Under the pieces are notes generated by a model. It did no database searches. It was not told the origin of the DNA and was given only the letters and a program-made list of their open reading frames with translations. A stretch of DNA of 64,000 bases, taken from the NCBI GenBank assembly GCA_938034415.1, contig CALHLE010000025.1, positions 1-64,000 of the forward strand. Direction: 5' to 3'. Within the stretch, counting starts at the first letter, position 1; every line of letters begins with the position of its first letter. Below are positions 1-64,000 of the stretch, one piece after another. Made by a program: the position numbers and the translations under genes. The DNA comes from an uncultured Anaerolineae bacterium. GTDB taxonomy: Bacteria > Chloroflexota > Anaerolineae > J036 > Brachytrichaceae.

Positions 1-492
1 TTCAGCGCCGCACTTGCCGCCTGCTCGCCAGTCGCTAGCGCGAGAGTGGCTGCGCCTGCGTCAACCGAAGTGCGCATCCAAGCCCCGTCCGACTATGAGG
101 CAGGTCGCTACTTTATACTCGTCGGCGGCTGCAACGACTGTCACACCGCAGGCTGGGAACAATCGGGGGGAAAGATGGCCGAGAGCGAATGGCTCACCGG
201 CGGCAAGATCGGTTATCGCGGCCCGTGGGGCACAACCTACGCCACGAACCTCCGCTTGTTTGTGCAGAAGGTGAACGAGGATCAATGGGTTGAGATGTTT
301 CGCACGCGCGACGGGCGTCCGCCCATGCCTTGGATGAACTACCGCACCATTAACCAGTCTGACCTGCGGGCTGCCTATCGCTTTATCCGCCAACTCGGTC
401 CAAAGGGCGAAGAAGCGCCGGAGTTCGTCGTGCCGAATCAAGAGCCAAGCACGCCCTATCTCTCCTTCGAGCCGCGCATGCCCAACAAGTGA
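1..492 (+). CDS. Cytochrome c-type lipoprotein (5' end outside window)
   Basis: The frame is open from the first base, so the gene begins upstream. The first codons read like the end of a lipoprotein signal peptide, with lipobox L-A-A-C (Cys at codon 8), followed by a short linker. A single haem c motif, CNDCH, lies about 50 residues later. Trp- and Met-rich segments near DGRPPMPWMNY could hold the sixth ligand; MPWMNY resembles small cytochrome c domains of dehydrogenase or oxidase partners. The mature protein would be about 155 residues, anchored outside the membrane as an electron carrier. A GTG at position 46 could be taken for a start, but it would discard the lipobox. The electron partner is not visible here; a ba3 oxidase lies 35 kb away. 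Confidence 0.75.
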   Translation, partial: FSAALAACSPVASARVAAPASTEVRIQAPSDYEAGRYFILVGGCNDCHTAGWEQSGGKMAESEWLTGGKIGYRGPWGTTYATNLRLFVQKVNEDQWVEMFRTRDGRPPMPWMNYRTINQSDLRAAYRFIRQLGPKGEEAPEFVVPNQEPSTPYLSFEPRMPNK

Positions 493-532
493 CCAGCGCT
501 GGGCTACGCTGGCGCAACTTTCTATTTGCGCC
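493..532. terminator. Stem-loops between convergent genes
   Basis: Two overlapping perfect inverted repeats sit between the cytochrome stop and the gcvT stop. One is CCAGCG at 493-498 with CGCTGG at 507-512. The other is GGCGCAA at 511-517 with TTGCGCC at 526-532. Neither has a clean T-tract, so a bidirectional terminator is inferred from position and structure only. Confidence 0.4.
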
Positions 533-574
533 TCCGGCGGTTCTCGGCCGGGGGCGTTTTCGTTCTAGTCCGCT

Positions 575-1771
575 TCACGCCTTGCGGCTGAGGAAACGAG
601 AGAGCACAGTTGACGGCTCAGGCATCAGGGCGCGGCTGCCCATCGGCGCGAACGGCTTGAGCGGCTCGGGCAACCGTTCCGGCAGCGCGATGATGTAGAT
701 TGCGCTGCCCTCCTCGACGCCGGCGGTTTGCTCGACCAGCGCCATGCCTAGCAGGTAGCCTTCCCCGTCCGGCGCGCAGGAGGTCACCGTGCCGATCACA
801 CGTCCGCGTTTGTCGAGCACCGGGTCGCCCAGCTTGCTCGGCCGCACGCCTTTCTCGTTCATCCGAAAGCGGATCAGCTTCGCAGTGTTGCGCGCGGCGC
901 GCTCTAGATAGGCCGCTTTGCCGATGAAGTCCGCCGCCTTGCCGACTTTCACGAAGTTGTCGAAGCCGATGTGATAAGGCGCCAGGTTGAGCGGCCCGGC
1001 TAACTCGTGGCCATAGAGCGGCAGGCCGGCCTCGATGCGCAAGCTGTCGCGCGCAGCCAGCCCGCACGGCTTCAGGCCCAGGTCGCGTCCGGCGTCCAGC
1101 AGGGCCTGCCACAGCGCGACCGACTCATCCGGATGCACGAAGATCTCATAGGCGATGCGCTCGCCAGTGTAGCCAGTGCGCGAGATGAAGACATCGTGGC
1201 CGGCCAGCGAGGCGCGCAGCACGCCGGTGTAGGGGAGATCGGCAAGCATGGATGGTTGGGCATCGCGCATGAGGCGCTGCAAAATTTCTAACGACCTAGG
1301 GCCTTGCAGGGCGAGGTCCACGCGCCGATCGGCGCCGGAGGCCGGATCGCGCAGGTCGCGCAGCACACAGCGAAAGCGGCTCGCCTGCGCGCGCAGCCAG
1401 TCCCAGTCCTTGTCGTTGTTCGCCGCGTTGACGACGACGACATAGCGCTCCGGCTCAACGCGATAGACCATGATGTCATCCACCACATCACCGCGCTCGT
1501 CAAGCAGATAGCTGTAGTGCGAACGGCCGACGGCCAATTTGCTCACATCGTTGGTGCCGACGTGGTCGAGGAAGGCGCAGGCCTCCGGCCCGCGCACATC
1601 CAGCACCCCCATGTGGCTCACGTCGAACAGGCCGGCAGCAGTGCGCACGGCCAAGTGCTCCTCGCGCGCCGAGGCATACCACAGCGGCATCTCCCATCCG
1701 CCGAAAGGCGCAATGCGCGCGCCCAGTTGCCTGTGCGTCTCAAACAGCGCGGTGCGCTTGAGGTTGGTCAT
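575..1771 (-). CDS. gcvT: Aminomethyltransferase (glycine cleavage T protein)
   Basis: T protein of the glycine cleavage system. It transfers the aminomethyl carbon from lipoyl-H protein to tetrahydrofolate, releasing ammonia. Family signatures are present in order: FGGWEMPLWY, GLFDVSHMG, the folate-site region ending VVNAAN, LALQGP, SRTGYTGE, and CGLAARDSLRIEAGLPLYGHEL, followed by a C-terminal barrel domain. I chose the ATG at 1771 (398 residues) because homologues begin near LKRTALFETH. A TTG at 1825 overlapping the glyA stop (TTGA) is the alternative and would add 18 residues. It lies directly downstream of glyA on the same strand, so both one-carbon enzymes probably share the glyA leader. 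The H and P proteins are not in the window. Confidence 0.95.
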   Translation of the reverse strand: MTNLKRTALFETHRQLGARIAPFGGWEMPLWYASAREEHLAVRTAAGLFDVSHMGVLDVRGPEACAFLDHVGTNDVSKLAVGRSHYSYLLDERGDVVDDIMVYRVEPERYVVVVNAANNDKDWDWLRAQASRFRCVLRDLRDPASGADRRVDLALQGPRSLEILQRLMRDAQPSMLADLPYTGVLRASLAGHDVFISRTGYTGERIAYEIFVHPDESVALWQALLDAGRDLGLKPCGLAARDSLRIEAGLPLYGHELAGPLNLAPYHIGFDNFVKVGKAADFIGKAAYLERAARNTAKLIRFRMNEKGVRPSKLGDPVLDKRGRVIGTVTSCAPDGEGYLLGMALVEQTAGVEEGSAIYIIALPERLPEPLKPFAPMGSRALMPEPSTVLSRFLSRKA

Positions 1772-1821
1772 GACCGTAGCCGGGTCGGCGAAGGCAATGC
1801 CTTCCCCTGCCCACAAGCACT

Positions 1822-3609
1822 TCAAAGCCTCACCATCACAGGCCCAGGGATGTGGACGCCGACATCGGCGTCATCGAAGATCACGTAGCCGTCGGAGAGC
1901 GCGCGCAGCCACTGGGCAACGTGGGACGCTTTGTCCGCCGGCACATTGAGGGCATAGCCATTATCTACGCGGGTCAACGTCGCCGCGCACAGCGGCGCGC
2001 GGTTGCGCCCGAGCACGGTCACTTTGGCGCCGTCGCCCAGCGCACTCACATCCGCGCCCAGGACGACGCTCAAGAATGCCGCGGCCTGCGCGCCGCATAC
2101 CTCGATCGGCCTTTTCGCCCCCTGCCCTTCGCCGCTCGGCGCTTGCCCATTGGTCGCATACCAGACGAACGGATACCCCTCGTGCGGCAGGTCGAAATCT
2201 CGGCCGGCCTTGGCGATGAGCGCGCCGATGCGTGACACGCCTTCCATCAGCGCGTCGAAGTCCACCCGCGCAGCATAGGTCACCGACTTTTTGGATGGGA
2301 CGGTGTATGGCCGGGCTGTCTTCAGCACCCGCGCGATCACGTCGGCGATCTCCCGCATGTCGTCTTCCTTCAGGCCGCGCTGGGTCACCCACGGCGTGCC
2401 GAAGCGCAGCGCGCTTGGGCGGCCGGCGTCTTTGTCGCCGGGGATGGTGTTGCGGTTGCACACGATGCCGATCAGGTCGAGGATGCGCGATGCCACGTTG
2501 CCCATCAGCGGCACGCCGTCGTGCTGAGCAATGGACTTGCAATCCAGCAAGACCATGTGCGTGTTGGTGCCGCCGTGCACCACGCGCAGGCCATTCGCCT
2601 TGAGGCCATCGCTGAGCGCGACGGCATTCCTGGCGATCTGTTGTTGCAGCGCTTTGAACTGCGGCGTCTTCGCCAGTTTGAACATGACGGCCATGCCGGC
2701 GATCTTATTGACGTTGGGGCCGCCCTGCAGGCCAGGGAACACGGCGCGGTCTATGCGCTTGGCCAGCTCTGGGTCGGTCGTGATGATGACCGCGCCGCGC
2801 GGCCCCATCATCGTCTTGTGAGTGGTAAACGACGTGACGTGCGCGATGCCGACCGGGTTAGGATAGACGCCGGCGGCGGCCATGCCGGCGGTGTGCGCGA
2901 TGTCGGCCAACAAGTAAGCGCCAACCGAATCGGCGATGGCGCGGAACTTTTGGAAGTCGGGCGCCCACGGATACGAGGTGTAGCCGGCGATGATCATCTT
3001 GGGTTTCTCGCGCTGGGCCAGCTCGTAGATCTCCTCGTAGTCAAGCAGTTCGGTCTCTTCGTTCACGCGATAATGCACGATGCGCTGGCGATGGCCGGTG
3101 ACGTTGACCGGGCTGCCATGTGAAAGGTGGCCGCCATGCAACAGGTCAAGCGTCATCACCGTGTCGCCGGGTTGCACCAGCGCTTCGTAGATGGCCGCGT
3201 TGGCCACGGCGCCACTTAAGGGTTGCACGTTGACAAACAACTGTTCCGGCGTCATGCCGGGCGGACAAAACACCTCCGCGCCGCGCCGCTGCGCCAACGC
3301 CTCGATCAAGTTGCAATACTCAACGCCTTTGTAGTAACGCCGGTCGCCGTTCCGCCGGTAGAACGCCAACTGCCACTCATAGTCCAGGATCTCGGCCTCG
3401 CTTTCGCCATGCATGTCGGCATGTGGGTAACCCTCGGCATAGATGTTCTGGAAAATCGAGCCTTCAGCCTCGCGCACGGCTGCCGGCACATACGACTCGC
3501 TGGCGATCATGATCAGCTTGTCGAGCTGACGCGCGTGTTCATGCCGGATCAGCTCGGCCACATCAGGATCAACATCAGCCAGCGTGCCGCGAATAAGAAA
3601 GTCATTCAT
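1822..3609 (-). CDS. glyA: Serine hydroxymethyltransferase with extra GcvT-like C-terminal domain
   Basis: PLP enzyme interconverting serine plus THF with glycine plus 5,10-methylene-THF. Residues 1-470 form the SHMT fold; the PLP lysine is K265 in TTHKTMMGPRG, with VNVQPLSG, DIAHTAGM and PGLQGGP also present. At 595 residues it is far longer than the usual 410-480. Residues about 500-595 form a separate domain: GAQAAAFL, then DVSALGDG, then RVDNGYALNV, then QWLRA. These align by eye with the first folate-binding lobe of GcvT next door (GPEACAFL, NDVSKLAVG, RVEPERYVVVVN). ATG 3609 is preferred over 3642 because GGGAG lies about 10 nt upstream. The function of the extension is unknown to me; a folate-binding or regulatory role is inference. 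Confidence 0.93.
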   Translation of the reverse strand: MNDFLIRGTLADVDPDVAELIRHEHARQLDKLIMIASESYVPAAVREAEGSIFQNIYAEGYPHADMHGESEAEILDYEWQLAFYRRNGDRRYYKGVEYCNLIEALAQRRGAEVFCPPGMTPEQLFVNVQPLSGAVANAAIYEALVQPGDTVMTLDLLHGGHLSHGSPVNVTGHRQRIVHYRVNEETELLDYEEIYELAQREKPKMIIAGYTSYPWAPDFQKFRAIADSVGAYLLADIAHTAGMAAAGVYPNPVGIAHVTSFTTHKTMMGPRGAVIITTDPELAKRIDRAVFPGLQGGPNVNKIAGMAVMFKLAKTPQFKALQQQIARNAVALSDGLKANGLRVVHGGTNTHMVLLDCKSIAQHDGVPLMGNVASRILDLIGIVCNRNTIPGDKDAGRPSALRFGTPWVTQRGLKEDDMREIADVIARVLKTARPYTVPSKKSVTYAARVDFDALMEGVSRIGALIAKAGRDFDLPHEGYPFVWYATNGQAPSGEGQGAKRPIEVCGAQAAAFLSVVLGADVSALGDGAKVTVLGRNRAPLCAATLTRVDNGYALNVPADKASHVAQWLRALSDGYVIFDDADVGVHIPGPVMVRL

Positions 3610-3736
3610 CCCGTCGTATCTCCCTGCAAACGTCCGAATCATCGGCTGGCGCGCCGATGATCACTGCTGCTCATGGAATCACAGCGCTCTGCAACTGCCA
3701 TACTGTAACTGTATGGGACTGTATAGGATAGATGCC

Positions 3737-3775
3737 AAAAAAAGAGGCAATGAGGCGGCTCACCTCGATTGCCTC
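3737..3775 (-). terminator. Intrinsic terminator in the glyA leader
   Basis: On the minus strand GAGGCAAT (3775-3768) pairs perfectly with ATTGCCTC (3751-3744). An inner GAGG/CCTC pair sits inside, and seven T residues (3743-3737) follow. It lies about 130 nt upstream of the glyA start and directly after the aptamer-like sequence, as expected for a transcription-attenuating expression platform. Confidence 0.85.
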
Positions 3776-3852
3776 CTGCCCAGACGATCGGCTTTAGCGC
3801 GCACGCTGCGCCTCCATGTGGTCTATTCCACTCGCATCGTCAGTCGGCGCAG
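3776..3852 (-). promoter_or_regulatory. Probable ZTP (pfl) riboswitch controlling glyA-gcvT
   Basis: Reading the minus strand, a 7-bp P1 (CTGCGCC at 3852-3846 with its complement GGCGCAG) encloses GACTGACG and a GTGG...CCAC hairpin followed by GGAGGCG. After a short linker comes GCCGATCGTCTGGGCAG (3792-3776). This arrangement matches the pfl motif as I remember it (GACUGGCG, a GUGG hairpin, GGGGAG, then CCGCCUGGGC), with a few substitutions. ZTP riboswitches sense ZMP/ZTP, which build up when 10-formyl-THF is scarce, and commonly precede glyA, purH or folD. The adjoining terminator gives a plausible ON switch. A TAGAAT -10-like box lies upstream at 3874-3869, with no convincing -35. Confidence 0.72.
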
Positions 3853-3965
3853 CAGCTCGGTTAACGCGATTCTAGCACGACGATGATAATTCGTTGAGTG
3901 GACGGTCGGCCCATCGTGGCGTGGCCGCCATAGTTGGCATCAACTTACAGCGAGGACGAACTATC
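3853..3965. other. Divergent intergenic region
   Basis: Between the glyA leader and the plus-strand stress protein gene. It should hold both promoters. Only the minus-strand TAGAAT box (3874-3869) and the plus-strand ribosome binding site GAGGA just before 3966 are recognisable. Confidence 0.4.
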
Positions 3966-4388
3966 ATGATCAAACACATCCTTTTAGCGACGGACGGGTC
4001 GGCGGCTGCGGAGCGCGCCGCTGATATGGCGGCTTCGCTCGCCGTGCGTTACGACGCCAAGCTCACGGTCGTGCACGCTTATGCCCCCGTGCCGATGTTC
4101 TTGGGCGAGCCGAATTACAGCCAAGCCGTGGAGCGCGTGCTAGAAGGCGGCACAAAGCTGGTGGAGGGCGTGGCCAACCGCCTGCGCGAGCTGGGCGTGA
4201 AGGAAGTGGTTCCTGAGCTAATCGAGGGGTCAGCTACGGATGTGATCCTGGGGTTAGTCGAAACGCGCAGACCCGATCTGGTCGTGGTTGGCTCGCGCGG
4301 GCTAGGCACCTGGCAAGGCGCGTTCTTGGGCAGCGTGAGCATGGCCGTGATGCAGCGCGCAGATTGCCCCGTGCTCGTCGTGAAGTGA
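3966..4388 (+). CDS. Universal stress protein, single UspA domain
   Basis: A 140-residue UspA-fold protein. The N-terminus ILLATDGS holds the conserved Asp and strand 1. The C-terminal ATP-binding signature G-x2-G-x9-G-S is complete (GSRG to LGS), so it is probably an ATP-binding Usp. The ATG at 3966 follows GAGGA at a suitable distance; an upstream in-frame start at 3894 has no such support. It lies 143 nt before a P-type ATPase gene on the same strand, and a two-domain Usp lies beyond that, suggesting a stress or ion-homeostasis cluster. The specific role is unknown. Confidence 0.9.
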   Translation: MIKHILLATDGSAAAERAADMAASLAVRYDAKLTVVHAYAPVPMFLGEPNYSQAVERVLEGGTKLVEGVANRLRELGVKEVVPELIEGSATDVILGLVETRRPDLVVVGSRGLGTWQGAFLGSVSMAVMQRADCPVLVVK

Positions 4389-4531
4389 TGCCGGCGCGAG
4401 GCGCGCATGGCCGTCACCGGATTGCGTGAGGTGGGCCGGAAGGGCCTGCCTCTCGTTTCATATCAGAGCGCCTGCTCAGACAAGCAGCGCCGTAGCGACA
4501 TGCAGGCGATGTTGCATCAAGTCACCTGACG

Positions 4532-7300
4532 ATGGCACAGCTTTCACCACGCGATGGGCAAACACCCGTCTGGCACACCCTGGCCGAGGAGCGCGTGCTT
4601 GCTGAGCTGACCACCACACCCAAAGGGCTGGATGCTCAGCAAGTTGTCGAGCGCCGGCAGCGCTTTGGCCCGAACGTGTTACCCAAGGCCCAGCCGCCGT
4701 CCATCTGGGCAATCATCCTGCACCAGTTTCGCAGCCCGCTCATCTATATCCTTCTCATTGCCGGCGCCGTCTCGCTGCTGCTGGGCGATGTGAAGGATGC
4801 TGTCTTCATCTTCGCTGTGGTAATCCTGAACGCGATCCTCGGCACGGCGCAAGAATGGCGAGCCGAACAGAGCGCAGCCGCGCTCCAACGCATGCTCAAG
4901 ATCAGCGCGCGCGTCCGTCGCGATGGCGTCGAGCGCGTCGTGGATGCGCAGGAATTGGTGCCCGGCGACATCGTGCTGCTCGAATCCGGCGACAAGGTCC
5001 CAGCCGATTTGCGTTTGCTGTGGACCAAAGGCTTGGCGATTGACGAATCCTTCTTGACCGGCGAATCCGTGCCTGTCGAGAAGGACGCGACGCGGCTTGT
5101 CGCGCCCAAAGCGGTGGTGGGTGATCGCGTAAACATGGCCTATGCCGGCGCCACTGTCACCACCGGCCGCGGCATCGGCGTAGTCACGGCGACCGGCCTG
5201 AACACCGAGATCGGCCATATCGCCAAGGCCACGGCGCTGAGCGAGCAGACTAAGCCGCCGCTGGTCATCCGAATGGAGCACTTCGTGCGCGTGATCAGCG
5301 TCGTGGTGTTGGGCGCAGCAGCACTGCTCGCCGCCATTAGCCTGGCACAAGGCGCCTCCCTGACCGAGGTGTTCTTCCTTGCCGTGGCGCTGGCCGTGTC
5401 TGCGATTCCCGAGGGCTTGCCGGTCGCGCTCACCGTCGCGCTGTCCATTGCTGCGCGCAGGATGGCCGCGCGCAACGTGATCGTGCGCAAAATGACGGCC
5501 GTCGAAGGGCTGGGCAGTTGTACGTTGATCGCCAGCGACAAGACCGGCACGCTCACCGTCAACGAACAGACGGTGCGGCAGCTTGTGGACGGCTGCGGCG
5601 AGCGCTACGTCGTCTCTGGTCCGGGCTATGCTGGCGAGGGCAGCATCACCTCGGCGGATGGGCACGCTGTGGACGAAGAAGCCCGCACGCGGATCGAAGC
5701 GCTAGCGCGCGCAGCGGCCATCTGTAACGAGGCCACGCTTTACAAAGACGAGGCTGGGGCGTGGCAACACGCTGGCGATACGGTAGATGTCGCGTTGCTC
5801 GCGTTGGCCTTCAAGGCCGGCCTCGATCCGAATGCGGTGCGCCGACAGATCGAAATCGTCGCCGAGATTCCTTTTGAGTCGGAACACAAGTTTGCCGCCA
5901 GGCTGTATCGCGATGCAAACGGTCGCTTGGGCGTCGCGTTGAAGGGCGCGGCAGAGACGGTGCTTGGCTTCTGCCAACATGCGCTCACGAGGCGCGGCTT
6001 GGAGCCGATTGACCGCGCAGCCATAGAAGCCCAGGCTGATCGATTGGCCCAGGATGGCTACCGCGCGATCGCCGTAGCCGGAGCGATGTGCGACGGCGCG
6101 ATAGCCGCAGGCCTGGCGACGCAGGGTCTCGATGCGTCGCGCATCCCCCCGCTGACCTTCCTCGGCCTAGTCGGCATGATAGATCCCCTGCGGCCCGACG
6201 CCAAAGCGGCCGTGGAGACATGCCGCGCGGCCGGCGTGACCGTCGCCATGATCACCGGCGACCATCCCGCCACTGCCCTAGCGATCGCCCGCGAATTGGG
6301 CATCGCCGAGCGACGCGACGAGTTAGTCGTCGGGAATGATCTGCCGGCTGCGCAAACTGGGGAAGATCCGGCCTTCATCGAGCGAATTAAGGATGCGCGC
6401 GTGTTTGCGCGCGTCTCGCCGTTACAGAAGCTGCAGATCGTGCAGGGCATGCGCCGCGCCGGCCACTTCGTAGCAGTCACCGGCGATGGCGTGAACGATG
6501 CGCCGGCCTTGCGCGCCGCCAACATCGGCGTAGCGATGGGTTCCGGCACTGACCTGGCTAAAGATACAGCCTCGATCGTCGTCACCGATGACAACTTCGC
6601 CTCGATCGTGGAAGGCATCCGCGAAGGGCGTTACGCCTACGACAACATCCGCAAGGTGATCTATCTACTCATCTCGACCGGCGCGGCTGAGATCATGCTG
6701 TTCATGTTGTCGGTGCTGGTTGGACTGCCTGCCCCGCTGTTGCCGGTGCAGATTCTGTGGCTAAACCTGGTGACGAACGGCATTCAGGATGTCGCGCTGG
6801 CGTTCGAGGGCGGAGAACCAGGCGCGATGCGCCGCCGGCCGCGCAAACCCACCGAGGGCATCTTCGACGGGCTGATGATCCAGCAGGTGGCGCTGTCAGG
6901 GGCCATCATCGGATTAGTGGCGTTTGGCGCGTGGTACTGGTTGAAAGCATCTGGATACGACCAGGCATACGCCCGCAACGTAGTGTTGCTGCTGATGGTG
7001 CTGTTCGAGAACTTCCACGTATTCAACTGCCGGTCCGAATACGAATCGGCCTTCCGCGTGCCGCTGCGCCGCAACCCCCTCTTGGTCATCGGCGTGTTCG
7101 TCGCGTTGGCGTTGCATCTGTGCATGATGTGGATTCCTTTCCTACGGCCCATTTTGCAGACGTCGCCGGTAGCGCCAGGCGACTTCCTGCTCATGGTAGT
7201 TCTGGCTTCGAGCGTGATGGTGGCGATGGAAGCCTTCAAGTGGGCGCGCGCGCGCGTCCATCCGGACGAGACGCGACAGCCGCGCATTCGCGCGGCATAA
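4532..7300 (+). CDS. P-type cation-transporting ATPase (P2-type, Ca2+-ATPase-like)
   Basis: A 922-residue integral membrane pump. An N-terminal cation-ATPase domain is followed by TM1-2, the actuator motif TGES, TM4 with PEGLP (P2 class ion-binding motif), and the phosphorylation motif DKTGTLT with Asp336. Then come the nucleotide-binding KGAAE segment, TGDHPATA, the hinge GDGVNDAPAL, and about six C-terminal TM segments. Motifs and layout fit the SERCA/PMR1-like P2A family that exports Ca2+ or Mn2+; Na+/K+-type pumps share much of this, so the ion is not certain. The protein looks full length. The gene stands between two universal stress protein genes and ends 17 nt before the convergent one. 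Confidence 0.92.
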   Translation: MAQLSPRDGQTPVWHTLAEERVLAELTTTPKGLDAQQVVERRQRFGPNVLPKAQPPSIWAIILHQFRSPLIYILLIAGAVSLLLGDVKDAVFIFAVVILNAILGTAQEWRAEQSAAALQRMLKISARVRRDGVERVVDAQELVPGDIVLLESGDKVPADLRLLWTKGLAIDESFLTGESVPVEKDATRLVAPKAVVGDRVNMAYAGATVTTGRGIGVVTATGLNTEIGHIAKATALSEQTKPPLVIRMEHFVRVISVVVLGAAALLAAISLAQGASLTEVFFLAVALAVSAIPEGLPVALTVALSIAARRMAARNVIVRKMTAVEGLGSCTLIASDKTGTLTVNEQTVRQLVDGCGERYVVSGPGYAGEGSITSADGHAVDEEARTRIEALARAAAICNEATLYKDEAGAWQHAGDTVDVALLALAFKAGLDPNAVRRQIEIVAEIPFESEHKFAARLYRDANGRLGVALKGAAETVLGFCQHALTRRGLEPIDRAAIEAQADRLAQDGYRAIAVAGAMCDGAIAAGLATQGLDASRIPPLTFLGLVGMIDPLRPDAKAAVETCRAAGVTVAMITGDHPATALAIARELGIAERRDELVVGNDLPAAQTGEDPAFIERIKDARVFARVSPLQKLQIVQGMRRAGHFVAVTGDGVNDAPALRAANIGVAMGSGTDLAKDTASIVVTDDNFASIVEGIREGRYAYDNIRKVIYLLISTGAAEIMLFMLSVLVGLPAPLLPVQILWLNLVTNGIQDVALAFEGGEPGAMRRRPRKPTEGIFDGLMIQQVALSGAIIGLVAFGAWYWLKASGYDQAYARNVVLLLMVLFENFHVFNCRSEYESAFRVPLRRNPLLVIGVFVALALHLCMMWIPFLRPILQTSPVAPGDFLLMVVLASSVMVAMEAFKWARARVHPDETRQPRIRAA

Positions 7301-7317
7301 CCGTCGTCCGGCGCAAT

Positions 7318-8157
7318 TCACCCGCTGAGATCAACCGGACGAAACAGCATCACCGGCACGGTCGCGTTATCCAGCACGCCGGCCGCTACGCTGCCCAGCA
7401 ATGCGCGGGCGATGCCGGTGTAACCATGCGTGGACATGGCGATCATCGCGCCCGGCGCTTGCGCGGCATAAGCTAGGATGGCTTGGCTGACGGCCTCGGC
7501 CTCGATGAGGTGGGTCTGCACCCGCGCGCTACGGCTGCTCAGCGCAGCTGCAGTCGCATCCAGATAATCGCGCGCCCGACGGGCAGCCTCGCCAGACGAA
7601 GCAACCACACGCACCAGGTGCAGCGCTGCGCCCAGCAGGCGCTGCATGCCCATCGCATGATCAAGCACCTCTTCGGCAACCCGCGAGCCGTCGAGAGGAA
7701 CGATGATCCGTTGCACGGCGGAAAGCGTCTCCGGGTTGGGCGCGCTTCCAGCGTAGCGCCACAGCAAAACCGGCATTGGGCACCAGCGAATCATGCGTTC
7801 GGACACGCTGCTAAGCCACATGCGCACTAGGCTGCCGCGGCCCAGCCGCGCCATCACCACTAGATCGGCTTGGCTATCACAAGCGAATTGAAAGAGCGCG
7901 CCGGCGACGTCGAGCTTAGGTTCGAAGCGTTCGTCGTCCACGATCGTGGCTGTCGTCTGAACGCGCCATCGCTCAGCCATCTGTTGCGCGAGGTTCTCGA
8001 GATAGGCATCGGTGGCCCGCGACCGTGCCTCCGACGCGGCGCTCACATGGACCAGGTTGAGCTGTGCGCCAGCGCGGCTGGCCAGCTCGCCAGCGATGTC
8101 GAGCACACATTCCGCTCCTTTCGAGCCATCGAGCGGCACGAGGATCTTCCGATACAT
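7318..8157 (-). CDS. Universal stress protein, tandem UspA domains
   Basis: A 279-residue protein with two UspA domains: residues 1-145 beginning YRKILVPLDGS and residues 150-279 beginning RIIVPLDGS. Each ends with a degenerate nucleotide loop (ARLGRGSL and STHGYTG); the second keeps more of the ATP-binding pattern. The start at 8157 is supported by a strong AAGGAG 7 nt upstream, better than 8190. It is convergent with the P-type ATPase gene, with only 17 nt between stops. Tandem Usp proteins usually act as pseudo-dimers in stress survival; no specific partner can be read here. Confidence 0.9.
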   Translation of the reverse strand: MYRKILVPLDGSKGAECVLDIAGELASRAGAQLNLVHVSAASEARSRATDAYLENLAQQMAERWRVQTTATIVDDERFEPKLDVAGALFQFACDSQADLVVMARLGRGSLVRMWLSSVSERMIRWCPMPVLLWRYAGSAPNPETLSAVQRIIVPLDGSRVAEEVLDHAMGMQRLLGAALHLVRVVASSGEAARRARDYLDATAAALSSRSARVQTHLIEAEAVSQAILAYAAQAPGAMIAMSTHGYTGIARALLGSVAAGVLDNATVPVMLFRPVDLSG

Positions 8158-8394
8158 GTCACTGCTCCTTTTTGCGGCGCTGCAGCACAAACTCAGTATG
8201 GCCTGCTGGCGTTAGAAGACTCTGTGTATTGTATGCGACGCGCTCTGCGTGTTCGAGGGAGAGTCCGGCGCGCTTGACCGAGTCGCGCATCTTGCGCAGG
8301 AGTGGTTCAATAGCCGGGCTGCGCCGGCGCGTCTGCGCACGCCGCCCGCGCAGGGTGAACTTGTCTGCATCGCAAACGCAACTGGGAGGACATG

Positions 8395-8880
8395 ATGCAA
8401 CTGCACATAGTCAAAATAGACAAACCTGACAACGTGAACTTCATCCTCGGCCAATCCCACTTCATCAAGACAGTTGAGGACATCCACGAGGCGATGGTGA
8501 CCGCTGTGCCCGGCATCCGATTCGGGCTGGCGTTCTGCGAGGCGTCGGGCGCGCGGCTGATCCGCTGCAGCGGCACGGACGAGGCGATGATCGCCCTGGC
8601 GACGCGCAACGCGCAGGCCATCGCTGCTGGCCATACTTTTGTCGTCTTCCTGGCGGAGGGCTTCTATCCGATCAACGTCCTCAACGCGATCAAGGCCGTG
8701 CCGGAAGTGTGCCGCATTTACTGCGCTACGGCCAACCCGACTGAGGTGATTGTGGCGGAGAGCGAGCAGGGACGCGGCGTGTTAGGCGTGATTGACGGCT
8801 ACAGCCCCAAGGGCGTTGAAACTGCCGAGGACATCGCCTGGCGCAGGGATTTGCTGCGCAAAATTGGCTATAAACTCTAG
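8395..8880 (+). CDS. Adenosine-specific kinase family protein (DUF355)
   Basis: A 161-residue protein matching from memory the DUF355 / adenosine-specific kinase family known from archaea and some bacteria. Recognisable segments are NFILGQSHFIKTVEDI, GIRFGLAFCEASG, GHTFVVFL and YCATANPTEVI. Archaeal members bind or phosphorylate adenosine; activity here is inferred from the family. Two adjacent ATGs occur (8392, 8395). GGAGG ends 2 nt before the first and 5 nt before the second, so the second is more likely. It is monocistronic by appearance, with about 240 nt to the divergent Usp gene. Confidence 0.8.
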   Translation: MQLHIVKIDKPDNVNFILGQSHFIKTVEDIHEAMVTAVPGIRFGLAFCEASGARLIRCSGTDEAMIALATRNAQAIAAGHTFVVFLAEGFYPINVLNAIKAVPEVCRIYCATANPTEVIVAESEQGRGVLGVIDGYSPKGVETAEDIAWRRDLLRKIGYKL

Positions 8881-8966
8881 CCGTTTAGCCTCTCTCCACG
8901 TTCCAAGAGCAACACGGATCGCCGATGGGCGATTCAAAAGGAGAGGCGTGTTAGACTGCCCGACGC

Positions 8967-11447
8967 ATGCCGCCTCAATCGCACACCGGGCAGCGCGGCT
9001 TTACCCTGGTCATTGCCTTCCTTGCTTTGCTCGTTTGCGCTGCCTGCGCCGGCGATGCGCCGGCCGAACCGGCAACCCCTACGGTCGCCGCGCCGCCGGC
9101 GCAACCGACGATCTATGCGACGCGCACGGCTCCGGCAACCGCGACGCCGGCCCCCTTGCCCACGCCGGAGCCGACGCCCGACATCGCCGCGTTGACCGTG
9201 GGCGCGCACTACGCCGCCTTCATCGGCGACTACGCGCAGGCGATCGAGCTGGGCCGCCAAGCCGTTGCGGCATCAGGCAGTGAGAACGGCCAAGATGCAC
9301 TGCGCATGCGCCTGAACATCGGGCGCTGGCAGATGGATGCCGGCCAGACGGACGCTGCAGTTGCAACTCTCTTGTCGGTTGTCGCCGACATGAGCGCCGA
9401 CGGCGCAGACTCCGGCGCGGAGTTGCCCGGCGCGCGGGCCTTGCTCGGGCGCGCCTACGCTTTATCCGGCGACACCGCCAACGCATCGGCGCAATACGCT
9501 GCAGCGCTGGCCGCCGGCGCGGTCATCTCGCCCTGGCTGCACGTATGGCTGGGCGACGCACATCTGGAAACGCGCCGACCGACCGAAGCGATCCCGCACT
9601 ACCGCGCCAGCCTCGACGCCGCGCCAACTGTCGCGCAGGAATTCGCCCGCCGCGAGAAACTGGCGCTGGCCAGCCAACTGAGTGGCGACTTTCAGACCGC
9701 CATCGCGCAATACGAGGTCATCCTCGGCCGCGCGCAACTGCCGGCCTATCGCGCGCGCATCCTGTGGGAATTGGCGCAGGCGCTGCAGGCGGCCGGCCAG
9801 GCCGAGGCCGCCTACCGGCGGATGAACGAGCTGATGGCGAACTATCCGAAGACGCCGCAGGCCTTCCGGGCGTTGCAGACGCTCATCAACGCCGGCCAGC
9901 CGGTAGATGAATTACAACGCGGCATCATCGGCTATCACAATGGTTCGCACGTCGCCGCGCGCGAGGCGTTCCGCAGGGCGATCACCCTCTACCCCGATCG
10001 CGCCAACGACGTGCGCTACTGGGCCGCGCTGAACTACCTCAAGCTGGGCAGCGTCGCCGATGCTTTCCGCAACCTCGACCAAACCATTGCCAGCAACCCG
10101 GCCGGCGCGCCGGCAACTGCCTTAGCGCTGGGCGAGAAGGCCAAAATCTACGCGAACGTGGGCGACGCGGCAAACGCGCGCGCAACTTTCGAGCGGCTGA
10201 TTGCCAACGTCCCACGCGGGCAGGCCGGCGCGAGCGTCCTGTTCGATGTTGCCCAGACCTTTGCCCGCAACGACGCGCTCATCGCCGAGGCGGCGCGCGC
10301 CTACCGGGCAGCCGAAGCGTTGCAACCCGACGCCGAACGAGGGCCGGAGGCGCTGGCGCGCGCCGCAGTTTTGCACTACCGGCTGGGGCAATATGCCGAG
10401 GCTGTGACGACGACTCAGAAGCTCCTGACCCAATATGAACGTTCGCCGCAAGCGCTGTTGGGTCGGCTGTGGTTGGGCAAAGCGCAGCTTGCGCTGGGCA
10501 ATTTGACCGATGGCATGGAGACGTTGCAGGCGCTAGCGCAACAGGCGCCCGACACGTATGAAGGCGCGCGCGCCGCGGAGCTGGCAACCGACCCGGGTAA
10601 GCCGCCACTCTCAGCGCCTTTCCCGGCGTTGGACGGCCGGATAGATGCAACCGGGCAGGAAGAGGCGGAAGCGTGGCTGCGCGGCTGGCTCGGATTGGAG
10701 GCATCGGCCAATGTGCGCGACCTGCGCGAGGACGTGCGTAACGACCCGCGGTTTATCCGTGGCAGCGAGCTGTGGCGCTTGGGCTTCAAGCTGGAAGCGC
10801 GCGAGGAGTTCGAGGGCTTGCGCGCCGCGTTCGGGCGCGACGCATTGGCGCAGTATCAGCTTGCGCTGTTCTTCCGCAACATTGGGCTATATCGCTCGTC
10901 CATCAGCGCCGCCGATACGCTAATGCGCCTCTCGCCGGCTAAAACCCCCTCGGCCCTGCCAAGCTTCATCGCCAAGCTGCTCTACCCGACCTACTATGCC
11001 GACCTCGTGCTGCGACACGCCCAGGAATTCGGGCTAGATCCGCTGCTGCTCTTCTCGCTCATCCGACAAGAGAGCCTGTTTGAGCCGTTCGCCGTGTCAA
11101 GCGCGGCAGCCAACGGCCTGATGCAAGTCATCCCCAGCACAGGTCGCGAGATCCACACCGATCTGAACTGGCCGCCGAACTACACCACAGCCGACTTACA
11201 GAAGCCGTATGTGAGCGCGCGCTTCGGCAGCCACTATTTGGCCAAGCAGCGCCGTTTCTTCAACGGCGACCTCTACGCGGCCCTGGCTGCATACAACGGC
11301 GGCCCGGGCAATGCCCTGCGCTGGAAAGAACGCAGCGCCGGCGACCCCGATGTCTTCGTCATGACGATCACGTTCGACGAGACCCAGCGCTACGTGCGCG
11401 CGCTCGCGGCGAACTATGCGATCTATCACCGGCTTTACGCCCGCTGA
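8967..11447 (+). CDS. TPR-rich lytic transglycosylase lipoprotein (Slt70-like)
   Basis: An 826-residue exported protein. It has a hydrophobic leader with a Cys (CAAC, non-classical -3 residue), then a Pro/Thr-rich linker to about residue 70. A long all-helical TPR-like superhelix covers residues 75-640, and a C-terminal SLT domain covers about 675-826. The catalytic Glu is E702 in IRQESLF. Downstream motifs GLMQVIP and LAAYNGGPGN are typical of family 1 transglycosylases, which cleave the MurNAc-GlcNAc bond to 1,6-anhydro products. The long TPR arm resembles the helical U-domain of Slt70. It is convergent with leuB. The lipobox is imperfect, so secretion by signal peptidase I cannot be excluded. 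Confidence 0.88.
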   Translation: MPPQSHTGQRGFTLVIAFLALLVCAACAGDAPAEPATPTVAAPPAQPTIYATRTAPATATPAPLPTPEPTPDIAALTVGAHYAAFIGDYAQAIELGRQAVAASGSENGQDALRMRLNIGRWQMDAGQTDAAVATLLSVVADMSADGADSGAELPGARALLGRAYALSGDTANASAQYAAALAAGAVISPWLHVWLGDAHLETRRPTEAIPHYRASLDAAPTVAQEFARREKLALASQLSGDFQTAIAQYEVILGRAQLPAYRARILWELAQALQAAGQAEAAYRRMNELMANYPKTPQAFRALQTLINAGQPVDELQRGIIGYHNGSHVAAREAFRRAITLYPDRANDVRYWAALNYLKLGSVADAFRNLDQTIASNPAGAPATALALGEKAKIYANVGDAANARATFERLIANVPRGQAGASVLFDVAQTFARNDALIAEAARAYRAAEALQPDAERGPEALARAAVLHYRLGQYAEAVTTTQKLLTQYERSPQALLGRLWLGKAQLALGNLTDGMETLQALAQQAPDTYEGARAAELATDPGKPPLSAPFPALDGRIDATGQEEAEAWLRGWLGLEASANVRDLREDVRNDPRFIRGSELWRLGFKLEAREEFEGLRAAFGRDALAQYQLALFFRNIGLYRSSISAADTLMRLSPAKTPSALPSFIAKLLYPTYYADLVLRHAQEFGLDPLLLFSLIRQESLFEPFAVSSAAANGLMQVIPSTGREIHTDLNWPPNYTTADLQKPYVSARFGSHYLAKQRRFFNGDLYAALAAYNGGPGNALRWKERSAGDPDVFVMTITFDETQRYVRALAANYAIYHRLYAR

Positions 11448-11469
11448 GCGCCGACGTTTGGCGCGTCAG
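11444..11469 (+). terminator. Imperfect hairpin after the transglycosylase gene
   Basis: CTGA-GCGCC pairs with GGCGC-G-TCAG with one bulge, overlapping the stop codon. There is no T-tract, so it is only a candidate terminator between convergent genes. Confidence 0.3.
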
Positions 11470-11520
11470 CATGGGGGCAAGTGGAATCGGCGGCCAGTGG
11501 GCAATCCAACGCCGCGCGCG

Positions 11521-12600
11521 TCATAGTCGGGCGATCACGGCCTGTCCCATCTCTCGCGTGCCGAGCACGGTCGTCCCCGGCTGCTTGATGTCGCCGCAGC
11601 GCAGGCCGTCATCCAGCGCGCGCATCACCGCTTGTTCGACCCGCTCCGCTTCACGGTGCAGCCCGAACGACCAGCGCAACATCATGGCCGCGCTCAGGAT
11701 CATCGCCAGCGGGTTGGCGACGCCCTGGCCGGCGATGTCGTGCGCCGCGCCGTGGATCGGCTCGTACAGGCCGCGCCGGTAGCCATGCCGGTTAAGCGCA
11801 TCGCCGAGGGACGCGCTCGGCAGCATCCCCATCGATCCGGTCAACATCGAAGCCTCGTCGCTGAGGATGTCGCCGAACAGGTTCTCGGTCGCAATGATGT
11901 CGAAGGCGCGCGGGTTGCGCAGCAGATGCATGGCGCAGGCGTCGGCGAACATGTCCTCGTATGCGACATCGGGATACTCCTCCCGAACCTCATGCGCCAC
12001 CTGTCGCCACAGCCGGCCGGTGGCCATGACGTTGGCCTTGTCGGCCTGCGTCACCTTCTTCCTGCGCCCGCGCGCCAGCTCGAAGGCCATGATCATCAGC
12101 CGGCGCACCTCTTCTTCGGTGTAGAAGGTGGTGTCCACCGCCTGGCGGTGGGGCGCTTCGCCGGATTGGCCCTGTGGCTTGCCGAAATACGTCCCGCCGG
12201 TCAGCTCGCGCAGGATGATCAGGTCCACCCCACGGATGACTTCCGGCTTGAGCGTCGAGGCGTCGAGCAGCGCATCGTATGCCTTCACCGGCCGCAGGTT
12301 GGCGAACAACCCCAGGCCCTTGCGCAGGCCGAGGATGGCCTGCTCGGGCCGGACTTTGGCCGTAGGGTCTTTATCGAACTTGGCCATGCCGACTGCGCCG
12401 AACAGCACGGCATCGGCGTCCTGGGCCATTCGCAACGCCTCGTCGGGCAGCGCTGTGCCCAGCGCGTCAATCGCACATCCCCCAACCAGGGCGGTGTGCA
12501 GCTCCAGGTCAAGGCCAAGCGCCTGGAGCACGGCGACGGCTTCGGCGCACACTTCCGGCCCAATGCCATCGCCGGGAAGAACAGCGATTCGTAGCTTCAT
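11521..12600 (-). CDS. leuB: 3-isopropylmalate dehydrogenase
   Basis: A 359-residue enzyme oxidatively decarboxylating 3-isopropylmalate to the precursor of 2-oxoisocaproate in leucine biosynthesis, using NAD. N-terminal AVLPGDGIGPEV, the substrate arginines in ILGLRKGLGLFANLRPVK, the divalent metal motif near FGDILSDEASMLTGSMGMLPSAS, and the NAD-loop EPIHGAAHDIAGQGVANPLA are all present. These are typical of LeuB rather than isocitrate or tartrate dehydrogenases. Length is standard. The start is ATG 12600 with no clear ribosome binding site. No other leu genes are adjacent. The divergent neighbour is the biotin carboxylase gene, 126 nt away. Confidence 0.95.
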   Translation of the reverse strand: MKLRIAVLPGDGIGPEVCAEAVAVLQALGLDLELHTALVGGCAIDALGTALPDEALRMAQDADAVLFGAVGMAKFDKDPTAKVRPEQAILGLRKGLGLFANLRPVKAYDALLDASTLKPEVIRGVDLIILRELTGGTYFGKPQGQSGEAPHRQAVDTTFYTEEEVRRLMIMAFELARGRRKKVTQADKANVMATGRLWRQVAHEVREEYPDVAYEDMFADACAMHLLRNPRAFDIIATENLFGDILSDEASMLTGSMGMLPSASLGDALNRHGYRRGLYEPIHGAAHDIAGQGVANPLAMILSAAMMLRWSFGLHREAERVEQAVMRALDDGLRCGDIKQPGTTVLGTREMGQAVIARL

Positions 12601-12726
12601 GGGACGCCTATTAAACCGCGAAGCGACGATCTGCGCAGCCAGATTGCCGATCGCATCGCCTATGCCCTAGCGCGCATCCGCCCGTCCGCCCGTCGGCGCA
12701 GTTGGTGTTAACATTGGACGCGCGCC

Positions 12727-14223
12727 ATGTTCAAGAAGGTTCTGATTGCCAACCGCGGCGAAATTGCCGTGCGCATCATTCGCGCCTGCCACGAGCTGGG
12801 CATCAGCACAGTCGCCGTCTATTCCGATGTGGACCGCAACGCGCTGCACGTGCGCTTTGCCGACGAGGCTTATCACATCGGTCCGCCGCCCTCGCGCGAC
12901 TCGTATCTGCGCATTGACAAAATCCTCGAAGTGGCGAAGAAGTCCGAGGCCGACGCGATTCATCCCGGCTACGGCTTCCTGGCCGAGCGCGAGGACTTCG
13001 CCCAGGCCTGCGCCGACGAGGGCATCGTCTTCATCGGGCCGTCGCCGAGCGCCATCGCCAAGATGGGCGACAAAGCTGTGGCGCGCGCGACGGTGCAGCG
13101 CGCCGGCGTCGCCGTCATCCCCGGCACAGAAGGCGAGGCGAACCTGTCGGATGAGGAACTGCTGAACATCGCGCCTCAGATCGGCTTCCCGCTGTTGATC
13201 AAGGCCAGCGCCGGCGGCGGCGGCAAAGGGCAGCGCGAAGTGCACAGCCTGGAGGAGATGCCAGCGTTGCTGGCCAGCGCGCGGCGCGAGGCCGAGTCGG
13301 CCTTCGGCGACGGGTCGGTATATCTGGAGAAGCTGGTCGAGGGTGCCCGGCACATCGAATTCCAACTGCTGGGCGATCATCACGGCAACATCATCCACCT
13401 GGGCGAGCGCGAATGCAGCCTGCAGCGCCGGCGCCAGAAACTGGTGGAAGAGTGTCCGTCGCCGGCGATGAACCCGGAACTGCGGGCCAAGATGGGCGAA
13501 ATGGCCGTGCGCGCCGCGCAGGCGGTGAACTACGTCAACGCCGGCACGATTGAATGCCTGCTCGATAAACAGGGCAACTTCTACTTCATGGAGATGAACA
13601 CGCGCCTGCAAGTGGAGCATCCGATTACCGAACGCGTGACGGGCGTGGACATCGTCAAAGAGCAAATCCGCATCGCGCGCGGACGGCCGTTGCGCTACAA
13701 GCAAAAGAACATCAAGATGACCGGTTGGGCTATCGAGTGCCGGATCAACGCCGAGGACCCGTTCGCCAATTTCATGCCGAGCACCGGCCTGATCAAACGC
13801 ATCAACTTCCCCACCGGGCCGGGCGTGCGCGTCGAAAGCGGCGTGTATGAGGGCTACGAGATCACGCCGTACTACGATTCGATGATCGCCAAACTGATCT
13901 GCTGGGGCGACACCCGCGCCGAGGCGATCCTGCGCATGAAGCGCGCGCTGAACGAATTTCGCATCATGGGCGTGAAGACCAATGTGCCGTTCCACCAACA
14001 ACTCTTCCGCTCAACGCGCTTCCAGGCCGGCCAGTTCGATACCCGTTTCGTCGAAGATCGCTTCGAGATCGAGGAGGAGTCCCAGGCGCACAGCGACGTG
14101 GCCGCCATCGCGGCCACGCTGATCGCGCACCGACAAGGGCGCGAGGCCGCCGAGCGCATCGAACGCGCCGACCACGGGCGGGCCTCGCATTGGCGCTGGA
14201 GCCTGCGCCACGCCTGGGAGTAG
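12727..14223 (+). CDS. accC: Biotin carboxylase subunit (acetyl-/propionyl-CoA carboxylase)
   Basis: A 498-residue ATP-grasp enzyme that carboxylates biotin on its carrier. The N-terminal [28 protein letters not shown], the glycine-rich ATP loop [32 protein letters not shown] and the C-terminal domain with RINAEDP are present. Two points differ from the norm. The residue after GGGGKG is Gln where Met is nearly invariant. About 45 residues extend past the usual AccC end, including a Trp-rich [10 protein letters not shown] tail, as in acyl-CoA carboxylase A subunits. There is no biotin-carrier domain and no carboxyltransferase gene nearby, so the partners are elsewhere and acetyl-CoA versus propionyl-CoA specificity cannot be told. 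Confidence 0.92.
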
Positions 14224-14270
14224 CAATGGCCAATTGCTCTCCGGCTTTTGAGTTCTGACCGCTGACTGCT

Positions 14271-15539
14271 GTGAGGCGCTCCCCTGAACGAACGGCGTGG
14301 ATCGTCCTGTTTGCGTCGTTGTTTACCTGTTGCGCGCTGGCCGTCGGTGTGCCGGCTGCGGCGTTGGCCTTCTACAACACAGCCACGGTCGAGGCCGGCA
14401 TCAACGTCAAGCTGCAGGCCGGCCAGATGAGCGTGTGGCGGCCGACACAGACCGACCGCGACCCGCCGAGCGTCGTGTCGTTGGACGGATATGACATCAG
14501 CGAAGGCAGCCTCGTCGCGCTCGGCACTGACTCCGCCGGCCTCCTCACTCTGCTGGACAACGCTTCGTCTCCGCCGCGCCGGTTGTTGACGATTCAGATG
14601 TATCCGAACGCCCGGCTGCGCGTCGAGCGGGCGCGGCTTCCACGTTTTAGCGCCAGCACCCTGGGGGACGAATTCGCCTTCCGGCTAGTCGGCGGCCGAG
14701 TCCAAGCCGCCATCCATGCGCCAAATCGCAAATTCAACTTGCGCTTCGCGAGCGATCACGGCAGCGTGTGGATCAAAGCGCCCGGCCTATACGTCATCGA
14801 ACACCGCAACGACGCGCTTCGGTTGGATGTGGCGGAGGGCAACGCGGTGGCCGTGACGCACGGCGGGGAAATGTCGCTCAATGTGTCGTCGGGCCAGCGC
14901 ACCGCGGTAACGATGTCCAGCGTCGCCGGCCTCATGCCGCCGCCGCGCAACCTCATTCGCAACGGCCAATTCCAAGAAGCGCTGCAGCCCTGGTGGCAAG
15001 TGGAAGCGCTGACCGCCGCGCCGAATGCGCCGCTCGGCGCGGCCAAGGTCATCGAGGATGGCGCGACGCGAGCGCTCATCCTTGAGCGCATGGGCGAAGG
15101 ACTGGGGTGGGGGCGCACCGGCATCCTGCAGACGCTTGATGCGCGGGTCAATGACGGGCGCGACCTACGGCTGGTGCTGGATTTCGCCATCTTGTTCCAA
15201 GAGCTGCCAGTGTGCGCCAGCTTCGGCAGCGAGTGTCCGCTCTTCGTCTCCATTGCCTGGCGCGACACAAAAGGGAGCATGCGCGAGTGGATTCAAGGCT
15301 TCTACGCCAACGGCGCACCCCAGATTCAACCGGGATCGCTCAGTTTGCCCGACGCGATCCTAACCAATCCGCAGCGCAAGCACGTCAAAATGCCGCTGGG
15401 CCAGCGCATGCGCTGGGAGTCGGAGAATCTCTACTTGTATCTCCCCGACGTGGAGACGATCGAGGCGATCAAAATCTACGCCGAGGGTCACGCGGTGCGC
15501 ACCCAGGTCAACGCAGTAGCGCTCCTGCTCACTCGCTGA
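14271..15539 (+). CDS. Membrane-anchored FecR-like protein of unknown role
   Basis: A 422-residue protein from a GTG start. One N-terminal membrane segment (about residues 8-35) is followed by an extracytoplasmic part. Residues 50-220 are beta-rich with a segment like FecR/LPS-export repeats (GSVWIKAPGLYVIE, LDVAEGNAVAV). Residues 230-420 begin with LIRNGQFQEALQPWW, typical of carbohydrate-binding-like jelly-roll domains that open with NGxFE. Two Cys (near CASFGSEC) could form a disulfide. I do not recognise a defined family; sensing or surface binding is inference. It starts 47 nt after the biotin carboxylase stop and is convergent with the OB-fold gene. Confidence 0.7.
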   Translation: MRRSPERTAWIVLFASLFTCCALAVGVPAAALAFYNTATVEAGINVKLQAGQMSVWRPTQTDRDPPSVVSLDGYDISEGSLVALGTDSAGLLTLLDNASSPPRRLLTIQMYPNARLRVERARLPRFSASTLGDEFAFRLVGGRVQAAIHAPNRKFNLRFASDHGSVWIKAPGLYVIEHRNDALRLDVAEGNAVAVTHGGEMSLNVSSGQRTAVTMSSVAGLMPPPRNLIRNGQFQEALQPWWQVEALTAAPNAPLGAAKVIEDGATRALILERMGEGLGWGRTGILQTLDARVNDGRDLRLVLDFAILFQELPVCASFGSECPLFVSIAWRDTKGSMREWIQGFYANGAPQIQPGSLSLPDAILTNPQRKHVKMPLGQRMRWESENLYLYLPDVETIEAIKIYAEGHAVRTQVNAVALLLTR

Positions 15540-15551
15540 GGCGGCAGCCGT

Positions 15552-16550
15552 TCACCGTGAAGCGCGCGAGACACCGGCCAAGCCAACATCTGCCGGCAGC
15601 TCAGGCAGCAGCTCGATTCGTCCGCGATACTTGGCTAGCTCGCCTTCTACGCGAACCCGGTCGCCTACGCTCAACGTCGTCGAGAAGGGCAAGTGCTGCC
15701 ACACCGAATCAAACATCACGACGGCGATCGAAGCGCCGGATGCGTCGGTCACGTCCACGCGCATACCTTGCTTGAACGGCCGGAGGTCACTCACCACGCC
15801 CTCGACGCCTACCCAGCGGCTGAGCAAGCGGTCATCAAGTTCGGCGATGGGACGGAAATAGTCGGCTGTGGGCATCCGGTCGCCTTGCAGGATGTCCACG
15901 TGTGATGACAACACCTGCTTTGCGCCGCGATACTCCCCCACTGCGCCGGTGACGCAGATCCACTGGCCGACGCTGAGCGGCGGCGTCGTGATGAACGCCG
16001 ATAGGTTGAGCGCGGATACAACTTCGGCAACAGCATCGCCGTCGCGGATCGAAATGATGCGCAACCGATCGCTGACATTGCGGACGCGGCGCACCTGGCC
16101 GGCGGTTTGCACGCGCTCACCAAGCGACATTGTGTTCAGCTCAGCGAGGCGAATTGCTGCGGCAGGCGGGGTCTCGATGCTCAACCCTTCGGCGGCATTC
16201 AAGATGAGTGACGGCTCATCATCGCGGACGCGCAGCGTGCCTTCGACGCTGACGCGATCGCCGGGCAGGGGGACGCGGCGCTCGGCCAGCAGTCGTTCTA
16301 CCACCGCACGATAGGCCGTCACCCGCAGTTCCCCGCTGGCGTCCCACACGCGGAATGACAGAAATTTGTCCTGCTCTGAGAGGGTGGGATAGGCGGTCAC
16401 CACGCCTTCGATGCGCACGTAGCCGAAGTTCATCGCCGGCTGTACTGCGGAGATGGCCGTGAGCGGGCGCGGCGTCGCGCGCGACGCGATGATGAGGGCA
16501 ATCACGCTGCTGGCGGCCAAAAGGAGGGTGAGGGCTTTGAGCAGGCGCAT
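15552..16550 (-). CDS. Exported protein with tandem OB-fold domains
   Basis: A 332-residue protein with one N-terminal membrane helix (about residues 3-22). Three OB-like units follow, near residues 42-125, 130-225 and 235-320. Each shows the V-x-G-x-V pattern with a later VGDRVxVEG (GYVRIEGVVTAYP, GDRVSVEGTL, WVGVEGVVSDL, GDRVRVEGEL). It resembles exported tRNA/helicase-type OB repeats whose function is not established. ATG 16550 is preferred; a TTG two codons earlier is possible. It runs in the same direction as the Trm112-like gene, which ends 39 nt upstream. Confidence 0.7.
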   Translation of the reverse strand: MRLLKALTLLLAASSVIALIIASRATPRPLTAISAVQPAMNFGYVRIEGVVTAYPTLSEQDKFLSFRVWDASGELRVTAYRAVVERLLAERRVPLPGDRVSVEGTLRVRDDEPSLILNAAEGLSIETPPAAAIRLAELNTMSLGERVQTAGQVRRVRNVSDRLRIISIRDGDAVAEVVSALNLSAFITTPPLSVGQWICVTGAVGEYRGAKQVLSSHVDILQGDRMPTADYFRPIAELDDRLLSRWVGVEGVVSDLRPFKQGMRVDVTDASGASIAVVMFDSVWQHLPFSTTLSVGDRVRVEGELAKYRGRIELLPELPADVGLAGVSRASR

Positions 16551-16589
16551 GACCAATGCAGCGCACCGGCGCGCTTCGGCGCGCCATCA

Positions 16590-16838
16590 TCAATCAGCGG
16601 GCGGCGGAACAGGCAAGTCCTCCGGTTTCACATTGATCCACTTCTCGCCTTCTTCGATCAACATGATCGGGATGCCGTCCTTGATCGGATACTTGCGCCC
16701 GTAGACCGGCTCGATCAACCAGCAGTCTTTGTAGAGGATGAGGCGGCCAGGGTCTTCGCCTGGTTGACGCGTGGATGTGCTGACACAGTAGGGGCAGCGC
16801 AGGATCTCGAGCAGTTCAGGATCTATCGGTGATGCCAT
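16590..16838 (-). CDS. Trm112-like small protein
   Basis: An 82-residue protein with the Trm112p/UPF0434 pattern: DPELLEILRCPYC near the N-terminus, then LILYKDCWLIEP, then KYPIKDGIPIMLIEE. Members are small zinc-ribbon-like proteins that in eukaryotes and archaea activate methyltransferases; the bacterial role is poorly defined. Only CPYC plus one later Cys are present, so the zinc site may be degenerate. The start is ATG 16838; an upstream start at 16901 would add 21 unconserved residues. It is divergent from the ornithine cyclodeaminase homologue, with 35 nt between starts. Confidence 0.82.
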   Translation of the reverse strand: MASPIDPELLEILRCPYCVSTSTRQPGEDPGRLILYKDCWLIEPVYGRKYPIKDGIPIMLIEEGEKWINVKPEDLPVPPPAD

Positions 16839-16873
16839 GCGCCTAATTTTAGCGGCGTGCATACAATTGCCGC

Positions 16874-17818
16874 GTGCGCACTTTCGATTTCGCAACCACA
16901 CATCAGCTCCTGCCCTATCCGGAATTGGCCGATGAGTTGCGCGCTGTGTTGCGCGACAAGCGCGCCGGCATCACGATAGCCCCTCAGCGGTTGGCGCTGC
17001 CGATCGGCGATGGCGGCGTGCTGTTCGTGATGCCCGCCGCCGACCAGGATATTGCCATCACCAAGCTCGTCACTGCACATCCGCGCAACGCCGAGCGCGG
17101 CCTCCCTAGCATTCATGGCGAAGTGATTGTGATGAATGCCCGCACCGGCGAACGCTTGATGCTCCTCGACGGTCAAGCCGTGACGGCCCGCCGCACGGCG
17201 GCGCTCTCGCTGCTCGCCGCGCAGACGCTCGCGTCCGAAGAAGCCAAGCGCGGCGCATTGCTCATCATCGGCGCGGGCGCGCAGGGCAAGGCGCACCTGG
17301 AGGCGCTGGGCCGGTGGCTGCCGGCGAACGACGTGTTCATCTTCTCGCGCACCTTCGCCAACGCTGAGGCGCTGGCCCATCACGGGCGCATGATGGGGAT
17401 CAATGCAGAGGCCATCGGGACGGTCAGCGACATGTTGCCGACGTGCGGCATCATCGTGACGGCCACCACCAGCCGACAGCCGGTGCTTGAAGACCGCGTG
17501 CGTGATGATGCGCTCGTCATTGCCGTCGGCGCCTATTCAGCCGAGATGGCCGAGCTGCCCGCCGGCCTCGTGCGCCGCGCGCGCATCTTCGCGGATACGC
17601 TGGAGGGCGCGCGCGCCGAAGCCGGCGACCTGATCCAGGCCAACGTAGATTGGTCTCGCGTGACGCCGCTGGAGGCAGTTGTCGCAGAGGCCGCCCCGAC
17701 GATCTCAGCAGACGCAACGCCCCCCTCGCCGGTCGTCTTCAAAAGCGTCGGCCACGCGCTCTGGGATTTGGCCGCAGCTCGCCTAGCTGCCCGCAACATG
17801 CCGCCGCCGTCCGCATAG
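16874..17818 (+). CDS. Ornithine cyclodeaminase / mu-crystallin family oxidoreductase
   Basis: A 314-residue protein from GTG 16874. It has the OCD/mu-crystallin layout: an N-terminal substrate domain with RLALPIGDGGVLFVMPA and the lysine-containing AITKLVTAHPRN, then ARRTAALSLLAA, then a Rossmann domain with GAGAQG (residues 133-138). A late VFKSVGHALWDLAAARL matches the family C-terminus. Family members include ornithine cyclodeaminase, alanine dehydrogenase and pyrroline/piperideine-2-carboxylate reductases; the reductase role is as likely as cyclodeamination, and sequence alone does not decide. It is the last housekeeping gene before the IS remnant. Confidence 0.85.
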   Translation: MRTFDFATTHQLLPYPELADELRAVLRDKRAGITIAPQRLALPIGDGGVLFVMPAADQDIAITKLVTAHPRNAERGLPSIHGEVIVMNARTGERLMLLDGQAVTARRTAALSLLAAQTLASEEAKRGALLIIGAGAQGKAHLEALGRWLPANDVFIFSRTFANAEALAHHGRMMGINAEAIGTVSDMLPTCGIIVTATTSRQPVLEDRVRDDALVIAVGAYSAEMAELPAGLVRRARIFADTLEGARAEAGDLIQANVDWSRVTPLEAVVAEAAPTISADATPPSPVVFKSVGHALWDLAAARLAARNMPPPSA

Positions 17819-17880
17819 AGCTTTTGAACTGACTCCGGTCTGTCCAAGAGAGTGTCTGATATTTCGCGCATTATGGGTTT

Positions 17881-18345
17881 ATGACCAAACAGAAGGGGCG
17901 AAAGCCATATCCTACCGACCTAACAGATGCTGAATGGCGACTGATTGAACTTCATCTTCCCACACGCAAGTCGTCGCGCGGTCGCCATCGTGTTCATCCC
18001 CTCTGCGAAATCGTCAACGCGATTTTCTACGCGCTACGGAGCGGCTGTTTGTGGCGTATGCTTCCCCACGACCTGCCTCTCTGGAAGACCACCTGCTGTT
18101 ACTTCCGCCTGTGGCGACACGATGGCACGTGGGCGCGCATCAACGATATACTCCGCGCCGAGCTACGGGTGGCTGCTTAAATCATCAAGCGCAAAAGTCA
18201 TGAGGGCGAGTTTCAGGCGCTGCGGCGGCGTTGGGTTGTTGAGCGCACGTTTGCGTGGTTGGGCAAGTATCGCCGGCACGGGTTGCGTGGGCGCACGCAA
18301 AGATCCATTACGCAGGGTCTTTCAACCGAGCATGGCTCAGACTAA
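17881..18345 (+). pseudogene. IS5-like transposase remnant with internal deletion
   Basis: The first 99 codons (17881-18180) encode the DUF4096 N-terminus of IS5-family transposases: YPTDLTDAEWRLIELHLP, then FYALRSGCLWRMLPHDLP. An in-frame TAA follows at 18178. The same frame then resumes with the family C-terminus RRRWVVERTFAWLGKYRRHGLRG, which carries the catalytic Glu of the DDE triad, ending at 18345. The central part with the two Asp residues is missing, so the element is dead by deletion plus stop. I saw no matching terminal inverted repeats. It marks the left edge of the restriction-like island. Confidence 0.85.
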
Positions 18346-18509
18346 AATCTAAGGCGCTGTTCCCGGTTAGACGGCGTGCGGTTTGTGTGCTTCCTCTCGA
18401 TGCCGCTCTGCTGTTCCTTCGTTTCGCGGCGCAGATGAAGCGCAACCCATCAGCAGCGCCTTGGGCCTTTGGAATGACATTCGAGTTGTGAAACAAGGGA
18501 GTCCATAGC

Positions 18510-18899
18510 ATGCCAGGAAGAGGAACTGCGCCAAGAAATGGCAATGAATTGAAAGGACAAGTCGTCGAGCTAGCTCAAAGTCTTGGATTGCGCGCGCAAA
18601 CTGAGGTGAAGGCAGGAAGAAGATTATGGGGGCAGCAGCGATACATTGACGTGGTGATCACCGATGACAAAAACGGCAGGCGACTGGGCATTGAATGCAA
18701 ATTTCAAGCCATGCCTGGAACGGCAGAAGAGAAAATTCCCGCCACAATTCAAGATATAGCCCACTGGCCAATTCCGGGCATCGTCGTGATTGCTGGCGAG
18801 GGCTTTTCTGAAAATATGCGGGGGTATTTGATGTCCACAGGCAAGGTAGTCTGGTTTGACGAACTAGAAGATTGGTTGCGCCTATATTTCGGACTGTAG
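18510..18899 (+). CDS. PD-(D/E)XK superfamily nuclease (putative restriction enzyme)
   Basis: A 129-residue protein with a compact PD-(D/E)XK core: Asp47 in RYIDVVITD, then Glu62 and Lys64 in GIECKFQ, followed by an amphipathic [11 protein letters not shown] helix and two further strands. The small size matches minimal restriction endonuclease-like folds. GGGAG lies 8 nt upstream of the ATG. The stop is followed after 1 nt by the Dam-type methylase start, so the pair is co-transcribed and probably translationally coupled. I infer a type II-like restriction-modification pair; specificity is unknown. Local base composition is more AT-rich than its neighbours, consistent with transfer. Confidence 0.8.
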
Positions 18900-18900
18900 C

Positions 18901-19797
18901 ATGAGTGATTTGCCTGTGCCCCGTCCCTTTCTGAAATGGGCCGGCGGCAAGACCCAGCTGGCCGATGCGCTGCTCGAACGCAGGCCGCTACACTTCAATG
19001 CATATCATGAGCCGTTTGTGGGCAGCGGCGCGATCTTCTTTCGCCTTTATCGAGAAAATCACATCCGCCGCGCCGTCCTTTCAGATATCAATCCCGAACT
19101 CGTAGATACTTATCTGGCCATTCGCGACCATGTAGCCGAGGTGATTAGCGCCCTGTCAGAATTCCCCTACGACGAGGCGTTCTACTACGCAATTCGCGCA
19201 AAAGACCCCGCGCGGTTGAGTTTGCCTGAGCGGGCAGCGAGGATGATCTACCTCAACAAAACGGGCTACAACGGCTTGTATCGCGTCAATCGGCAAGGGA
19301 AATTCAACGTGCCGTTTGGACGGTATAAGTCGCCCAAGTATCTGGATCGCGATAACCTGCTGGCGGTCTCTCACGCATTACGCAACGTTGAAATCCTCTG
19401 CGCTGCCTTCGATACAGTCGTGAGCAGAGCTGAGCCAGGCGACTGGGTGTATTTCGATCCGCCCTATGTCCCTGTTTCTCAAACTGCCAACTTCACTTCT
19501 TACTACGCAAACGGCTTCAGCTTGCAAGACCAGGAACGCCTGCGAGATGTCTGCATCACTTTAAGCCGGAACAACGTTTACATCATGGTCTCTAATTCTG
19601 ATACTTCTATTGTGCGCTCTCTATATCGAAATTTCTCGATTGACGAAGTGCTCGCCAATCGCGCGATTAACTGCAATGGGACAAGGCGCGGCAAGGTCAC
19701 AGAGTTGGTGATCACAAACTATCCTCCTAACCAGGCCGTTCAACTGCAGTTGCTTGAGCAACGAGCGCCATATCGCGTTACAAGCGCTTGCGCCTGA
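18901..19797 (+). CDS. D12-class (Dam-type) adenine-specific DNA methyltransferase
   Basis: A 298-residue N6-adenine methylase of alpha class. Order of motifs: [11 protein letters not shown] (motif X), [11 protein letters not shown] (AdoMet-binding motif I), [14 protein letters not shown] with FNVPFG (target recognition region typical of Dam/DpnM enzymes), and the catalytic DPPY at residues 186-189. Many D12 enzymes methylate GATC, but the recognition site cannot be read from sequence. It is coupled to the PD-(D/E)XK gene, whose product it would counteract, and is followed 88 nt later by an Mrr-type gene in the same direction. Confidence 0.93.
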
Positions 19798-19885
19798 TGC
19801 CGCTCCGCAGCGCAGGCGGAGGCGCAGGTCACTGAGCCGTCTTACGGTTTGGCAGCCCATAGCAGCGCGCAAAGAAGGAGTAGAT

Positions 19886-20794
19886 ATGCCCATTCCAGAT
19901 TACCAGTCCATCATGTTGCCCTTGCTCAGGTTCGCCGGTGATGGGCGAGAACACTCGCTTCGAGAGACCATAGAGGCCCTCGCCGACGAGTTCAAGCTCA
20001 CCGAAGGAGAACGCAGCAAGTTGTTGCCCAGTGGGCAGCAGACAATCTTTGACAACCGCGTAGGATGGGCGCGCACCTACCTCAAGAAGGCCGGAATGCT
20101 GGAAACGACCCGGCGTGGCTATTATCGGATCACGGAGCGCGGTGAGCAAATCCTCCGTCAGAACCCTTCCGAGATCAACACGGCTTTTCTCAGGCAGTTC
20201 CCCGAATTCGCCGAGTTCCAGAGGACGACAAGGATCAGGTCTGACGAGGCCGAAGATGAGCGAAGCAATGAGACACAAACGCCGGAAGAGGCGATTGAAA
20301 CAGCCTACCAAAAACTGCGTCAAGATTTGGCAACTGACATTTTGCAGATGATCAAAGATCGGTCGCCGGCATTCTTCGAGCGGCTGGTGATTGATTTGTT
20401 GGTTAAGATGGGTTATGGCGGCACGCGCAAGGATGCCGGCGAGGCGATTGGCAAGAGCGGAGACGGCGGCATTGACGGCATTATCAAGGAGGACCGCCTA
20501 GGGCTTGATGTCGTTTACGTTCAAGCCAAGAGATGGGATAGTGCGGTGGGTCGTCCTGAGATTCAGAAATTTGCCGGCGCGCTGCAAGGACAACGCGCCC
20601 GCAAGGGCATTTTCATCACAACTTCCAACTTCTCACAAGAAGCGCGGGACTATGCTGATCGTATAGATAGCAAGATAGTCTTGATTGATGGCGATAGGCT
20701 GGCGCAGCTCATGATTGACTACAACGTTGGGGTGGCCTCAGTGGCCTCATACGAGTTAAAGCGCATTGACTCAGACTATTTTGCGGAGGAGTAA
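19886..20794 (+). CDS. mrr: Mrr-type restriction endonuclease
   Basis: A 302-residue protein with an N-terminal winged-helix Mrr_N domain (residues 5-95; LPLLRFAGDGREHSLRE, TYLKKAGMLETTRRGYY). The C-terminal Mrr catalytic domain (residues 155-290) has Glu166, Asp197 in GDGGIDGII and Gln213-Ala-Lys215 in VQAKRW, the PD-(D/E)XK variant of Mrr enzymes. Mrr cuts DNA carrying foreign methylation. ATG 19886 has AAGGAG 5 nt upstream; an upstream in-frame start at 19754 overlaps the methylase and adds 44 low-complexity residues. Together with the preceding pair this forms a three-gene defence island. Confidence 0.93.
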   Translation: MPIPDYQSIMLPLLRFAGDGREHSLRETIEALADEFKLTEGERSKLLPSGQQTIFDNRVGWARTYLKKAGMLETTRRGYYRITERGEQILRQNPSEINTAFLRQFPEFAEFQRTTRIRSDEAEDERSNETQTPEEAIETAYQKLRQDLATDILQMIKDRSPAFFERLVIDLLVKMGYGGTRKDAGEAIGKSGDGGIDGIIKEDRLGLDVVYVQAKRWDSAVGRPEIQKFAGALQGQRARKGIFITTSNFSQEARDYADRIDSKIVLIDGDRLAQLMIDYNVGVASVASYELKRIDSDYFAEE

Positions 20795-20813
20795 ACCGGC
20801 CGACACCTGTGAC

Positions 20814-21167
20814 CTACGCGGGGACTTTCAACCAGCCGACGCGAATGAACGCGAAGACCAGCGCTGCCCACACAACGTAAGCGCCCAAAATGGACGCCCA
20901 CAGCATCACGCCCAGCCGCAGCAGCCCATATACCGCGATCACCCACACGAGGGTTGCGAGCAAGCCGGGCACCAGCGCCCGCACAAATGACGCGGCGGCG
21001 TCCTGGTCGTAATTGCCGCCCCCGAACACCACCCACAACCCCAGCGGGATATTGATCGGCATCGTCGCCAGGATAGCGGCAAGGGTCTTCGAGCGATCGC
21101 GCAGAATGGCAACGCCCAGGATGATGGCGATGGACGCAACGACGGGCAACGCTTTCTGAGTGTTCAT
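20814..21167 (-). CDS. Small multi-pass membrane protein
   Basis: A 117-residue protein with four predicted membrane segments (about residues 8-25, 32-48, 62-85 and 92-112). The segment RSKTLAAILATMPINIPLGLWVVFG loosely recalls GlpM/DUF3147-type small membrane proteins, but this is uncertain. The start is ATG 21167. It follows the broken oxidoreductase fusion gene on the same strand, 22 nt downstream. I cannot assign a function. Confidence 0.6.
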   Translation of the reverse strand: MNTQKALPVVASIAIILGVAILRDRSKTLAAILATMPINIPLGLWVVFGGGNYDQDAAASFVRALVPGLLATLVWVIAVYGLLRLGVMLWASILGAYVVWAALVFAFIRVGWLKVPA

Positions 21168-21189
21168 CGGCTCCGCTCGGCTGATCGAG

Positions 21190-22017
21190 TTAGACCAGGC
21201 GCTTGAGGTAAGCGAGATTGTCGTGGATGCGCTGCGCAAGCGGCAGCTCGGTCGAGAAATCCTCGAAAGCGATCCAGCCGTCGTAGCCCACGGCGCGCAG
21301 CGCGTCCATCAACCGGCGCACATCCACGATGCCCCCTTCGGCGATCGCCGCCTCCAGGTCGCGATAGACGGCCAAGTGGCCGCCGCCATCGCCCGGCAGT
21401 TCCAGCGCGTCGCGGACCGTGTGGAGCGTAGCATACGGGCCAGGCTCGCACGCGGCGAACTTCCGCACGTCGCGCGCGAATTGGTTCATTAAGATCGCCC
21501 CGCCCTCGCCGCGCCAGGGCGCTTGTCTGTAATACGCGGCAGTGCGATACCAGCTCTCGCCGACTTGGACGCGCATCAGCTCGCCCAGCTCCCCTTCGGC
21601 GATGCAGCGCGCCGCACGCTCGATCACCGGCCGGAAGCGCTGCTGGAAGTTGACCGCCAGCACCCGGCCAGCAGCGTCGGCTGCAGCAAGCATGCGGTCG
21701 GCGTCGGCAACCTGGATAGCGATCGGCTTCTCGGTCAGGACGTGCGCGCCGCGCGCAAAGGCGTCGAGCGCGATGCGCGGATGCGACGGATGCGGCGTGC
21801 AGATGACGACGACGTCGGGCCGCGTCGCTTCGATCATCGCAGCGTGATCGGTGAAGAACGGGCAGCCGGCTGCGTCCGCGCGCGGCCGGCCGCGTTCCGG
21901 GTTCAGGTCAGCCATGCCGACGACGCGCGCCGACGGAAGCTTAGTCAGCGCGCGCAGGTGCGCCTCGGCGATGCCGGCGCCCGCGCCGACGAGGGCATAG
22001 CGGAGAGAATGGTTCAT
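21190..22017 (-). pseudogene. Chimera: Gfo/Idh/MocA N-terminus fused to sugar isomerase C-terminus
   Basis: The frame is open for 275 codons, but it joins parts of two genes. Residues 1-178 are a Gfo/Idh/MocA oxidoreductase: Rossmann YALVGAGAGIAEAHL, CTPHPSHP, the catalytic EKP, and GGAILMNQ. In normal members the last is followed by HxxD and a further 170 residues. Instead, from about position 21480 the sequence becomes the last ~95 residues of a sugar phosphate isomerase/epimerase (KFAACEPGPY, GGIVDVRRLMDALRAVGYDGW, AFEDFS). Both halves lack catalytic parts of their parent folds. An in-frame deletion between two adjacent genes is the simplest reading. It could be expressed, but an enzymatic role is unlikely. 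Confidence 0.75.
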
Positions 22018-22268
22018 GTGTGACGGCGTGCTGCGCGCGGCGTATTCTCGTCTCCTCAATTGATCTCGACGTTGGCGGCCATTCTAGCCGATGGGCTACG
22101 TCGCTTCGCGGCGGCGCGGTGGCACCTGGTCGGCGCCTTAACGTGCCTTAATCCAACAAGTGTAGAATTTCACGAGTAGTCAACAGGCATTCGAGTTTCA
22201 AGTAAGGAGACGAGAAACCAGAAAGCGCAACCATCTATCACAGCACAGCGCCGTCGCTTCGCCGGGTC

Positions 22269-22775
22269 TTGGTGCTCAACGTCACGTATGAACCGCTCAG
22301 CGTGGTTCCCGTGCCTCGCGCGATCCACCTGTTGATGGTGCAACGAGCGGAGTTGATCGAGGCGTCCGACGCCGTTATCCGCAGCGAACGACTGCAACTG
22401 CCGGTGCCCCAGGTCATCCGGCTACTTCATTACGTCCGCGTGCCGCGCAACCTGCCGCTTCCCCTATCGCGCCGCGCGCTGCTCTTGCGAGATGATTACA
22501 CCTGCCAGTATTGTGGCGCGCAGCCCGGCCGGGAGAATCTCACGATTGATCACGTCATCCCCCGTTCGCGCGGCGGGCGCACGGAGTGGGAGAACGTGGT
22601 CGCCGCCTGCGGCGCGTGCAACCGCAAGAAAGGCAACCGCACCCCAGAAGAGGCAGGGATGACGCTGCTGCGCAAGCCGCATCGCCCGCGCTTTTGGGCA
22701 ATGACGCTGCTGACGATGGCGACCAACGACGTGTGGCGCAAATATCTCAACTTGAACGGTTCAGATGGAGCGTGA
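22269..22775 (+). CDS. HNH endonuclease domain protein
   Basis: A 168-residue protein. The N-terminal part reads VLNVTYEPLSVVPVPRAI, followed by the HNH nuclease motif. Zinc-binding CQYCG and CGACN flank LTIDHVIPRSRGGRTEWENVV, where the DH supplies the catalytic His and the Asn closes the motif. This widespread bacterial HNH family is often of unknown role and sits in chromosomes outside defence loci. The start is uncertain: TTG 22269 or GTG 22272 are the nearest initiators, although the frame stays open back to 22206. An AAGGAG at 22204-22209 seems too far upstream for either. A TAGAAT box in the preceding gap could be the -10. Confidence 0.85.
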   Translation: MVLNVTYEPLSVVPVPRAIHLLMVQRAELIEASDAVIRSERLQLPVPQVIRLLHYVRVPRNLPLPLSRRALLLRDDYTCQYCGAQPGRENLTIDHVIPRSRGGRTEWENVVAACGACNRKKGNRTPEEAGMTLLRKPHRPRFWAMTLLTMATNDVWRKYLNLNGSDGA

Positions 22776-22800
22776 CCGGCTGCGCCGGCCATCTTGCGCG

Positions 22801-24069
22801 ATGCACCCTCGCTTGATTCCGTCGCTGCTGATCGCCGCGCTGGTCATCGGCGCGGGCGCGTGGCTGGCTTCTCCGGCAACCGGCGAACAGCTCTTCCACC
22901 TGACCGGCGAGGAGGCTCGCAGCGCCCAACTGCGCGCGCTGTGGAACTTGGCGCTTGACCAGACGCGCCCGTCGTTGCAGCTTGCGCCCGACGCATCCAT
23001 TCAGCACCTGCCCGACAACCCGCTCGGCGTGAACACCTTCTTGGAGCAGGAAGTCGAGGAAGCCAAGCGCGCGCGCAGCCTGCAAATGATCCGCGACGCC
23101 GGCTTCGCCTGGATCCGCCAGCCGTTTGTCTGGTCGGACATCGAAATTCACGGCAAGGGCGACTTCGAGGACCGGCGCAACCTGCCCTACCGCAGCGCAT
23201 GGGACAAGTATGACAACATCGTCGCGCTGGCGGAAAGCTACGGGCTGCGGATCATCGCCCGGCTGGGCGCGCCGCCGGCGTGGGCGCACGCCGGCTACGC
23301 CGACCTGGGCGAATTCGGCCCGCCGGCGCGCTTCGAGGACTTCGCCGACTTCGTCGAGGTCGTCGCGCGACGCTACAAAGGCCGCGTCACGCACTGGCAG
23401 ATCTGGAACGAGCCGAACATCTTCCCGGAATGGGGCAACCAGCGCGCCAACCCGGAGGACTACGCCCGGCTGCTGTGCATGGCGCATGCGCGTCTAAAAA
23501 GCGTGGATCGGAACAACGTGGTGATCGCCGCGGCGCTGGCGCCAACCATCGCGCAAGATGGCGGCGGCTATCCAGGCGGCGGCCTCGACGACTTGATCTT
23601 CTTCCAGCGCATGTATCAGGCCGGCGCGGGCCGTTGTTTCGACGTGGCAGCGGCGCAAGGCTACGGCCTGTTCAGCGGGCCTTACGACCGGCGGCTGAAC
23701 CCGCTGCAGACCAACGTGGCGCGCCACGTGTTGATGCGCGACATCATGGTGCGCAACGGCGACGCGCACAAACCGATCTGGCTGAGCGAGGTGAACTGGA
23801 ATGCCGTGCCCAACGATCCGGCCATCGCCGACCTCAACCGCTTCGGCATGGTGACGCCAGAGCAGCAAGCGCGCTATGTGCCGATGCTCTTCGAGCGCGC
23901 GCGGGCAGAGTGGCCATGGGTGGGCGTGATGAGCGTGTGGTTCTTCAAACGCCCAAGCGACGCCGAGAAGAACCAGTCGTGGTATTACTTTCGCATGCTC
24001 GAGCCGGACTTCACGCCGACGCCGCTGTGGGAGGCGATGAAGGCATATGCGCTATCGCGCCGGCGCTGA
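22801..24069 (+). CDS. Clan GH-A glycoside hydrolase-like protein, membrane-anchored
   Basis: A 422-residue protein with an N-terminal membrane segment (residues 4-22) and a TIM-barrel of GH-A type. The acid/base Glu is E204 in WQIWNEPN at the end of strand 4. The likely nucleophile is E330 in WLSEVNW at strand 7. Early [10 protein letters not shown] and [15 protein letters not shown] match the GH39/GH5-like Chloroflexota proteins often annotated as cellulase or beta-xylosidase-like; the substrate is not determinable. ATG 22801 is chosen; an in-frame ATG at 22765 overlaps the HNH gene. Its 3' end overlaps a truncated convergent hydrolase gene. Confidence 0.82.
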
Positions 24070-24539
24070 CGCCTACCGCACGTCTCAATGCCGGTGGCTT
24101 TGAGGAAGTTGATGAAATCGGTGGGACGCGCGGCCCAGGGGAAGCGACACGGGAAGGCGCCGGGCCGATCCGCGCCGGTCTCGCAGCTCAACCAGCCGTA
24201 CTCGTCGCTCCAACTGCCGCCGGGGATGCGCAGCAAGCGAATGCCGGAGGCGGCGACGCGCGCGCGGAAGACAGGATGCTCGAAGACCGAGCGCTTCAGC
24301 CAGGCCGGCAGATTGCCGCCCAACATGCGCGGGCTGAACGGCGCGCCGTCGGCTGCGGCATCAACGGTAACGATGGCATTGATGTGCGTCCGGGTGGGCG
24401 AAGGCGTCGGGCGCGGGGTGCGCGCGGGACGCGGCGTGGAGGTCGCCGGCTGAGCGGCGCCCGGCCGCGGTTGAAGCGTCAACAGGGTGAGCGCAGCGAA
24501 GAATGCGCCCAAGGCGATCAGGCCGACTCGAAAGTTCAT
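23985..24539 (-). pseudogene. 3'-truncated glycoside hydrolase gene
   Basis: From ATG 24539 the frame encodes a leader helix (residues 4-20), a Pro/Thr-rich linker, and the opening of a secreted hydrolase: [31 protein letters not shown], then [13 protein letters not shown]. This is the usual start of an arabinofuranosidase-like or GH39-like barrel. Recognisable homology stops near position 24085. The remaining codons are antisense of the convergent hydrolase gene up to a chance stop at 23985. Most of the barrel is therefore deleted. The remnant is about 150 meaningful residues and almost certainly non-functional. Confidence 0.75.
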
Positions 24540-24688
24540 CACAGACAATCCGCATCCGGTTCTATGCCGACCGCGCGTCGGGTCTTGTGCCAACGCTATA
24601 TCCGGCAGCCATATTCCAGTTGAGGCGTTCATCACGGTCCGCTTGCCGCGCCAGGTGAGATGTCATGCGGTGATGCGCCGGCCCACGG

Positions 24689-25717
24689 CTAGCCCTGGCC
24701 GATGTGCTGACGCGCGCACGACGTCAACTGCTCGCCGTGGAGCGTGACCCAGGCATCTACGCGCGCGAGCGACTCCAGCCAGCTCGCCACGTCCACATAC
24801 GGGCTAAGATTGGCGAGGAAGCGGCCGACCAGGTGCATGAGCACACTGGCGTTGCGCAGCAGCATCATCGTCGGCAGCAGCGCGATCTCGGCGTCGCCCA
24901 GGCGTCCGGCGCGCGCGTAGCCACGCGCCAGCGCCGCCACACGCTCCCACTCGCGCCCGCTGCCCATCACATCCCAGCACCACACGTCCACGGCGACGGC
25001 AAAATCCATGCCGCGCGGATTGAGCGCGCAATTCTCGAAATCCAGCACGGCGGTGACGCGCGGACCGTTCATCAGCAAGTTGCCAGGGATGTAATCGCCG
25101 TGGATGAGCTGTTGGGGCAAGGCGCGAATCTGCTTTTCATGAACGTAGATGCGCTCGAGCACGGCGTCTACGCGCGCCACATCTACCCGCGAGGCCAGCG
25201 GGCCGACGGCGCGCATCGCCTCGAACGGGTCGGTCACCAACGGATGCACGCGGCCCAGCTCGATGTAGGGTCGGGGTGCGCTCGCGCCGCGCGATTCCAC
25301 CTGCGCCAACGCCGCATGCAGCACAGCCATTGCCTCGCCGGCACCTTCGGCCTGGCCCAGGTCATGGACGGCAGGATTCTCGCCACAGACGAACGGGATG
25401 AGCACCATCAAGCGCGCGCGCTGCCTATCCTCCACCAAGGCCCAAGGCTCCCCGCGCCGGGTGAGGATGGGTGCCGGCACGGCGAATGGCAGCGACTGCT
25501 GCGCCAGTTGCAATAGCACGCCGATCTCGTGTTGGATGTATTTCGGATTGGCATGGTTGCCGTACACACGCAGCACATAGGGCAGCGGCGCGCCGGCGGC
25601 GTCGTGCACGCGGTACAAGTAGTTGTTGTAGCCGCGCCCCAGCGGACGAAGGACGCAGCCGGCCGGGACATCCCATATCGCGGCCAGCTCGACTGGCGCG
25701 ATCTCTACGCCGGACAC
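24689..25717 (-). CDS. Aminoglycoside phosphotransferase / homoserine kinase-like kinase
   Basis: A 342-residue protein kinase-fold small-molecule kinase (APH family). LGRGYNNYLYRV and YVLRVYGN correspond to the N-lobe. Catalytic LIHGDYIPGNLLM (Asp and Asn of the Brenner motif) and the metal-binding Asp in VLDFENCALNPRGMD follow. Substrates in this family range from homoserine and choline to antibiotics; nothing here decides. The best start is GTG 25717, which overlaps the end of the upstream Ntn-hydrolase gene by 13 nt, so the two are likely translated as an operon. Longer in-frame sequence upstream lies inside that hydrolase and is not conserved. Confidence 0.82.
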   Translation of the reverse strand: MSGVEIAPVELAAIWDVPAGCVLRPLGRGYNNYLYRVHDAAGAPLPYVLRVYGNHANPKYIQHEIGVLLQLAQQSLPFAVPAPILTRRGEPWALVEDRQRARLMVLIPFVCGENPAVHDLGQAEGAGEAMAVLHAALAQVESRGASAPRPYIELGRVHPLVTDPFEAMRAVGPLASRVDVARVDAVLERIYVHEKQIRALPQQLIHGDYIPGNLLMNGPRVTAVLDFENCALNPRGMDFAVAVDVWCWDVMGSGREWERVAALARGYARAGRLGDAEIALLPTMMLLRNASVLMHLVGRFLANLSPYVDVASWLESLARVDAWVTLHGEQLTSCARQHIGQG

Positions 25718-26643
25718 AGCACCTCGCGCGTGATCGGTCGGGGATCGTCGGCGGTCTGCACCTTGTAGCTCAGCCCGGGCCGCGTGGCAAACGCACCGAC
25801 GTTGCCGGCGGCATCCATGAGCAAGATGCGCACCCAGTCGGCGCAGCGCATGGGATCGGTTGCGCTGGATTCGCCGAGCAATGCGTATAACTGGCCTACC
25901 ACCTCGCGGCCGGCTGCTTCCAGCGACCAGCCCAGGCGCATCAACATCACCGCCTGGGCTGCCGCGCCGATGCGTATGGCCGCCTCGCCCAGCCCCATGC
26001 AGGTCGCCGCGCCATAGCGGTTGTCGCAATAATTGCCCGCGCCGATCAGGGGCGAGTCGCCCACTCGGCCCGGATACTTCCAGGCGATGCCCGATGTGCT
26101 GACCGCGCTGCAAATACTGCCGGCGGCGTCGCGGACGATCACGTTCATCGTATCGCTGCCCCGGCGCTCGGCCAACGCGCGCGCTGTGAGGGTGATCGCA
26201 TCCTCCTCCTCGTGCCGGACAACCTCGGCGATGCGCTGTTGCCAAGCCGCCTGGGCTTCCGGCGAGAGCATGTCGCGCCGCTCGGCGCCGATTTCGGTCG
26301 CAAAGCGCGCGGCGCCCTCGCCGGCCAGCAGCACGTGTGGCAAACGCAGCATCACCTGCCGGGCGACGCTGATCGGATGGCGAAAACCTTTGAGCGCCGC
26401 GACAGCGCCGGCGCGCAGCGTGGCGCCGTCCATGAAGGAGGCATCCAGCTCGACTTCACCCAGGATGTTTGGCCATCCCCCATAGCCAACGGTGTGCTCT
26501 TCTGGATCATCCTCGACGGCGCAGGCGATGAATTCGGCCACGTCGCCGGCGCTCGCGCCGCGCCGCAGCCGCTGCATGCCTTCCACGATGAACTCGTCCC
26601 GAATCTCCGCATTGGCCAGGACAACGACAGGTGCAGATGTCAT
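25705..26643 (-). CDS. Ntn-hydrolase of the asparaginase 2 / N4-glycosylasparaginase family
   Basis: A 312-residue precursor that should self-cleave before Thr165 in RGSDTMNVIV to expose the catalytic N-terminal threonine. The N-terminal half has TVGYGGWPN and LDASFMDG; the C-terminal half has SAVSTSGIAWKYPGRVGDSPLIGAGNY, which contains the substrate-binding Arg and Asp, and CMGLGE. These match aspartylglucosaminidase / isoaspartyl peptidase enzymes, which hydrolyse beta-aspartyl bonds or GlcNAc-Asn. The start is ATG 26643. The gene precedes the APH-family kinase with a 13-nt overlap and follows uvrB by 58 nt. Confidence 0.88.
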   Translation of the reverse strand: MTSAPVVVLANAEIRDEFIVEGMQRLRRGASAGDVAEFIACAVEDDPEEHTVGYGGWPNILGEVELDASFMDGATLRAGAVAALKGFRHPISVARQVMLRLPHVLLAGEGAARFATEIGAERRDMLSPEAQAAWQQRIAEVVRHEEEDAITLTARALAERRGSDTMNVIVRDAAGSICSAVSTSGIAWKYPGRVGDSPLIGAGNYCDNRYGAATCMGLGEAAIRIGAAAQAVMLMRLGWSLEAAGREVVGQLYALLGESSATDPMRCADWVRILLMDAAGNVGAFATRPGLSYKVQTADDPRPITREVLCPA

Positions 26644-26701
26644 ACTTAGAAACTGTAGGGCATCTAACGCTGCTGCTTCGGCTCGATCGCCTTTGTCGGC
26701 A

Positions 26702-28870
26702 TCAGCGCCGCTTGCGCGGGCCGACTTTCTTCGGCTGCTTGATGGCGTAGCGCGTAGGCGTTTGAGCAGCCTCGCCGGCGAGCGGGCGTTCCTCGTCGCC
26801 GTCCACGCCATAATCGCGCATGCGGCGGATCTTCTCCCATTCTGGCGTCCGGTCGTCCACATCGTTGAGCAACTGACGCAGCTCCAAAATCTGGTCGCGC
26901 AGCATGGCCGCCTTCTCAAATTCCAGGTCCCGGGCTGCCTGGCGCATCTGCTCCTCCAGCTCGGCGATGAGGCGCTTCTGCTCGCCCTTGGGCAACGAGG
27001 CCAGGCGCACCGCCAGCGCCCCACCCGATTCTTGAGGCTTGTGTTTTGTCTCGTAGCCGGCCTTGCCCTCAGCTACCTTAACGCGGTCGGTCAAATCGCG
27101 AATCGCCTTGTAGATGGATTGCGGCTGAATGCCATGCGCTTCGTTGTAGGCGATCTGCTTGGCGCGCCGGCGCTCGGTCTCCTCGATCGCGCTGCGCATC
27201 GAGTCGGTCACCGTGTCGGCATACATGATGACCTTGCCGTTGACGTGGCGGGCTGCCCGGCCGATGGTCTGGATGAGCGATGTGGCGCTGCGCAGGAAGC
27301 CCTCTTTGTCGGCGTCGAGGATGGCCACGAGCGACACCTCCGGCAAATCCAGCCCCTCGCGCAACAGGTTGATGCCGACGACCACATCGTATTCGCCTAG
27401 GCGCAGATCGCGCAGGATCTCGACGCGCTCGACGGTCTCCACCTCGCTGTGCAAGTACTGGACCTTGATGCCCAGCTCCTGCAAATAGCGGGTCAGGTCC
27501 TCGGCCATGCGCTTGGTCAGCGTGGTGACGAGCGCGCGTTCGCCGCGCGCCACGCGCTCGCGGATCTCGCCGATCAGGTCGTCCACCTGCCCGCGCACCG
27601 GCCGCACCTCGACGACCGGATCGAGGATGCCGGTCGGGCGGATGACCTGCTCCACGACTACGGCGCTGTGTTGCAGCTCATACGGGCCAGGCGTGGCGCT
27701 GGTGAAGATCACCTGGCGGAAGCGCTGCTCGAACTCCTCGAACTTGAGCGGCCGGTTATCGAGCGCGCTAGGCAAGCGAAAGCCGTAATCCACCAGCACC
27801 TGCTTCCGCTCGCGGTCGCCGTTGTACATGCCGCGGATCTGCGGGATGGTCATGTGGCTTTCGTCAATCACCAGCAGGAAGTCATCGGGGAAGTAGTCCA
27901 GCAGGGTGAAGGGCGGCGTGCCGGGCGGCCGGCCGTCGAGCAAGCGCGAGTAGTTCTCGATGCCGCTGGTGAAGCCGACCTCGCGCAGCATCTCGATGTC
28001 GTAGCGCGTGCGCTGCTCGATGCGCTGCGCCTCCAGATACTTCCCCTGCGACTTGAAGAAGGCAATGCGTTCCTCCAGCTCCTGCTCGATCTCGCGGATG
28101 GCGCGTTGCAGCTTCTCCTGGGGCGTGATGTAATGCTTGGCCGGGTAGATTTCGATCTCCGGCAGCACCTTGAGGATTTCGCCGGTGAGCGTGTCAATTT
28201 CGGTGATGCGCTCGACCTCGTCGCCGAAGAACTCGATGCGATAGGCCGTCTCGGCGTAGGCCGGCTGCACCTCGAGCGTGTCGCCGCGCACGCGGAAGCG
28301 CCCACGGGTGAGGTGGGCATCGTTGCGCTCATACTGAATCGCCACCAACATGCGCAGCACCACGTCGCGGCGGCGCACTTCCCCCTGCGCCAGCTTGACG
28401 ACGAAGCGCCCGTAGTCTTCCGGGTTGCCCACGCCGTAGATGCACGACACCGAGGCGACGATGATCACGTCGCGCCGGCTCATCAGCGAGCTGGTTGCGG
28501 CCAGGCGCAAGCGGTCTATTTCATCGTTGATCGAGGCGTCCTTCTCGATGTACAGGTCGTAGCGCGGCACGTAGGCTTCGGGCTGGTAGTAGTCGTAGTA
28601 GCTAACGAAGTATTCGACTGCGTTCTCCGGGAAGAACTCTTTGAACTCGGCATAGAGCTGCGCGGCGAGCGTCTTGTTGTGGGCGATGACGAGCGTGGGC
28701 CGCTGCACGCGCTCGATGACCTTGGCGATGGTAAAGGTCTTGCCGGTGCCGGTCGCGCCAAGCAGCGTGGTGTAGCGGTTGCCGGCGTTCAGGCTAGCGA
28801 CGAGCGCCTCGATCGCCTGCGGCTGGTCGCCGGTAGGCTGAAAGGGGGAATGCACCTTGAACTCTGGCAT
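26702..28870 (-). CDS. uvrB: UvrABC system protein B
   Basis: A 722-residue excision-repair helicase-like ATPase that receives damaged DNA from UvrA and loads UvrC. Walker [11 protein letters not shown], the beta-hairpin [12 protein letters not shown] that clamps [28 protein letters not shown], the helicase motifs QTIGRAARH and a C-terminal UVR domain (residues 640-675) for UvrC contact are all present. The length is slightly above the usual 660-680 owing to a basic tail of about 40 residues. ATG 28870 agrees with family starts. No SOS box was recognised upstream. Confidence 0.97.
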
Positions 28871-28968
28871 TGGGCGTCTTCGACAGCGGCAAGGGCATTA
28901 TAGAGCGCGCGAGGGGCGATATTTGCCTCTGAGCGCAGGCTGCAACACATCCCACGAGCCGTGGCTCT

Positions 28969-29592
28969 ATGTCCCACCGTGTCCAGGATAAAGTCGTCAT
29001 CGTTGCCGGGCGGCGCACAGGGCATCGGTTTCGGCATCGCTGAGATGCTGGCTCAGGAAGGCGCGCGCGTGGATCGCACACCCACGCTCACAGTGATCGC
29101 CCGGCTGGGCGCGGGTTACGACAACATTGACCTAGCCGCGGCAATCGCGCGACGCATCCCGGTCGTCTATGCGCCGGATGCGCCGACCGTTCGCCCCCTG
29201 CAGCGCCTGCGCTGGAAGACGTGCTGCGCGAAGCCGACATCGTCTCGTTGCATGCGCCGGTTACGCCGGAGACGCATCACTTCATGAACGCCGAGCGCTT
29301 CGCCCAGATGAAACGCGGCGCGCTGGTGGACGAGCAGGCGCTCGCCGAAGCGCTGCGCAGCGGCCAGGTCGGCGAGGCAGGTTTGGATGTCTTCGACGGC
29401 GAGCCGATTAGCCCATCGCATCCGCTGCTGGCCTTCGACAATGTGGTGGTCACGCCGCACGTGGCCAGCCGCACGGTCGCCGGCCATCATCGCATCTGGG
29501 AGACGACGCTGATGCAAGCGCTCCAGGTGCTGCGCGGAGAACGCCCGCTGCACCTGCTCAATCCAGAGATATGGGAGACGCGGCGGCGTTGA
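28969..29592 (+). pseudogene. Composite relic: SDR start plus broken D-2-hydroxyacid dehydrogenase
   Basis: From ATG 28969 the sequence begins like a short-chain dehydrogenase (VQDKVVIVAG). It needs a 1-nt frameshift near 29010 to continue GGAQGIGFGIAEMLAQEGARV. It then passes into a D-isomer-specific 2-hydroxyacid dehydrogenase (ARLGAGYDNIDLAAAIARRIPVVYAPDAPTV). The Rossmann core is missing, the frame shifts again near 29200, and the family C-terminus resumes (EDVLREADIVSLHAPVTPET to VVVTPHVASRT). Within that, MKRGALVDEQAL lacks the roughly nine residues with the catalytic Arg (usual INTARG). The region records at least two fusions or deletions. Confidence 0.8.
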
Positions 29593-29597
29593 GGAAT

Positions 29598-30020
29598 TCA
29601 AGCTGCTGCTTCGACCGGCAGCGTCGCCTTCTTCATCGCGCCGGCGAGCACATCGTAGGCCTCAATCCAGGCTGCCTTGACCTCGGGGGTAAAGTCATCG
29701 CCCAGCACTTGCTCAAGCGCCCAGATGAGCGCCGCGCCAAAGGTGTTGTAGTCGGGCGCAGTGACGCCATAGCGGTAGTGGCGCTGCCCAAGCGCCTTGA
29801 TGCTCGGCTCGATAGCTTCCGGCCGGTCTAGCCCGCGCACGGCCAGGCCGATCACCGTCATGAGCATCAGCGCCTGCTTCTTCATGTCGCCTGTGAATAA
29901 CTGGCGAATCTCCGGGTCCATCTCGAAGAGCCGGGTATAGAACAAGTCACCGACTTCCTGCGCGATGGGTTCTACCCGCGCGAAGGTCTTTTGGACAAGG
30001 GCAATCTGCTGAGCATCCAT
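29598..30020 (-). CDS. Single-domain globin (flavohaemoglobin-like)
   Basis: A 140-residue globin. The proximal haem ligand is His81 (F8) in GQRHYRYGV. Distal residues are Tyr28 (B10) and Gln49 (E7), the pattern of bacterial Vgb/flavohaemoglobin-type globins that bind O2 or detoxify NO. There is no reductase domain. ATG 30020 has AGGAG 6 nt upstream; the ATG two codons earlier would abut that site directly, and the longer upstream frame is not conserved. It is convergent with the dehydrogenase relic. Respiratory or NO protection is the likely role. Confidence 0.9.
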   Translation of the reverse strand: MDAQQIALVQKTFARVEPIAQEVGDLFYTRLFEMDPEIRQLFTGDMKKQALMLMTVIGLAVRGLDRPEAIEPSIKALGQRHYRYGVTAPDYNTFGAALIWALEQVLGDDFTPEVKAAWIEAYDVLAGAMKKATLPVEAAA

Positions 30021-30145
30021 AGCCATCTCCTGGCTCGCACGCAAGAGCCGGCTCTCAATGTAGAGGATGACGCGCTGAGCTGCATCCGGCGCGCGGGCGG
30101 AATCGCCACTAGCCAGGCGACCAGGCACAAGCCGCCCAGAAACGA

Positions 30146-30811
30146 TCAGGCAAAGGCCGCCAGCCGGTCGGTCAGCCAGCGATCCGCGTCTTCCAGGCAG
30201 GCGTCGTTGATCTGATGCCCCATCGCATATTCGCGGTAGGTCACTGCTGCGCCGCACGATTCGAACAAGTCGCGCGTCGCGCGGCCCATCTGCACCGGCA
30301 CAATGTCGTCAAACCGGCCGTGCGTGATGAGCACTGGCTTGCCGTCCAGCGCGACGCCCGGCGCGACCAATTCGGCCGGCGCGAAGCCACTCATCAGCGC
30401 CGCGCCGGCGACGAGGTGCGGGCAGCGCAAAATCACCCCTGCGCTCACCGTCGCGCCTTGGCTGAACCCCAACAACAGGGTGCGCTGCGGATCGGCGCCA
30501 TAGGCGGCGATGGCCTGCTCTACGAAATCCGCAGCCGGTTGAATCGCCGCGACGACGTCGGCCGGCTCGACGAACAGCCCTCGCTCATCCCAGACGATGG
30601 GAAACCAGGCGTAGCCGCCCGCGCCCAGCGCATGCGGCGCGCGGACGCTGATCACGTCGAAGCGCGGATCGAGGTAAGGCGCCAGGCTCATCAGGTCGTC
30701 CTCGTTGCTGCCGTAGCCATGCAGCAAGATGAGCAACGACGCGCGACCGTCCACCGCCGGTCGCGGGGCGCGCCGAAAGCGATGATGCAGGGAGAGTCGA
30801 GGTGTTTCCAT
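30146..30811 (-). CDS. Phospholipase/carboxylesterase family hydrolase
   Basis: A 221-residue alpha/beta hydrolase of the carboxylesterase/thioesterase group. The oxyanion segment LLILLHGYGSNEDDL is followed by nucleophile Ser117 in GFSQG, an Asp near residues 168-169 in GRFDDIVPV, and His199 in AMGHQIN. The length is standard for the small cytosolic esterases that hydrolyse short acyl esters or lysophospholipids. It begins 3 nt after the rhodanese gene stop, so they form a two-gene operon. There is no signal peptide. Confidence 0.9.
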   Translation of the reverse strand: METPRLSLHHRFRRAPRPAVDGRASLLILLHGYGSNEDDLMSLAPYLDPRFDVISVRAPHALGAGGYAWFPIVWDERGLFVEPADVVAAIQPAADFVEQAIAAYGADPQRTLLLGFSQGATVSAGVILRCPHLVAGAALMSGFAPAELVAPGVALDGKPVLITHGRFDDIVPVQMGRATRDLFESCGAAVTYREYAMGHQINDACLEDADRWLTDRLAAFA

Positions 30812-30814
30812 ACG

Positions 30815-31189
30815 CTAACGCGAACGTTGCTCAACAGACAATGCGGCCAGTGCGGCCGGCACCGCTTCGCCTTCGACCGGATAGCCGGCCGCGATCCAGG
30901 CTTGTTTGCCGTCACGAAATTCGCGCACATTCGCATAGCCCAGCTCGCCCAACACGCGCGCCGCCTTTGCCGACGAGCCACAGCGGGCGTTGTGGCAATA
31001 CACGATGATGGTCGCTTGCTTGTCCGGCAGCATCGCTTCGGCCATGCGCCGCAAGCCGAGGAGAGGCAAGTTGATTGCGCCCGGCAGATGCGCCGCGCGA
31101 TAGGCATGCGGCGCTAGCACCTCGACGAGCGTCAGCGGCGCGCCGGCGTCGATCTGTTGTTTCAGTTCATTCAACGTGATCACGCTCAT
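30815..31189 (-). CDS. Single-domain rhodanese-like sulfurtransferase
   Basis: A 124-residue rhodanese domain. CDC25-like [23 protein letters not shown] is followed by the active-site loop [11 protein letters not shown], in which Cys65 is the expected persulfide carrier; a second Cys (70) lies in the loop. Such proteins pass sulfane sulfur to acceptors. ATG 31189 is preferred over a TTG three codons earlier. It heads the operon with the esterase and is divergent from trpB. Confidence 0.9.
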
Positions 31190-31370
31190 GGATTCCAACG
31201 GGCTAGATTATTCTCGAAAAGCTGAACGCCGACAAAGCGCGCGATCCGAATCAGTCGTCTGCGCCCTGGCGGATGCGCTGGCGAGCAGGCGAAGCAATGC
31301 TTGCGCTTGCCCCAGAGAAAGCGCGCCGACTGCCAGACGAAATGCAAAACTGGTGATAAAGTCGGCGGCG

Positions 31371-32660
<1,290 letters not shown>

Positions 32661-32680
32661 CGCACCCTGAGCTGCGCCGT

Positions 32681-33892
32681 TCAGCCTTTACCGCAGAAAT
32701 GTAGTTCGCCCCAGTCCTGAATGCGGCCATCGTGCAGCGTGGCGAACAAGCCTATCTTGTAGCCGCCGGCAGGCCAATCGCGACGGTTCAGCCGGAAGTT
32801 ATCCTCTTTGAACGGCACCTGCCGACGCAAGCCGGCTGATCCCATCCCGCAGTCATCGCCACTCGGGTCAATGCGCAGCTCGAGCGACTTGATGCCGTAG
32901 ATGTGCCAGCGGATGACCATCTCATCCGGATCAGGGCTGGCGTTCGGCACGAACTCAAACGGCACCGGCGTGCAGAACGTGTAGTCCGGCGCGTTGTTCA
33001 GCGTGGCCGCCCAGTATGGGTTCGAGGGGTTACACTCAGGCTCGGCAAGAGGCGTCGGCGTTGGGGGAGGCTCGACCGGCGTAGCCGGCGCAACAGCCGC
33101 GATTGGCAACAAAGCCGGCGTCGGCGGGGCGAGCGTGGGTGCGGGCGGCGCTTGGGCAACGCTCACGTCCCTTGCGGCTTCGTTCACCTGGACGAACTTC
33201 CCCGATACCCAGGCCGTCTTACCCTCTACGCTGACTTGCCACCACTGGCCGTCGCTGCTCTTGCCGGTCACGCGGGCAGTCTGACCCTGGTTCAGACGAC
33301 CGACTAAGTCGTAGCTCGTTCCCGGGCCGGCGCGCAGGTTGACGAAGTCGTTCGACACAGTCATGCCGGGCGTCGCTGTGGGCGCAGGCGACGGCGTAGC
33401 GGTCGCGGCCATCGCTTCCGTCGGCGAGGGCGACGGCTCCGCCGTGGGCGCCAGGGTCGGCTCCGGCATTGCGACCGCAGTTGGCGCTGCGGTTGGCTCA
33501 GGCGCCTCGACGCGCACTGCGACCACATCCGAAAGCGCAACGAGTTTGTCCTCGGCGTCGCGCGCTTCCAGGTACAACACGTGATTGCCAAGCGTTTGCG
33601 GCGTCCAAAGCAGCGACGCATCAGCGCGGCCGGGCTGCATCGGCAGCGCGCCCACGCGCCGGCCGTTGACCCAGACATGCACCTGAACGAAGCTCGCGCC
33701 GCTGTATTCGACGCGCACGGGGACTTCGGTGTTGATCGTCAGGCGCGCGTCTTGCGCCGGCTCGACGATGCGCAGCACAGGCGGCGGCGCCGATGGCGCC
33801 GGCGCGCCACACGCGACCAGCCCTGTCGCAGCAATCAACAGGACTACCACACAGCCGGATTTATGGCTTCTCCGGGCGGGACCCGTTCTCAT
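32681..33892 (-). CDS. Lipoprotein with bacterial SH3 domain and Pro/Thr linkers
   Basis: A 403-residue secreted protein. The lipobox LVAC puts the lipid on Cys28. An Ig-like beta domain (residues 40-140; RIVEPAQDARLTINTEVPVRVEYSG) is followed by a Pro/Ala/Thr-rich linker. A bacterial SH3 domain lies at about 185-245 (DFVNLRAGPGTSYDLVGRLNQGQTARVTGKSSDGQWWQV). A second linker precedes a C-terminal Cys-containing domain (four Cys). SH3b domains of this type usually bind peptidoglycan or surface polymers. The function is otherwise unknown. It is divergent from the tRNA methyltransferase gene with 46 nt between. Confidence 0.82.
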   Translation of the reverse strand: MRTGPARRSHKSGCVVVLLIAATGLVACGAPAPSAPPPVLRIVEPAQDARLTINTEVPVRVEYSGASFVQVHVWVNGRRVGALPMQPGRADASLLWTPQTLGNHVLYLEARDAEDKLVALSDVVAVRVEAPEPTAAPTAVAMPEPTLAPTAEPSPSPTEAMAATATPSPAPTATPGMTVSNDFVNLRAGPGTSYDLVGRLNQGQTARVTGKSSDGQWWQVSVEGKTAWVSGKFVQVNEAARDVSVAQAPPAPTLAPPTPALLPIAAVAPATPVEPPPTPTPLAEPECNPSNPYWAATLNNAPDYTFCTPVPFEFVPNASPDPDEMVIRWHIYGIKSLELRIDPSGDDCGMGSAGLRRQVPFKEDNFRLNRRDWPAGGYKIGLFATLHDGRIQDWGELHFCGKG

Positions 33893-33938
33893 GACGACAC
33901 ATGTATTGTAGCGTGCAATAGAATAGCGCCTAACCGCT

Positions 33939-34778
33939 GTGGACGCCATTCGAGACCAAGACCTCGCGCTGCTCGTGGACATGCGCGACAAGGCGCACCT
34001 GGTGCGGGTGCGCGCCGGACACAAGTTCGAGACGCATCACGGCTTCATCGCCTACGACGCCATGATCGGCCAGCCTTGGGGCAGCGTCCTCCATTCGTCG
34101 CTGGGCCACCCCTATGTCGTCGTCCCGCCCAGCACGGCCGATCTCATCAAGCACATCAAGCGCAGCTCGCAGGTGATCTTTCCGAAGGACAGCGCTTACA
34201 TCCTAATGCGCATAAACGCCAAGCCCGGCGCGCGCGTCCTGGAGAGCGGCTGCGGCAGCGGCGGGCTGACCCTGGCGCTGGCCACTGCGGTCATGCCCAC
34301 CGGCCACGTGTATTCGCAGGAGATTCGCGAGGACTTCATCAATCTGGCGCGACACAACATGGAGCGCGTCGGACTTGATCCATACGTCACGTTCATCCAT
34401 GCCGACAGCACACAAGGCTTCAAAGTGGAGGGCAAAGTGGACGCCGTCTTCCTAGACATGCCCGAGCCGGAAGCCTGCGTGCCGCAGGCGCGCGAGGTGT
34501 TGAAGGACGGTGGCTTCTTCGGCGCGCTCGTGCCGACCACCAATCAGGTTGTGAACCTGTTGCGCGCTTTGGAGGACTCGGCCTTCGGGTTGATTGACGT
34601 CGAGGAAATTCTGACTCGGCGCTACAAGCCGGTGGCCGACCGGCTGCGCCCCCAGGATCGCATGGTCGCCCACACCGGCTTTCTCATCTTCGCGCGCGCC
34701 ATCGTCAAGCCCTATAAGTTGCCGACGACCGACCTTGAACCGGCGGGCGAAGAAGAGGCCTTCCCCGGCGAGGCTTAG
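33939..34778 (+). CDS. trmI: tRNA (adenine-N1)-methyltransferase, TrmI family
   Basis: A 279-residue AdoMet-dependent enzyme that methylates A58 in the T-loop of tRNA in bacteria and archaea. The N-terminal beta domain carries GKxxxTHxG-like KFETHHGFIAYDAMIGQPWGS. The Rossmann part has VLESGCGSGGLTLALA (motif I), then SQEIREDF, DAVFLDMPEP (motif IV region) and the late RPQDRMVAHTGFLIFAR typical of the family. It starts at GTG 33939 without a strong ribosome site. It is followed 9 nt later by yqeC, so the two are likely cotranscribed. Confidence 0.9.
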   Translation: MDAIRDQDLALLVDMRDKAHLVRVRAGHKFETHHGFIAYDAMIGQPWGSVLHSSLGHPYVVVPPSTADLIKHIKRSSQVIFPKDSAYILMRINAKPGARVLESGCGSGGLTLALATAVMPTGHVYSQEIREDFINLARHNMERVGLDPYVTFIHADSTQGFKVEGKVDAVFLDMPEPEACVPQAREVLKDGGFFGALVPTTNQVVNLLRALEDSAFGLIDVEEILTRRYKPVADRLRPQDRMVAHTGFLIFARAIVKPYKLPTTDLEPAGEEEAFPGEA

Positions 34779-34787
34779 TCAGACACG

Positions 34788-35588
34788 ATGGATTTGCTGA
34801 CTGCGCTGGCGATCCACCCCGGCGACTGCGTCGCGGTCGTCGGCGCGGGCGGCAAGACCACGCTGTGCTGGCGCCTGTCGCAGGCGCTCGTGACGCGCGG
34901 CGCGCGCGTCATCTTCACAACCACAACGAAGATCTGGCAGCCGGCGGCAGGGGCGTTCGATCTGATCCACATCGGCCCAATTGCAGACTTTGCGCCGGCG
35001 CTCGGCGCTTCGGCCGCGTGGCACACGGCCTGCCTGGCTTCAGCGACCGAGGGCGCGCCTGACCCGACGCCCGTCGGCGATGCCGGTATGCCTACCCTAC
35101 AGACCAAGCTGATCGGCTTCGCGCCGGACGCAATCTGTGAGCTGAAAGCCGCCACACAGGGGATGCCGGTTTCAGTCCTCGTGGAAGCCGACGGCGCGCG
35201 CAATCTGCGCATCAAAGCGCCGGGCGATGGCGAACCGGTGATCCCCGCTTGCGCCGACGTTGTATGCGTCCTGGCCAACCTCGACGCCATCGGCCAGCCC
35301 CTTGACGCGCGCGTGGCGCATCGCGCAGAGCGCCTCGCCCAACTCACGCAGACCCCGGCGGGCAGCATTATCACGCCGTCGCTGATCATCGCGCTGCTGA
35401 CGCATCCCGCCGGCGGGCTGAAAGGCATCCCGCCGGGTGCCTCCCGGGTCGCTGTGCTCACCCAGCGCGACGGGCGCGCGCCGCATCCGGCCGCGCCACA
35501 GATCATGGCCGCCCTACATGCGCGCGGTTTTGCTCGGACAGCGACGATTGCGCCTCGCGCACCTCAGCCTGTGCTGCTGTGCGGCTGA
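34788..35588 (+). CDS. yqeC: YqeC-like selenium/molybdenum hydroxylase accessory protein
   Basis: A 266-residue P-loop protein. Walker A VVGAGGKTTL (residues 17-26), then IFTTTTKIWQP, VLVEADGARNLRIKAPGDGEPVIP and CADVVCVLANLDAIGQPL match the putative selenium-dependent hydroxylase accessory protein YqeC. That family is linked with molybdopterin hydroxylases (xanthine dehydrogenase-type) and cofactor maturation; the biochemical function is not firmly known. No hydroxylase genes are adjacent. It follows trmI by 9 nt. Confidence 0.82.
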   Translation: MDLLTALAIHPGDCVAVVGAGGKTTLCWRLSQALVTRGARVIFTTTTKIWQPAAGAFDLIHIGPIADFAPALGASAAWHTACLASATEGAPDPTPVGDAGMPTLQTKLIGFAPDAICELKAATQGMPVSVLVEADGARNLRIKAPGDGEPVIPACADVVCVLANLDAIGQPLDARVAHRAERLAQLTQTPAGSIITPSLIIALLTHPAGGLKGIPPGASRVAVLTQRDGRAPHPAAPQIMAALHARGFARTATIAPRAPQPVLLCG

Positions 35589-35721
35589 GCAAGGGACGGA
35601 AGACTAGCCGACTGACCAGCCCGCCGACCCGTCCAATAGCAGGGTGCAATCCGGCCCAGTTTCCTTTAGGCTGTAGTGATAACTGTGCCAGGTGTAACTC
35701 TTTTAGAGGGTTGTTGATGCT

Positions 35722-35892
35722 ATGGAAGAAAAGTTAATGAATCCCCCCCAACCTCCCGAGCCGGACGGCGAGCACTCCGGCTTCCAACCGCGAGGCATCG
35801 TCCTCTTCGTCTTTCTCATGCTGCTCGGATACGGCTTGTACTGGGCGTATCTGTGGTTCCTCACCGTGATCGAGCGTGGGGCGGGCAGCTGA
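35722..35892 (+). CDS. Cytochrome c oxidase subunit IIa (ba3-type), 56 residues
   Basis: A short frame encoding a hydrophilic, Pro-rich N-terminus of about 20 residues and one membrane helix (GIVLFVFLMLLGYGLYWAYL). This fits the tiny subunit IIa that completes ba3-type oxidases (first described in Thermus). It lies directly before the subunit II gene with 25 nt between, in the same order as in known ba3 operons. The ATG at 35722 has AGAGGG about 13 nt upstream. It is easily missed because of its size. Confidence 0.82.
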   Translation: MEEKLMNPPQPPEPDGEHSGFQPRGIVLFVFLMLLGYGLYWAYLWFLTVIERGAGS

Positions 35893-35917
35893 TCCGTCCC
35901 ATCAAGGAGCCTCTGTC

Positions 35918-36403
35918 ATGGAGATCAACAAACTTGAGCGCTATTGGCTGATCGCCGTGGGGATCACGTTGGGCGCGTTTGTGGCTGCGACCATCGTGGC
36001 CGTCACCGTGTTTGGCATTCGCCTACCGGCACCTGTGGAACGGATAGATCCACAGCGGCTAGACCAGACCATCTTCGCCAAGCCGGGCGTGCGCAAGATC
36101 GCCGACAACCGCTACGAGGCGGTCATCGTCGCCAAGTCGTGGGCGTTCGATGCCGGACCGGAAGCCGGCAACCCCGCCGTGCTGCGCTTCCCGCGCGGCT
36201 CGCAGGTCACCTTCTACGTCACCAGCAAGGATGTGATGCACGGCTTTCAGATCGAGAAGCACACCTTGAACCTGGAGCTAGTTCCCGGCCAAGTGGCGCG
36301 CGCCAGCGCCAACTTCAACCGGCCGGGCACATATCACATTATCTGCAACCACTACTGCGGCGCCGGTCATCAGGTGATGTACGGCGTCATTATCGTCGAG
36401 TGA
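35918..36403 (+). CDS. Cytochrome c oxidase subunit II (ba3-type)
   Basis: A 161-residue subunit with a single N-terminal membrane anchor (residues 12-32) and a cupredoxin domain. The CuA ligands are visible: a His in SKDVMHGF, then Cys143, Cys147, His151 and Met154 in the motif CNHYCGAGHQVM. The short one-helix form is characteristic of ba3/B-type oxidases rather than the two-helix A-type subunit II. ATG 35918 has AAGGAG 8 nt upstream. It receives electrons from a soluble or lipid-anchored cytochrome c or cupredoxin. Confidence 0.95.
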   Translation: MEINKLERYWLIAVGITLGAFVAATIVAVTVFGIRLPAPVERIDPQRLDQTIFAKPGVRKIADNRYEAVIVAKSWAFDAGPEAGNPAVLRFPRGSQVTFYVTSKDVMHGFQIEKHTLNLELVPGQVARASANFNRPGTYHIICNHYCGAGHQVMYGVIIVE

Positions 36404-36421
36404 TTGACGAGTGAGGCTTTT

Positions 36422-38140
36422 ATGGCAAGCGTTACCCTCCCCCAGACATTTGAAGCGCCGGCGACGCCGACTACGCTGAAGCTGGCGAAGCGCGAACAGG
36501 TGATGATCGGCGCGCACATCATTGCGGCGCTCACCGCGCTGATGTTCGGCATCTTCATGGGGCCGTTCCAGACGTTCCATCGATCGCCGACGTTCGTGCA
36601 ATATTTCCCGACAATTCCAGTCTTCACGTTCTACTATCAGGCCGTGACGGCGCACGGGGTGATGAACGCGCTGTTCTTCACCACGTTCTTCATCATCGGC
36701 TTCAGCTACTTCGTCACGGAGCGCTCACTGCAGCGCCCGATCAAGTCCACGCCGATGGGTTGGGCGGCCTTCGCTTCAATGGCGGCCGGCCTGTTGATGA
36801 TGCTGTTCGTCCTGCTCACCGGGCCGCAGCAGTCGGCGGTGCTCTACACTTTCTATCCGCCGATGATCGCGCCGGCCCTGTTCTACATCGGGCTGGTGTT
36901 GCTGGCGCTGGGGTCGTGGCTGGCGTCGGCGAACGTCTTCTTGACCTATCGCGACTGGAAGCGCGAACATCCCAACGAGCGCGTGCCGTTGGCTGTGTTC
37001 GCCATCATCGTGAACTTCATCGTGTGGTGCGTGGCGACGGTCGGCGTGGCCATCGAGATCGTGTTCATGCTGCTGCCGGCTTCGCTGGGCCTCTTGAAAG
37101 TGACCGACCCGCAGTTGGCGCGCACGCTGTTCTGGTTCTTCGGCCATCCGCTGGTGTATTTCTGGCTGCTCCCCGCGTATGTCTCGTGGTACACCATGCT
37201 GCCGCGCCAGGCCGGCGGCAAGCTGTTCAGCGAACCGCTGGCGCGCGTGGCATTCATCATGTTCGTGTTGTTCTCCGTGCCCGTCGGCGTGCATCACCAA
37301 TTCAGCGACCCGGGCATCAGCGCGTCGTCAAAGGGCGTGCAGACGCTCCTCACGCTCATCGTGAGCGTCCCCAGCTTCATGACCGCGTTCAACGTCGGCG
37401 CAGCGCTGGAGAACGCCGCGCGCAATCGCGGGGCGAAGACGCTGTTCGATTGGCCGTTCAAACAAAAGTGGAATGATCCGGTCGTCGCGGCACAACTGAC
37501 GGGCATGGTGCTGTTCGTCGCCGGCGGGTTCAGCGGCCTGATCAACGCCTCGGCTCAGCTCAACGCGACGATCCACAACACTTCATGGGTGCCGGCTCAC
37601 TTTCACCAGACGCTGGGCGGCGCGGTGACGATGACCTATATCGGCATCCTCTACTGGCTGTTGCCGGCCATTCGCGGCCGCGCGTTGTTCAGCAAGAAGA
37701 TCGCGCTCGCCCAGGTGTTCACCTGGCTGATCGGGATGACGCTGTTCGGCCTGGCGATGGGCGAAGCCGGCCTGCAGGGCGTCCCGCGTCGCGCGCTCAC
37801 CAGCCAGGCGCCGTATTTGACGCCGGCCGGCGCGTTCTGGCTGGACGTGACCGCCGTCTCCGGCATCATCCTGCTGATCAGCTCGATCCTGTTGTATGCC
37901 AACATCATCGGCACGTTGTTCTTCTCGCGTCAGCCGATGCCCGAAGGCGAAGTGCCCATCGAGACGGTCAGCGGCGACCGCACCTCGCCGCTGTGGTTTG
38001 AGCGCTGGGGCCTCTGGCTGGGCATCCTGGGCATCCTGTTGCTGATCTCCTACGGCCCGGTGATGGCCGAAGTGCTGGACTTCCAGGAAGGCTGGAACAT
38101 CCTCCGCTTCATGCCGACCAGCAACGCGCCGATGCCATAG
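36422..38140 (+). CDS. Cytochrome c oxidase subunit I (ba3-type)
   Basis: A 572-residue haem-copper oxidase subunit with about 12-13 membrane helices. Haem-b axial His lie in TAHGVMNALFF and the VPAHFHQTLGG region. CuB/active-site residues are FFGHPLVYFWLLPAYVSWY (His and cross-linked Tyr) and VGVHHQFSDPG. The overall pattern, with no classic D-channel motif, is B-family. It reduces O2 to water and pumps protons, with high O2 affinity. ATG 36422 follows GAGG at 5 nt; the frame extends six codons upstream. It is third in the IIa-II-I operon, with a strong hairpin after the stop. Confidence 0.96.
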   Translation: MASVTLPQTFEAPATPTTLKLAKREQVMIGAHIIAALTALMFGIFMGPFQTFHRSPTFVQYFPTIPVFTFYYQAVTAHGVMNALFFTTFFIIGFSYFVTERSLQRPIKSTPMGWAAFASMAAGLLMMLFVLLTGPQQSAVLYTFYPPMIAPALFYIGLVLLALGSWLASANVFLTYRDWKREHPNERVPLAVFAIIVNFIVWCVATVGVAIEIVFMLLPASLGLLKVTDPQLARTLFWFFGHPLVYFWLLPAYVSWYTMLPRQAGGKLFSEPLARVAFIMFVLFSVPVGVHHQFSDPGISASSKGVQTLLTLIVSVPSFMTAFNVGAALENAARNRGAKTLFDWPFKQKWNDPVVAAQLTGMVLFVAGGFSGLINASAQLNATIHNTSWVPAHFHQTLGGAVTMTYIGILYWLLPAIRGRALFSKKIALAQVFTWLIGMTLFGLAMGEAGLQGVPRRALTSQAPYLTPAGAFWLDVTAVSGIILLISSILLYANIIGTLFFSRQPMPEGEVPIETVSGDRTSPLWFERWGLWLGILGILLLISYGPVMAEVLDFQEGWNILRFMPTSNAPMP

Positions 38141-38156
38141 CATGGCCACGAATGAT

Positions 38157-38191
38157 CAGAAGCCGAGGCCGAAGCAGGGCCTCGGCTTCTG
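38157..38191 (+). terminator. Strong stem-loop after the oxidase operon
   Basis: A perfect 14-bp inverted repeat (38157-38170 with 38178-38191) encloses the 7-nt loop GAAGCAG, 17 nt after the subunit I stop. There is no T-tract. It may end the oxidase mRNA, stabilise its 3' end, or lower read-through into the Sco gene. Confidence 0.65.
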
Positions 38192-38232
38192 ACAAGCAAC
38201 CGAGCGCGGGCTTCGTGGAGTGAATCTAAAGT

Positions 38233-39132
38233 ATGACCACGATTCGCAGCATTCCTCGCCCGACCGACCACCGTCCCCCATCTTCGATTGGGACGCTGAC
38301 CATGGCCTCGGTGCTCATCGGGTTCGGCGCCGTGATGTCCTTCCTCGGCGCTGCCTATTTGCAAGACGTGCGGTTGCTGGCCGAAGCGCCGGCGGCGTTT
38401 TGGGCGTTCATCTGTGGCCAGCCGTTGGCCGATGCGATGATCCCGCCGCTCATCCTGATTGCAGGCACGGCGAGCGCCGTCACGGCGAGCGCGCTGCTCC
38501 TGCGACCGGCCAGCCGCCTGCGCGCCGCTGTAGCAAGCGTAGTTGTGCTCGGCACGCTGGCCGCCGCCGGCAGCGGCTACCTCTTCGGCGCCGCCAACCG
38601 CGCAGCCGTCCAGACGCCCCAGGCGATCGCCTATCTGACCCCGCCGCGACCGATGCCGGACTTCGCCCTGACGAACGGCGACGGCGGCATCACCCGACTG
38701 AGCGACCTGCGCGGCAAGACGGTGATGCTGTTCTTCGGCTATACCCACTGCCCGGACATTTGCCCCCTCGCGCTGAGCGAGATGCGCAAGGTGAAAGCCG
38801 CGCTCGGCAAAGATGCGGAGCAAGTCGCATTTGTGTTCGTCAGCGTGGATGGGACGCGCGACACGCCGGAAGCCCTGCGGCGCTACGTGCGCATCTTTGA
38901 CCCGGACTTCATCGGCTTGACCGGACCGGAGAGCCAAGTGCGGCTGATCGCGCTGGAATACGGCGCGCACTTTCGCTCCAACCGCGTCGGCAGTTCCATG
39001 ACCTACACCGTGGATCACACCGCCGATACCTTCGTCATTGACGCGCAAGGGCGATGGCGCTTCGCCTATGGGATGAACGCGCCGACCGAGGCAGTGGTGC
39101 GCGAGGTGCGCAAGGTGATTCGCGGCGCGTAG
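38233..39132 (+). CDS. Sco1/SenC-type copper chaperone with N-terminal membrane domain
   Basis: A 299-residue protein with three hydrophobic segments in the first 130 residues (about 22-45, 68-88 and 98-118). The extracytoplasmic thioredoxin-fold domain has the copper-binding CPDIC motif in FFGYTHCPDICPLAL and the distal His in YTVDHTADTFVID. Sco proteins deliver copper to the CuA site of subunit II, which fits its position right after the oxidase genes. The multi-span N-terminus is more than the single anchor of typical Sco proteins and may be a fused small membrane protein. Confidence 0.92.
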   Translation: MTTIRSIPRPTDHRPPSSIGTLTMASVLIGFGAVMSFLGAAYLQDVRLLAEAPAAFWAFICGQPLADAMIPPLILIAGTASAVTASALLLRPASRLRAAVASVVVLGTLAAAGSGYLFGAANRAAVQTPQAIAYLTPPRPMPDFALTNGDGGITRLSDLRGKTVMLFFGYTHCPDICPLALSEMRKVKAALGKDAEQVAFVFVSVDGTRDTPEALRRYVRIFDPDFIGLTGPESQVRLIALEYGAHFRSNRVGSSMTYTVDHTADTFVIDAQGRWRFAYGMNAPTEAVVREVRKVIRGA

Positions 39133-39137
39133 GGCCG

Positions 39138-39467
39138 TCACTCAGCGGCAGCGCGACACACCTGATCCACCATCTCGCGCGCCAGGCCGATGTAGCGGGT
39201 CGGATCGAGCAGACGGTCCAGATCATCATCCGATAGATGCGCGCGCACGAGGGGGTCTTCGGCTAACACCTCACGAAAGGGACGCTTCGTCTCAACAGCC
39301 CGCATCGCGCAGGCATAGACGACATCGTGCGCCGTCTGCCGGCCCACGGCTTGACCGAGCGCAAACATGACGGCCTCGGACATCATCAGCCCTTGCAGCG
39401 CATCCACGTTAGCGCGCATGCGCTCCGGATACACGCGCAGGCCGCCCAGCACGCGCGTCGTGCACAT
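39138..39467 (-). pseudogene. C-terminal fragment of a fumarate-lyase superfamily enzyme
   Basis: The minus-strand frame (stop at 39138) encodes about 105 residues matching the C-terminal domain of adenylosuccinate lyase or carboxymuconate cycloisomerase: LGGLRVYPERMRANVDALQGLMMSEAV, then HDVVYACAMRAVE, then HLSDDDLDRLLDP. Everything upstream is missing, because at about 39460 the sequence changes to a fragment of an unrelated gene on the other strand. Without the catalytic domains it cannot be active. Confidence 0.8.
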
Positions 39468-39717
39468 CGCCTCGGACTGGATCGTGGCGCGACGGCCGGA
39501 GTTCGAGGGCACACTGCTGGGCGACAAAGCGCACAGCGTGGTGCTCGACAACAGCAAGATCAAGCGCTTTGTGCCGGATTTCGTCTGCAACGTGTCGTGA
39601 GCCACAGGGGTGCGACGCAGCATCGCCTGGTTCATGGCCGACCCGGCTCGGCGCACCGTTGACGAAGCGCACAACCGAGTGCTGGACAAGTTGATTCAGG
39701 CGTATGTCTCGGGCTAA
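39457..39717 (+). pseudogene. C-terminal fragment of an NAD-dependent epimerase/dehydratase
   Basis: The plus-strand frame reads HIASDWIVARRPEFEG, GTLLGDKAHSVVLDNSKIKRF and VPDFVC, which match the end of sugar-nucleotide epimerase/dehydratase proteins. A TGA interrupts at 39598. The same frame then continues with GVRRSIAWFMADPARRTVDEAHNRVLD to a TAA at 39715, as in intact homologues. It therefore has both a 5' deletion and a nonsense mutation. It overlaps the start of the fumarate-lyase fragment by a few bases, marking a recombination joint. Confidence 0.8.
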
Positions 39718-39898
39718 CTGCGCAGCCGGTCGTTTGAGTCCATGCGCTGCGCGTCAAGCGCAGCAGCCTCGCGCCATCGCCGTCGGCGTATGTCCGCGCG
39801 CAACGAGCGCTCTTCGGTCTTCGGTTGGCGCGACCCACGGCGCCGTTGGTCCGTCGGGTGCGCGCGCCATCGGCTGACCGTGCACGATGGTCAGCGTG
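39718..39898. other. Non-coding joint between gene relics
   Basis: No conserved coding signal was recognised. One minus-strand frame holds the weakly suggestive RTLTIVHGQPMARA, which might be decayed amidohydrolase sequence. Confidence 0.3.
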
Positions 39899-40420
39899 CG
39901 GCTCGAGTCCGTTTGCACCGACGGTGTTGGTGTCAACGCGTGCCTTCACGCCCAGCACGAAGTCGCGATGCGCATCAATCAGCCTGCAGCACAGTTCCAC
40001 ATCGCAGTAATTCAAGTTGGCCAGCTCATATGTCATTGCCGTCAGGCCGATGGAAGAGATATTGAGCAAGGCATAGATGCGCGCGCGGGATGGACGGGCT
40101 ACATAGTCGCGCAAGCCGATTAGGTTGAACGCACCGGCAGAGCCGACATCCAGCCACGTCGTTACACCGCTGCGCGCTGCCACCGGATCGGCCTGAATGC
40201 CCCAAAAGGTCACGCCGTAGTACACATGCGTGTGCAGGTCCACCAAGCCCGGCATGACGATCTGGCCGGCCGCATCAATGACCCACGCAGCGCTCTCCGG
40301 CGGAATGTCGCGATCTACCGCCGCGACGCGATTGCGCTTAATTGCGACGTCGTAGGGCGCATGGAGGTTCTGGGCGGGATCAACGAGCAAACCGCTTTTG
40401 ATCAGCAGGTCGAATCGCAT
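39899..40420 (-). pseudogene. N-terminal fragment of an amidohydrolase/deacetylase
   Basis: From ATG 40420 about 174 residues match metal-dependent amidohydrolases: DLLIKSGLLVDPAQNLH, then VMPGLVDLHTHVYYGV with the metal-binding HTH, then SGVTTWLDVGSAGAFN, then GVKARVDTNTVGANG, which includes the likely carboxylated Lys. Homology ends near 39899; the frame then runs on without similarity. The remaining metal ligands and the catalytic Asp are absent. Homologues are deacetylases or dihydroorotase-like enzymes of about 380-400 residues. Confidence 0.8.
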
Positions 40421-40592
40421 GGCGGCAGTGAAACACGGCGCAAGGCAGCAGTCGAGGAGAACAACAGTAGACGGCGCAGCGTGCGCCGGAGACACACGCT
40501 GCGCCGTCAGCATGTTGACAGAGTTGCCGGCACAAGGCGCTTAGCGAAGTTGCTGCGCCGAAATCCGGAGTCGCGTAGAATCCGCGCTGCGT

Positions 40593-40910
40593 ATGCGACC
40601 GACCGAGATTACCGCCGACAAGACGAAGGCCATCCTCACGATCACCTGGGACGACGGGGAGATATCCGAGCTGCCCTTCGCACTGCTGAGCGATCTGTGC
40701 CCCTGCGCCGCTTGTAACGAGGAACGCAACAACCCCGACCCGCTTAAGATCATCCGCCCTCGCTCGCACGAGTTGGAGGCGATCAACCCGGTTGGCAGCT
40801 ACGCCATCAACATCATGTGGAAGGGCGGTTGCCGGTTTGGCATTTACTCGTGGGAGTATTTGCGAGAGATGAGCGACCTGCTGCGACGAAGCGCATCGCA
40901 AGATGGGTGA
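40593..40910 (+). CDS. DUF971 (GBBH-like N-terminal domain) protein
   Basis: A 105-residue protein with the DUF971 pattern: an N-terminal beta segment LTITWDDGEISELPFALLSDLCPCAACNEE with CPCAAC as a potential metal site, then INPVGSYAINIMWKGGCRFGIYSWEYLREM. The fold equals the N-terminal domain of gamma-butyrobetaine hydroxylase. Stand-alone members are often linked with iron-sulfur or Mrp-type proteins. The function is unproven. It starts at ATG 40593. Confidence 0.85.
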   Translation: MRPTEITADKTKAILTITWDDGEISELPFALLSDLCPCAACNEERNNPDPLKIIRPRSHELEAINPVGSYAINIMWKGGCRFGIYSWEYLREMSDLLRRSASQDG

Positions 40911-40927
40911 ACCGTCAATGCACTATA

Positions 40928-41110
40928 TCAGCACCTCTTTTTAAGCGCTGCGCGATGCCAGTGATGACTGTTCGGCAAGTCTAGCTTTTCTCTCACCTCG
41001 AACTTTACTTTGAGCCAACTTGCTGCGTATTTATTTGCCAGCCGATGCCCGTTGGGCAGTTTCCGTTGTTCTTCTCCGATAATTTCAAGGAGAGACTGAA
41101 TCGCGTTCAT
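40928..41110 (-). CDS. Small hypothetical protein, 60 residues
   Basis: From ATG 41110 a short, basic, mostly helical protein with a His-rich end is encoded. AGAGG lies 6 nt upstream, so translation is plausible. Base composition is more AT-rich than in the flanks. I recognise no family. The frame extends upstream to 41191 but with less support. It could also be the remnant of a larger transferred gene. Confidence 0.4.
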   Translation of the reverse strand: MNAIQSLLEIIGEEQRKLPNGHRLANKYAASWLKVKFEVREKLDLPNSHHWHRAALKKRC

Positions 41111-41191
41111 TGCATACCTCTTCTTGAGAGAAGAACGCACTTCGGCCCCCTTGCAGCCTATGAAAACAGTTAGATTTCGCCGAGATTTCAC

Positions 41192-41722
41192 TCAAAGCAC
41201 AAGGCCAGCCGAGTCCATCACTGCCTCTATAAGTAGGCGATGCACATACGCTTGCCTGCGCTGGCTCCAGGTGGCGCAGGTGAGCAAGAAGAGGCGACGA
41301 CCATCGCGCCGATAAATGGCTTTGACCTCGCTCGGCTGCAACAGGCGGCGCCTTACCGTGCGATAGCGCCACATTTGACCACTGCGCGCCTGCAACACCA
41401 CGCGCGCGCCGACGGGCAACGCCGCCAAGCCGTAGAACGGGCCGCGCGCGCCGCCCTCCAGCGTGACGTGGGCGGCCAGCACCATCGCCCACGCGTCGCC
41501 CGGCCAGCGCCCAGTAGTCTGCAGCAGCCCCACTTCGCGCGCGCCAAGCCGGCTCTCGTCCCACGCCCCGTTGACAATCGGCAGCGGCACCACCGGCGCG
41601 TCAAAGCAACCCAGCGCAGGAATGCTCAGCCTGGCCGGCGCATTGGGCCGACTTGACTCGTGCGGATGCCACAAGGCAAGCGCTAGGCCGCCGAGAAACT
41701 GCCTTCGACTCAGACCGGTCAT
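41192..41722 (-). CDS. Sortase with twin-arginine-like leader
   Basis: A 176-residue sortase-fold transpeptidase. The catalytic triad is visible: His85 in VLAAHVT, Cys149 in FLLTCATW and Arg162 in YVHRLL. Sortases cleave LPxTG-type signals and link the protein to the cell surface or to other subunits. The N-terminus SRRQFLGGLALAL resembles a Tat motif (S-R-R-x-F-L), unusual for a sortase, which normally has a plain membrane anchor. Its ATG overlaps the stop of the preceding LPETG-containing gene by 4 nt (ATGA), implying translational coupling. It is the last gene of the surface operon. The class is uncertain (D/E/F-like). Confidence 0.88.
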   Translation of the reverse strand: MTGLSRRQFLGGLALALWHPHESSRPNAPARLSIPALGCFDAPVVPLPIVNGAWDESRLGAREVGLLQTTGRWPGDAWAMVLAAHVTLEGGARGPFYGLAALPVGARVVLQARSGQMWRYRTVRRRLLQPSEVKAIYRRDGRRLFLLTCATWSQRRQAYVHRLLIEAVMDSAGLVL

Positions 41723-42387
41723 CGGCGACCCGTTTCGGGCAGCAGGTTAGGCACGATCAGCGTTTGCGTGGTGTTCGATTGCGTGACCCCGCGGCTGCTG
41801 GTCAGCACGGCCGTGTTGAGCAGCGCGTTGGGCGGCTGCGCGCGTTCGTTGACCCGCGCCGTAATCGAGATGGTCACGCGCTCGTTCGGCGCCATGTCGC
41901 CGAGCTGCAAGCGCCACACACGCCCAGCAGGGTCGTAGCTGAATGCGCCGCGCGGCACGCTCGCGCTCAGGTAATCCACCAACGGCGAAAGCGCATCACC
42001 CACCTCGACATTGTTTATCACAACCGGGTTGGGGTTGATGATGTCTATGACGAACACTACGATGTCGCCGACCTGCGCTTGTTCCAGGTTCACCTGCTTG
42101 ATGACGTAAGGGTCGCTTAGCACGGGCAGCGGCGTGCTGGCCGGCGGCTCCGGCGGTGGCGGCACATCAGTCGGCGCAAGGGGCGTCGGCGTGCTGGTCG
42201 GCGTCGGCGTGTCAGTCGGCGTGGGCGTGAGAGTGGGCGTTGGTGTGTCAGTCGGCGTGGGCGTCTCCGTAAAGCCTGCCGGCGCTTGCGGTGCAGGCGC
42301 CACAGGCTGCGCGGCAAGCAGCACCGCCGCAGCAATGACAACCAGGACACCAAGCGACAAAGCGGAAGTGAGTTTCTTGATGTTCAT
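41719..42387 (-). CDS. Small DUF11-domain surface protein ending in LPETG-RR
   Basis: A 222-residue protein. It has an N-terminal hydrophobic leader (residues 6-26) and a Thr/Pro-repeat linker (TPTPTDTPTP type, residues 38-85). One DUF11-like beta module (about 92-210; VIKQVNLEQAQVGDIVVFVIDI, VEVGDALSPLVDYLSA) follows, then the C-terminal LPETG at 216-220 followed by only RR. The LPETG is a textbook sortase signal and the sortase gene comes next, but the usual hydrophobic tail is absent. It could be the sortase substrate or acceptor subunit. It lies 36 nt after the C25 peptidase gene. Confidence 0.85.
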   Translation of the reverse strand: MNIKKLTSALSLGVLVVIAAAVLLAAQPVAPAPQAPAGFTETPTPTDTPTPTLTPTPTDTPTPTSTPTPLAPTDVPPPPEPPASTPLPVLSDPYVIKQVNLEQAQVGDIVVFVIDIINPNPVVINNVEVGDALSPLVDYLSASVPRGAFSYDPAGRVWRLQLGDMAPNERVTISITARVNERAQPPNALLNTAVLTSSRGVTQSNTTQTLIVPNLLPETGRR

Positions 42388-42423
42388 GCCTTCCTGCTCC
42401 TCATGAAGAGCATCTAACGACGA

Positions 42424-45108
42424 CTAAGGGGCGACGCGTTTCATTACTGGTAGATAGTTCGTGTGGGTCGCCCAGCGTTGGTTGATCCGCAGCGTGGGAT
42501 CACCTAGCAGCGTATAGGTATCCAGCATATCTAGGTAGCTGCCGCCGGCGGCGAGGCTGAGCTTGCCGGCCAGCGCCGCGTCGCCGAGGCGCGCGCCGCC
42601 TAGCCAGCTTGCGGCAAAACCGTCGCCCAGCGCATCGTGTCCGGCGCTGAGCGTGAGGCCGGTCGCGCCCCAGGTCGCCACAGCGCCGCGCCCGTCAACG
42701 CGCACTAACGTCTCATCCAGCGTGTCTTGCAACTCATGGAAGCGCGATGTGTAGCACGTCAGGCCGACGACCACCGGCAGCGTGTCGCGCGGCGGCAAAG
42801 CTGGCGCATCATCACGATGCAGGAGGCGCTCAACCGCCCATTGACGCGGCGAGGCATGTCCGAAGTAAGCCAGCAGCCGCGCCTGCGGCCAGCGACCCAA
42901 CAGCACATGGCGCGTATCGGTGAGCGCGGCGCTGCTGACCATCGCAGCAGTCAGGCCAACGTATGGCGCCGGCACGGCCTGCGCGAGCGCGCTGGCTTTG
43001 GCGGGGAAGTTGCCCCCAGCGTCGGCATCGTCGGCGACGACCAATGCCAATCGGTCGGCAGCGGTGAGCAGGGCATCCTCGTAGGCCAGCGTCTTGCGCA
43101 CCAGGGCCTGCGTCTCGGTGAGCGTGTTCACCGGCCAGCGCCCGAGCGCGATGTCCGGCAGCGCATCGTCGCCATCCACCGCGACGAAGCGGTTATCTGC
43201 CGCTGTCTCGCCGAGGCGCGGCTCCACCTCGGCCAGAAATGGCGGGATGAGCGTCGGCGGCGAGGCGGCGCGGTAGCGCTTGGGGTCTAGCGTGCCATCG
43301 CCCACCAGGAGCGCGTAGGCCGGCGGCGTCGCCTCGCGGTAGTGAGCCGCGAAGTAGGCGCGGATGGCCAGCGGGTCGGCGCGACCATCACCGTAGTGGT
43401 CGTAGACAGCTTGAATCGTCTGCGTCACCACCGTCAGGCCCTGCGCCTGCCGCCGCGACGCTAGGGGAGCCAGGACGGGCAACAGCGCATCAGGGGCGAT
43501 GATGTGAAAATCGCCGCTCGCCGCATTGAGCGCCGCAGGCGCGCGCACGCGCAGCGGCGCCGCCGCATCGGTGAACGTCGCGTAGTCGCGCGGGAGCGGC
43601 GCTGCTGTGTCGGCGAAGGTGATGCCGCTGCCGTCAGAGTGCCAGCCGGTAAGCCGCGTGGGATGCGTAGGCGTGGTCACGTCCAGCACATATAGCGGGA
43701 GGAAGCGCAGCCGGTAGCGATGCGCGGCTGTCTCGCCCCGCCAAGGCGGAGCTAGGCCCGCTTGTCCCACCGTCGGCAACGTCACGGCGAAGGCATCGAG
43801 CCACATCCCTTCTACGCTGACGCCGCTCAGGCCGGGCAGCGTCACGCTGAGCGTGTTGTTGGGGCCGGCGTAGGCCAGAGCCGTCATCGTGATCGCCTGG
43901 CGGCCATCCCAGGCGACCTCGCCCGCCAGTGCGCCGTTCAGCCAAAGCTGGGCGCGATGGTCGGGGTTTTGTGGTGGGTCGGTGTAGCCGATCAGCCAAG
44001 CGGTGATCGTGACCGGCTGCGTGCCAGTCAGCGGCAGGGTGAAGGCGTAGCTCCAGGTCTGCCCGCGCTGAAGGTTCACCCAGGCCCAGCGGTCGCCGTC
44101 GCGGTGCGCTGGCGGGCGGCAGCCGCAATCGGGTGTGTAGAGGGCGTTCTGCTCAAAGCGCAGCGTTGCGTATAGCGCACCAGACGGCTGCCCGCCAGGC
44201 GCAACGTCGCGCGAGGCCATGCGCGCCACCGGCGCATCGGCCACTTCCAGCGCCCACGTGTCATGGTCGGCGTAGCGGCTGAAGCGCGGCGCTGCGTAGA
44301 ACAGCAAGCGCTCATCATCCTCGAAGGCGTCGTCGGCGTCGCCCTCCCAGAGCATGGGCACTTCGATTGCGCCCTGGCGCAGCCGCAGGCGGTGCGGCGA
44401 GCCGACGCCCACGCCGGCCTGCGCCAGCGCCGCGCGCGTGATCGCCACCAGCCCAGGTTGTGACACGTCCACCAAGGCGAGCGGTGTGACATAAGCCTGG
44501 CGCGCCGCCGGCGCGATCGAGGCGCGCCGGGGCGCCACTTCAGACGGGTTCACCACTTGCGCGCGGATGCTGCGCAACAGGCCTTCCTCCTTGCTACCCA
44601 AGGGGGCCAGCTCCCCTCGCGGAACCGGCCAACGCACCGTGGCGCTCAGGGCGCGCACCACCTCCCAGCCTTCTGGCAGCGGACGGGCGGGGAAGAACTG
44701 CACGCGCGCCAGCGAGACGCCGCGCACCACCCCCACCCGTTCCACGTGCACCGGCCAGCCCGTTGGCAACGCTTGCGAGATGGCGTTGCCGACAGTGGCA
44801 GGCAAGGTGAGCGTCGGGATGCGCTCGGTGCGCAGGTCGCGCACGCTGAGTTGCGGCAAGCCCGCTGCTTCCTCCGGCAGGGCGATGAGCCAGGCGGCGA
44901 AGGGCAATGCCTCTCCCTCGCCAAGCGGCCAACGCAGCGGCAGCGCCGGCAGCGCCTCCGGCGTCAGCTCGGCGCGCAGATGCAACGCCCCAGGCTCAAC
45001 CGTCGTCTGAAGTCCAGGCGCGATCGCAGCATGCGCCGGGACCCGACAAGCCATTGCCGCCAGCGCTACGGCCAGGATGCTTCTCAGGCGCGCCCCCATC
45101 GCCGACAC
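42424..45108 (-). CDS. Secreted C25 (gingipain-type) cysteine peptidase
   Basis: An 894-residue protein with a signal peptide (residues 1-28). A large N-terminal beta-rich region (30-510) includes a Cys pair in CGCRPP and jelly-roll-like segments. The peptidase C25 domain covers about 515-880. Domain signatures are FHIIAPDALLPVL, YALLVGDGT, the catalytic His751 in LAYFGHASPRQW, the catalytic Cys785 in VVVGLTCYTSRF, and the terminal DTYTLLGDPTLRIN. The usual GHG is GHAS here. C25 enzymes are caspase-clan endopeptidases; in Bacteroidota one member (PorU) trims and attaches surface cargo. A processing role for the adjacent giant protein is inference. It lies 22 nt after that gene. Confidence 0.9.
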   Translation of the reverse strand: MSAMGARLRSILAVALAAMACRVPAHAAIAPGLQTTVEPGALHLRAELTPEALPALPLRWPLGEGEALPFAAWLIALPEEAAGLPQLSVRDLRTERIPTLTLPATVGNAISQALPTGWPVHVERVGVVRGVSLARVQFFPARPLPEGWEVVRALSATVRWPVPRGELAPLGSKEEGLLRSIRAQVVNPSEVAPRRASIAPAARQAYVTPLALVDVSQPGLVAITRAALAQAGVGVGSPHRLRLRQGAIEVPMLWEGDADDAFEDDERLLFYAAPRFSRYADHDTWALEVADAPVARMASRDVAPGGQPSGALYATLRFEQNALYTPDCGCRPPAHRDGDRWAWVNLQRGQTWSYAFTLPLTGTQPVTITAWLIGYTDPPQNPDHRAQLWLNGALAGEVAWDGRQAITMTALAYAGPNNTLSVTLPGLSGVSVEGMWLDAFAVTLPTVGQAGLAPPWRGETAAHRYRLRFLPLYVLDVTTPTHPTRLTGWHSDGSGITFADTAAPLPRDYATFTDAAAPLRVRAPAALNAASGDFHIIAPDALLPVLAPLASRRQAQGLTVVTQTIQAVYDHYGDGRADPLAIRAYFAAHYREATPPAYALLVGDGTLDPKRYRAASPPTLIPPFLAEVEPRLGETAADNRFVAVDGDDALPDIALGRWPVNTLTETQALVRKTLAYEDALLTAADRLALVVADDADAGGNFPAKASALAQAVPAPYVGLTAAMVSSAALTDTRHVLLGRWPQARLLAYFGHASPRQWAVERLLHRDDAPALPPRDTLPVVVGLTCYTSRFHELQDTLDETLVRVDGRGAVATWGATGLTLSAGHDALGDGFAASWLGGARLGDAALAGKLSLAAGGSYLDMLDTYTLLGDPTLRINQRWATHTNYLPVMKRVAP

Positions 45109-45130
45109 TTCCTTGCGCCTTGCAGCTCGC

Positions 45131-48100
45131 TCACTCCATCCGCGGCGACGCTATCACGATCGGCAGCCACAGGCGCGGCGACAGGCCAACGGGCGCGTAC
45201 ACCGGCGCGGGATGCCGCGTCTCCTTTCCTGCCGTGTCCACGTCGGCCAACCAGTACCACCACACGCCGTCGGCGGGCGCAGTGTCCTCAAAGGTGTAGC
45301 TGGCGCCGCCGGTTCCGCCCATCGCTGCGGCTACCTGGCCGATGAACTCCGCCTGCGCAAAGTCGTTGCTCGGCGCGCGATAGAGCCTGAAGGCGAAGTT
45401 GTCCTGTTCAGTCTCGGTCTCCCAGGCGAGGGTCACCTGCCGGCCGTTGACCGCCGCCACGTAGAACACCCGCAGCGTCACAGCCGTGGGCACGTTGTTC
45501 ACCTCGGCGCTGTCGTCCGGCATCGTGGTGGGGTTGCCGTATTCGTCCTGCGTGCCCGCTTGCACCGAGGCGTAGTTCACCGTGGTGGTGATGTCGCTGA
45601 TCACGCGGAAGGTGACGGTGATGACGAAGCTCTGGCCGGGCAGGAGCGGCGCGCCGTAGCCATGCGGCGCCGAGCCGGTCAGGTCGCTCCAGGTGAGCGT
45701 CCCTGTCGCCGAGATTTGCGGCGCAGGCGTGGCCGATGCGTAGGCCAGCTTGGCGCCGTCGAACTGGTCGCGCAGCCGCAGCGGCGTGATGGCGCTGGGG
45801 CCGGTGTTGGTCACCCGAATGGTGAAGGTGACGTGATTCGGCGCGATGGGATCGGTGTCTTGGCCAACGAGCGTCTTCTTGATGGCCAGCGACGGCTGCA
45901 CCGACAGCACCGGCCGCTGGCTGGCGTTGTTGCTTGGGTTGTCGCCGGGCGTGTCGGTGGTCACCTGCGCCGTGTTGGTCAGCGGCTGGCCGTAGCCCAC
46001 CGTCGGCGAGATGCGCACCACCACGGTGATGACGATGCTCTGGCCTGCGCCAAGGTTGCCCAACGACCAAACCAGAGTATTGCCGCTCACGCTGCTCGGC
46101 GTCGGTACTGCCGTCGAATACACCAGGCCGACGTCCAGCGTGTCGGTGACGATTGCGTTTTGCGCCAAGCTTGGACCGTAGTTAGTCACCACCAGCGTGA
46201 ACGTGACGGCAGCGCCGGGCACGGTGATCGAGACCGCGCTGTGTTTGGTCAAAGCGATCTCGGCTTGGCTGTTCACCGGCGTCGTGACGTCGTCCGTGTT
46301 GTTGCTCGGATCGTCGCCCGGCGTCGTGGTGGTCACCACAGCCGTGTTAGTGATGAAGCTGCTGGTCGGCAGCGCCGCGCTCACTTGCGCCACTGCGGTC
46401 AGCACAATGGATTGCCCCGCAGGCAAGGCGCCCAGCGTCCAGGTCAGCAATTGACCGGCCGCTACGGCAGGCGGCGCCGTGCTGACCAGGGAGACGCCCA
46501 TCGGCAGCGTGTCGGTGACGACGACGTTCTGCGCATCGCTGGGACCGCTGTTCGTCACGAGCAGGGTGTAGGTGAGCAGGCCGCCGGCTGTGGCGACGCT
46601 CGGCGTAGCTGCCTTGGTCAGCGCGATCTCCGCGCGCGTCTCGACCGGCGTCTCCACTGTGTCGGTGTCGGTCAGCCCGCTGCCATCGCCGATGCCCACC
46701 ACGTTGGTCAGGATGGCCGGAGCAGTCACAGCGCTGTTGACCGAGACGACGACGGTGAGCACACCACTAGTCGGCGGGTTCAGCGTGCCGAGCGCCCAGG
46801 TGATCACGCCGCCGCTCACGCCGCAGCTTGGCGTGCAGCTCTGGAAGGTGACGCTAGGCGGCAAGGTATCGGTGATCAGGACAGCTGGCGCCGGCTGATT
46901 GCCGCTCACGGTGTATCGCAGCGTGTAGGTGAGCAGCGCACCAGCGGTGGCAATGGTCGGCGTGGCCTCCTTGCTCACCGACAGCGTATGGCTGCTGACC
47001 ACGCTCGTCGTCGCGGTGTCGGTCGAGGTGATGCCGCTGCTCTCCGCGATCAACGCCGTGTTCACGATCTGCGTGCCGCTGACCAGCGGGCTGGCCACCT
47101 GCACCACCATCGTGAGCACACCGCTCGCCTGCGTGATGCCGCCGGCCGGCGCCAGCACATCGCCGAGGCTCCAGATCACCGCGCCGGCGTTGCCTGCGCC
47201 GGGGTCGCTCGTCGCCGGTGGGATGGCAGCGAAGAACACCGTGTTCGCCGGCGTGGCGTCGCTCACCACCACACCCAGGGCGGGCGCGTCACCGCTGACC
47301 GTGTAGCGCAGCGTGAAAGTCAACAGCGCGCCGGCGCCCACTGGATCAGGCTGCGCCTGCTTGTCCAGTTGCAGCGTGAGCGAGGCAGTGACGGTATCGG
47401 TCACCGTGGCGGACGTTGGCGTCGGCGTCTCGGTGCTGGTCAGCGCAGCGGTGTTGGCGATGGCCAGGCCGTTGGTGAGCGGCGTCGCCACCGTCACGGC
47501 GAAGGTCAGCGTGACCGGCACGCCGGGCGGCAGGGCGTTGATCGTCCATGTGAGCAACGGCAAGGCCGCGTCGCTGCGCGCATCGCCGCCGGCAATCGAG
47601 CCAGGCACGTATGTGGTGAAGGCCGGCACGGTGTCGCTGACGACCACGTTGTTCGCCGTAGCGTTGCCGGTGTTGAGCACGACCAGGGTATACGTGAGCG
47701 TGTCGCCTGGTCGCAGGGGCGGGCCATTGCCGTCCTGACTGCTCTTGGTGAGATTGAGGATCGGCAGGCTGCCAACGACCGTCGTCACCGTGTCGGTATC
47801 GGTGATGCCTTCCGCGCTGGTGATGTAGCCGGTGTTGACGATCAACGAGCCGTTCGGCAGCGGGCTGGCGACCTGCACGAGCAACGTCACCACGCGAGAC
47901 TGGCCGACATCCACTATGCCAACCGTCCAGCTCACCACGCCGCCGGACTCGCCACACGGCGCAGGCGCGCAGCTCACGAAGCTGGTATTGGCCGGCAGCG
48001 CGTCGGTGATGACCACGCCGGTCGCCGAAACCACGCCCGCATTGGTGACCGCCAACGTGTAGGTCAGCAAACCACCCGCCTCGACGGCCGTGGGCGTGAA

Positions 48101-51100
48101 CACCTTGCGCAACTCAAGCGCCGGGAAGCCGAGGTGCACATTTGTGCTATCTGTAATCGGCCCGTAGTTGCGGTCGCCAGGCGTTGCGCCGGGCAAACTC
48201 GACCACGTGACTGATGCCGCGTTGATCTGGTCGAGGCCGGCCGGCGCATCGGCGTCCACGGTCGCCGTGTAGGTGATGACCAGCTCCCCGCCCGGTGGCA
48301 CGTTCACCGGCGTCGTCAAAGTGATGATAAGCGCGCCGCTGAGCGCATCGTAGGTAGAGGTGTATTCCGATCCGCTGACCGGCGTACTGTTCAGCGATAT
48401 GCTTGCCAGCACAGGCACAGCATCCCGCATGTGCAGCGGCAACGTGTCGCTGAAGACCAGGTCGTAGGCCGCTGACACGAACGCGCCAGCCGCATTTGTG
48501 ATGCGCACGGTATAAGTCACGGTCTGGCCGGCGCCCACAGTGCTGCTGGTCGGCGGCTCGCTGGATTTGACGAGCGTCAGCGACGGTTCTGTAACGGTCA
48601 GCGTAGCTTGGTTGGAAGGCACCGGGCCGCCGTCCTGATGGCGCAGCGTCGCCACGTTGGTGAGCACATCGCCGGCGTTCGCGCCCAGCGGCGAGGACAC
48701 CACCGCCGTCACCGTGATCAGCTGCTGCGCATTGGCCGGGATGCTGGCATAGGTGACGGTAAACGCATTGCCCACGATCACCACGCTGCCGCCCGGCGCG
48801 CTCACCGCGTGCAGTTGCAGCCGGGCGTCAAGCTGGTCGGTCACGGTCACGGCGTTGAGCGTCGCGCTGATCGGCGTCGCCGGCACGATCAGGGTGTAGG
48901 TCACCAGCGTGCCCAGCGTCACGGTCGGCGGGACGACGCTCTTGAGCAGGGCGGCATCGGTCGTGCGATGCGACACGCTGTCGCCGCCATCGGTGTAGTC
49001 GCGCTCGTCGGGCGCGTATGGGCCGGGGCCATCGCCCGGCTGCGAGTCGTAGTTCGGTATGGCTGCGCTGTTGGTCAGCGTCAGGTTCGCGCCGATGGTC
49101 TCGGTGACCTGGGCCACCACCGTGATGACGGCCACGCCGGGTTGGTTGCCGTTCCAGGCCGTCCCCCACAGGGCGCTGAGCAGCCAAGTGAGCGTGCCCG
49201 TCGCGCTGACCGGCGGTTGCGCCAGGAAGGTCGCCGTCGGCGGCGCGCTTGTCGCCAACGCAGCCGTCACCAGCGCAAGGCCGGCGGGCAGCACATCGCT
49301 GATCACTACATCATAGGCCGGGCCGTAGCCGTCGTTGGTGATCGTCAGGATGTAAGTGATGAGGTCGCCCGCGCCGACGAACGCGCCGGGCGGCGGCGCG
49401 CTGTCCTTGTCAATCGTCAAGCGCGGCTGAATCAGGCGGCTGGTGGCCGTCGCGCTGATGTAGTTCGGCCACGGATACTCAAGCTGCGCGTAGTTCGTCG
49501 GCCAGAACTCGCTCGTCTGCGTAATCCACACCGGCGCCGGCGTGTCAATCCGCAGGCCAACGGCCTGCGCGCGGAAGGTCAGCGTCACCACCGTCGGCGC
49601 ATCCTGTGTGCTGGTGATCGGCGCGAAGAACCAGCGGATCACCTGCTGGCCGGGCTGCTCGGTGGTGTTGCTGATGCGCTGGGTGATGGTCACGTTGACC
49701 GCGCTTGGCGTGTGCGCCAGCGTTTCCGTGTCGGTGATATACCACACGCCCGGCGGCAACGCATCCAGCAGCACATCCCCAGACGAGCCGCCCCAGGCCG
49801 CGCCTGCCGGGATGGTGAAGACAACCTGATAGGTGACCAAGTCGCCCACGCGCAGCTCAAACGGCTCGCGCAGCTTGGTCATGGATGGCGCGCCGGTCTG
49901 CACTACAGCGGCTGCCGTGTCGGTGTACGGCCGCACGCCCGGAGTGGTGTCGGTCAGCGAGTGATATAGCACGCCCACCGTGTTGGTGAGCAGCCGCCCC
50001 AGCAACGCCTGCGAGATGCGCGCCGTGTAGGTGAGCACCGCGACGTTGGCCGGCGCTGCGTTGCTGATGCTGCTCACATACCAGGTGATGAAGCCCGGGC
50101 CGGCCGCCGGCGGGCTTTGGCTATCGCCGCCGAACATCGCCGTCACGCTGATCCCCGCCGGCAGCGCGTCGGTGACATACACCGAGTAGGCCGGGGCGCT
50201 GCCCGTGTTGGTCAGCCGGATCGTGTAGGTCAGGTAGGCCAGGCCATCCAGCCCTGTCGTCAGGCCGGCGCTGCTCTCGACCGACTTCGCCACCAGCACG
50301 TTCGGCTCGCCGACCACTGTGCTCACCACGTTGCTGGTGGTGATCGGCGCGGCGCTGTGGCTCATGCGCGCGGCGTTGGTGAGCACGTCGCCGGCGTTGG
50401 CGTCGGCCGCCGGGCTGGGGAACTCGTGGGAGATGCGGGCAGTGACGGTGATCAGCGCCTGGGTCGCGGACAGGATCGCGTCGAACGTGGCGGTGACCTG
50501 CTGGCCACTCCAACTTGCCGCGCCGTTGACGCCGCCCGACCAAGCGACGGCCTCGATGGACATTCGGCTGTCCACTGCGTCCGTCACCACTACGTTGTAA
50601 AGCGTGGCGGTGATCGGCGTCGCCGGCACGATCAGGGTGTAGGTCACCAGCGTGCCCAGCGTCGCCGTTGGCGGCGGCGCAAACTGCACCGACTTCGCGA
50701 TGCTGCCGTCCGCCGTTTGCACCGCCGCAGCGTGCGAGCCGCCGCTGTAGCCGCGCGCGATAGTGCTGATCGGCTGTGTGTCGCTCAGCCAAGCATCGTA
50801 GCGCAGGAAGGCATGATTGGAGAGCACTGTGTTCGCCGTGATCCAGGGCGCCACCTGCAAAACCACGGTCAGCGTCAGCGCGGTGTGCTGGAGGCTGGTG
50901 AACGGCACGGTCGGCGTGAGGTGGCTCACCAGCCACGTCAACACGCCGCTCGCGCCGATGGACGGCCCGGCCAGCACGGCCGGCGCGCTGGGGTCGTTCG
51001 TGCTAAGCGTATAAGTCACCAGGCTCAGGCCGCCGGGGACGACGTCGGTGATGAGCAGGTCATAGCCCGGCCAGCGGGACTGGTTCGAGATGGTCAGCGT

Positions 51101-54100
51101 GTAGGTCACCGGGTCGCCTGCGCCGACGAAGCATCCCGCGCGGTTGAGCCGAGTGACGAGCGCATCATCGAAGCGACAGGCGTTTGCAGCGCAATTGTTG
51201 GCGAAGAACCCCACCGAGCCAGGCGGGCGCGGCGTGGTGTCAACGATGTCGAAGTAGAGCTGGCCATCCACATAGGCGCGGATGCGCGCGCCGTTGGGAA
51301 CGTTCTCCACTTGCGCTTCCAAGTGATACCAGCGGTTGGTCTGCGGCGTAAAGGCAGCAGTGCTCAGCGTGGCGAACCCGCCGGCGAACTCCTGAAGCTC
51401 TAGCTGTGTGCCGCCGTCGGATTGGCGCAGGCGCAGCAGATAGTAGTTGCCCGACGTGTAGCGGAACACCAGGCCACGGCTGGAGGTCGCGTCGGTGGCA
51501 AGCGACATCCCGCTGAAACTGAACTCGTCGGCGGTCAGGCCGCTGCGCACCAGCACGGCGTTGTTCACAGCGCCACCCGTCCACTGCGCGACGCCGTTCA
51601 GGTTGTTCCACGCGCCGGCCGCCGCCGTCCAACCTGAAGGCGGCGAGGACGAGGCGCGGTTAAAGTCATCGGCCATTAGCGTGCCGCCGCAGCCGTATGG
51701 CGTGAGGTAGGTTTTGCCCAGGTGCAACAGCGGCTCCAGCACGTCCACGCGCGCCGTGTCGCTGAGCACGGACGTCTGACCGTCATCCACGAACGATAAC
51801 GTGAGCGTGTTGGTGAGCGACGCGCCGTCGAAGGCCTGCGCGGCGTTCTGGATCACTGCCGTCACCACGCCTTGAATCTGCACCGAGCCGGTGAGCGTGC
51901 CTAAGCTCCATACGATTGGACCGCTAGCGTAAAGCGCCGGCGCGCTGGTGGGCGCGACGTCGAAGGTGGCTGTTGGCCCGCCCTGCCCGCCGTCCAAGTC
52001 CACCGTGTAGGCCAACCGAGCGCCGATGTAGCCCAGGCCCGCCGGCAACGTATCGGTGAGCCGCACCTGCTCGAAGAAGTTATCCGCGTCGCTGGTGAAG
52101 CCGGTGAAGGTAAACACCACTAGGCTGCCAATAGTGCCGGTCTGCGCGTCCGGCCCCTTGTCGAACACGTCGCCCAGCGAAACAAAGGCAGCGCCCGTGC
52201 TGCTAGACGTGGTGCATCCGGCCTCGCAGCGCGCCGTCGCCGTCACCACATTGCGGTTCACGCCGGTGCTGGTGACTACCGCGCTCACCAGCGCGGTGAA
52301 GACGGCGTTGGGAGCCAGCGCGCCAATCGTCCAGGTGAGGGTGTTGCCGGAGACGTTTGCGCCGTTGGTGCCGGTGAGGCTGACGAAGGCGCTGCCGGCC
52401 ACGTCGGTCAGCACCACGTCGTAGGCGACGCCAGGGCCGGTGTTGGTCAGGTAAACCGTCCAGGTCACGGTTTGGCCGGCTGCGGCCAGTTGAGTCGTGG
52501 GGCGCTTGGCCACAACCAGGTTCGGCGCTTGCGCGCTGATGTTGAGCGTCGTCGTCGCGCTGTAGGGGCCGCTAGCCGGGCAGTCCGGCGCGTCGTCATC
52601 GTAGCTCAACGTAGCGGTGAACGGCCCGCCGGCGACCGCACAAGCGCCGCTCGTGTTGGCGTTGCGCACTTGCAGCGTGATCGTGGTCGCGCCGCTGGGC
52701 AGCGCCGCCCAGGTGTAAACCACGCTGCTGCCCAGGTCAACCACGCCGGAGGGCGGCGCGCTGGCCGACAGGGTGCTGCTGAAGACGTAGCCGCTGGGCA
52801 GCGTATTGGTAAGCACAACGTTATAGGCCGGTGGTCCATCGTTATAGAGCGTCACCGTGATCGCGCCGCCGCACACGTTCAGCGCGGCAGGGGCGATCTC
52901 CGCCTGGATTCCCGGCTCGTCGTACACCGGCCGTGTGCGCACGCGCACCTGCTGCGCCGGCAAAGTCAACCGGCAGCCGTCCGGACAGCCCCAGCTCAGC
53001 GAGGCCACGTTGAACGTGTCGGTGATCGCGCAGCCGTCGGGCTGGCTCACCACGGCCGTCACGGTGAACACAGCCGTGTTGCCGGGGTTGAGCAGCGGCA
53101 GCGACCAGGTGATTGTGCCGCCCAGCGGCCCGGGCGCAGGGCCGCTATAGCCCGGCGTGGCCGATTGGAACACCAAGTTAGCAGACAGCGCGTCGGTAAT
53201 GACCAGCAGTTGAGCCGGCGCGGCGCTTGCCGCGTTGGCGACCGTGATGGTGAACACCACTACTTCGCCCGGCTCGGCATACAGATACACGTTCGAGGGC
53301 GAGGTGCGGCTCAGGTTTTGGCCGATCTTGGCCAGCGAGAGGTCAGCCCGCTTTACCCCAAGCACATACGACGAGCTGGCCGTGGTGTATGGCGCGCCGC
53401 ACACGTCGCGGTAGCCGGTCTGGATGCCCAGCGCGCCTCCCGCGAAGCCACAACTGGCGCGGACATCGTAGCGCAGGTACACCGTGTCTTTCGGGCGCAG
53501 GCGCGCCAGCCAGGCGCCCAGGGGTGCCGTGCTCGTCGGCCCCCAGCTCAAGTTCTGGCCGCCGATCGTCGGGTCGGGGCCGGGCTGCCAGCTCAGCGTG
53601 TCGGTGCTGATTTGCGTGCTGCCGGGGACGTAGAACAAGCCGACGGGCAGCGTCTGGGTGACCGTGGCCGAGTACACGCTGAGTAGGCCGGCGTTGCGCA
53701 CCGTCGCCGTCACCGTGCGCGTGAAACACGTTTCAATCGGCGAGAAGGTCTGGTTGGTATTCAACAGCACCGTCGGCGGCAGCTCCACCACTGAAGTCAC
53801 CGGCCCGCCGGAGAGGCAAACTTGGCCCAGGCAGCCCTGCGCGCCGAAGAGGCGGTTGGTGAGGTCGGTGCAGCTCACAATCTCGGCGACGTAGCGAATG
53901 GTCAGCGTCTCTTGCGGTTGAATCACCGGCACTTCCCACGTCACCAGGTTGGTGCTGGTGATCAGGTTGATGCCGGCGGGGCTGCCGAGCGATGAGGTAA
54001 TCGTGGAGGTCACGAAGCTCAAGCCGCTGCCCAGCAGGTCGGTGAGCACGACGCCGTGGGCCGGCCCGGCGCCGGTGTTCTTGGCGATCAGCGTCCACGT

Positions 54101-56785
54101 CACCACGTCGCCGGTGGCGTAGATCGTCTCCGGGAATTTGGTCAGCAACGGCAGCGGCGCGAGGCGCGGGGGCGTCGCCAGCGCGCCGCCAGTGTTGCAA
54201 CGCTCGAAGTAGGTGTCATTATTGGTGCATAGGCTCTCGTAGTGCAACGTGGCGGAGAACGGCGCCGGCGCGCTGCCGCAGCGCAACTGCACCCGCAGTT
54301 GCACCGTCGCGGTGACCGCGTTGGTGAACGCATCCGAGTAGAACCAGCGGTAACCGAGGCTATCGGTCTGCGTGAACGCGGGCGTCGCGCCGCTGAAGCC
54401 AAGCACATCCAGCACTGCGTAGGTGCTCGTCGGCACGACGATCGCCGCGTCGTAGCCCGGCAGGCTCGACGCGCGTTGCGCGGTGAGCGTCACCGTGTAA
54501 ACGCCGCACGAACTCACGTTAGGCGGCAGGCCGCTCAGGTTGAGCGTCATTCGCGGCGCTTCGGTTTGCATCAGCGCGCCCTCCGCGATCACGTCGCCGC
54601 CGGCGCACACGCCGTTGCCGCTCGTGCCCAGGTTCAGATAAGACCAGTCGTACCACTCGGCGTCGCTGCATGAGTTAGCCTCCAGCGATGCAGTGGTGTA
54701 GCTGATGATGAGCGTTGCGCCGGCGACGTTCGGGTTGCAGGGCGGGTTGATGTCGGTGATCACCAATTGGCCGCCGATCACCGCCGAGGAGAAGCTCGCT
54801 GCGCAGGCGGTGACCCCATCGCTCGCCCACACTTGCGCCGTGCCGGAGACGTATGCCTGGTTGACCAACGTCTCGGTGAAAATCAGGCCGCCCCAGGTGG
54901 GCGTGACGACGAAGCTGCCGGCGAAGGTGTAGATGTTGGTATGGGTGAAGGCCGGGCTGCTGCACACTGGCGCCGGTGATGAGACCAACTTCGCGCTCTG
55001 CGCGCCGGCGTCATTGCACTGGATATAAGTGGTTGATTGGGCCGTGGCCGTCTGCTGGCAGTTCCGGCAATCCCGCGCGGTCGCCGTGACGATGTTGGTG
55101 AACGCCGAGCCGCAGGCGGCGCAGCTCGCCGCGTTCGTCGGCACAACGAACACCGGCGTCAGCACAGCGCTGCCGCCCAGCGTCCAGCTAATGTAGGTTG
55201 CGCCGCCCAGGGTGAAGGTGACGCCGCCCCCGGCGTCCAGCACGATGGCGCCGGCCGGCACTTGGTCGGTGACGACGATCGCGCCAGAGATGCCGTTAGC
55301 GTTCACAGTGATTGTGGTGGTGATCGCCTGGCCGCGATACACGTCGGTCGGCGCGTCCTTGCTCACGCTCAACTGGCCGGGGATGTTGACCAACTGCCAC
55401 GCGGCAACCTGTGGCGCTTCGGCGTAGAGGAAGTTGCAAGCGTCGCGGTAGTTGATGTCGAAGTTAAAGCTCCCGCCTGCGGGCGTTGCGCAGGCGTTGC
55501 TCGGCAGGGTGAGCGTAAAGACCAGGTTGAACGTCTGACCGGGGGGAATGGGCGGCACCTGGAACGCGCCGCCCGCATACGTCGCCGGCGACGCGACGCC
55601 GACGCTGAAGGGGGACAGGTTCACCGGCAGGGTGACGCTATACGCTGTCCCGTCGCCGATGTTGGTGATGGGCACGGTGAACACCGAGCTGCCGCCGCAG
55701 TAGTTCACGTCGAAGCTCGGCAGGCTGTACTCAAGGTCGGGGAAGCGCGGCAGCAGATCAATCGCCGCTTTGGCCGTCTGGGGCGTCAGACAGGTCTGGC
55801 CGGGACAGCCCCACGCGGCGACGACGCTGTTCTCCAGCCCGCTGCACGCCACAACTTGCGCTGCGACGGTGAACGAGGCGGTCTGCCCGACCGGGATGGA
55901 AACGTAGCTCGTTGAGGTCAGCCCACTGACGAACTGCAACCCCGGCCCCAGCGTGTCGGTGACCGCCACGTTGTATACCGTGCCATAGCCGGTGTTCTCC
56001 ACATACACCGTCCACGTCACCACGTCGCCGATGGACGCCGGCGCAATGGACGGCTCTTTGCGCACTGTGATCGCGCCAGGGTTGATGACATACTCGGCCA
56101 GCTTCACGATGGGTGGGTAAGCGTCTTGCGTGAGCGTGACGACCGCCTGGCCGGACACGGCGCTGCATGTCGCCGTGAAGACCGCCGCGCGGGTGATCAC
56201 CTCGTTCGGCTGCACGCTGCCGACATTGAAGACCTGGGGGCTGCTGGTGAATCCGCCCGGCAGCGTCACCGTTAGCAACACGCCGGTCGTGGTGACGGCG
56301 TCGCTGGCCGCCACAACCGTCACCGTCAACGGCTCGCACAGGCTAATCGCCGGCGGGTCAATGGTGACCGTGATTTGATTGGGGTAGATAGTTTGATGCG
56401 ACTCGCCGCCACCTAAAGGCCCGAAGCGCGCCCCTGCATCATCGCTTGGCGACGATTTGCCCAGCGCAAACCACGTCGGGAGAACGCCCTGCTGCGCCGG
56501 AAGGTTGGACGCGCCATTGACCACAGTTGCGGGTTGACCTGACGCTTCCTCGGTTAGTTCAAGCCAGCCATCCGACGCAAACCAGCTCGGCAGTAGGTCT
56601 GTGGTCGGCGCTTCAGTTGCTGAAGGGTTATCAAACCAGGCGGGCAACGCCCGCGTCAGTGATGCGTCCGGCGCACGCACCGGTGTAGCGCCCTCGACCC
56701 GTGGCGGCGAAACCACGCCCAACGATGCGGTCAAGAGGGCGAACAGCGTCATCATGCGCGCTGCTATGCGAAGCTTCAACATCAT
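45131..56785 (-). CDS. Giant multi-DUF11 secreted surface protein (3884 residues)
   Basis: A signal peptide (residues 1-33) is followed by a short low-complexity region and then about 26 modules of 100-150 residues by my count. Each has the DUF11 pattern (VTYTLxVxNTGxxxAxxVVVTDxLPAG ... L.W.LG.L..G). N-terminal modules are richer in Cys, suggesting disulfides. A LamG/DUF1080-like concanavalin domain is inserted around residues 1690-1880. The C-terminal ~110 residues form a fibronectin-like domain (VTLAWETETEQDNFAFRLYR) ending LWLPIVIASPRME. There is no LPxTG at its own end. Two adjacent modules are duplicated, leaving a 53-nt perfect repeat. The protein is probably an extended cell-surface fibre, S-layer or sheath component. 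It has signal-peptide and operon links to the C25 peptidase and sortase. Confidence 0.92.
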   Translation of the reverse strand: MMLKLRIAARMMTLFALLTASLGVVSPPRVEGATPVRAPDASLTRALPAWFDNPSATEAPTTDLLPSWFASDGWLELTEEASGQPATVVNGASNLPAQQGVLPTWFALGKSSPSDDAGARFGPLGGGESHQTIYPNQITVTIDPPAISLCEPLTVTVVAASDAVTTTGVLLTVTLPGGFTSSPQVFNVGSVQPNEVITRAAVFTATCSAVSGQAVVTLTQDAYPPIVKLAEYVINPGAITVRKEPSIAPASIGDVVTWTVYVENTGYGTVYNVAVTDTLGPGLQFVSGLTSTSYVSIPVGQTASFTVAAQVVACSGLENSVVAAWGCPGQTCLTPQTAKAAIDLLPRFPDLEYSLPSFDVNYCGGSSVFTVPITNIGDGTAYSVTLPVNLSPFSVGVASPATYAGGAFQVPPIPPGQTFNLVFTLTLPSNACATPAGGSFNFDINYRDACNFLYAEAPQVAAWQLVNIPGQLSVSKDAPTDVYRGQAITTTITVNANGISGAIVVTDQVPAGAIVLDAGGGVTFTLGGATYISWTLGGSAVLTPVFVVPTNAASCAACGSAFTNIVTATARDCRNCQQTATAQSTTYIQCNDAGAQSAKLVSSPAPVCSSPAFTHTNIYTFAGSFVVTPTWGGLIFTETLVNQAYVSGTAQVWASDGVTACAASFSSAVIGGQLVITDINPPCNPNVAGATLIISYTTASLEANSCSDAEWYDWSYLNLGTSGNGVCAGGDVIAEGALMQTEAPRMTLNLSGLPPNVSSCGVYTVTLTAQRASSLPGYDAAIVVPTSTYAVLDVLGFSGATPAFTQTDSLGYRWFYSDAFTNAVTATVQLRVQLRCGSAPAPFSATLHYESLCTNNDTYFERCNTGGALATPPRLAPLPLLTKFPETIYATGDVVTWTLIAKNTGAGPAHGVVLTDLLGSGLSFVTSTITSSLGSPAGINLITSTNLVTWEVPVIQPQETLTIRYVAEIVSCTDLTNRLFGAQGCLGQVCLSGGPVTSVVELPPTVLLNTNQTFSPIETCFTRTVTATVRNAGLLSVYSATVTQTLPVGLFYVPGSTQISTDTLSWQPGPDPTIGGQNLSWGPTSTAPLGAWLARLRPKDTVYLRYDVRASCGFAGGALGIQTGYRDVCGAPYTTASSSYVLGVKRADLSLAKIGQNLSRTSPSNVYLYAEPGEVVVFTITVANAASAAPAQLLVITDALSANLVFQSATPGYSGPAPGPLGGTITWSLPLLNPGNTAVFTVTAVVSQPDGCAITDTFNVASLSWGCPDGCRLTLPAQQVRVRTRPVYDEPGIQAEIAPAALNVCGGAITVTLYNDGPPAYNVVLTNTLPSGYVFSSTLSASAPPSGVVDLGSSVVYTWAALPSGATTITLQVRNANTSGACAVAGGPFTATLSYDDDAPDCPASGPYSATTTLNISAQAPNLVVAKRPTTQLAAAGQTVTWTVYLTNTGPGVAYDVVLTDVAGSAFVSLTGTNGANVSGNTLTWTIGALAPNAVFTALVSAVVTSTGVNRNVVTATARCEAGCTTSSSTGAAFVSLGDVFDKGPDAQTGTIGSLVVFTFTGFTSDADNFFEQVRLTDTLPAGLGYIGARLAYTVDLDGGQGGPTATFDVAPTSAPALYASGPIVWSLGTLTGSVQIQGVVTAVIQNAAQAFDGASLTNTLTLSFVDDGQTSVLSDTARVDVLEPLLHLGKTYLTPYGCGGTLMADDFNRASSSPPSGWTAAAGAWNNLNGVAQWTGGAVNNAVLVRSGLTADEFSFSGMSLATDATSSRGLVFRYTSGNYYLLRLRQSDGGTQLELQEFAGGFATLSTAAFTPQTNRWYHLEAQVENVPNGARIRAYVDGQLYFDIVDTTPRPPGSVGFFANNCAANACRFDDALVTRLNRAGCFVGAGDPVTYTLTISNQSRWPGYDLLITDVVPGGLSLVTYTLSTNDPSAPAVLAGPSIGASGVLTWLVSHLTPTVPFTSLQHTALTLTVVLQVAPWITANTVLSNHAFLRYDAWLSDTQPISTIARGYSGGSHAAAVQTADGSIAKSVQFAPPPTATLGTLVTYTLIVPATPITATLYNVVVTDAVDSRMSIEAVAWSGGVNGAASWSGQQVTATFDAILSATQALITVTARISHEFPSPAADANAGDVLTNAARMSHSAAPITTSNVVSTVVGEPNVLVAKSVESSAGLTTGLDGLAYLTYTIRLTNTGSAPAYSVYVTDALPAGISVTAMFGGDSQSPPAAGPGFITWYVSSISNAAPANVAVLTYTARISQALLGRLLTNTVGVLYHSLTDTTPGVRPYTDTAAAVVQTGAPSMTKLREPFELRVGDLVTYQVVFTIPAGAAWGGSSGDVLLDALPPGVWYITDTETLAHTPSAVNVTITQRISNTTEQPGQQVIRWFFAPITSTQDAPTVVTLTFRAQAVGLRIDTPAPVWITQTSEFWPTNYAQLEYPWPNYISATATSRLIQPRLTIDKDSAPPPGAFVGAGDLITYILTITNDGYGPAYDVVISDVLPAGLALVTAALATSAPPTATFLAQPPVSATGTLTWLLSALWGTAWNGNQPGVAVITVVAQVTETIGANLTLTNSAAIPNYDSQPGDGPGPYAPDERDYTDGGDSVSHRTTDAALLKSVVPPTVTLGTLVTYTLIVPATPISATLNAVTVTDQLDARLQLHAVSAPGGSVVIVGNAFTVTYASIPANAQQLITVTAVVSSPLGANAGDVLTNVATLRHQDGGPVPSNQATLTVTEPSLTLVKSSEPPTSSTVGAGQTVTYTVRITNAAGAFVSAAYDLVFSDTLPLHMRDAVPVLASISLNSTPVSGSEYTSTYDALSGALIITLTTPVNVPPGGELVITYTATVDADAPAGLDQINAASVTWSSLPGATPGDRNYGPITDSTNVHLGFPALELRKVFTPTAVEAGGLLTYTLAVTNAGVVSATGVVITDALPANTSFVSCAPAPCGESGGVVSWTVGIVDVGQSRVVTLLVQVASPLPNGSLIVNTGYITSAEGITDTDTVTTVVGSLPILNLTKSSQDGNGPPLRPGDTLTYTLVVLNTGNATANNVVVSDTVPAFTTYVPGSIAGGDARSDAALPLLTWTINALPPGVPVTLTFAVTVATPLTNGLAIANTAALTSTETPTPTSATVTDTVTASLTLQLDKQAQPDPVGAGALLTFTLRYTVSGDAPALGVVVSDATPANTVFFAAIPPATSDPGAGNAGAVIWSLGDVLAPAGGITQASGVLTMVVQVASPLVSGTQIVNTALIAESSGITSTDTATTSVVSSHTLSVSKEATPTIATAGALLTYTLRYTVSGNQPAPAVLITDTLPPSVTFQSCTPSCGVSGGVITWALGTLNPPTSGVLTVVVSVNSAVTAPAILTNVVGIGDGSGLTDTDTVETPVETRAEIALTKAATPSVATAGGLLTYTLLVTNSGPSDAQNVVVTDTLPMGVSLVSTAPPAVAAGQLLTWTLGALPAGQSIVLTAVAQVSAALPTSSFITNTAVVTTTTPGDDPSNNTDDVTTPVNSQAEIALTKHSAVSITVPGAAVTFTLVVTNYGPSLAQNAIVTDTLDVGLVYSTAVPTPSSVSGNTLVWSLGNLGAGQSIVITVVVRISPTVGYGQPLTNTAQVTTDTPGDNPSNNASQRPVLSVQPSLAIKKTLVGQDTDPIAPNHVTFTIRVTNTGPSAITPLRLRDQFDGAKLAYASATPAPQISATGTLTWSDLTGSAPHGYGAPLLPGQSFVITVTFRVISDITTTVNYASVQAGTQDEYGNPTTMPDDSAEVNNVPTAVTLRVFYVAAVNGRQVTLAWETETEQDNFAFRLYRAPSNDFAQAEFIGQVAAAMGGTGGASYTFEDTAPADGVWWYWLADVDTAGKETRHPAPVYAPVGLSPRLWLPIVIASPRME
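48868..48920. repeat. 53-nt direct repeat, copy 1 (inside the giant gene)
   Basis: Identical to 50611-50663. It encodes the LGTLVTYTLIVPATPI segment of a DUF11 module. Exact identity at the DNA level in a high-GC gene points to a recent duplication or gene conversion. Confidence 0.9.
50611..50663. repeat. 53-nt direct repeat, copy 2 (inside the giant gene)
   Basis: Second copy of the repeat at 48868-48920, lying 1743 nt away (581 codons, in frame). Confidence 0.9.
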
Positions 56786-56864
56786 AGTTGCATTCTCCGA
56801 AGATGATGGTTCCGGCCACTCGCCGGCGCAATGAGCAGCAGCACGATCGCCGTCAAGCGACGCC

Positions 56865-58487
56865 TCAGGACATGCGGCTCAAAATATCTGATGGTGTGGG
56901 ATAGTCGTTCGCGTCTCTACCGATGTGAGACCAAATGATTCGCCCTCTCTTGTCTATGATAAACACCGCCGGCGCCGCCAGGTTGTCGCCCAGGCGGTTG
57001 AACACGCCAAACGCCTCGCTCACGGCATGCGACTCGTCGGCGAGGACCGGAAACTCAAGCCGGCCGAGTTCCCGCACCACACTTGCCTGTGTGACGCCCT
57101 GCACGGCGATGGCCAACACTTCAGCGCCGCGCGCACGGAAGCGATGATACTCCGCCTGCATCGCGCGGAGCTGTTGCTGACATGACCCGCAGCCGGCGCT
57201 GCGATAGAACAGCAGCACGACCGGCTGGCGCCCGAGATAGTCGCGCAGCGACACCAGGCGGCCATCCTCGCGCGGCAGGGTGAAATCGGGTGCCGGCCGT
57301 TCGGCAGGCAGCGGGTCGGCCAGGAGCGGCGCGACGTAGTCGGCGAGCTGATCGGCGTTGAGCACGCCGACGTGCCGCGCGCGCATGCCGCCGGCCGCGT
57401 CTATGAAGATTGTCGTCGGGATGCCAACTACGCCATACATGCGGCTGACGGCGCCGTCGGCGTCGCGCAGCAACGGATAGTCCATGCCGTTGGCCTCAGC
57501 AAAGGCGCGCGCCGTGGCCGCGTCTTCGCGCAAGTTCACCCCAACGACAACGACGCCGCGTTCGCGATAGCGCTGCGCGAAGCCGCCGAAATCGCGCGCC
57601 TCGGCGCGACAAGCCGGACACCACGATGCCCAGAAGTTCAACACAACCGCCTGGCCGCGCAATTGGCTCAGGCGGACGGGCTGGCCGTCCAGGTCGAGCA
57701 GGGTGAAATCCGGGGCCGGATTTTCGGGAGGCACCGCAGGAACCGGCGCGGAGGCGCGCCCATCCGCTGATGGCGGCGCAAGCGCCGGCGTTGGGCGAGC
57801 CGTTGCTTCAACTTGCGGAACGAGCACCAGCGGCCTGGCTGGCGGCATTGGCGGCGCAGCCGCCAAGACTGAGGGCGTGGGCGGAGCGCTAAAGCTGGCG
57901 TAAAGCCCGACTTTGGCGCGCCGGCGTCGTTCGGCCATCCACTGCTGGGCGTCGGCTTCCGACCCAAACCGCGCCAGATAAGCCTCGACGACGAGCAAGC
58001 GGCGGATCGCATCAAGGGCGTCGCTCTGCGACACCCCCTCCCGCGCCAGGGCGGCGTTAAGCGCCGCCTCATCCTTATTCCAGCGGCGCAACAATGCGCG
58101 CAGGCGCTCGGCGGCCTGATCCGGCGTGGCCGCGAGACCGGCCACCCGCGCTTCGCGCAGGGCAAGGCGCTCGTTGACCAGGCGCTGGAGCGATGCCTCG
58201 GGCGTCGGCGCGGATTGGCCGGCCAGCACGCTCATGACGCGGTCGAGCGCTAGCGCCCGCTGCCACTCCTCGCGGGTGACCACTTCGCCGTCCACTTCCG
58301 CCACGACGATTTGAGTTGTTGAGGTAGGCCCGGAGGAAGAAGGAAGCCAGCCGGCTCGCGGCGAAGTCGTCGGCGCTGCGCACCCGGCGAGCATGAGCGC
58401 AAGCCCCACACACCAGACATGGCGCGCGCGATCCAAGCGAAATCCTCTGCTGACCCACACTGCTACATCATTCAAGTCCAGCGGCAT
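56865..58487 (-). CDS. Lipoprotein fusing SurA-like, TlpA-like and peroxiredoxin-like domains
   Basis: A 540-residue protein. The lipobox LAGC (Cys36) anchors it outside the membrane. Residues 60-175 resemble the SurA N-terminal chaperone region (VAEVDGEVVTREEWQRAL, LVNERLALREARVAGL). A Pro-rich linker leads to a TlpA/ResA-type thioredoxin (about 255-395) with WCPAC and the cis-Pro in GIPTTIFID. A third domain (about 400-540) is AhpC/TSA-like (APDFTLPREDGRLVSLRDYLGRQPVVLLFYRSAGCGSC) with CGSC. The combination suggests a folding and disulfide-handling factor for the Cys-containing surface protein encoded next. It starts 16 nt after the sigma gene stop. Confidence 0.88.
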   Translation of the reverse strand: MPLDLNDVAVWVSRGFRLDRARHVWCVGLALMLAGCAAPTTSPRAGWLPSSSGPTSTTQIVVAEVDGEVVTREEWQRALALDRVMSVLAGQSAPTPEASLQRLVNERLALREARVAGLAATPDQAAERLRALLRRWNKDEAALNAALAREGVSQSDALDAIRRLLVVEAYLARFGSEADAQQWMAERRRRAKVGLYASFSAPPTPSVLAAAPPMPPARPLVLVPQVEATARPTPALAPPSADGRASAPVPAVPPENPAPDFTLLDLDGQPVRLSQLRGQAVVLNFWASWCPACRAEARDFGGFAQRYRERGVVVVGVNLREDAATARAFAEANGMDYPLLRDADGAVSRMYGVVGIPTTIFIDAAGGMRARHVGVLNADQLADYVAPLLADPLPAERPAPDFTLPREDGRLVSLRDYLGRQPVVLLFYRSAGCGSCQQQLRAMQAEYHRFRARGAEVLAIAVQGVTQASVVRELGRLEFPVLADESHAVSEAFGVFNRLGDNLAAPAVFIIDKRGRIIWSHIGRDANDYPTPSDILSRMS

Positions 58488-58503
58488 CCCCGCAGCGCGC
58501 GGT

Positions 58504-59283
58504 TTATCCGCGAAAGAGATGCTCCAACTCCTGACGCAACAGACCCGCCCGCACGTCGTTAGTCAGCTTGCGATCCAACCGTCGAACGATGTTGCGCCGG
58601 ATTTGCCTAACCTCGCCCTCGTCCACGAAAAGATCGGGATGACGCGCATAGATTTGAGGAGGCTCCAGCCCTTCTTCCCACATCTCCTTGGCCACAATGC
58701 GTTCGCGCTCGCCTTCGATGATCTGACCGAGTAATTCCCACAAGTCGCTCAAGATCGCCGCGTTCTCGACAGTTGCTTCGACAGAGGTGCTATCCGGCGT
58801 TTCCCGATCAAGCTCGTCAAGTCCCATCATGTCGTCATGTTCGCCATCTACTGCCGAATCATTCGCCTCTGCCCAGTGCCACAACGCATCCTTTCGGCTT
58901 CGCCGCAGCTCATCTTCAATGGCAGACCATGTGCAACGTTTCAAATACTGCATGTAATCAGCGACGGTTTTGAAACGCCCTGCGCTGGCGTGACGCTCGC
59001 CGTATTGCCACAGGCGTGAAAAGGCCTGATTAGCGAAGTAGTCTGCGTCCTCGCCGGTGACGCGAAAGTGAGGATGGATGTGCACCCATCGTAGCACCTG
59101 CGGGTAATGTATCTTGTAAAGGGCATCCCAGGCTTCCTGGTTGCGCTCGACGAGGGCCAGCCTGAGAAGCTCCAGACAGGGCTGTTCATCGCGCGAGCGA
59201 TCGTCCCTGCGAAAGTCGCTGGCTTGCGCGCTACACAGCTCGGCGAGCTGCTGAATCGCGCTCGATTCGTGCGTGGTGTTCAC
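58504..59283 (-). CDS. ECF-like RNA polymerase sigma-70 family factor
   Basis: A 259-residue protein. Region 2 lies around residues 36-100 (LLRLALVERNQEAWDALYKIHYP, then ADYFANQAFSRLWQY). An acidic spacer (residues 140-170) separates it from a region 4-like helix-turn-helix (about 185-245; GERERIVAKEMWEEGLEPPQIYARHP, then EVRQIRRNIVRRLDRKL). It is larger than the usual ECF of about 190 residues because of the spacer and N-terminal extension. No anti-sigma gene is adjacent. It leads a six-gene operon, so it likely controls itself and the surface genes. The start is ATG 59283. Confidence 0.85.
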   Translation of the reverse strand: MNTTHESSAIQQLAELCSAQASDFRRDDRSRDEQPCLELLRLALVERNQEAWDALYKIHYPQVLRWVHIHPHFRVTGEDADYFANQAFSRLWQYGERHASAGRFKTVADYMQYLKRCTWSAIEDELRRSRKDALWHWAEANDSAVDGEHDDMMGLDELDRETPDSTSVEATVENAAILSDLWELLGQIIEGERERIVAKEMWEEGLEPPQIYARHPDLFVDEGEVRQIRRNIVRRLDRKLTNDVRAGLLRQELEHLFRG

Positions 59284-59372
59284 AGCCCTGACCTTCCTGA
59301 ACCTCTCGCCGGAGCGCCCATGGTCGGCGTATTTGCTGCGCTCTGTGCGCGAGCGCTCGGCAACCTAACTAA

Positions 59373-59395
59373 CGGCCATTATCACGGCCATATCA
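59373..59395. repeat. Tandem 11-12 bp repeat at the sigma operon start site
   Basis: CGGCCATTATCA (59373-59384) is followed directly by CGGCCATATCA (59385-59395). The repeat overlaps the -10 box and extends to the expected transcription start on the minus strand, a natural place for an operator. The binding protein is unknown. Confidence 0.5.
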
Positions 59396-59420
59396 TAGTC
59401 CCCCGCATGTCATCGCGCAA
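59392..59420 (-). promoter_or_regulatory. Probable promoter of the sigma/surface operon
   Basis: On the minus strand, TTGCGC (59420-59415) is followed after 17 nt by TATGAT (59397-59392). It lies about 105 nt upstream of the sigma factor ATG. The match to the housekeeping consensus is good at -10 and moderate at -35. Confidence 0.5.
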
Positions 59421-59792
59421 ACGTGCAATCTGGGCAAATGTGCGCGTGTGAACGGGGACACATACCTCGGCCGAAGACCGCCTCCTCAAACACTACGTGA
59501 ACTCTAAGCGTCTCCTAGCGCCTATCGTCACGCCTACTGAACCGCGGATGGCCATCAAACGTAGTGCCTAGGGGTGAAGGCAGCGCCCTCACTTACACAG
59601 TCCTCGTACATCGTTTTGTCAAGAGAGTTGAAACCCAACTGTGATGAGATGTGAAGTCCATTCGGTGAGTTTAGTCAATTGACACCAATAGTAATCCAAA
59701 TGCAAAGCAGCAGTGAACCGGCTCGATAGACTCGCTGTTCTTATCACTGAAACATTTTAGGAAGATTTAGACTCATGGTTGATTTGTCGAGC

Positions 59793-59820
59793 TTGCGAAC
59801 TTTCAACATTGTTGTATAGT
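59793..59820 (+). promoter_or_regulatory. Probable promoter of the STAND operon
   Basis: TTGCGA (59793-59798), a 16-nt spacer and TATAGT (59815-59820), followed by a short leader and AGAGGA 8 nt before the ATG at 59843. The boxes resemble those of the divergent sigma operon promoter. Confidence 0.55.
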
Positions 59821-59842
59821 ACAGTGCCAGAGGATTATTCAC

Positions 59843-60196
59843 ATGGATACCACAAGCGCAATCTTAATTGTCGCCATCATTCTCGTCGTAGTGCTCATCG
59901 GCTACGTCGTTTGGCGCAACCCTAAAGTGAAGACATCAGTCGGCCTTGGGCCGATCAAAATCAATCTCGACACAGAGCGCGCGAACGAGCCGTCATCGGG
60001 ACAACGACGAGATGAAAACATCTCACACGATGCTGATGCGCAGCCTACGGCCAGTCTATCGCTGGGAAACATCCACAGGTCGCAAGTGGTTAATGAAGGG
60101 GCAGGTGGCCGCGCAGAGATGAGAGCCGGCGATGTCTCACACTCGACCATCATCAACACAACCGGCAAGGCCAAACGTAGACGAGGAGAAGAATAG
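59843..60196 (+). CDS. Small single-span membrane protein, partner of the STAND ATPase
   Basis: A 117-residue protein. One N-terminal membrane helix (about residues 6-24) precedes a cytoplasmic part that is polar and ends very basic (KAKRRRGEE). Residues 70-107 contain a repetitive pattern with hydrophobic positions every few residues (SLGNIHRSQVVNEGAGG, AGDVSHSTIINTTG). This looks like short beta-solenoid turns, and a similar stretch occurs near the N-terminus of the next protein. A ribosome site AGAGGA lies 8 nt upstream. The stop is 6 nt before the STAND gene. No family is recognised; a membrane tether or trigger for the ATPase is inference. Confidence 0.75.
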   Translation: MDTTSAILIVAIILVVVLIGYVVWRNPKVKTSVGLGPIKINLDTERANEPSSGQRRDENISHDADAQPTASLSLGNIHRSQVVNEGAGGRAEMRAGDVSHSTIINTTGKAKRRRGEE

Positions 60197-60202
60197 CAAC
60201 AT

Positions 60203-62977
60203 ATGCAACAGCAGCAACCTTTAGAGCTCATAAGCCGATTGATGGCTCCCTTGCTTGGCGGAGCGTCTTCTCTGTGTAAGAGAAAGTCGCGCGCTGGAGC
60301 TGCCTCGGCCGCGCCACCGAGTCCCGCGCAGACAAGCGCATCCCAGTTTAGCGCGGAAGACATCCTTGGTTCGCACATCCGCAACGTGGCCGGCGACTAC
60401 ACCGAGATCGCGGTCAAAAACATATTTCCTACATGGAAGACGCCTTCCGCTAATCCAATCAATCGAGTCACGCTGCCACCGCGCAGGCAATTCGTGGGAC
60501 GAGAAGATTTACTCGCGCGCTTAGAGGAACGCCTGAAACGCGCTGATGGCGTGAACGTCATCTGTCTCACCGGCGCAGCCGGAGTCGGCAAGAGCGCGCT
60601 TGCGCTGGAGGCAGCTTATCGGTTCGGCGACCTCTTCCCGGATGGCTGCTATTGGGTAGACCTGCGGGGCAACAACTTGATAGAGGCACTGCGCGAACTG
60701 TTGAGCGCGCTAGGTATAGCGCGCGCCGAGGAACTGAGGGAAGACGCGCTTACTCTGGCCGAAATTGCGCGCGGCCAATTGGCAGGCAAGCGCACCTTGT
60801 TGATCCTAGATAACGCCGAAGGCGTCGTGCGACATCACCGCCAGCATGTGCTCGCCATGTGCCCTGCGACGCCGGCGAAGACCATCATCACCAGCCGCAT
60901 CATCATAGACGTGGACGACCTGCGCGTGGACGCGCTGAGCGACGGCGACGCGCTAAAGCTGCTGGAAGCTAAAGGCATCTCCGTTGCCGACCAATATGAC
61001 GACGCGCTCAGGCTGGTCAGGCGACTCGGCAATCTGGCGCTCGCCATCACCATCGTCGCGCGGCGCATGCGCATTACCCAGCCGGCGCAGTCGTGCGCCG
61101 ACAGCTTGCGAGAGATAGACGAGAGCGCCAGCCTGATGGACGCGCTCAGACTCCCCCTGAGCGATACACCGGATGACAGCCTGGCTGCGGCGTTTGCCCT
61201 CTCGTATGAGTTGCTCGACGCGCCACTACGGATGACCTTCCATGCATTGAGCCTGTGCGCGCCTTCGGGGGCTTCCATCCAAGGCATTGCGCGCATGTGC
61301 GATATCACCGAGCCTGTCGCATGCGACAGGCTGCGAGCGCTGGCTATGTTCTCGCTGGCCGAGTTCGACGGCAAGCGCGCGCAGCTACACCCTCTGCTCA
61401 GAGACTGGGCGCACACCCTTCCGTTCGAGCGCGACGCGCTGATCACACGACATGCGGCGCACTTCGGCCTGGCGATCGGCAGCCGCTATCAACAGGCGCT
61501 CAACAGCGAGCAGGACCCACTTCCCGCGCTCATCCAGATCGATGCCGAGTTGGCTAACGTCCAGCTTGCCCAGGAACGCGCGCTTTCGCCAAACTTCCCG
61601 GCGCCGGAGCTGGCTGTAGAGATCACGGATTGCCTTGTGCTCTACTGGCGCCAGCGCCACATCCATCCCCAGCAGCTCCTGCAGTGGATCAACCGGGCTT
61701 GCCGTCTGGCGGCGCAAACGCAACAGCGGAGTCATTGGGCCAACCTGCTGCAGGCGGCCGGCGACGTGCAGGTGTTCTACGACCGACACGACGAAGCGCT
61801 GAAATCTTACCAACAGGCGCTCGACTTGTTCATCGAGCTGGACGACCGCCTAGGGCAGGCCAACACGCTCAAGGCCATCGGCGACGTGCACATGTTCTGT
61901 GACCAACACGACGCAGCGGAGCGCTGCTACGAGCGGGCGCTCGACTTGTTCATCGCCACCGGCGATCGGCTGGGCCAGGCCAATTCGCTCAAAGCCATCG
62001 GGGATCTAAGCACTGCGCGCGCTCAGCATGATGCGGCGCTGGATTCCTACGCGCGCGCGCTCGACTTGTTCACGGCCATCGGCGATCGGCTGGGCCAAGC
62101 CAACACGCTCAAGGCCATCGGTGACGTGCAGGCCTTCCGCAAGGAGAGTGACGCCGCCATGCGGGCGTACGATCAAGCGTTGAGGCTGTTCTCCGCCGCA
62201 GATTCAGCACTGGGTCAAGCCGGTGTGCTTAAAGCTATCGGTGATGTGCTTGCCTTCCAAGACCGGCGAGACGCAGCCCGGCAGTCGTATGAACGCGCGC
62301 TTGAACTGTTTACCGCTGCGGAGTCAAAGCTGGGCCAGGCCAACACGCTCAGGGCGCTCGGAGACATCTCAGCACCTCACCACCATGAGCACGACGAGTA
62401 CAACGAGAGCGCGGCTGCGCTGGCATGGTATCAACGCGCGCTTGAGTTGTTCAACGAGATCGGCGACCGGCTGGGTCAGGCCAACACACTCAAGGTTATC
62501 GGTGATGCGCACGCCCAGCGCGGAGAGAGTGACGCCGCGCTGCGGTCCTACGAACAAGCGCTGGAGCTATATGCCGCAACCAACTCACAACTGGGACAGG
62601 CGTACACTTTGCTAGCAATCGGAGATGTGCAAGTGGCATTAGGGCAAGAGGCCCAAGCGCTCAAGCTGTATGAGCAAGCGCTGACGCTCTTTACTCTAGC
62701 AGGATCCGCGCTTGGACAGGCCAACGCTTACGCGGCCCTCGGTCGCGTCAGCGGCAAGCGCGCCCACTTCGAGAAGGCCATTCGGCTATACGCCGGCATC
62801 CACGATTTATACAGCCTCGCCCGGTGCAAGTTCTACTACGCGCTTAGGATGATGGATCACGACAGCGACATCGCCCTGGAACTGCTCACAGACGCCAAGT
62901 CGCTGTGGAGTCAGATCAACTTCGAGGAAGGCATAGCGGCGGTGGACGATTTGTTGAGCCAGCTCACGGTCAGATAG
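60203..62977 (+). CDS. STAND (NB-ARC-like) ATPase with C-terminal TPR array
   Basis: A 924-residue regulator-type ATPase. A short N-terminal region (SAEDILGSHIRNVAGDYTEIAVKN, residues 49-72) precedes FVGREDLLARLEERL. Walker A GAAGVGKSAL lies at residues 124-133 and Walker B TLLILDNAE has Asp203. Sensor-like TIITSR and a GxP-like RLGNLALAI follow, then a winged-helix region with HPLLRDWA. From about residue 510 to 840 there are roughly nine tetratricopeptide repeats of 40 residues with the core DRLGQANTLKAIGDV; one carries a seven-residue insert near HHHEHDEY. STAND proteins oligomerise on ligand binding and drive signalling, defence or cell death. There is no obvious enzymatic effector domain, so the upstream membrane protein may provide the output. 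Confidence 0.9.
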   Translation: MQQQQPLELISRLMAPLLGGASSLCKRKSRAGAASAAPPSPAQTSASQFSAEDILGSHIRNVAGDYTEIAVKNIFPTWKTPSANPINRVTLPPRRQFVGREDLLARLEERLKRADGVNVICLTGAAGVGKSALALEAAYRFGDLFPDGCYWVDLRGNNLIEALRELLSALGIARAEELREDALTLAEIARGQLAGKRTLLILDNAEGVVRHHRQHVLAMCPATPAKTIITSRIIIDVDDLRVDALSDGDALKLLEAKGISVADQYDDALRLVRRLGNLALAITIVARRMRITQPAQSCADSLREIDESASLMDALRLPLSDTPDDSLAAAFALSYELLDAPLRMTFHALSLCAPSGASIQGIARMCDITEPVACDRLRALAMFSLAEFDGKRAQLHPLLRDWAHTLPFERDALITRHAAHFGLAIGSRYQQALNSEQDPLPALIQIDAELANVQLAQERALSPNFPAPELAVEITDCLVLYWRQRHIHPQQLLQWINRACRLAAQTQQRSHWANLLQAAGDVQVFYDRHDEALKSYQQALDLFIELDDRLGQANTLKAIGDVHMFCDQHDAAERCYERALDLFIATGDRLGQANSLKAIGDLSTARAQHDAALDSYARALDLFTAIGDRLGQANTLKAIGDVQAFRKESDAAMRAYDQALRLFSAADSALGQAGVLKAIGDVLAFQDRRDAARQSYERALELFTAAESKLGQANTLRALGDISAPHHHEHDEYNESAAALAWYQRALELFNEIGDRLGQANTLKVIGDAHAQRGESDAALRSYEQALELYAATNSQLGQAYTLLAIGDVQVALGQEAQALKLYEQALTLFTLAGSALGQANAYAALGRVSGKRAHFEKAIRLYAGIHDLYSLARCKFYYALRMMDHDSDIALELLTDAKSLWSQINFEEGIAAVDDLLSQLTVR
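61785..62720 (+). repeat. 120-bp tandem repeats encoding TPR units
   Basis: The core GGCCAACACGCTCAAGGC or close variants recur at 120-nt spacing (near 61859, 61979, 62099, 62219 and 62338), then after 141 nt at 62479 because of a 21-nt insertion. High DNA similarity among units suggests recent expansion by unequal exchange. Confidence 0.8.
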
Positions 62978-63383
62978 ACTGCCGCCATACGTCTCTACTC
63001 CAGGTTCTCCTCGGTCGTCTGTGACGACTGCTTATCGGCGCGCTGAAACAAACCCGATTTGCGGTAATTTGATATCTGGCGGTCCGGTTCTGTTTCATCC
63101 TTCTCAATGCCGCAGTCAGTTTTGGGCAAGAAAATCCTCCATGGCCCACGAAAAGATTTCTTCCGCCCTCCATCGTCTTGAGAGCCAGTCTGCTGCGAGG
63201 ACTCCTGTGTCAAGCAATACTCCTTCTGCGCATTGAGCTGTAGGTCAGACTGTCTCAGGCGAATGTGCCGGTGCTGCGCAGTATAGCAACAACACTGTGA
63301 CCGTGACGTTGACAGGTTGACAGGTGGGTCACGTCGTCGCCGCATTTGACCACAGCGCGCCTTTTCGCTAGACTTACGGGCCA
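62978..63383 (+). other. Intergenic region before the ABC permease
   Basis: About 400 nt with no gene I can support; frames on the minus strand here have no recognisable features. It includes a tandem GTTGACAG pair at 63308-63323. Nothing resembling a riboswitch was recognised. Confidence 0.4.
63346..63374 (+). promoter_or_regulatory. Possible promoter of the ABC permease gene
   Basis: TTGACC (63346-63351), a 17-nt spacer and TAGACT (63369-63374). The start of transcription would fall around 63381, almost at the GTG codon, giving a nearly leaderless mRNA. Confidence 0.4.
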
Positions 63384-64000
63384 GTGGATGTTGCATTTTC
63401 GCCTGCACGGCCGGCCCGCCGCGTCGCACCTGCCCTCGCCGTCATCCTGATCATCCTGACGCTTGCCATTGCCTGGGAGCTGATCAAGCTGATTTTCAAT
63501 CTCGACAAGCGCACGCTGCCGCATTTGTGGGAAATCGCCGAGGCGTTCGCGCAGCCTTCGCGTCGCAACGGGCCACCGTTGATCGGCGTGTTGGTCGAGG
63601 CGGCGCTCTATACCTTGCGCGGCGCGCTGCTGGGGTTCTTCATCGGCGCGGCGCTGGGCTTTGTGCTCGGCACGCTCTTCGCGCATTCGCCGCTCCTTGA
63701 ACGCAGCCTGGTGCCTTACGTCGTCGCTTCGCAGACCGTGCCCATCTTAGCCATCGCCCCGATGGTGGTGATCTGGCTGCGCGGGTCGTGGTGGTCGGTG
63801 CCGGTCATCGCCGCGTATCTCACTTTCTTTCCAGTCACGATCAACACCCTGCGCGGCATGCGCTCGCCCGACCCGCGCGCCGTCGAGCTGATGGGGTCGT
63901 ATGCCGCCTCGACCTGGCAGACGTTGTGGAAGTTGCGCTTTCCATCGGCGCTGCCGGCGATCTTCACAGCGCTCAAGATCGCCGCGACGGCCAGCGTGGT
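63384..64000 (+). CDS. ABC transporter permease (SsuC/TauC-like), 3' end outside window
   Basis: An open frame from GTG 63384 to the window edge (205 codons). The first membrane helix (ALAVILIILTLAIAWELIKLI) is followed by LPHLWEIAEAF and a canonical binding-protein-dependent permease domain. TLRGALLGFFIGAALGFVLGTLFAHS, then PYVVASQTVPILAIAPMVVIW, and the EAA-like loop AVELMGSYAASTWQTLWKLRFPSALP contact the ATPase. The pattern fits the nitrate/sulfonate/taurine or thiamine-precursor importer group; the substrate is not determinable. Partner ATPase and binding protein genes should lie beyond the window. Confidence 0.88.
   Translation, partial: MDVAFSPARPARRVAPALAVILIILTLAIAWELIKLIFNLDKRTLPHLWEIAEAFAQPSRRNGPPLIGVLVEAALYTLRGALLGFFIGAALGFVLGTLFAHSPLLERSLVPYVVASQTVPILAIAPMVVIWLRGSWWSVPVIAAYLTFFPVTINTLRGMRSPDPRAVELMGSYAASTWQTLWKLRFPSALPAIFTALKIAATASV

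Follow-up and report, generated by a model that had tools for sequence, protein, structure and literature searches.

How might a bacterium fix to its surface a giant protein with no recognisable anchor of its own, when the LPxTG motif encoded nearby lies on a separate small protein that lacks a hydrophobic tail? Sorting signals are defined by LPxTG together with such a tail. The question is raised by a locus of six minus-strand open reading frames spanning 41192-59283 of a 64,000-nucleotide stretch of DNA (here called the window) from an uncultured bacterium of the Chloroflexota class Anaerolineae. From upstream to downstream, the genes encode a divergent sigma factor, a redox lipoprotein, a giant DUF11 protein, a C25 peptidase, a small LPxTG protein and a sortase, with intergenic gaps of 16, 79, 22, 36 and -4 nt. 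Checking of the open reading frames bore out the six same-strand genes, sizes and gaps described in the initial annotation, and its family names agree with Pfam and NCBIfam for SurA_N with two AhpC-TSA/redoxin domains, DUF11, Peptidase_C25 and Sortase. The third codon position is the most divergent in all six genes, indicating protein-coding constraint. Since both this constraint and the gene order are kept in relatives, the locus is not due to chance.

Among named relatives, those nearest to the sortase belong to Candidatus Roseilinea and Thermoflexales genomes (Chloroflexota), and hot-spring Chloroflexota form the setting of the conserved gene neighbourhood. The order giant, C25 peptidase, small protein, sortase on one strand recurs in seven relatives within the Ca. 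Roseilinea family, to which the window belongs (G002, G003, G005, where the giant is partial, G006, G008, G015 and G020), and contig fragments of this four-gene core are present in G001, G010 and G022. In a further genome, G004, two contigs share the core between them, one with the end of the giant and then the small gene, the other with the C25 gene and then the sortase gene. The single open reading frame that appears to unite small protein and sortase in G008 was rejected as a true fusion: a frameshift removes the LPxTG and other genes there are shifted too, as expected of an assembly error. Across 27 family genomes, C25 peptidase and sortase occur together in 11 and are both missing from 15; C25 is never found alone and the sortase only once (Fisher 9e-7, uncorrected for ancestry), in G010, whose contig starts inside the small gene. 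Likewise, the genomes that encode the N-terminal region of the giant are exactly those with the lipoprotein, 13 of the 27 (13/13 versus 0/14, counts that ignore shared ancestry). No strong match to any of these genes was found in G007, which belongs to the same genus as the window. In G017 and G024, drafts whose contigs end inside the giant, giant and lipoprotein are present and no C25 peptidase or close sortase was found.

This pattern bears on whether the genes share a mechanism at all. Happenstance alone could have brought together, in this lineage, a DUF11 adhesin, a C25 peptidase that matures itself and a sortase of general function, as the abundance of C25 genes across the class and the inconstant adjacency of sigma factor and lipoprotein would allow. 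Against it stand the four-gene order across genera and the shared presence and absence, together with two features taken up below, namely an invariant LPxTGRR and ATGA and the association of giant, C25 and LPxTG in other families. We regard such a chance assembly as distinctly unlikely.

Co-occurrence of all six families in order, which the initial annotation had proposed as a check, holds for the four-gene core, but the sigma factor is not core and the lipoprotein is not always adjacent. The sigma-70/ECF-like gene (58504..59283, minus strand; GTG start, 259 aa) matches TIGR02937, in keeping with the name ECF-like, but does so at 31.8 bits, below the cut-off of 42.9, and searches returned neither a Pfam family nor a significant solved structural relative. 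Nor is it supported as the integral lead gene of the system, as had been claimed: its close orthologues do not extend beyond the genus, and in relatives the gene is set apart or absent. We rejected it as a core gene on these grounds. It lies approximately 4 kb from the lipoprotein gene in G003 and G006 and is absent at the G015 and G020 loci. In G003, the intervening genes encode a zf-HC2 protein, a second ECF sigma factor, a DUF5667 protein and another zf-HC2 protein. Given the 4 kb separation in G003 and G006, a secondary contraction probably brought the two genes together in the window. The single recognisable promoter reported ahead of the set was not recovered either: a consensus scan of 40400-60300 yielded no sigma-70-like promoter on the minus strand; the only such site lay on the plus strand, whereas chance alone would give 2.0. 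A single operon of all six genes is thus unproven.

Several features in the surroundings were recorded in passing. An amidohydrolase-like gene adjoining the locus (39632-40513, minus strand) looks broken, its match to the G005 protein being limited to residues 12-194 and 375-420 and split over two frames; it is whole in G001. Upstream lies a gene for a divergent NB-ARC/TPR protein (60203-62977, plus strand), and similar genes are found upstream in G002 and G008. An ordinary ZMP/ZTP riboswitch is located at 3771-3857 (minus strand, 54.4 bits).

The giant (45131..56785, minus strand) is a DUF11/CLIPPER fibre protein of 3884 aa with 15 DUF11 stretches (E 7e-175) and full-length orthologues of 3862-3912 aa that are about 70% identical. 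Forty of its 44 cysteines fall within residues 150-1885 (51131..56338), and all 44 are conserved in the six orthologues compared at full length. This conservation fits a dedicated thiol-redox lipoprotein, and the 540-aa product of the preceding gene (56865..58487, minus strand) combines, by domain search, a lipobox (LAGC) with SurA-N, TlpA-like (WCPAC) and PrxQ-like (CGSC) domains. Its gene is directly upstream of the giant's in most, though not all, genomes. Taken together, the four-gene order across genera, the co-occurrence of lipoprotein and giant and the conserved cysteines support a dedicated surface-assembly locus. The self-contained surface system first envisaged is retained in that form only, as no export machinery is encoded within the six-gene set and the sigma factor is not integral to it. 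As a separate observation, another thiol redox-sortase link in the class is provided by G098 (contig C54, L050), where genes for a canonical LPVTG-TM protein, a DsbA-like protein and a sortase stand in a row.

Two short motifs mark the ends of the giant. Three LPxWF motifs lie in its N-terminal linker (56468..56647); orthologues have two to four copies, confined to this linker among the 170,620 aa scanned, and the motifs persist though the linker evolves fast (46% identity). In G035, from another family, the giant's N-terminus (L102) has LPGWF, VPGWF and LPVWF at the corresponding place. At the other end, the C-terminus RLWLPIVIASPRME (45134..45175) represents an R[LVA]WLP ending seen in all orthologues. 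Ends of WLP/YLP type are found on the giant (45134-45175, minus strand), the C25 peptidase (42427-42459, minus strand) and another large DUF11 protein in G015, and possibly constitute a Chloroflexota C-terminal signal.

Where the giant has no recognisable anchor, the small protein may offer one of unusual form. Its gene (41719..42387, minus strand) encodes 222 aa comprising, by domain search and alignment, an N-terminal hydrophobic segment, the stretch GFTETPT, a Pro/Thr linker, one DUF11 domain and, at the extreme C-terminus, LPETGRR (41722..41742). The LPxTG pentapeptide is present near the C-terminus of all 11 orthologues, each ending LP[EGR]TGRR-stop. No hydrophobic segment and basic tail follow it; RR alone does, whereas small proteins of other families carry a full signal. 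The initial annotation had recognised the LPETG ending and overlooked its most unusual feature, the missing tail. The stop codon of the small gene overlaps the sortase start within an ATGA (41719..41722), as it does at 10 of 10 loci where both genes are visible, which suggests that the two are translationally coupled. Lacking a hydrophobic tail, overlapping the sortase gene and bearing two invariant arginines after LPxTG, the small protein might be thought to keep its C-terminus uncut and use it as a docking tail, an inhibitor or tether by which the sortase next to it is held or regulated. This we consider very unlikely: in other families, small proteins of similar build carry the complete sorting signal, and LPxTG varies at the x position alone, as in substrates.

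Conserved stretches occur elsewhere in the small protein as well. GFTETPT (42256..42276) lies just past the hydrophobic segment; its GFTETP is invariant near the N-terminus of the family orthologues. A plain signal-peptidase site was rejected as an explanation, since the preceding residue is A, V, I or L and so not consistently an allowed one. Within the DUF11 domain, the Lys of VIKQVN, the Asp of GDALSP and the Asn of LLNTA are invariant and constitute candidate Lys-Asp-Asn isopeptide positions.

The sortase (41192..41722, minus strand; 176 aa) matches PF04203 at 47.6 bits against a cut-off of 26.6, and its catalytic residues H85, C149 and R162 are invariant in 12 orthologues. An AF2 model (pLDDT 84) led Foldseek to class C/A sortases at a TM of about 0.64. 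None of the NCBIfam sortase classes was passed, class F reaching 29.9 of 166 bits and class GN 21.9 of 158 bits. The N-terminus is twin-arginine-like (SRRQFLGG); such a Tat-like start (SRRxFLG; 41640-41722, minus strand, in the window) is found on several sortases of the genus and is not evident in G004, G010 and G022.

Class C, the pilus type, was ranked first by Foldseek, and this raises the prospect of the small protein being a pilin-like structural subunit. The sortase would then build a fibre or coat by linking small proteins to one another or to the giant; the nucleophile would be either an amine on the giant or the small protein's N-terminal region, where GFTETP is invariant. We hold this to be unlikely. 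In five orthologues (G000, G002, G015, G020 and G022) the sole ectodomain lysine sits at the expected isopeptide position, and the aligned orthologues, inspected by eye, show no DP[FW] lid of the class C kind ahead of the catalytic His. Compared with a class C pilus cassette, moreover, the substrate is without a CWSS, and the small proteins of other families have ordinary wall-sorting tails.

The C25 peptidase (42424..45108, minus strand; 894 aa, PF01364 205 bits) has a conserved catalytic His and Cys motif (GHAS...TC) and ends in NYLPVMKR. It is PorU-like, with PorU (6za2, E 1.3e-7) as its nearest solved structure, and scores 140.8 bits against the PorU equivalog NF033707, below the cut-off of 420. 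On the strength of this structural kinship, trimming of the giant is plausible, at a putative cut site. In P. gingivalis, a sortase-like transpeptidase activity has been proposed for a PorU-type enzyme (PMC4560394), and by virtue of this proposal a joining role for the C25 peptidase of the window is possible.

Related arrangements outside the family vary the same parts. In G028 the order is giant, C25, small protein, the last ending in VPKTG, a TM segment and a basic tail; in G035 a small protein with LPETG-TM precedes giant and C25; and in G034 a small protein with LPVTG-TM adjoins the giant on one contig while giant and C25 adjoin on another. The small proteins of all three have GFT and a Thr/Pro-rich stretch after the hydrophobic segment, as in the window. 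The giant of G038 itself ends in LPETG-TM, with no adjacent C25 gene and no strong C25 match genome-wide, and a distant giant in G044 has neither a C25 nor a small gene beside it. These arrangements suggest that an LPxTG protein serves as the giant's anchor in trans, and that a C25 peptidase accompanies giants without an anchor of their own, the latter pattern resting on few cases and fitting G044 poorly.

Tail-less motifs beside sortases are not peculiar to the window. Across 298 Anaerolineae genomes searched, sortases were found at the ends of long open reading frames. At 16 of the 17 loci L072-L088, these consist of [LI]PxTGF, a linker of approximately 50 residues and a sortase domain, with no TM segment between; L081, a short frame without the motif, is the exception. 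Including two beyond this series, 18 such open reading frames of approximately 550 to 3,840 aa were inspected, from genomes that include G053, G086, G113 and G265. In an alignment of 15 fusions, the motif's P, T, G and F never vary, and neither do the catalytic His and Cys. An AF2 model of one natural fusion has a pLDDT of about 72-97 from the motif onward and below 50 just before it. A different fusion, L098, reads LPVTG-TM-TM-sortase in a single open reading frame, and the DUF11 domain of the window's small protein is closest to that ahead of its LPxTG (E 1.8e-7). The sortase tree places the window's group and the tail-less fusions in two clades of their own, both nested within a larger clade (29 sequences, support 95/92) to which L098 and a stand-alone sortase also belong; descent of the window's split pair from the tail-less fusions was considered and set aside as no more than a possibility. 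The open-access literature searched yielded neither a description of natural substrate-sortase fusions nor a paper on Chloroflexota sortases, and we otherwise met the motif-linker-sortase layout only in engineered enzymes.

We infer from these comparisons, with a probability of about one half, that a dedicated sortase uses its tail-less LPxTG partner as the anchor of the giant, with the C25 peptidase maturing or joining the giant. The giant would exit by Sec, and the SurA/TlpA/peroxiredoxin lipoprotein would aid the folding of its cysteine-rich half. The small DUF11 protein would rely on its N-terminal hydrophobic segment for insertion or retention and would show LPxTG at its extreme C-terminus. 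There, the coupled sortase would cut T|G, freeing GRR alone, and attach the small protein to an amine at the surface, most likely in the cell wall, as expected for tailed counterparts elsewhere. The PorU-like C25 peptidase would mature the giant, and might also link giant and anchor. Every enzymatic step, the acceptor, the link between giant and small protein and the role of C25 are inferences that go beyond the sequence comparisons, co-occurrence and predicted folds.

This preferred reading draws on the core order in seven relatives, the LP[EGR]TGRR endings, the ATGA overlap, the co-occurrence of the genes, the invariant sortase residues and fold and the conserved cysteines. It is further favoured by the outgroup giants, which have tailed small LPxTG proteins or, in G038, their own LPETG-TM; by G004, where the giant's end still lies beside the small gene though C25 and sortase lie elsewhere; by the recurrence of tail-less motifs beside sortases in the class; and by an engineered chain of target, LPGTG, linker and sortase that works as one polypeptide (PMC9985607). 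Counting against it are G017 and G024, in which giant and lipoprotein but no C25 or close sortase were found, and G044. The sortase could also act on other proteins, and the N-terminal hydrophobic segment could instead be a signal peptide that is cleaved off, in which case the substrate would be soluble. It is tempting to extend the scheme to a relay of two transpeptidases, in which C25 would cut the giant at its C-terminal [YFW]LP and join it to GFTxTPT of the small protein while the sortase would link the tail-less LPxTG end to the surface. The locus would then be one case of a wider Chloroflexota pattern of sortases encoded in cis with the substrate they act on, through gene overlap or fusion; we consider this elaboration quite improbable.

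The small protein is, on the preferred reading, an evolutionarily stable candidate substrate without a tail, paired with its sortase through overlapping genes. If true, this would broaden the definition of a sortase substrate, provide natural counterparts to engineered self-processing sortase fusions, and provide an entry point to the way in which giant proteins are attached to the surface in Chloroflexota, a phylum with poorly understood envelopes.

Parts of the locus resemble several known systems. With LPXTG/sortase wall anchoring (classes A, C, D, E and F) it shares the His-Cys-Arg sortase fold and an adjacently encoded LPxTG substrate, but here the substrate has no hydrophobic domain, the two genes overlap by 4 nt, the host belongs to the Chloroflexota and the sortase passes no NCBIfam class cut-off. 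The autocyclases (PMC9985607) have the layout of the natural [LI]PxTGF-linker-sortase giants; they are engineered, however, and in the window motif and sortase are on two overlapping genes. Type IX secretion PorU (PMC4560394) has in common the C25 domain, in the window placed beside a presumed large surface client; the window's enzyme differs in scoring below the PorU equivalog cut-off. Among the grappling-hook proteins, a class defined by polar hooked filaments and represented by GhpA of Aureispira and GhlA of Litorilinea aerophila, the latter (6,596 aa, 49 DUF11 domains and a predicted N-terminal TM segment) is a giant many-DUF11 surface protein of the Chloroflexota, as the window's giant is proposed to be; unlike in the window, neither C25 nor sortase is mentioned for GhlA (PMC13319060). 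CLIPPER (DUF11) fibrillar adhesins (PMC12617251) share the tandem DUF11 stalk, and their Lys-Asp-Asn positions are apparently present in the small protein; in the window, however, LPxTG is on that separate protein rather than on the stalk. Set against these systems, the locus appears to be a variant of sortase display that is new in its tail-less small substrate.
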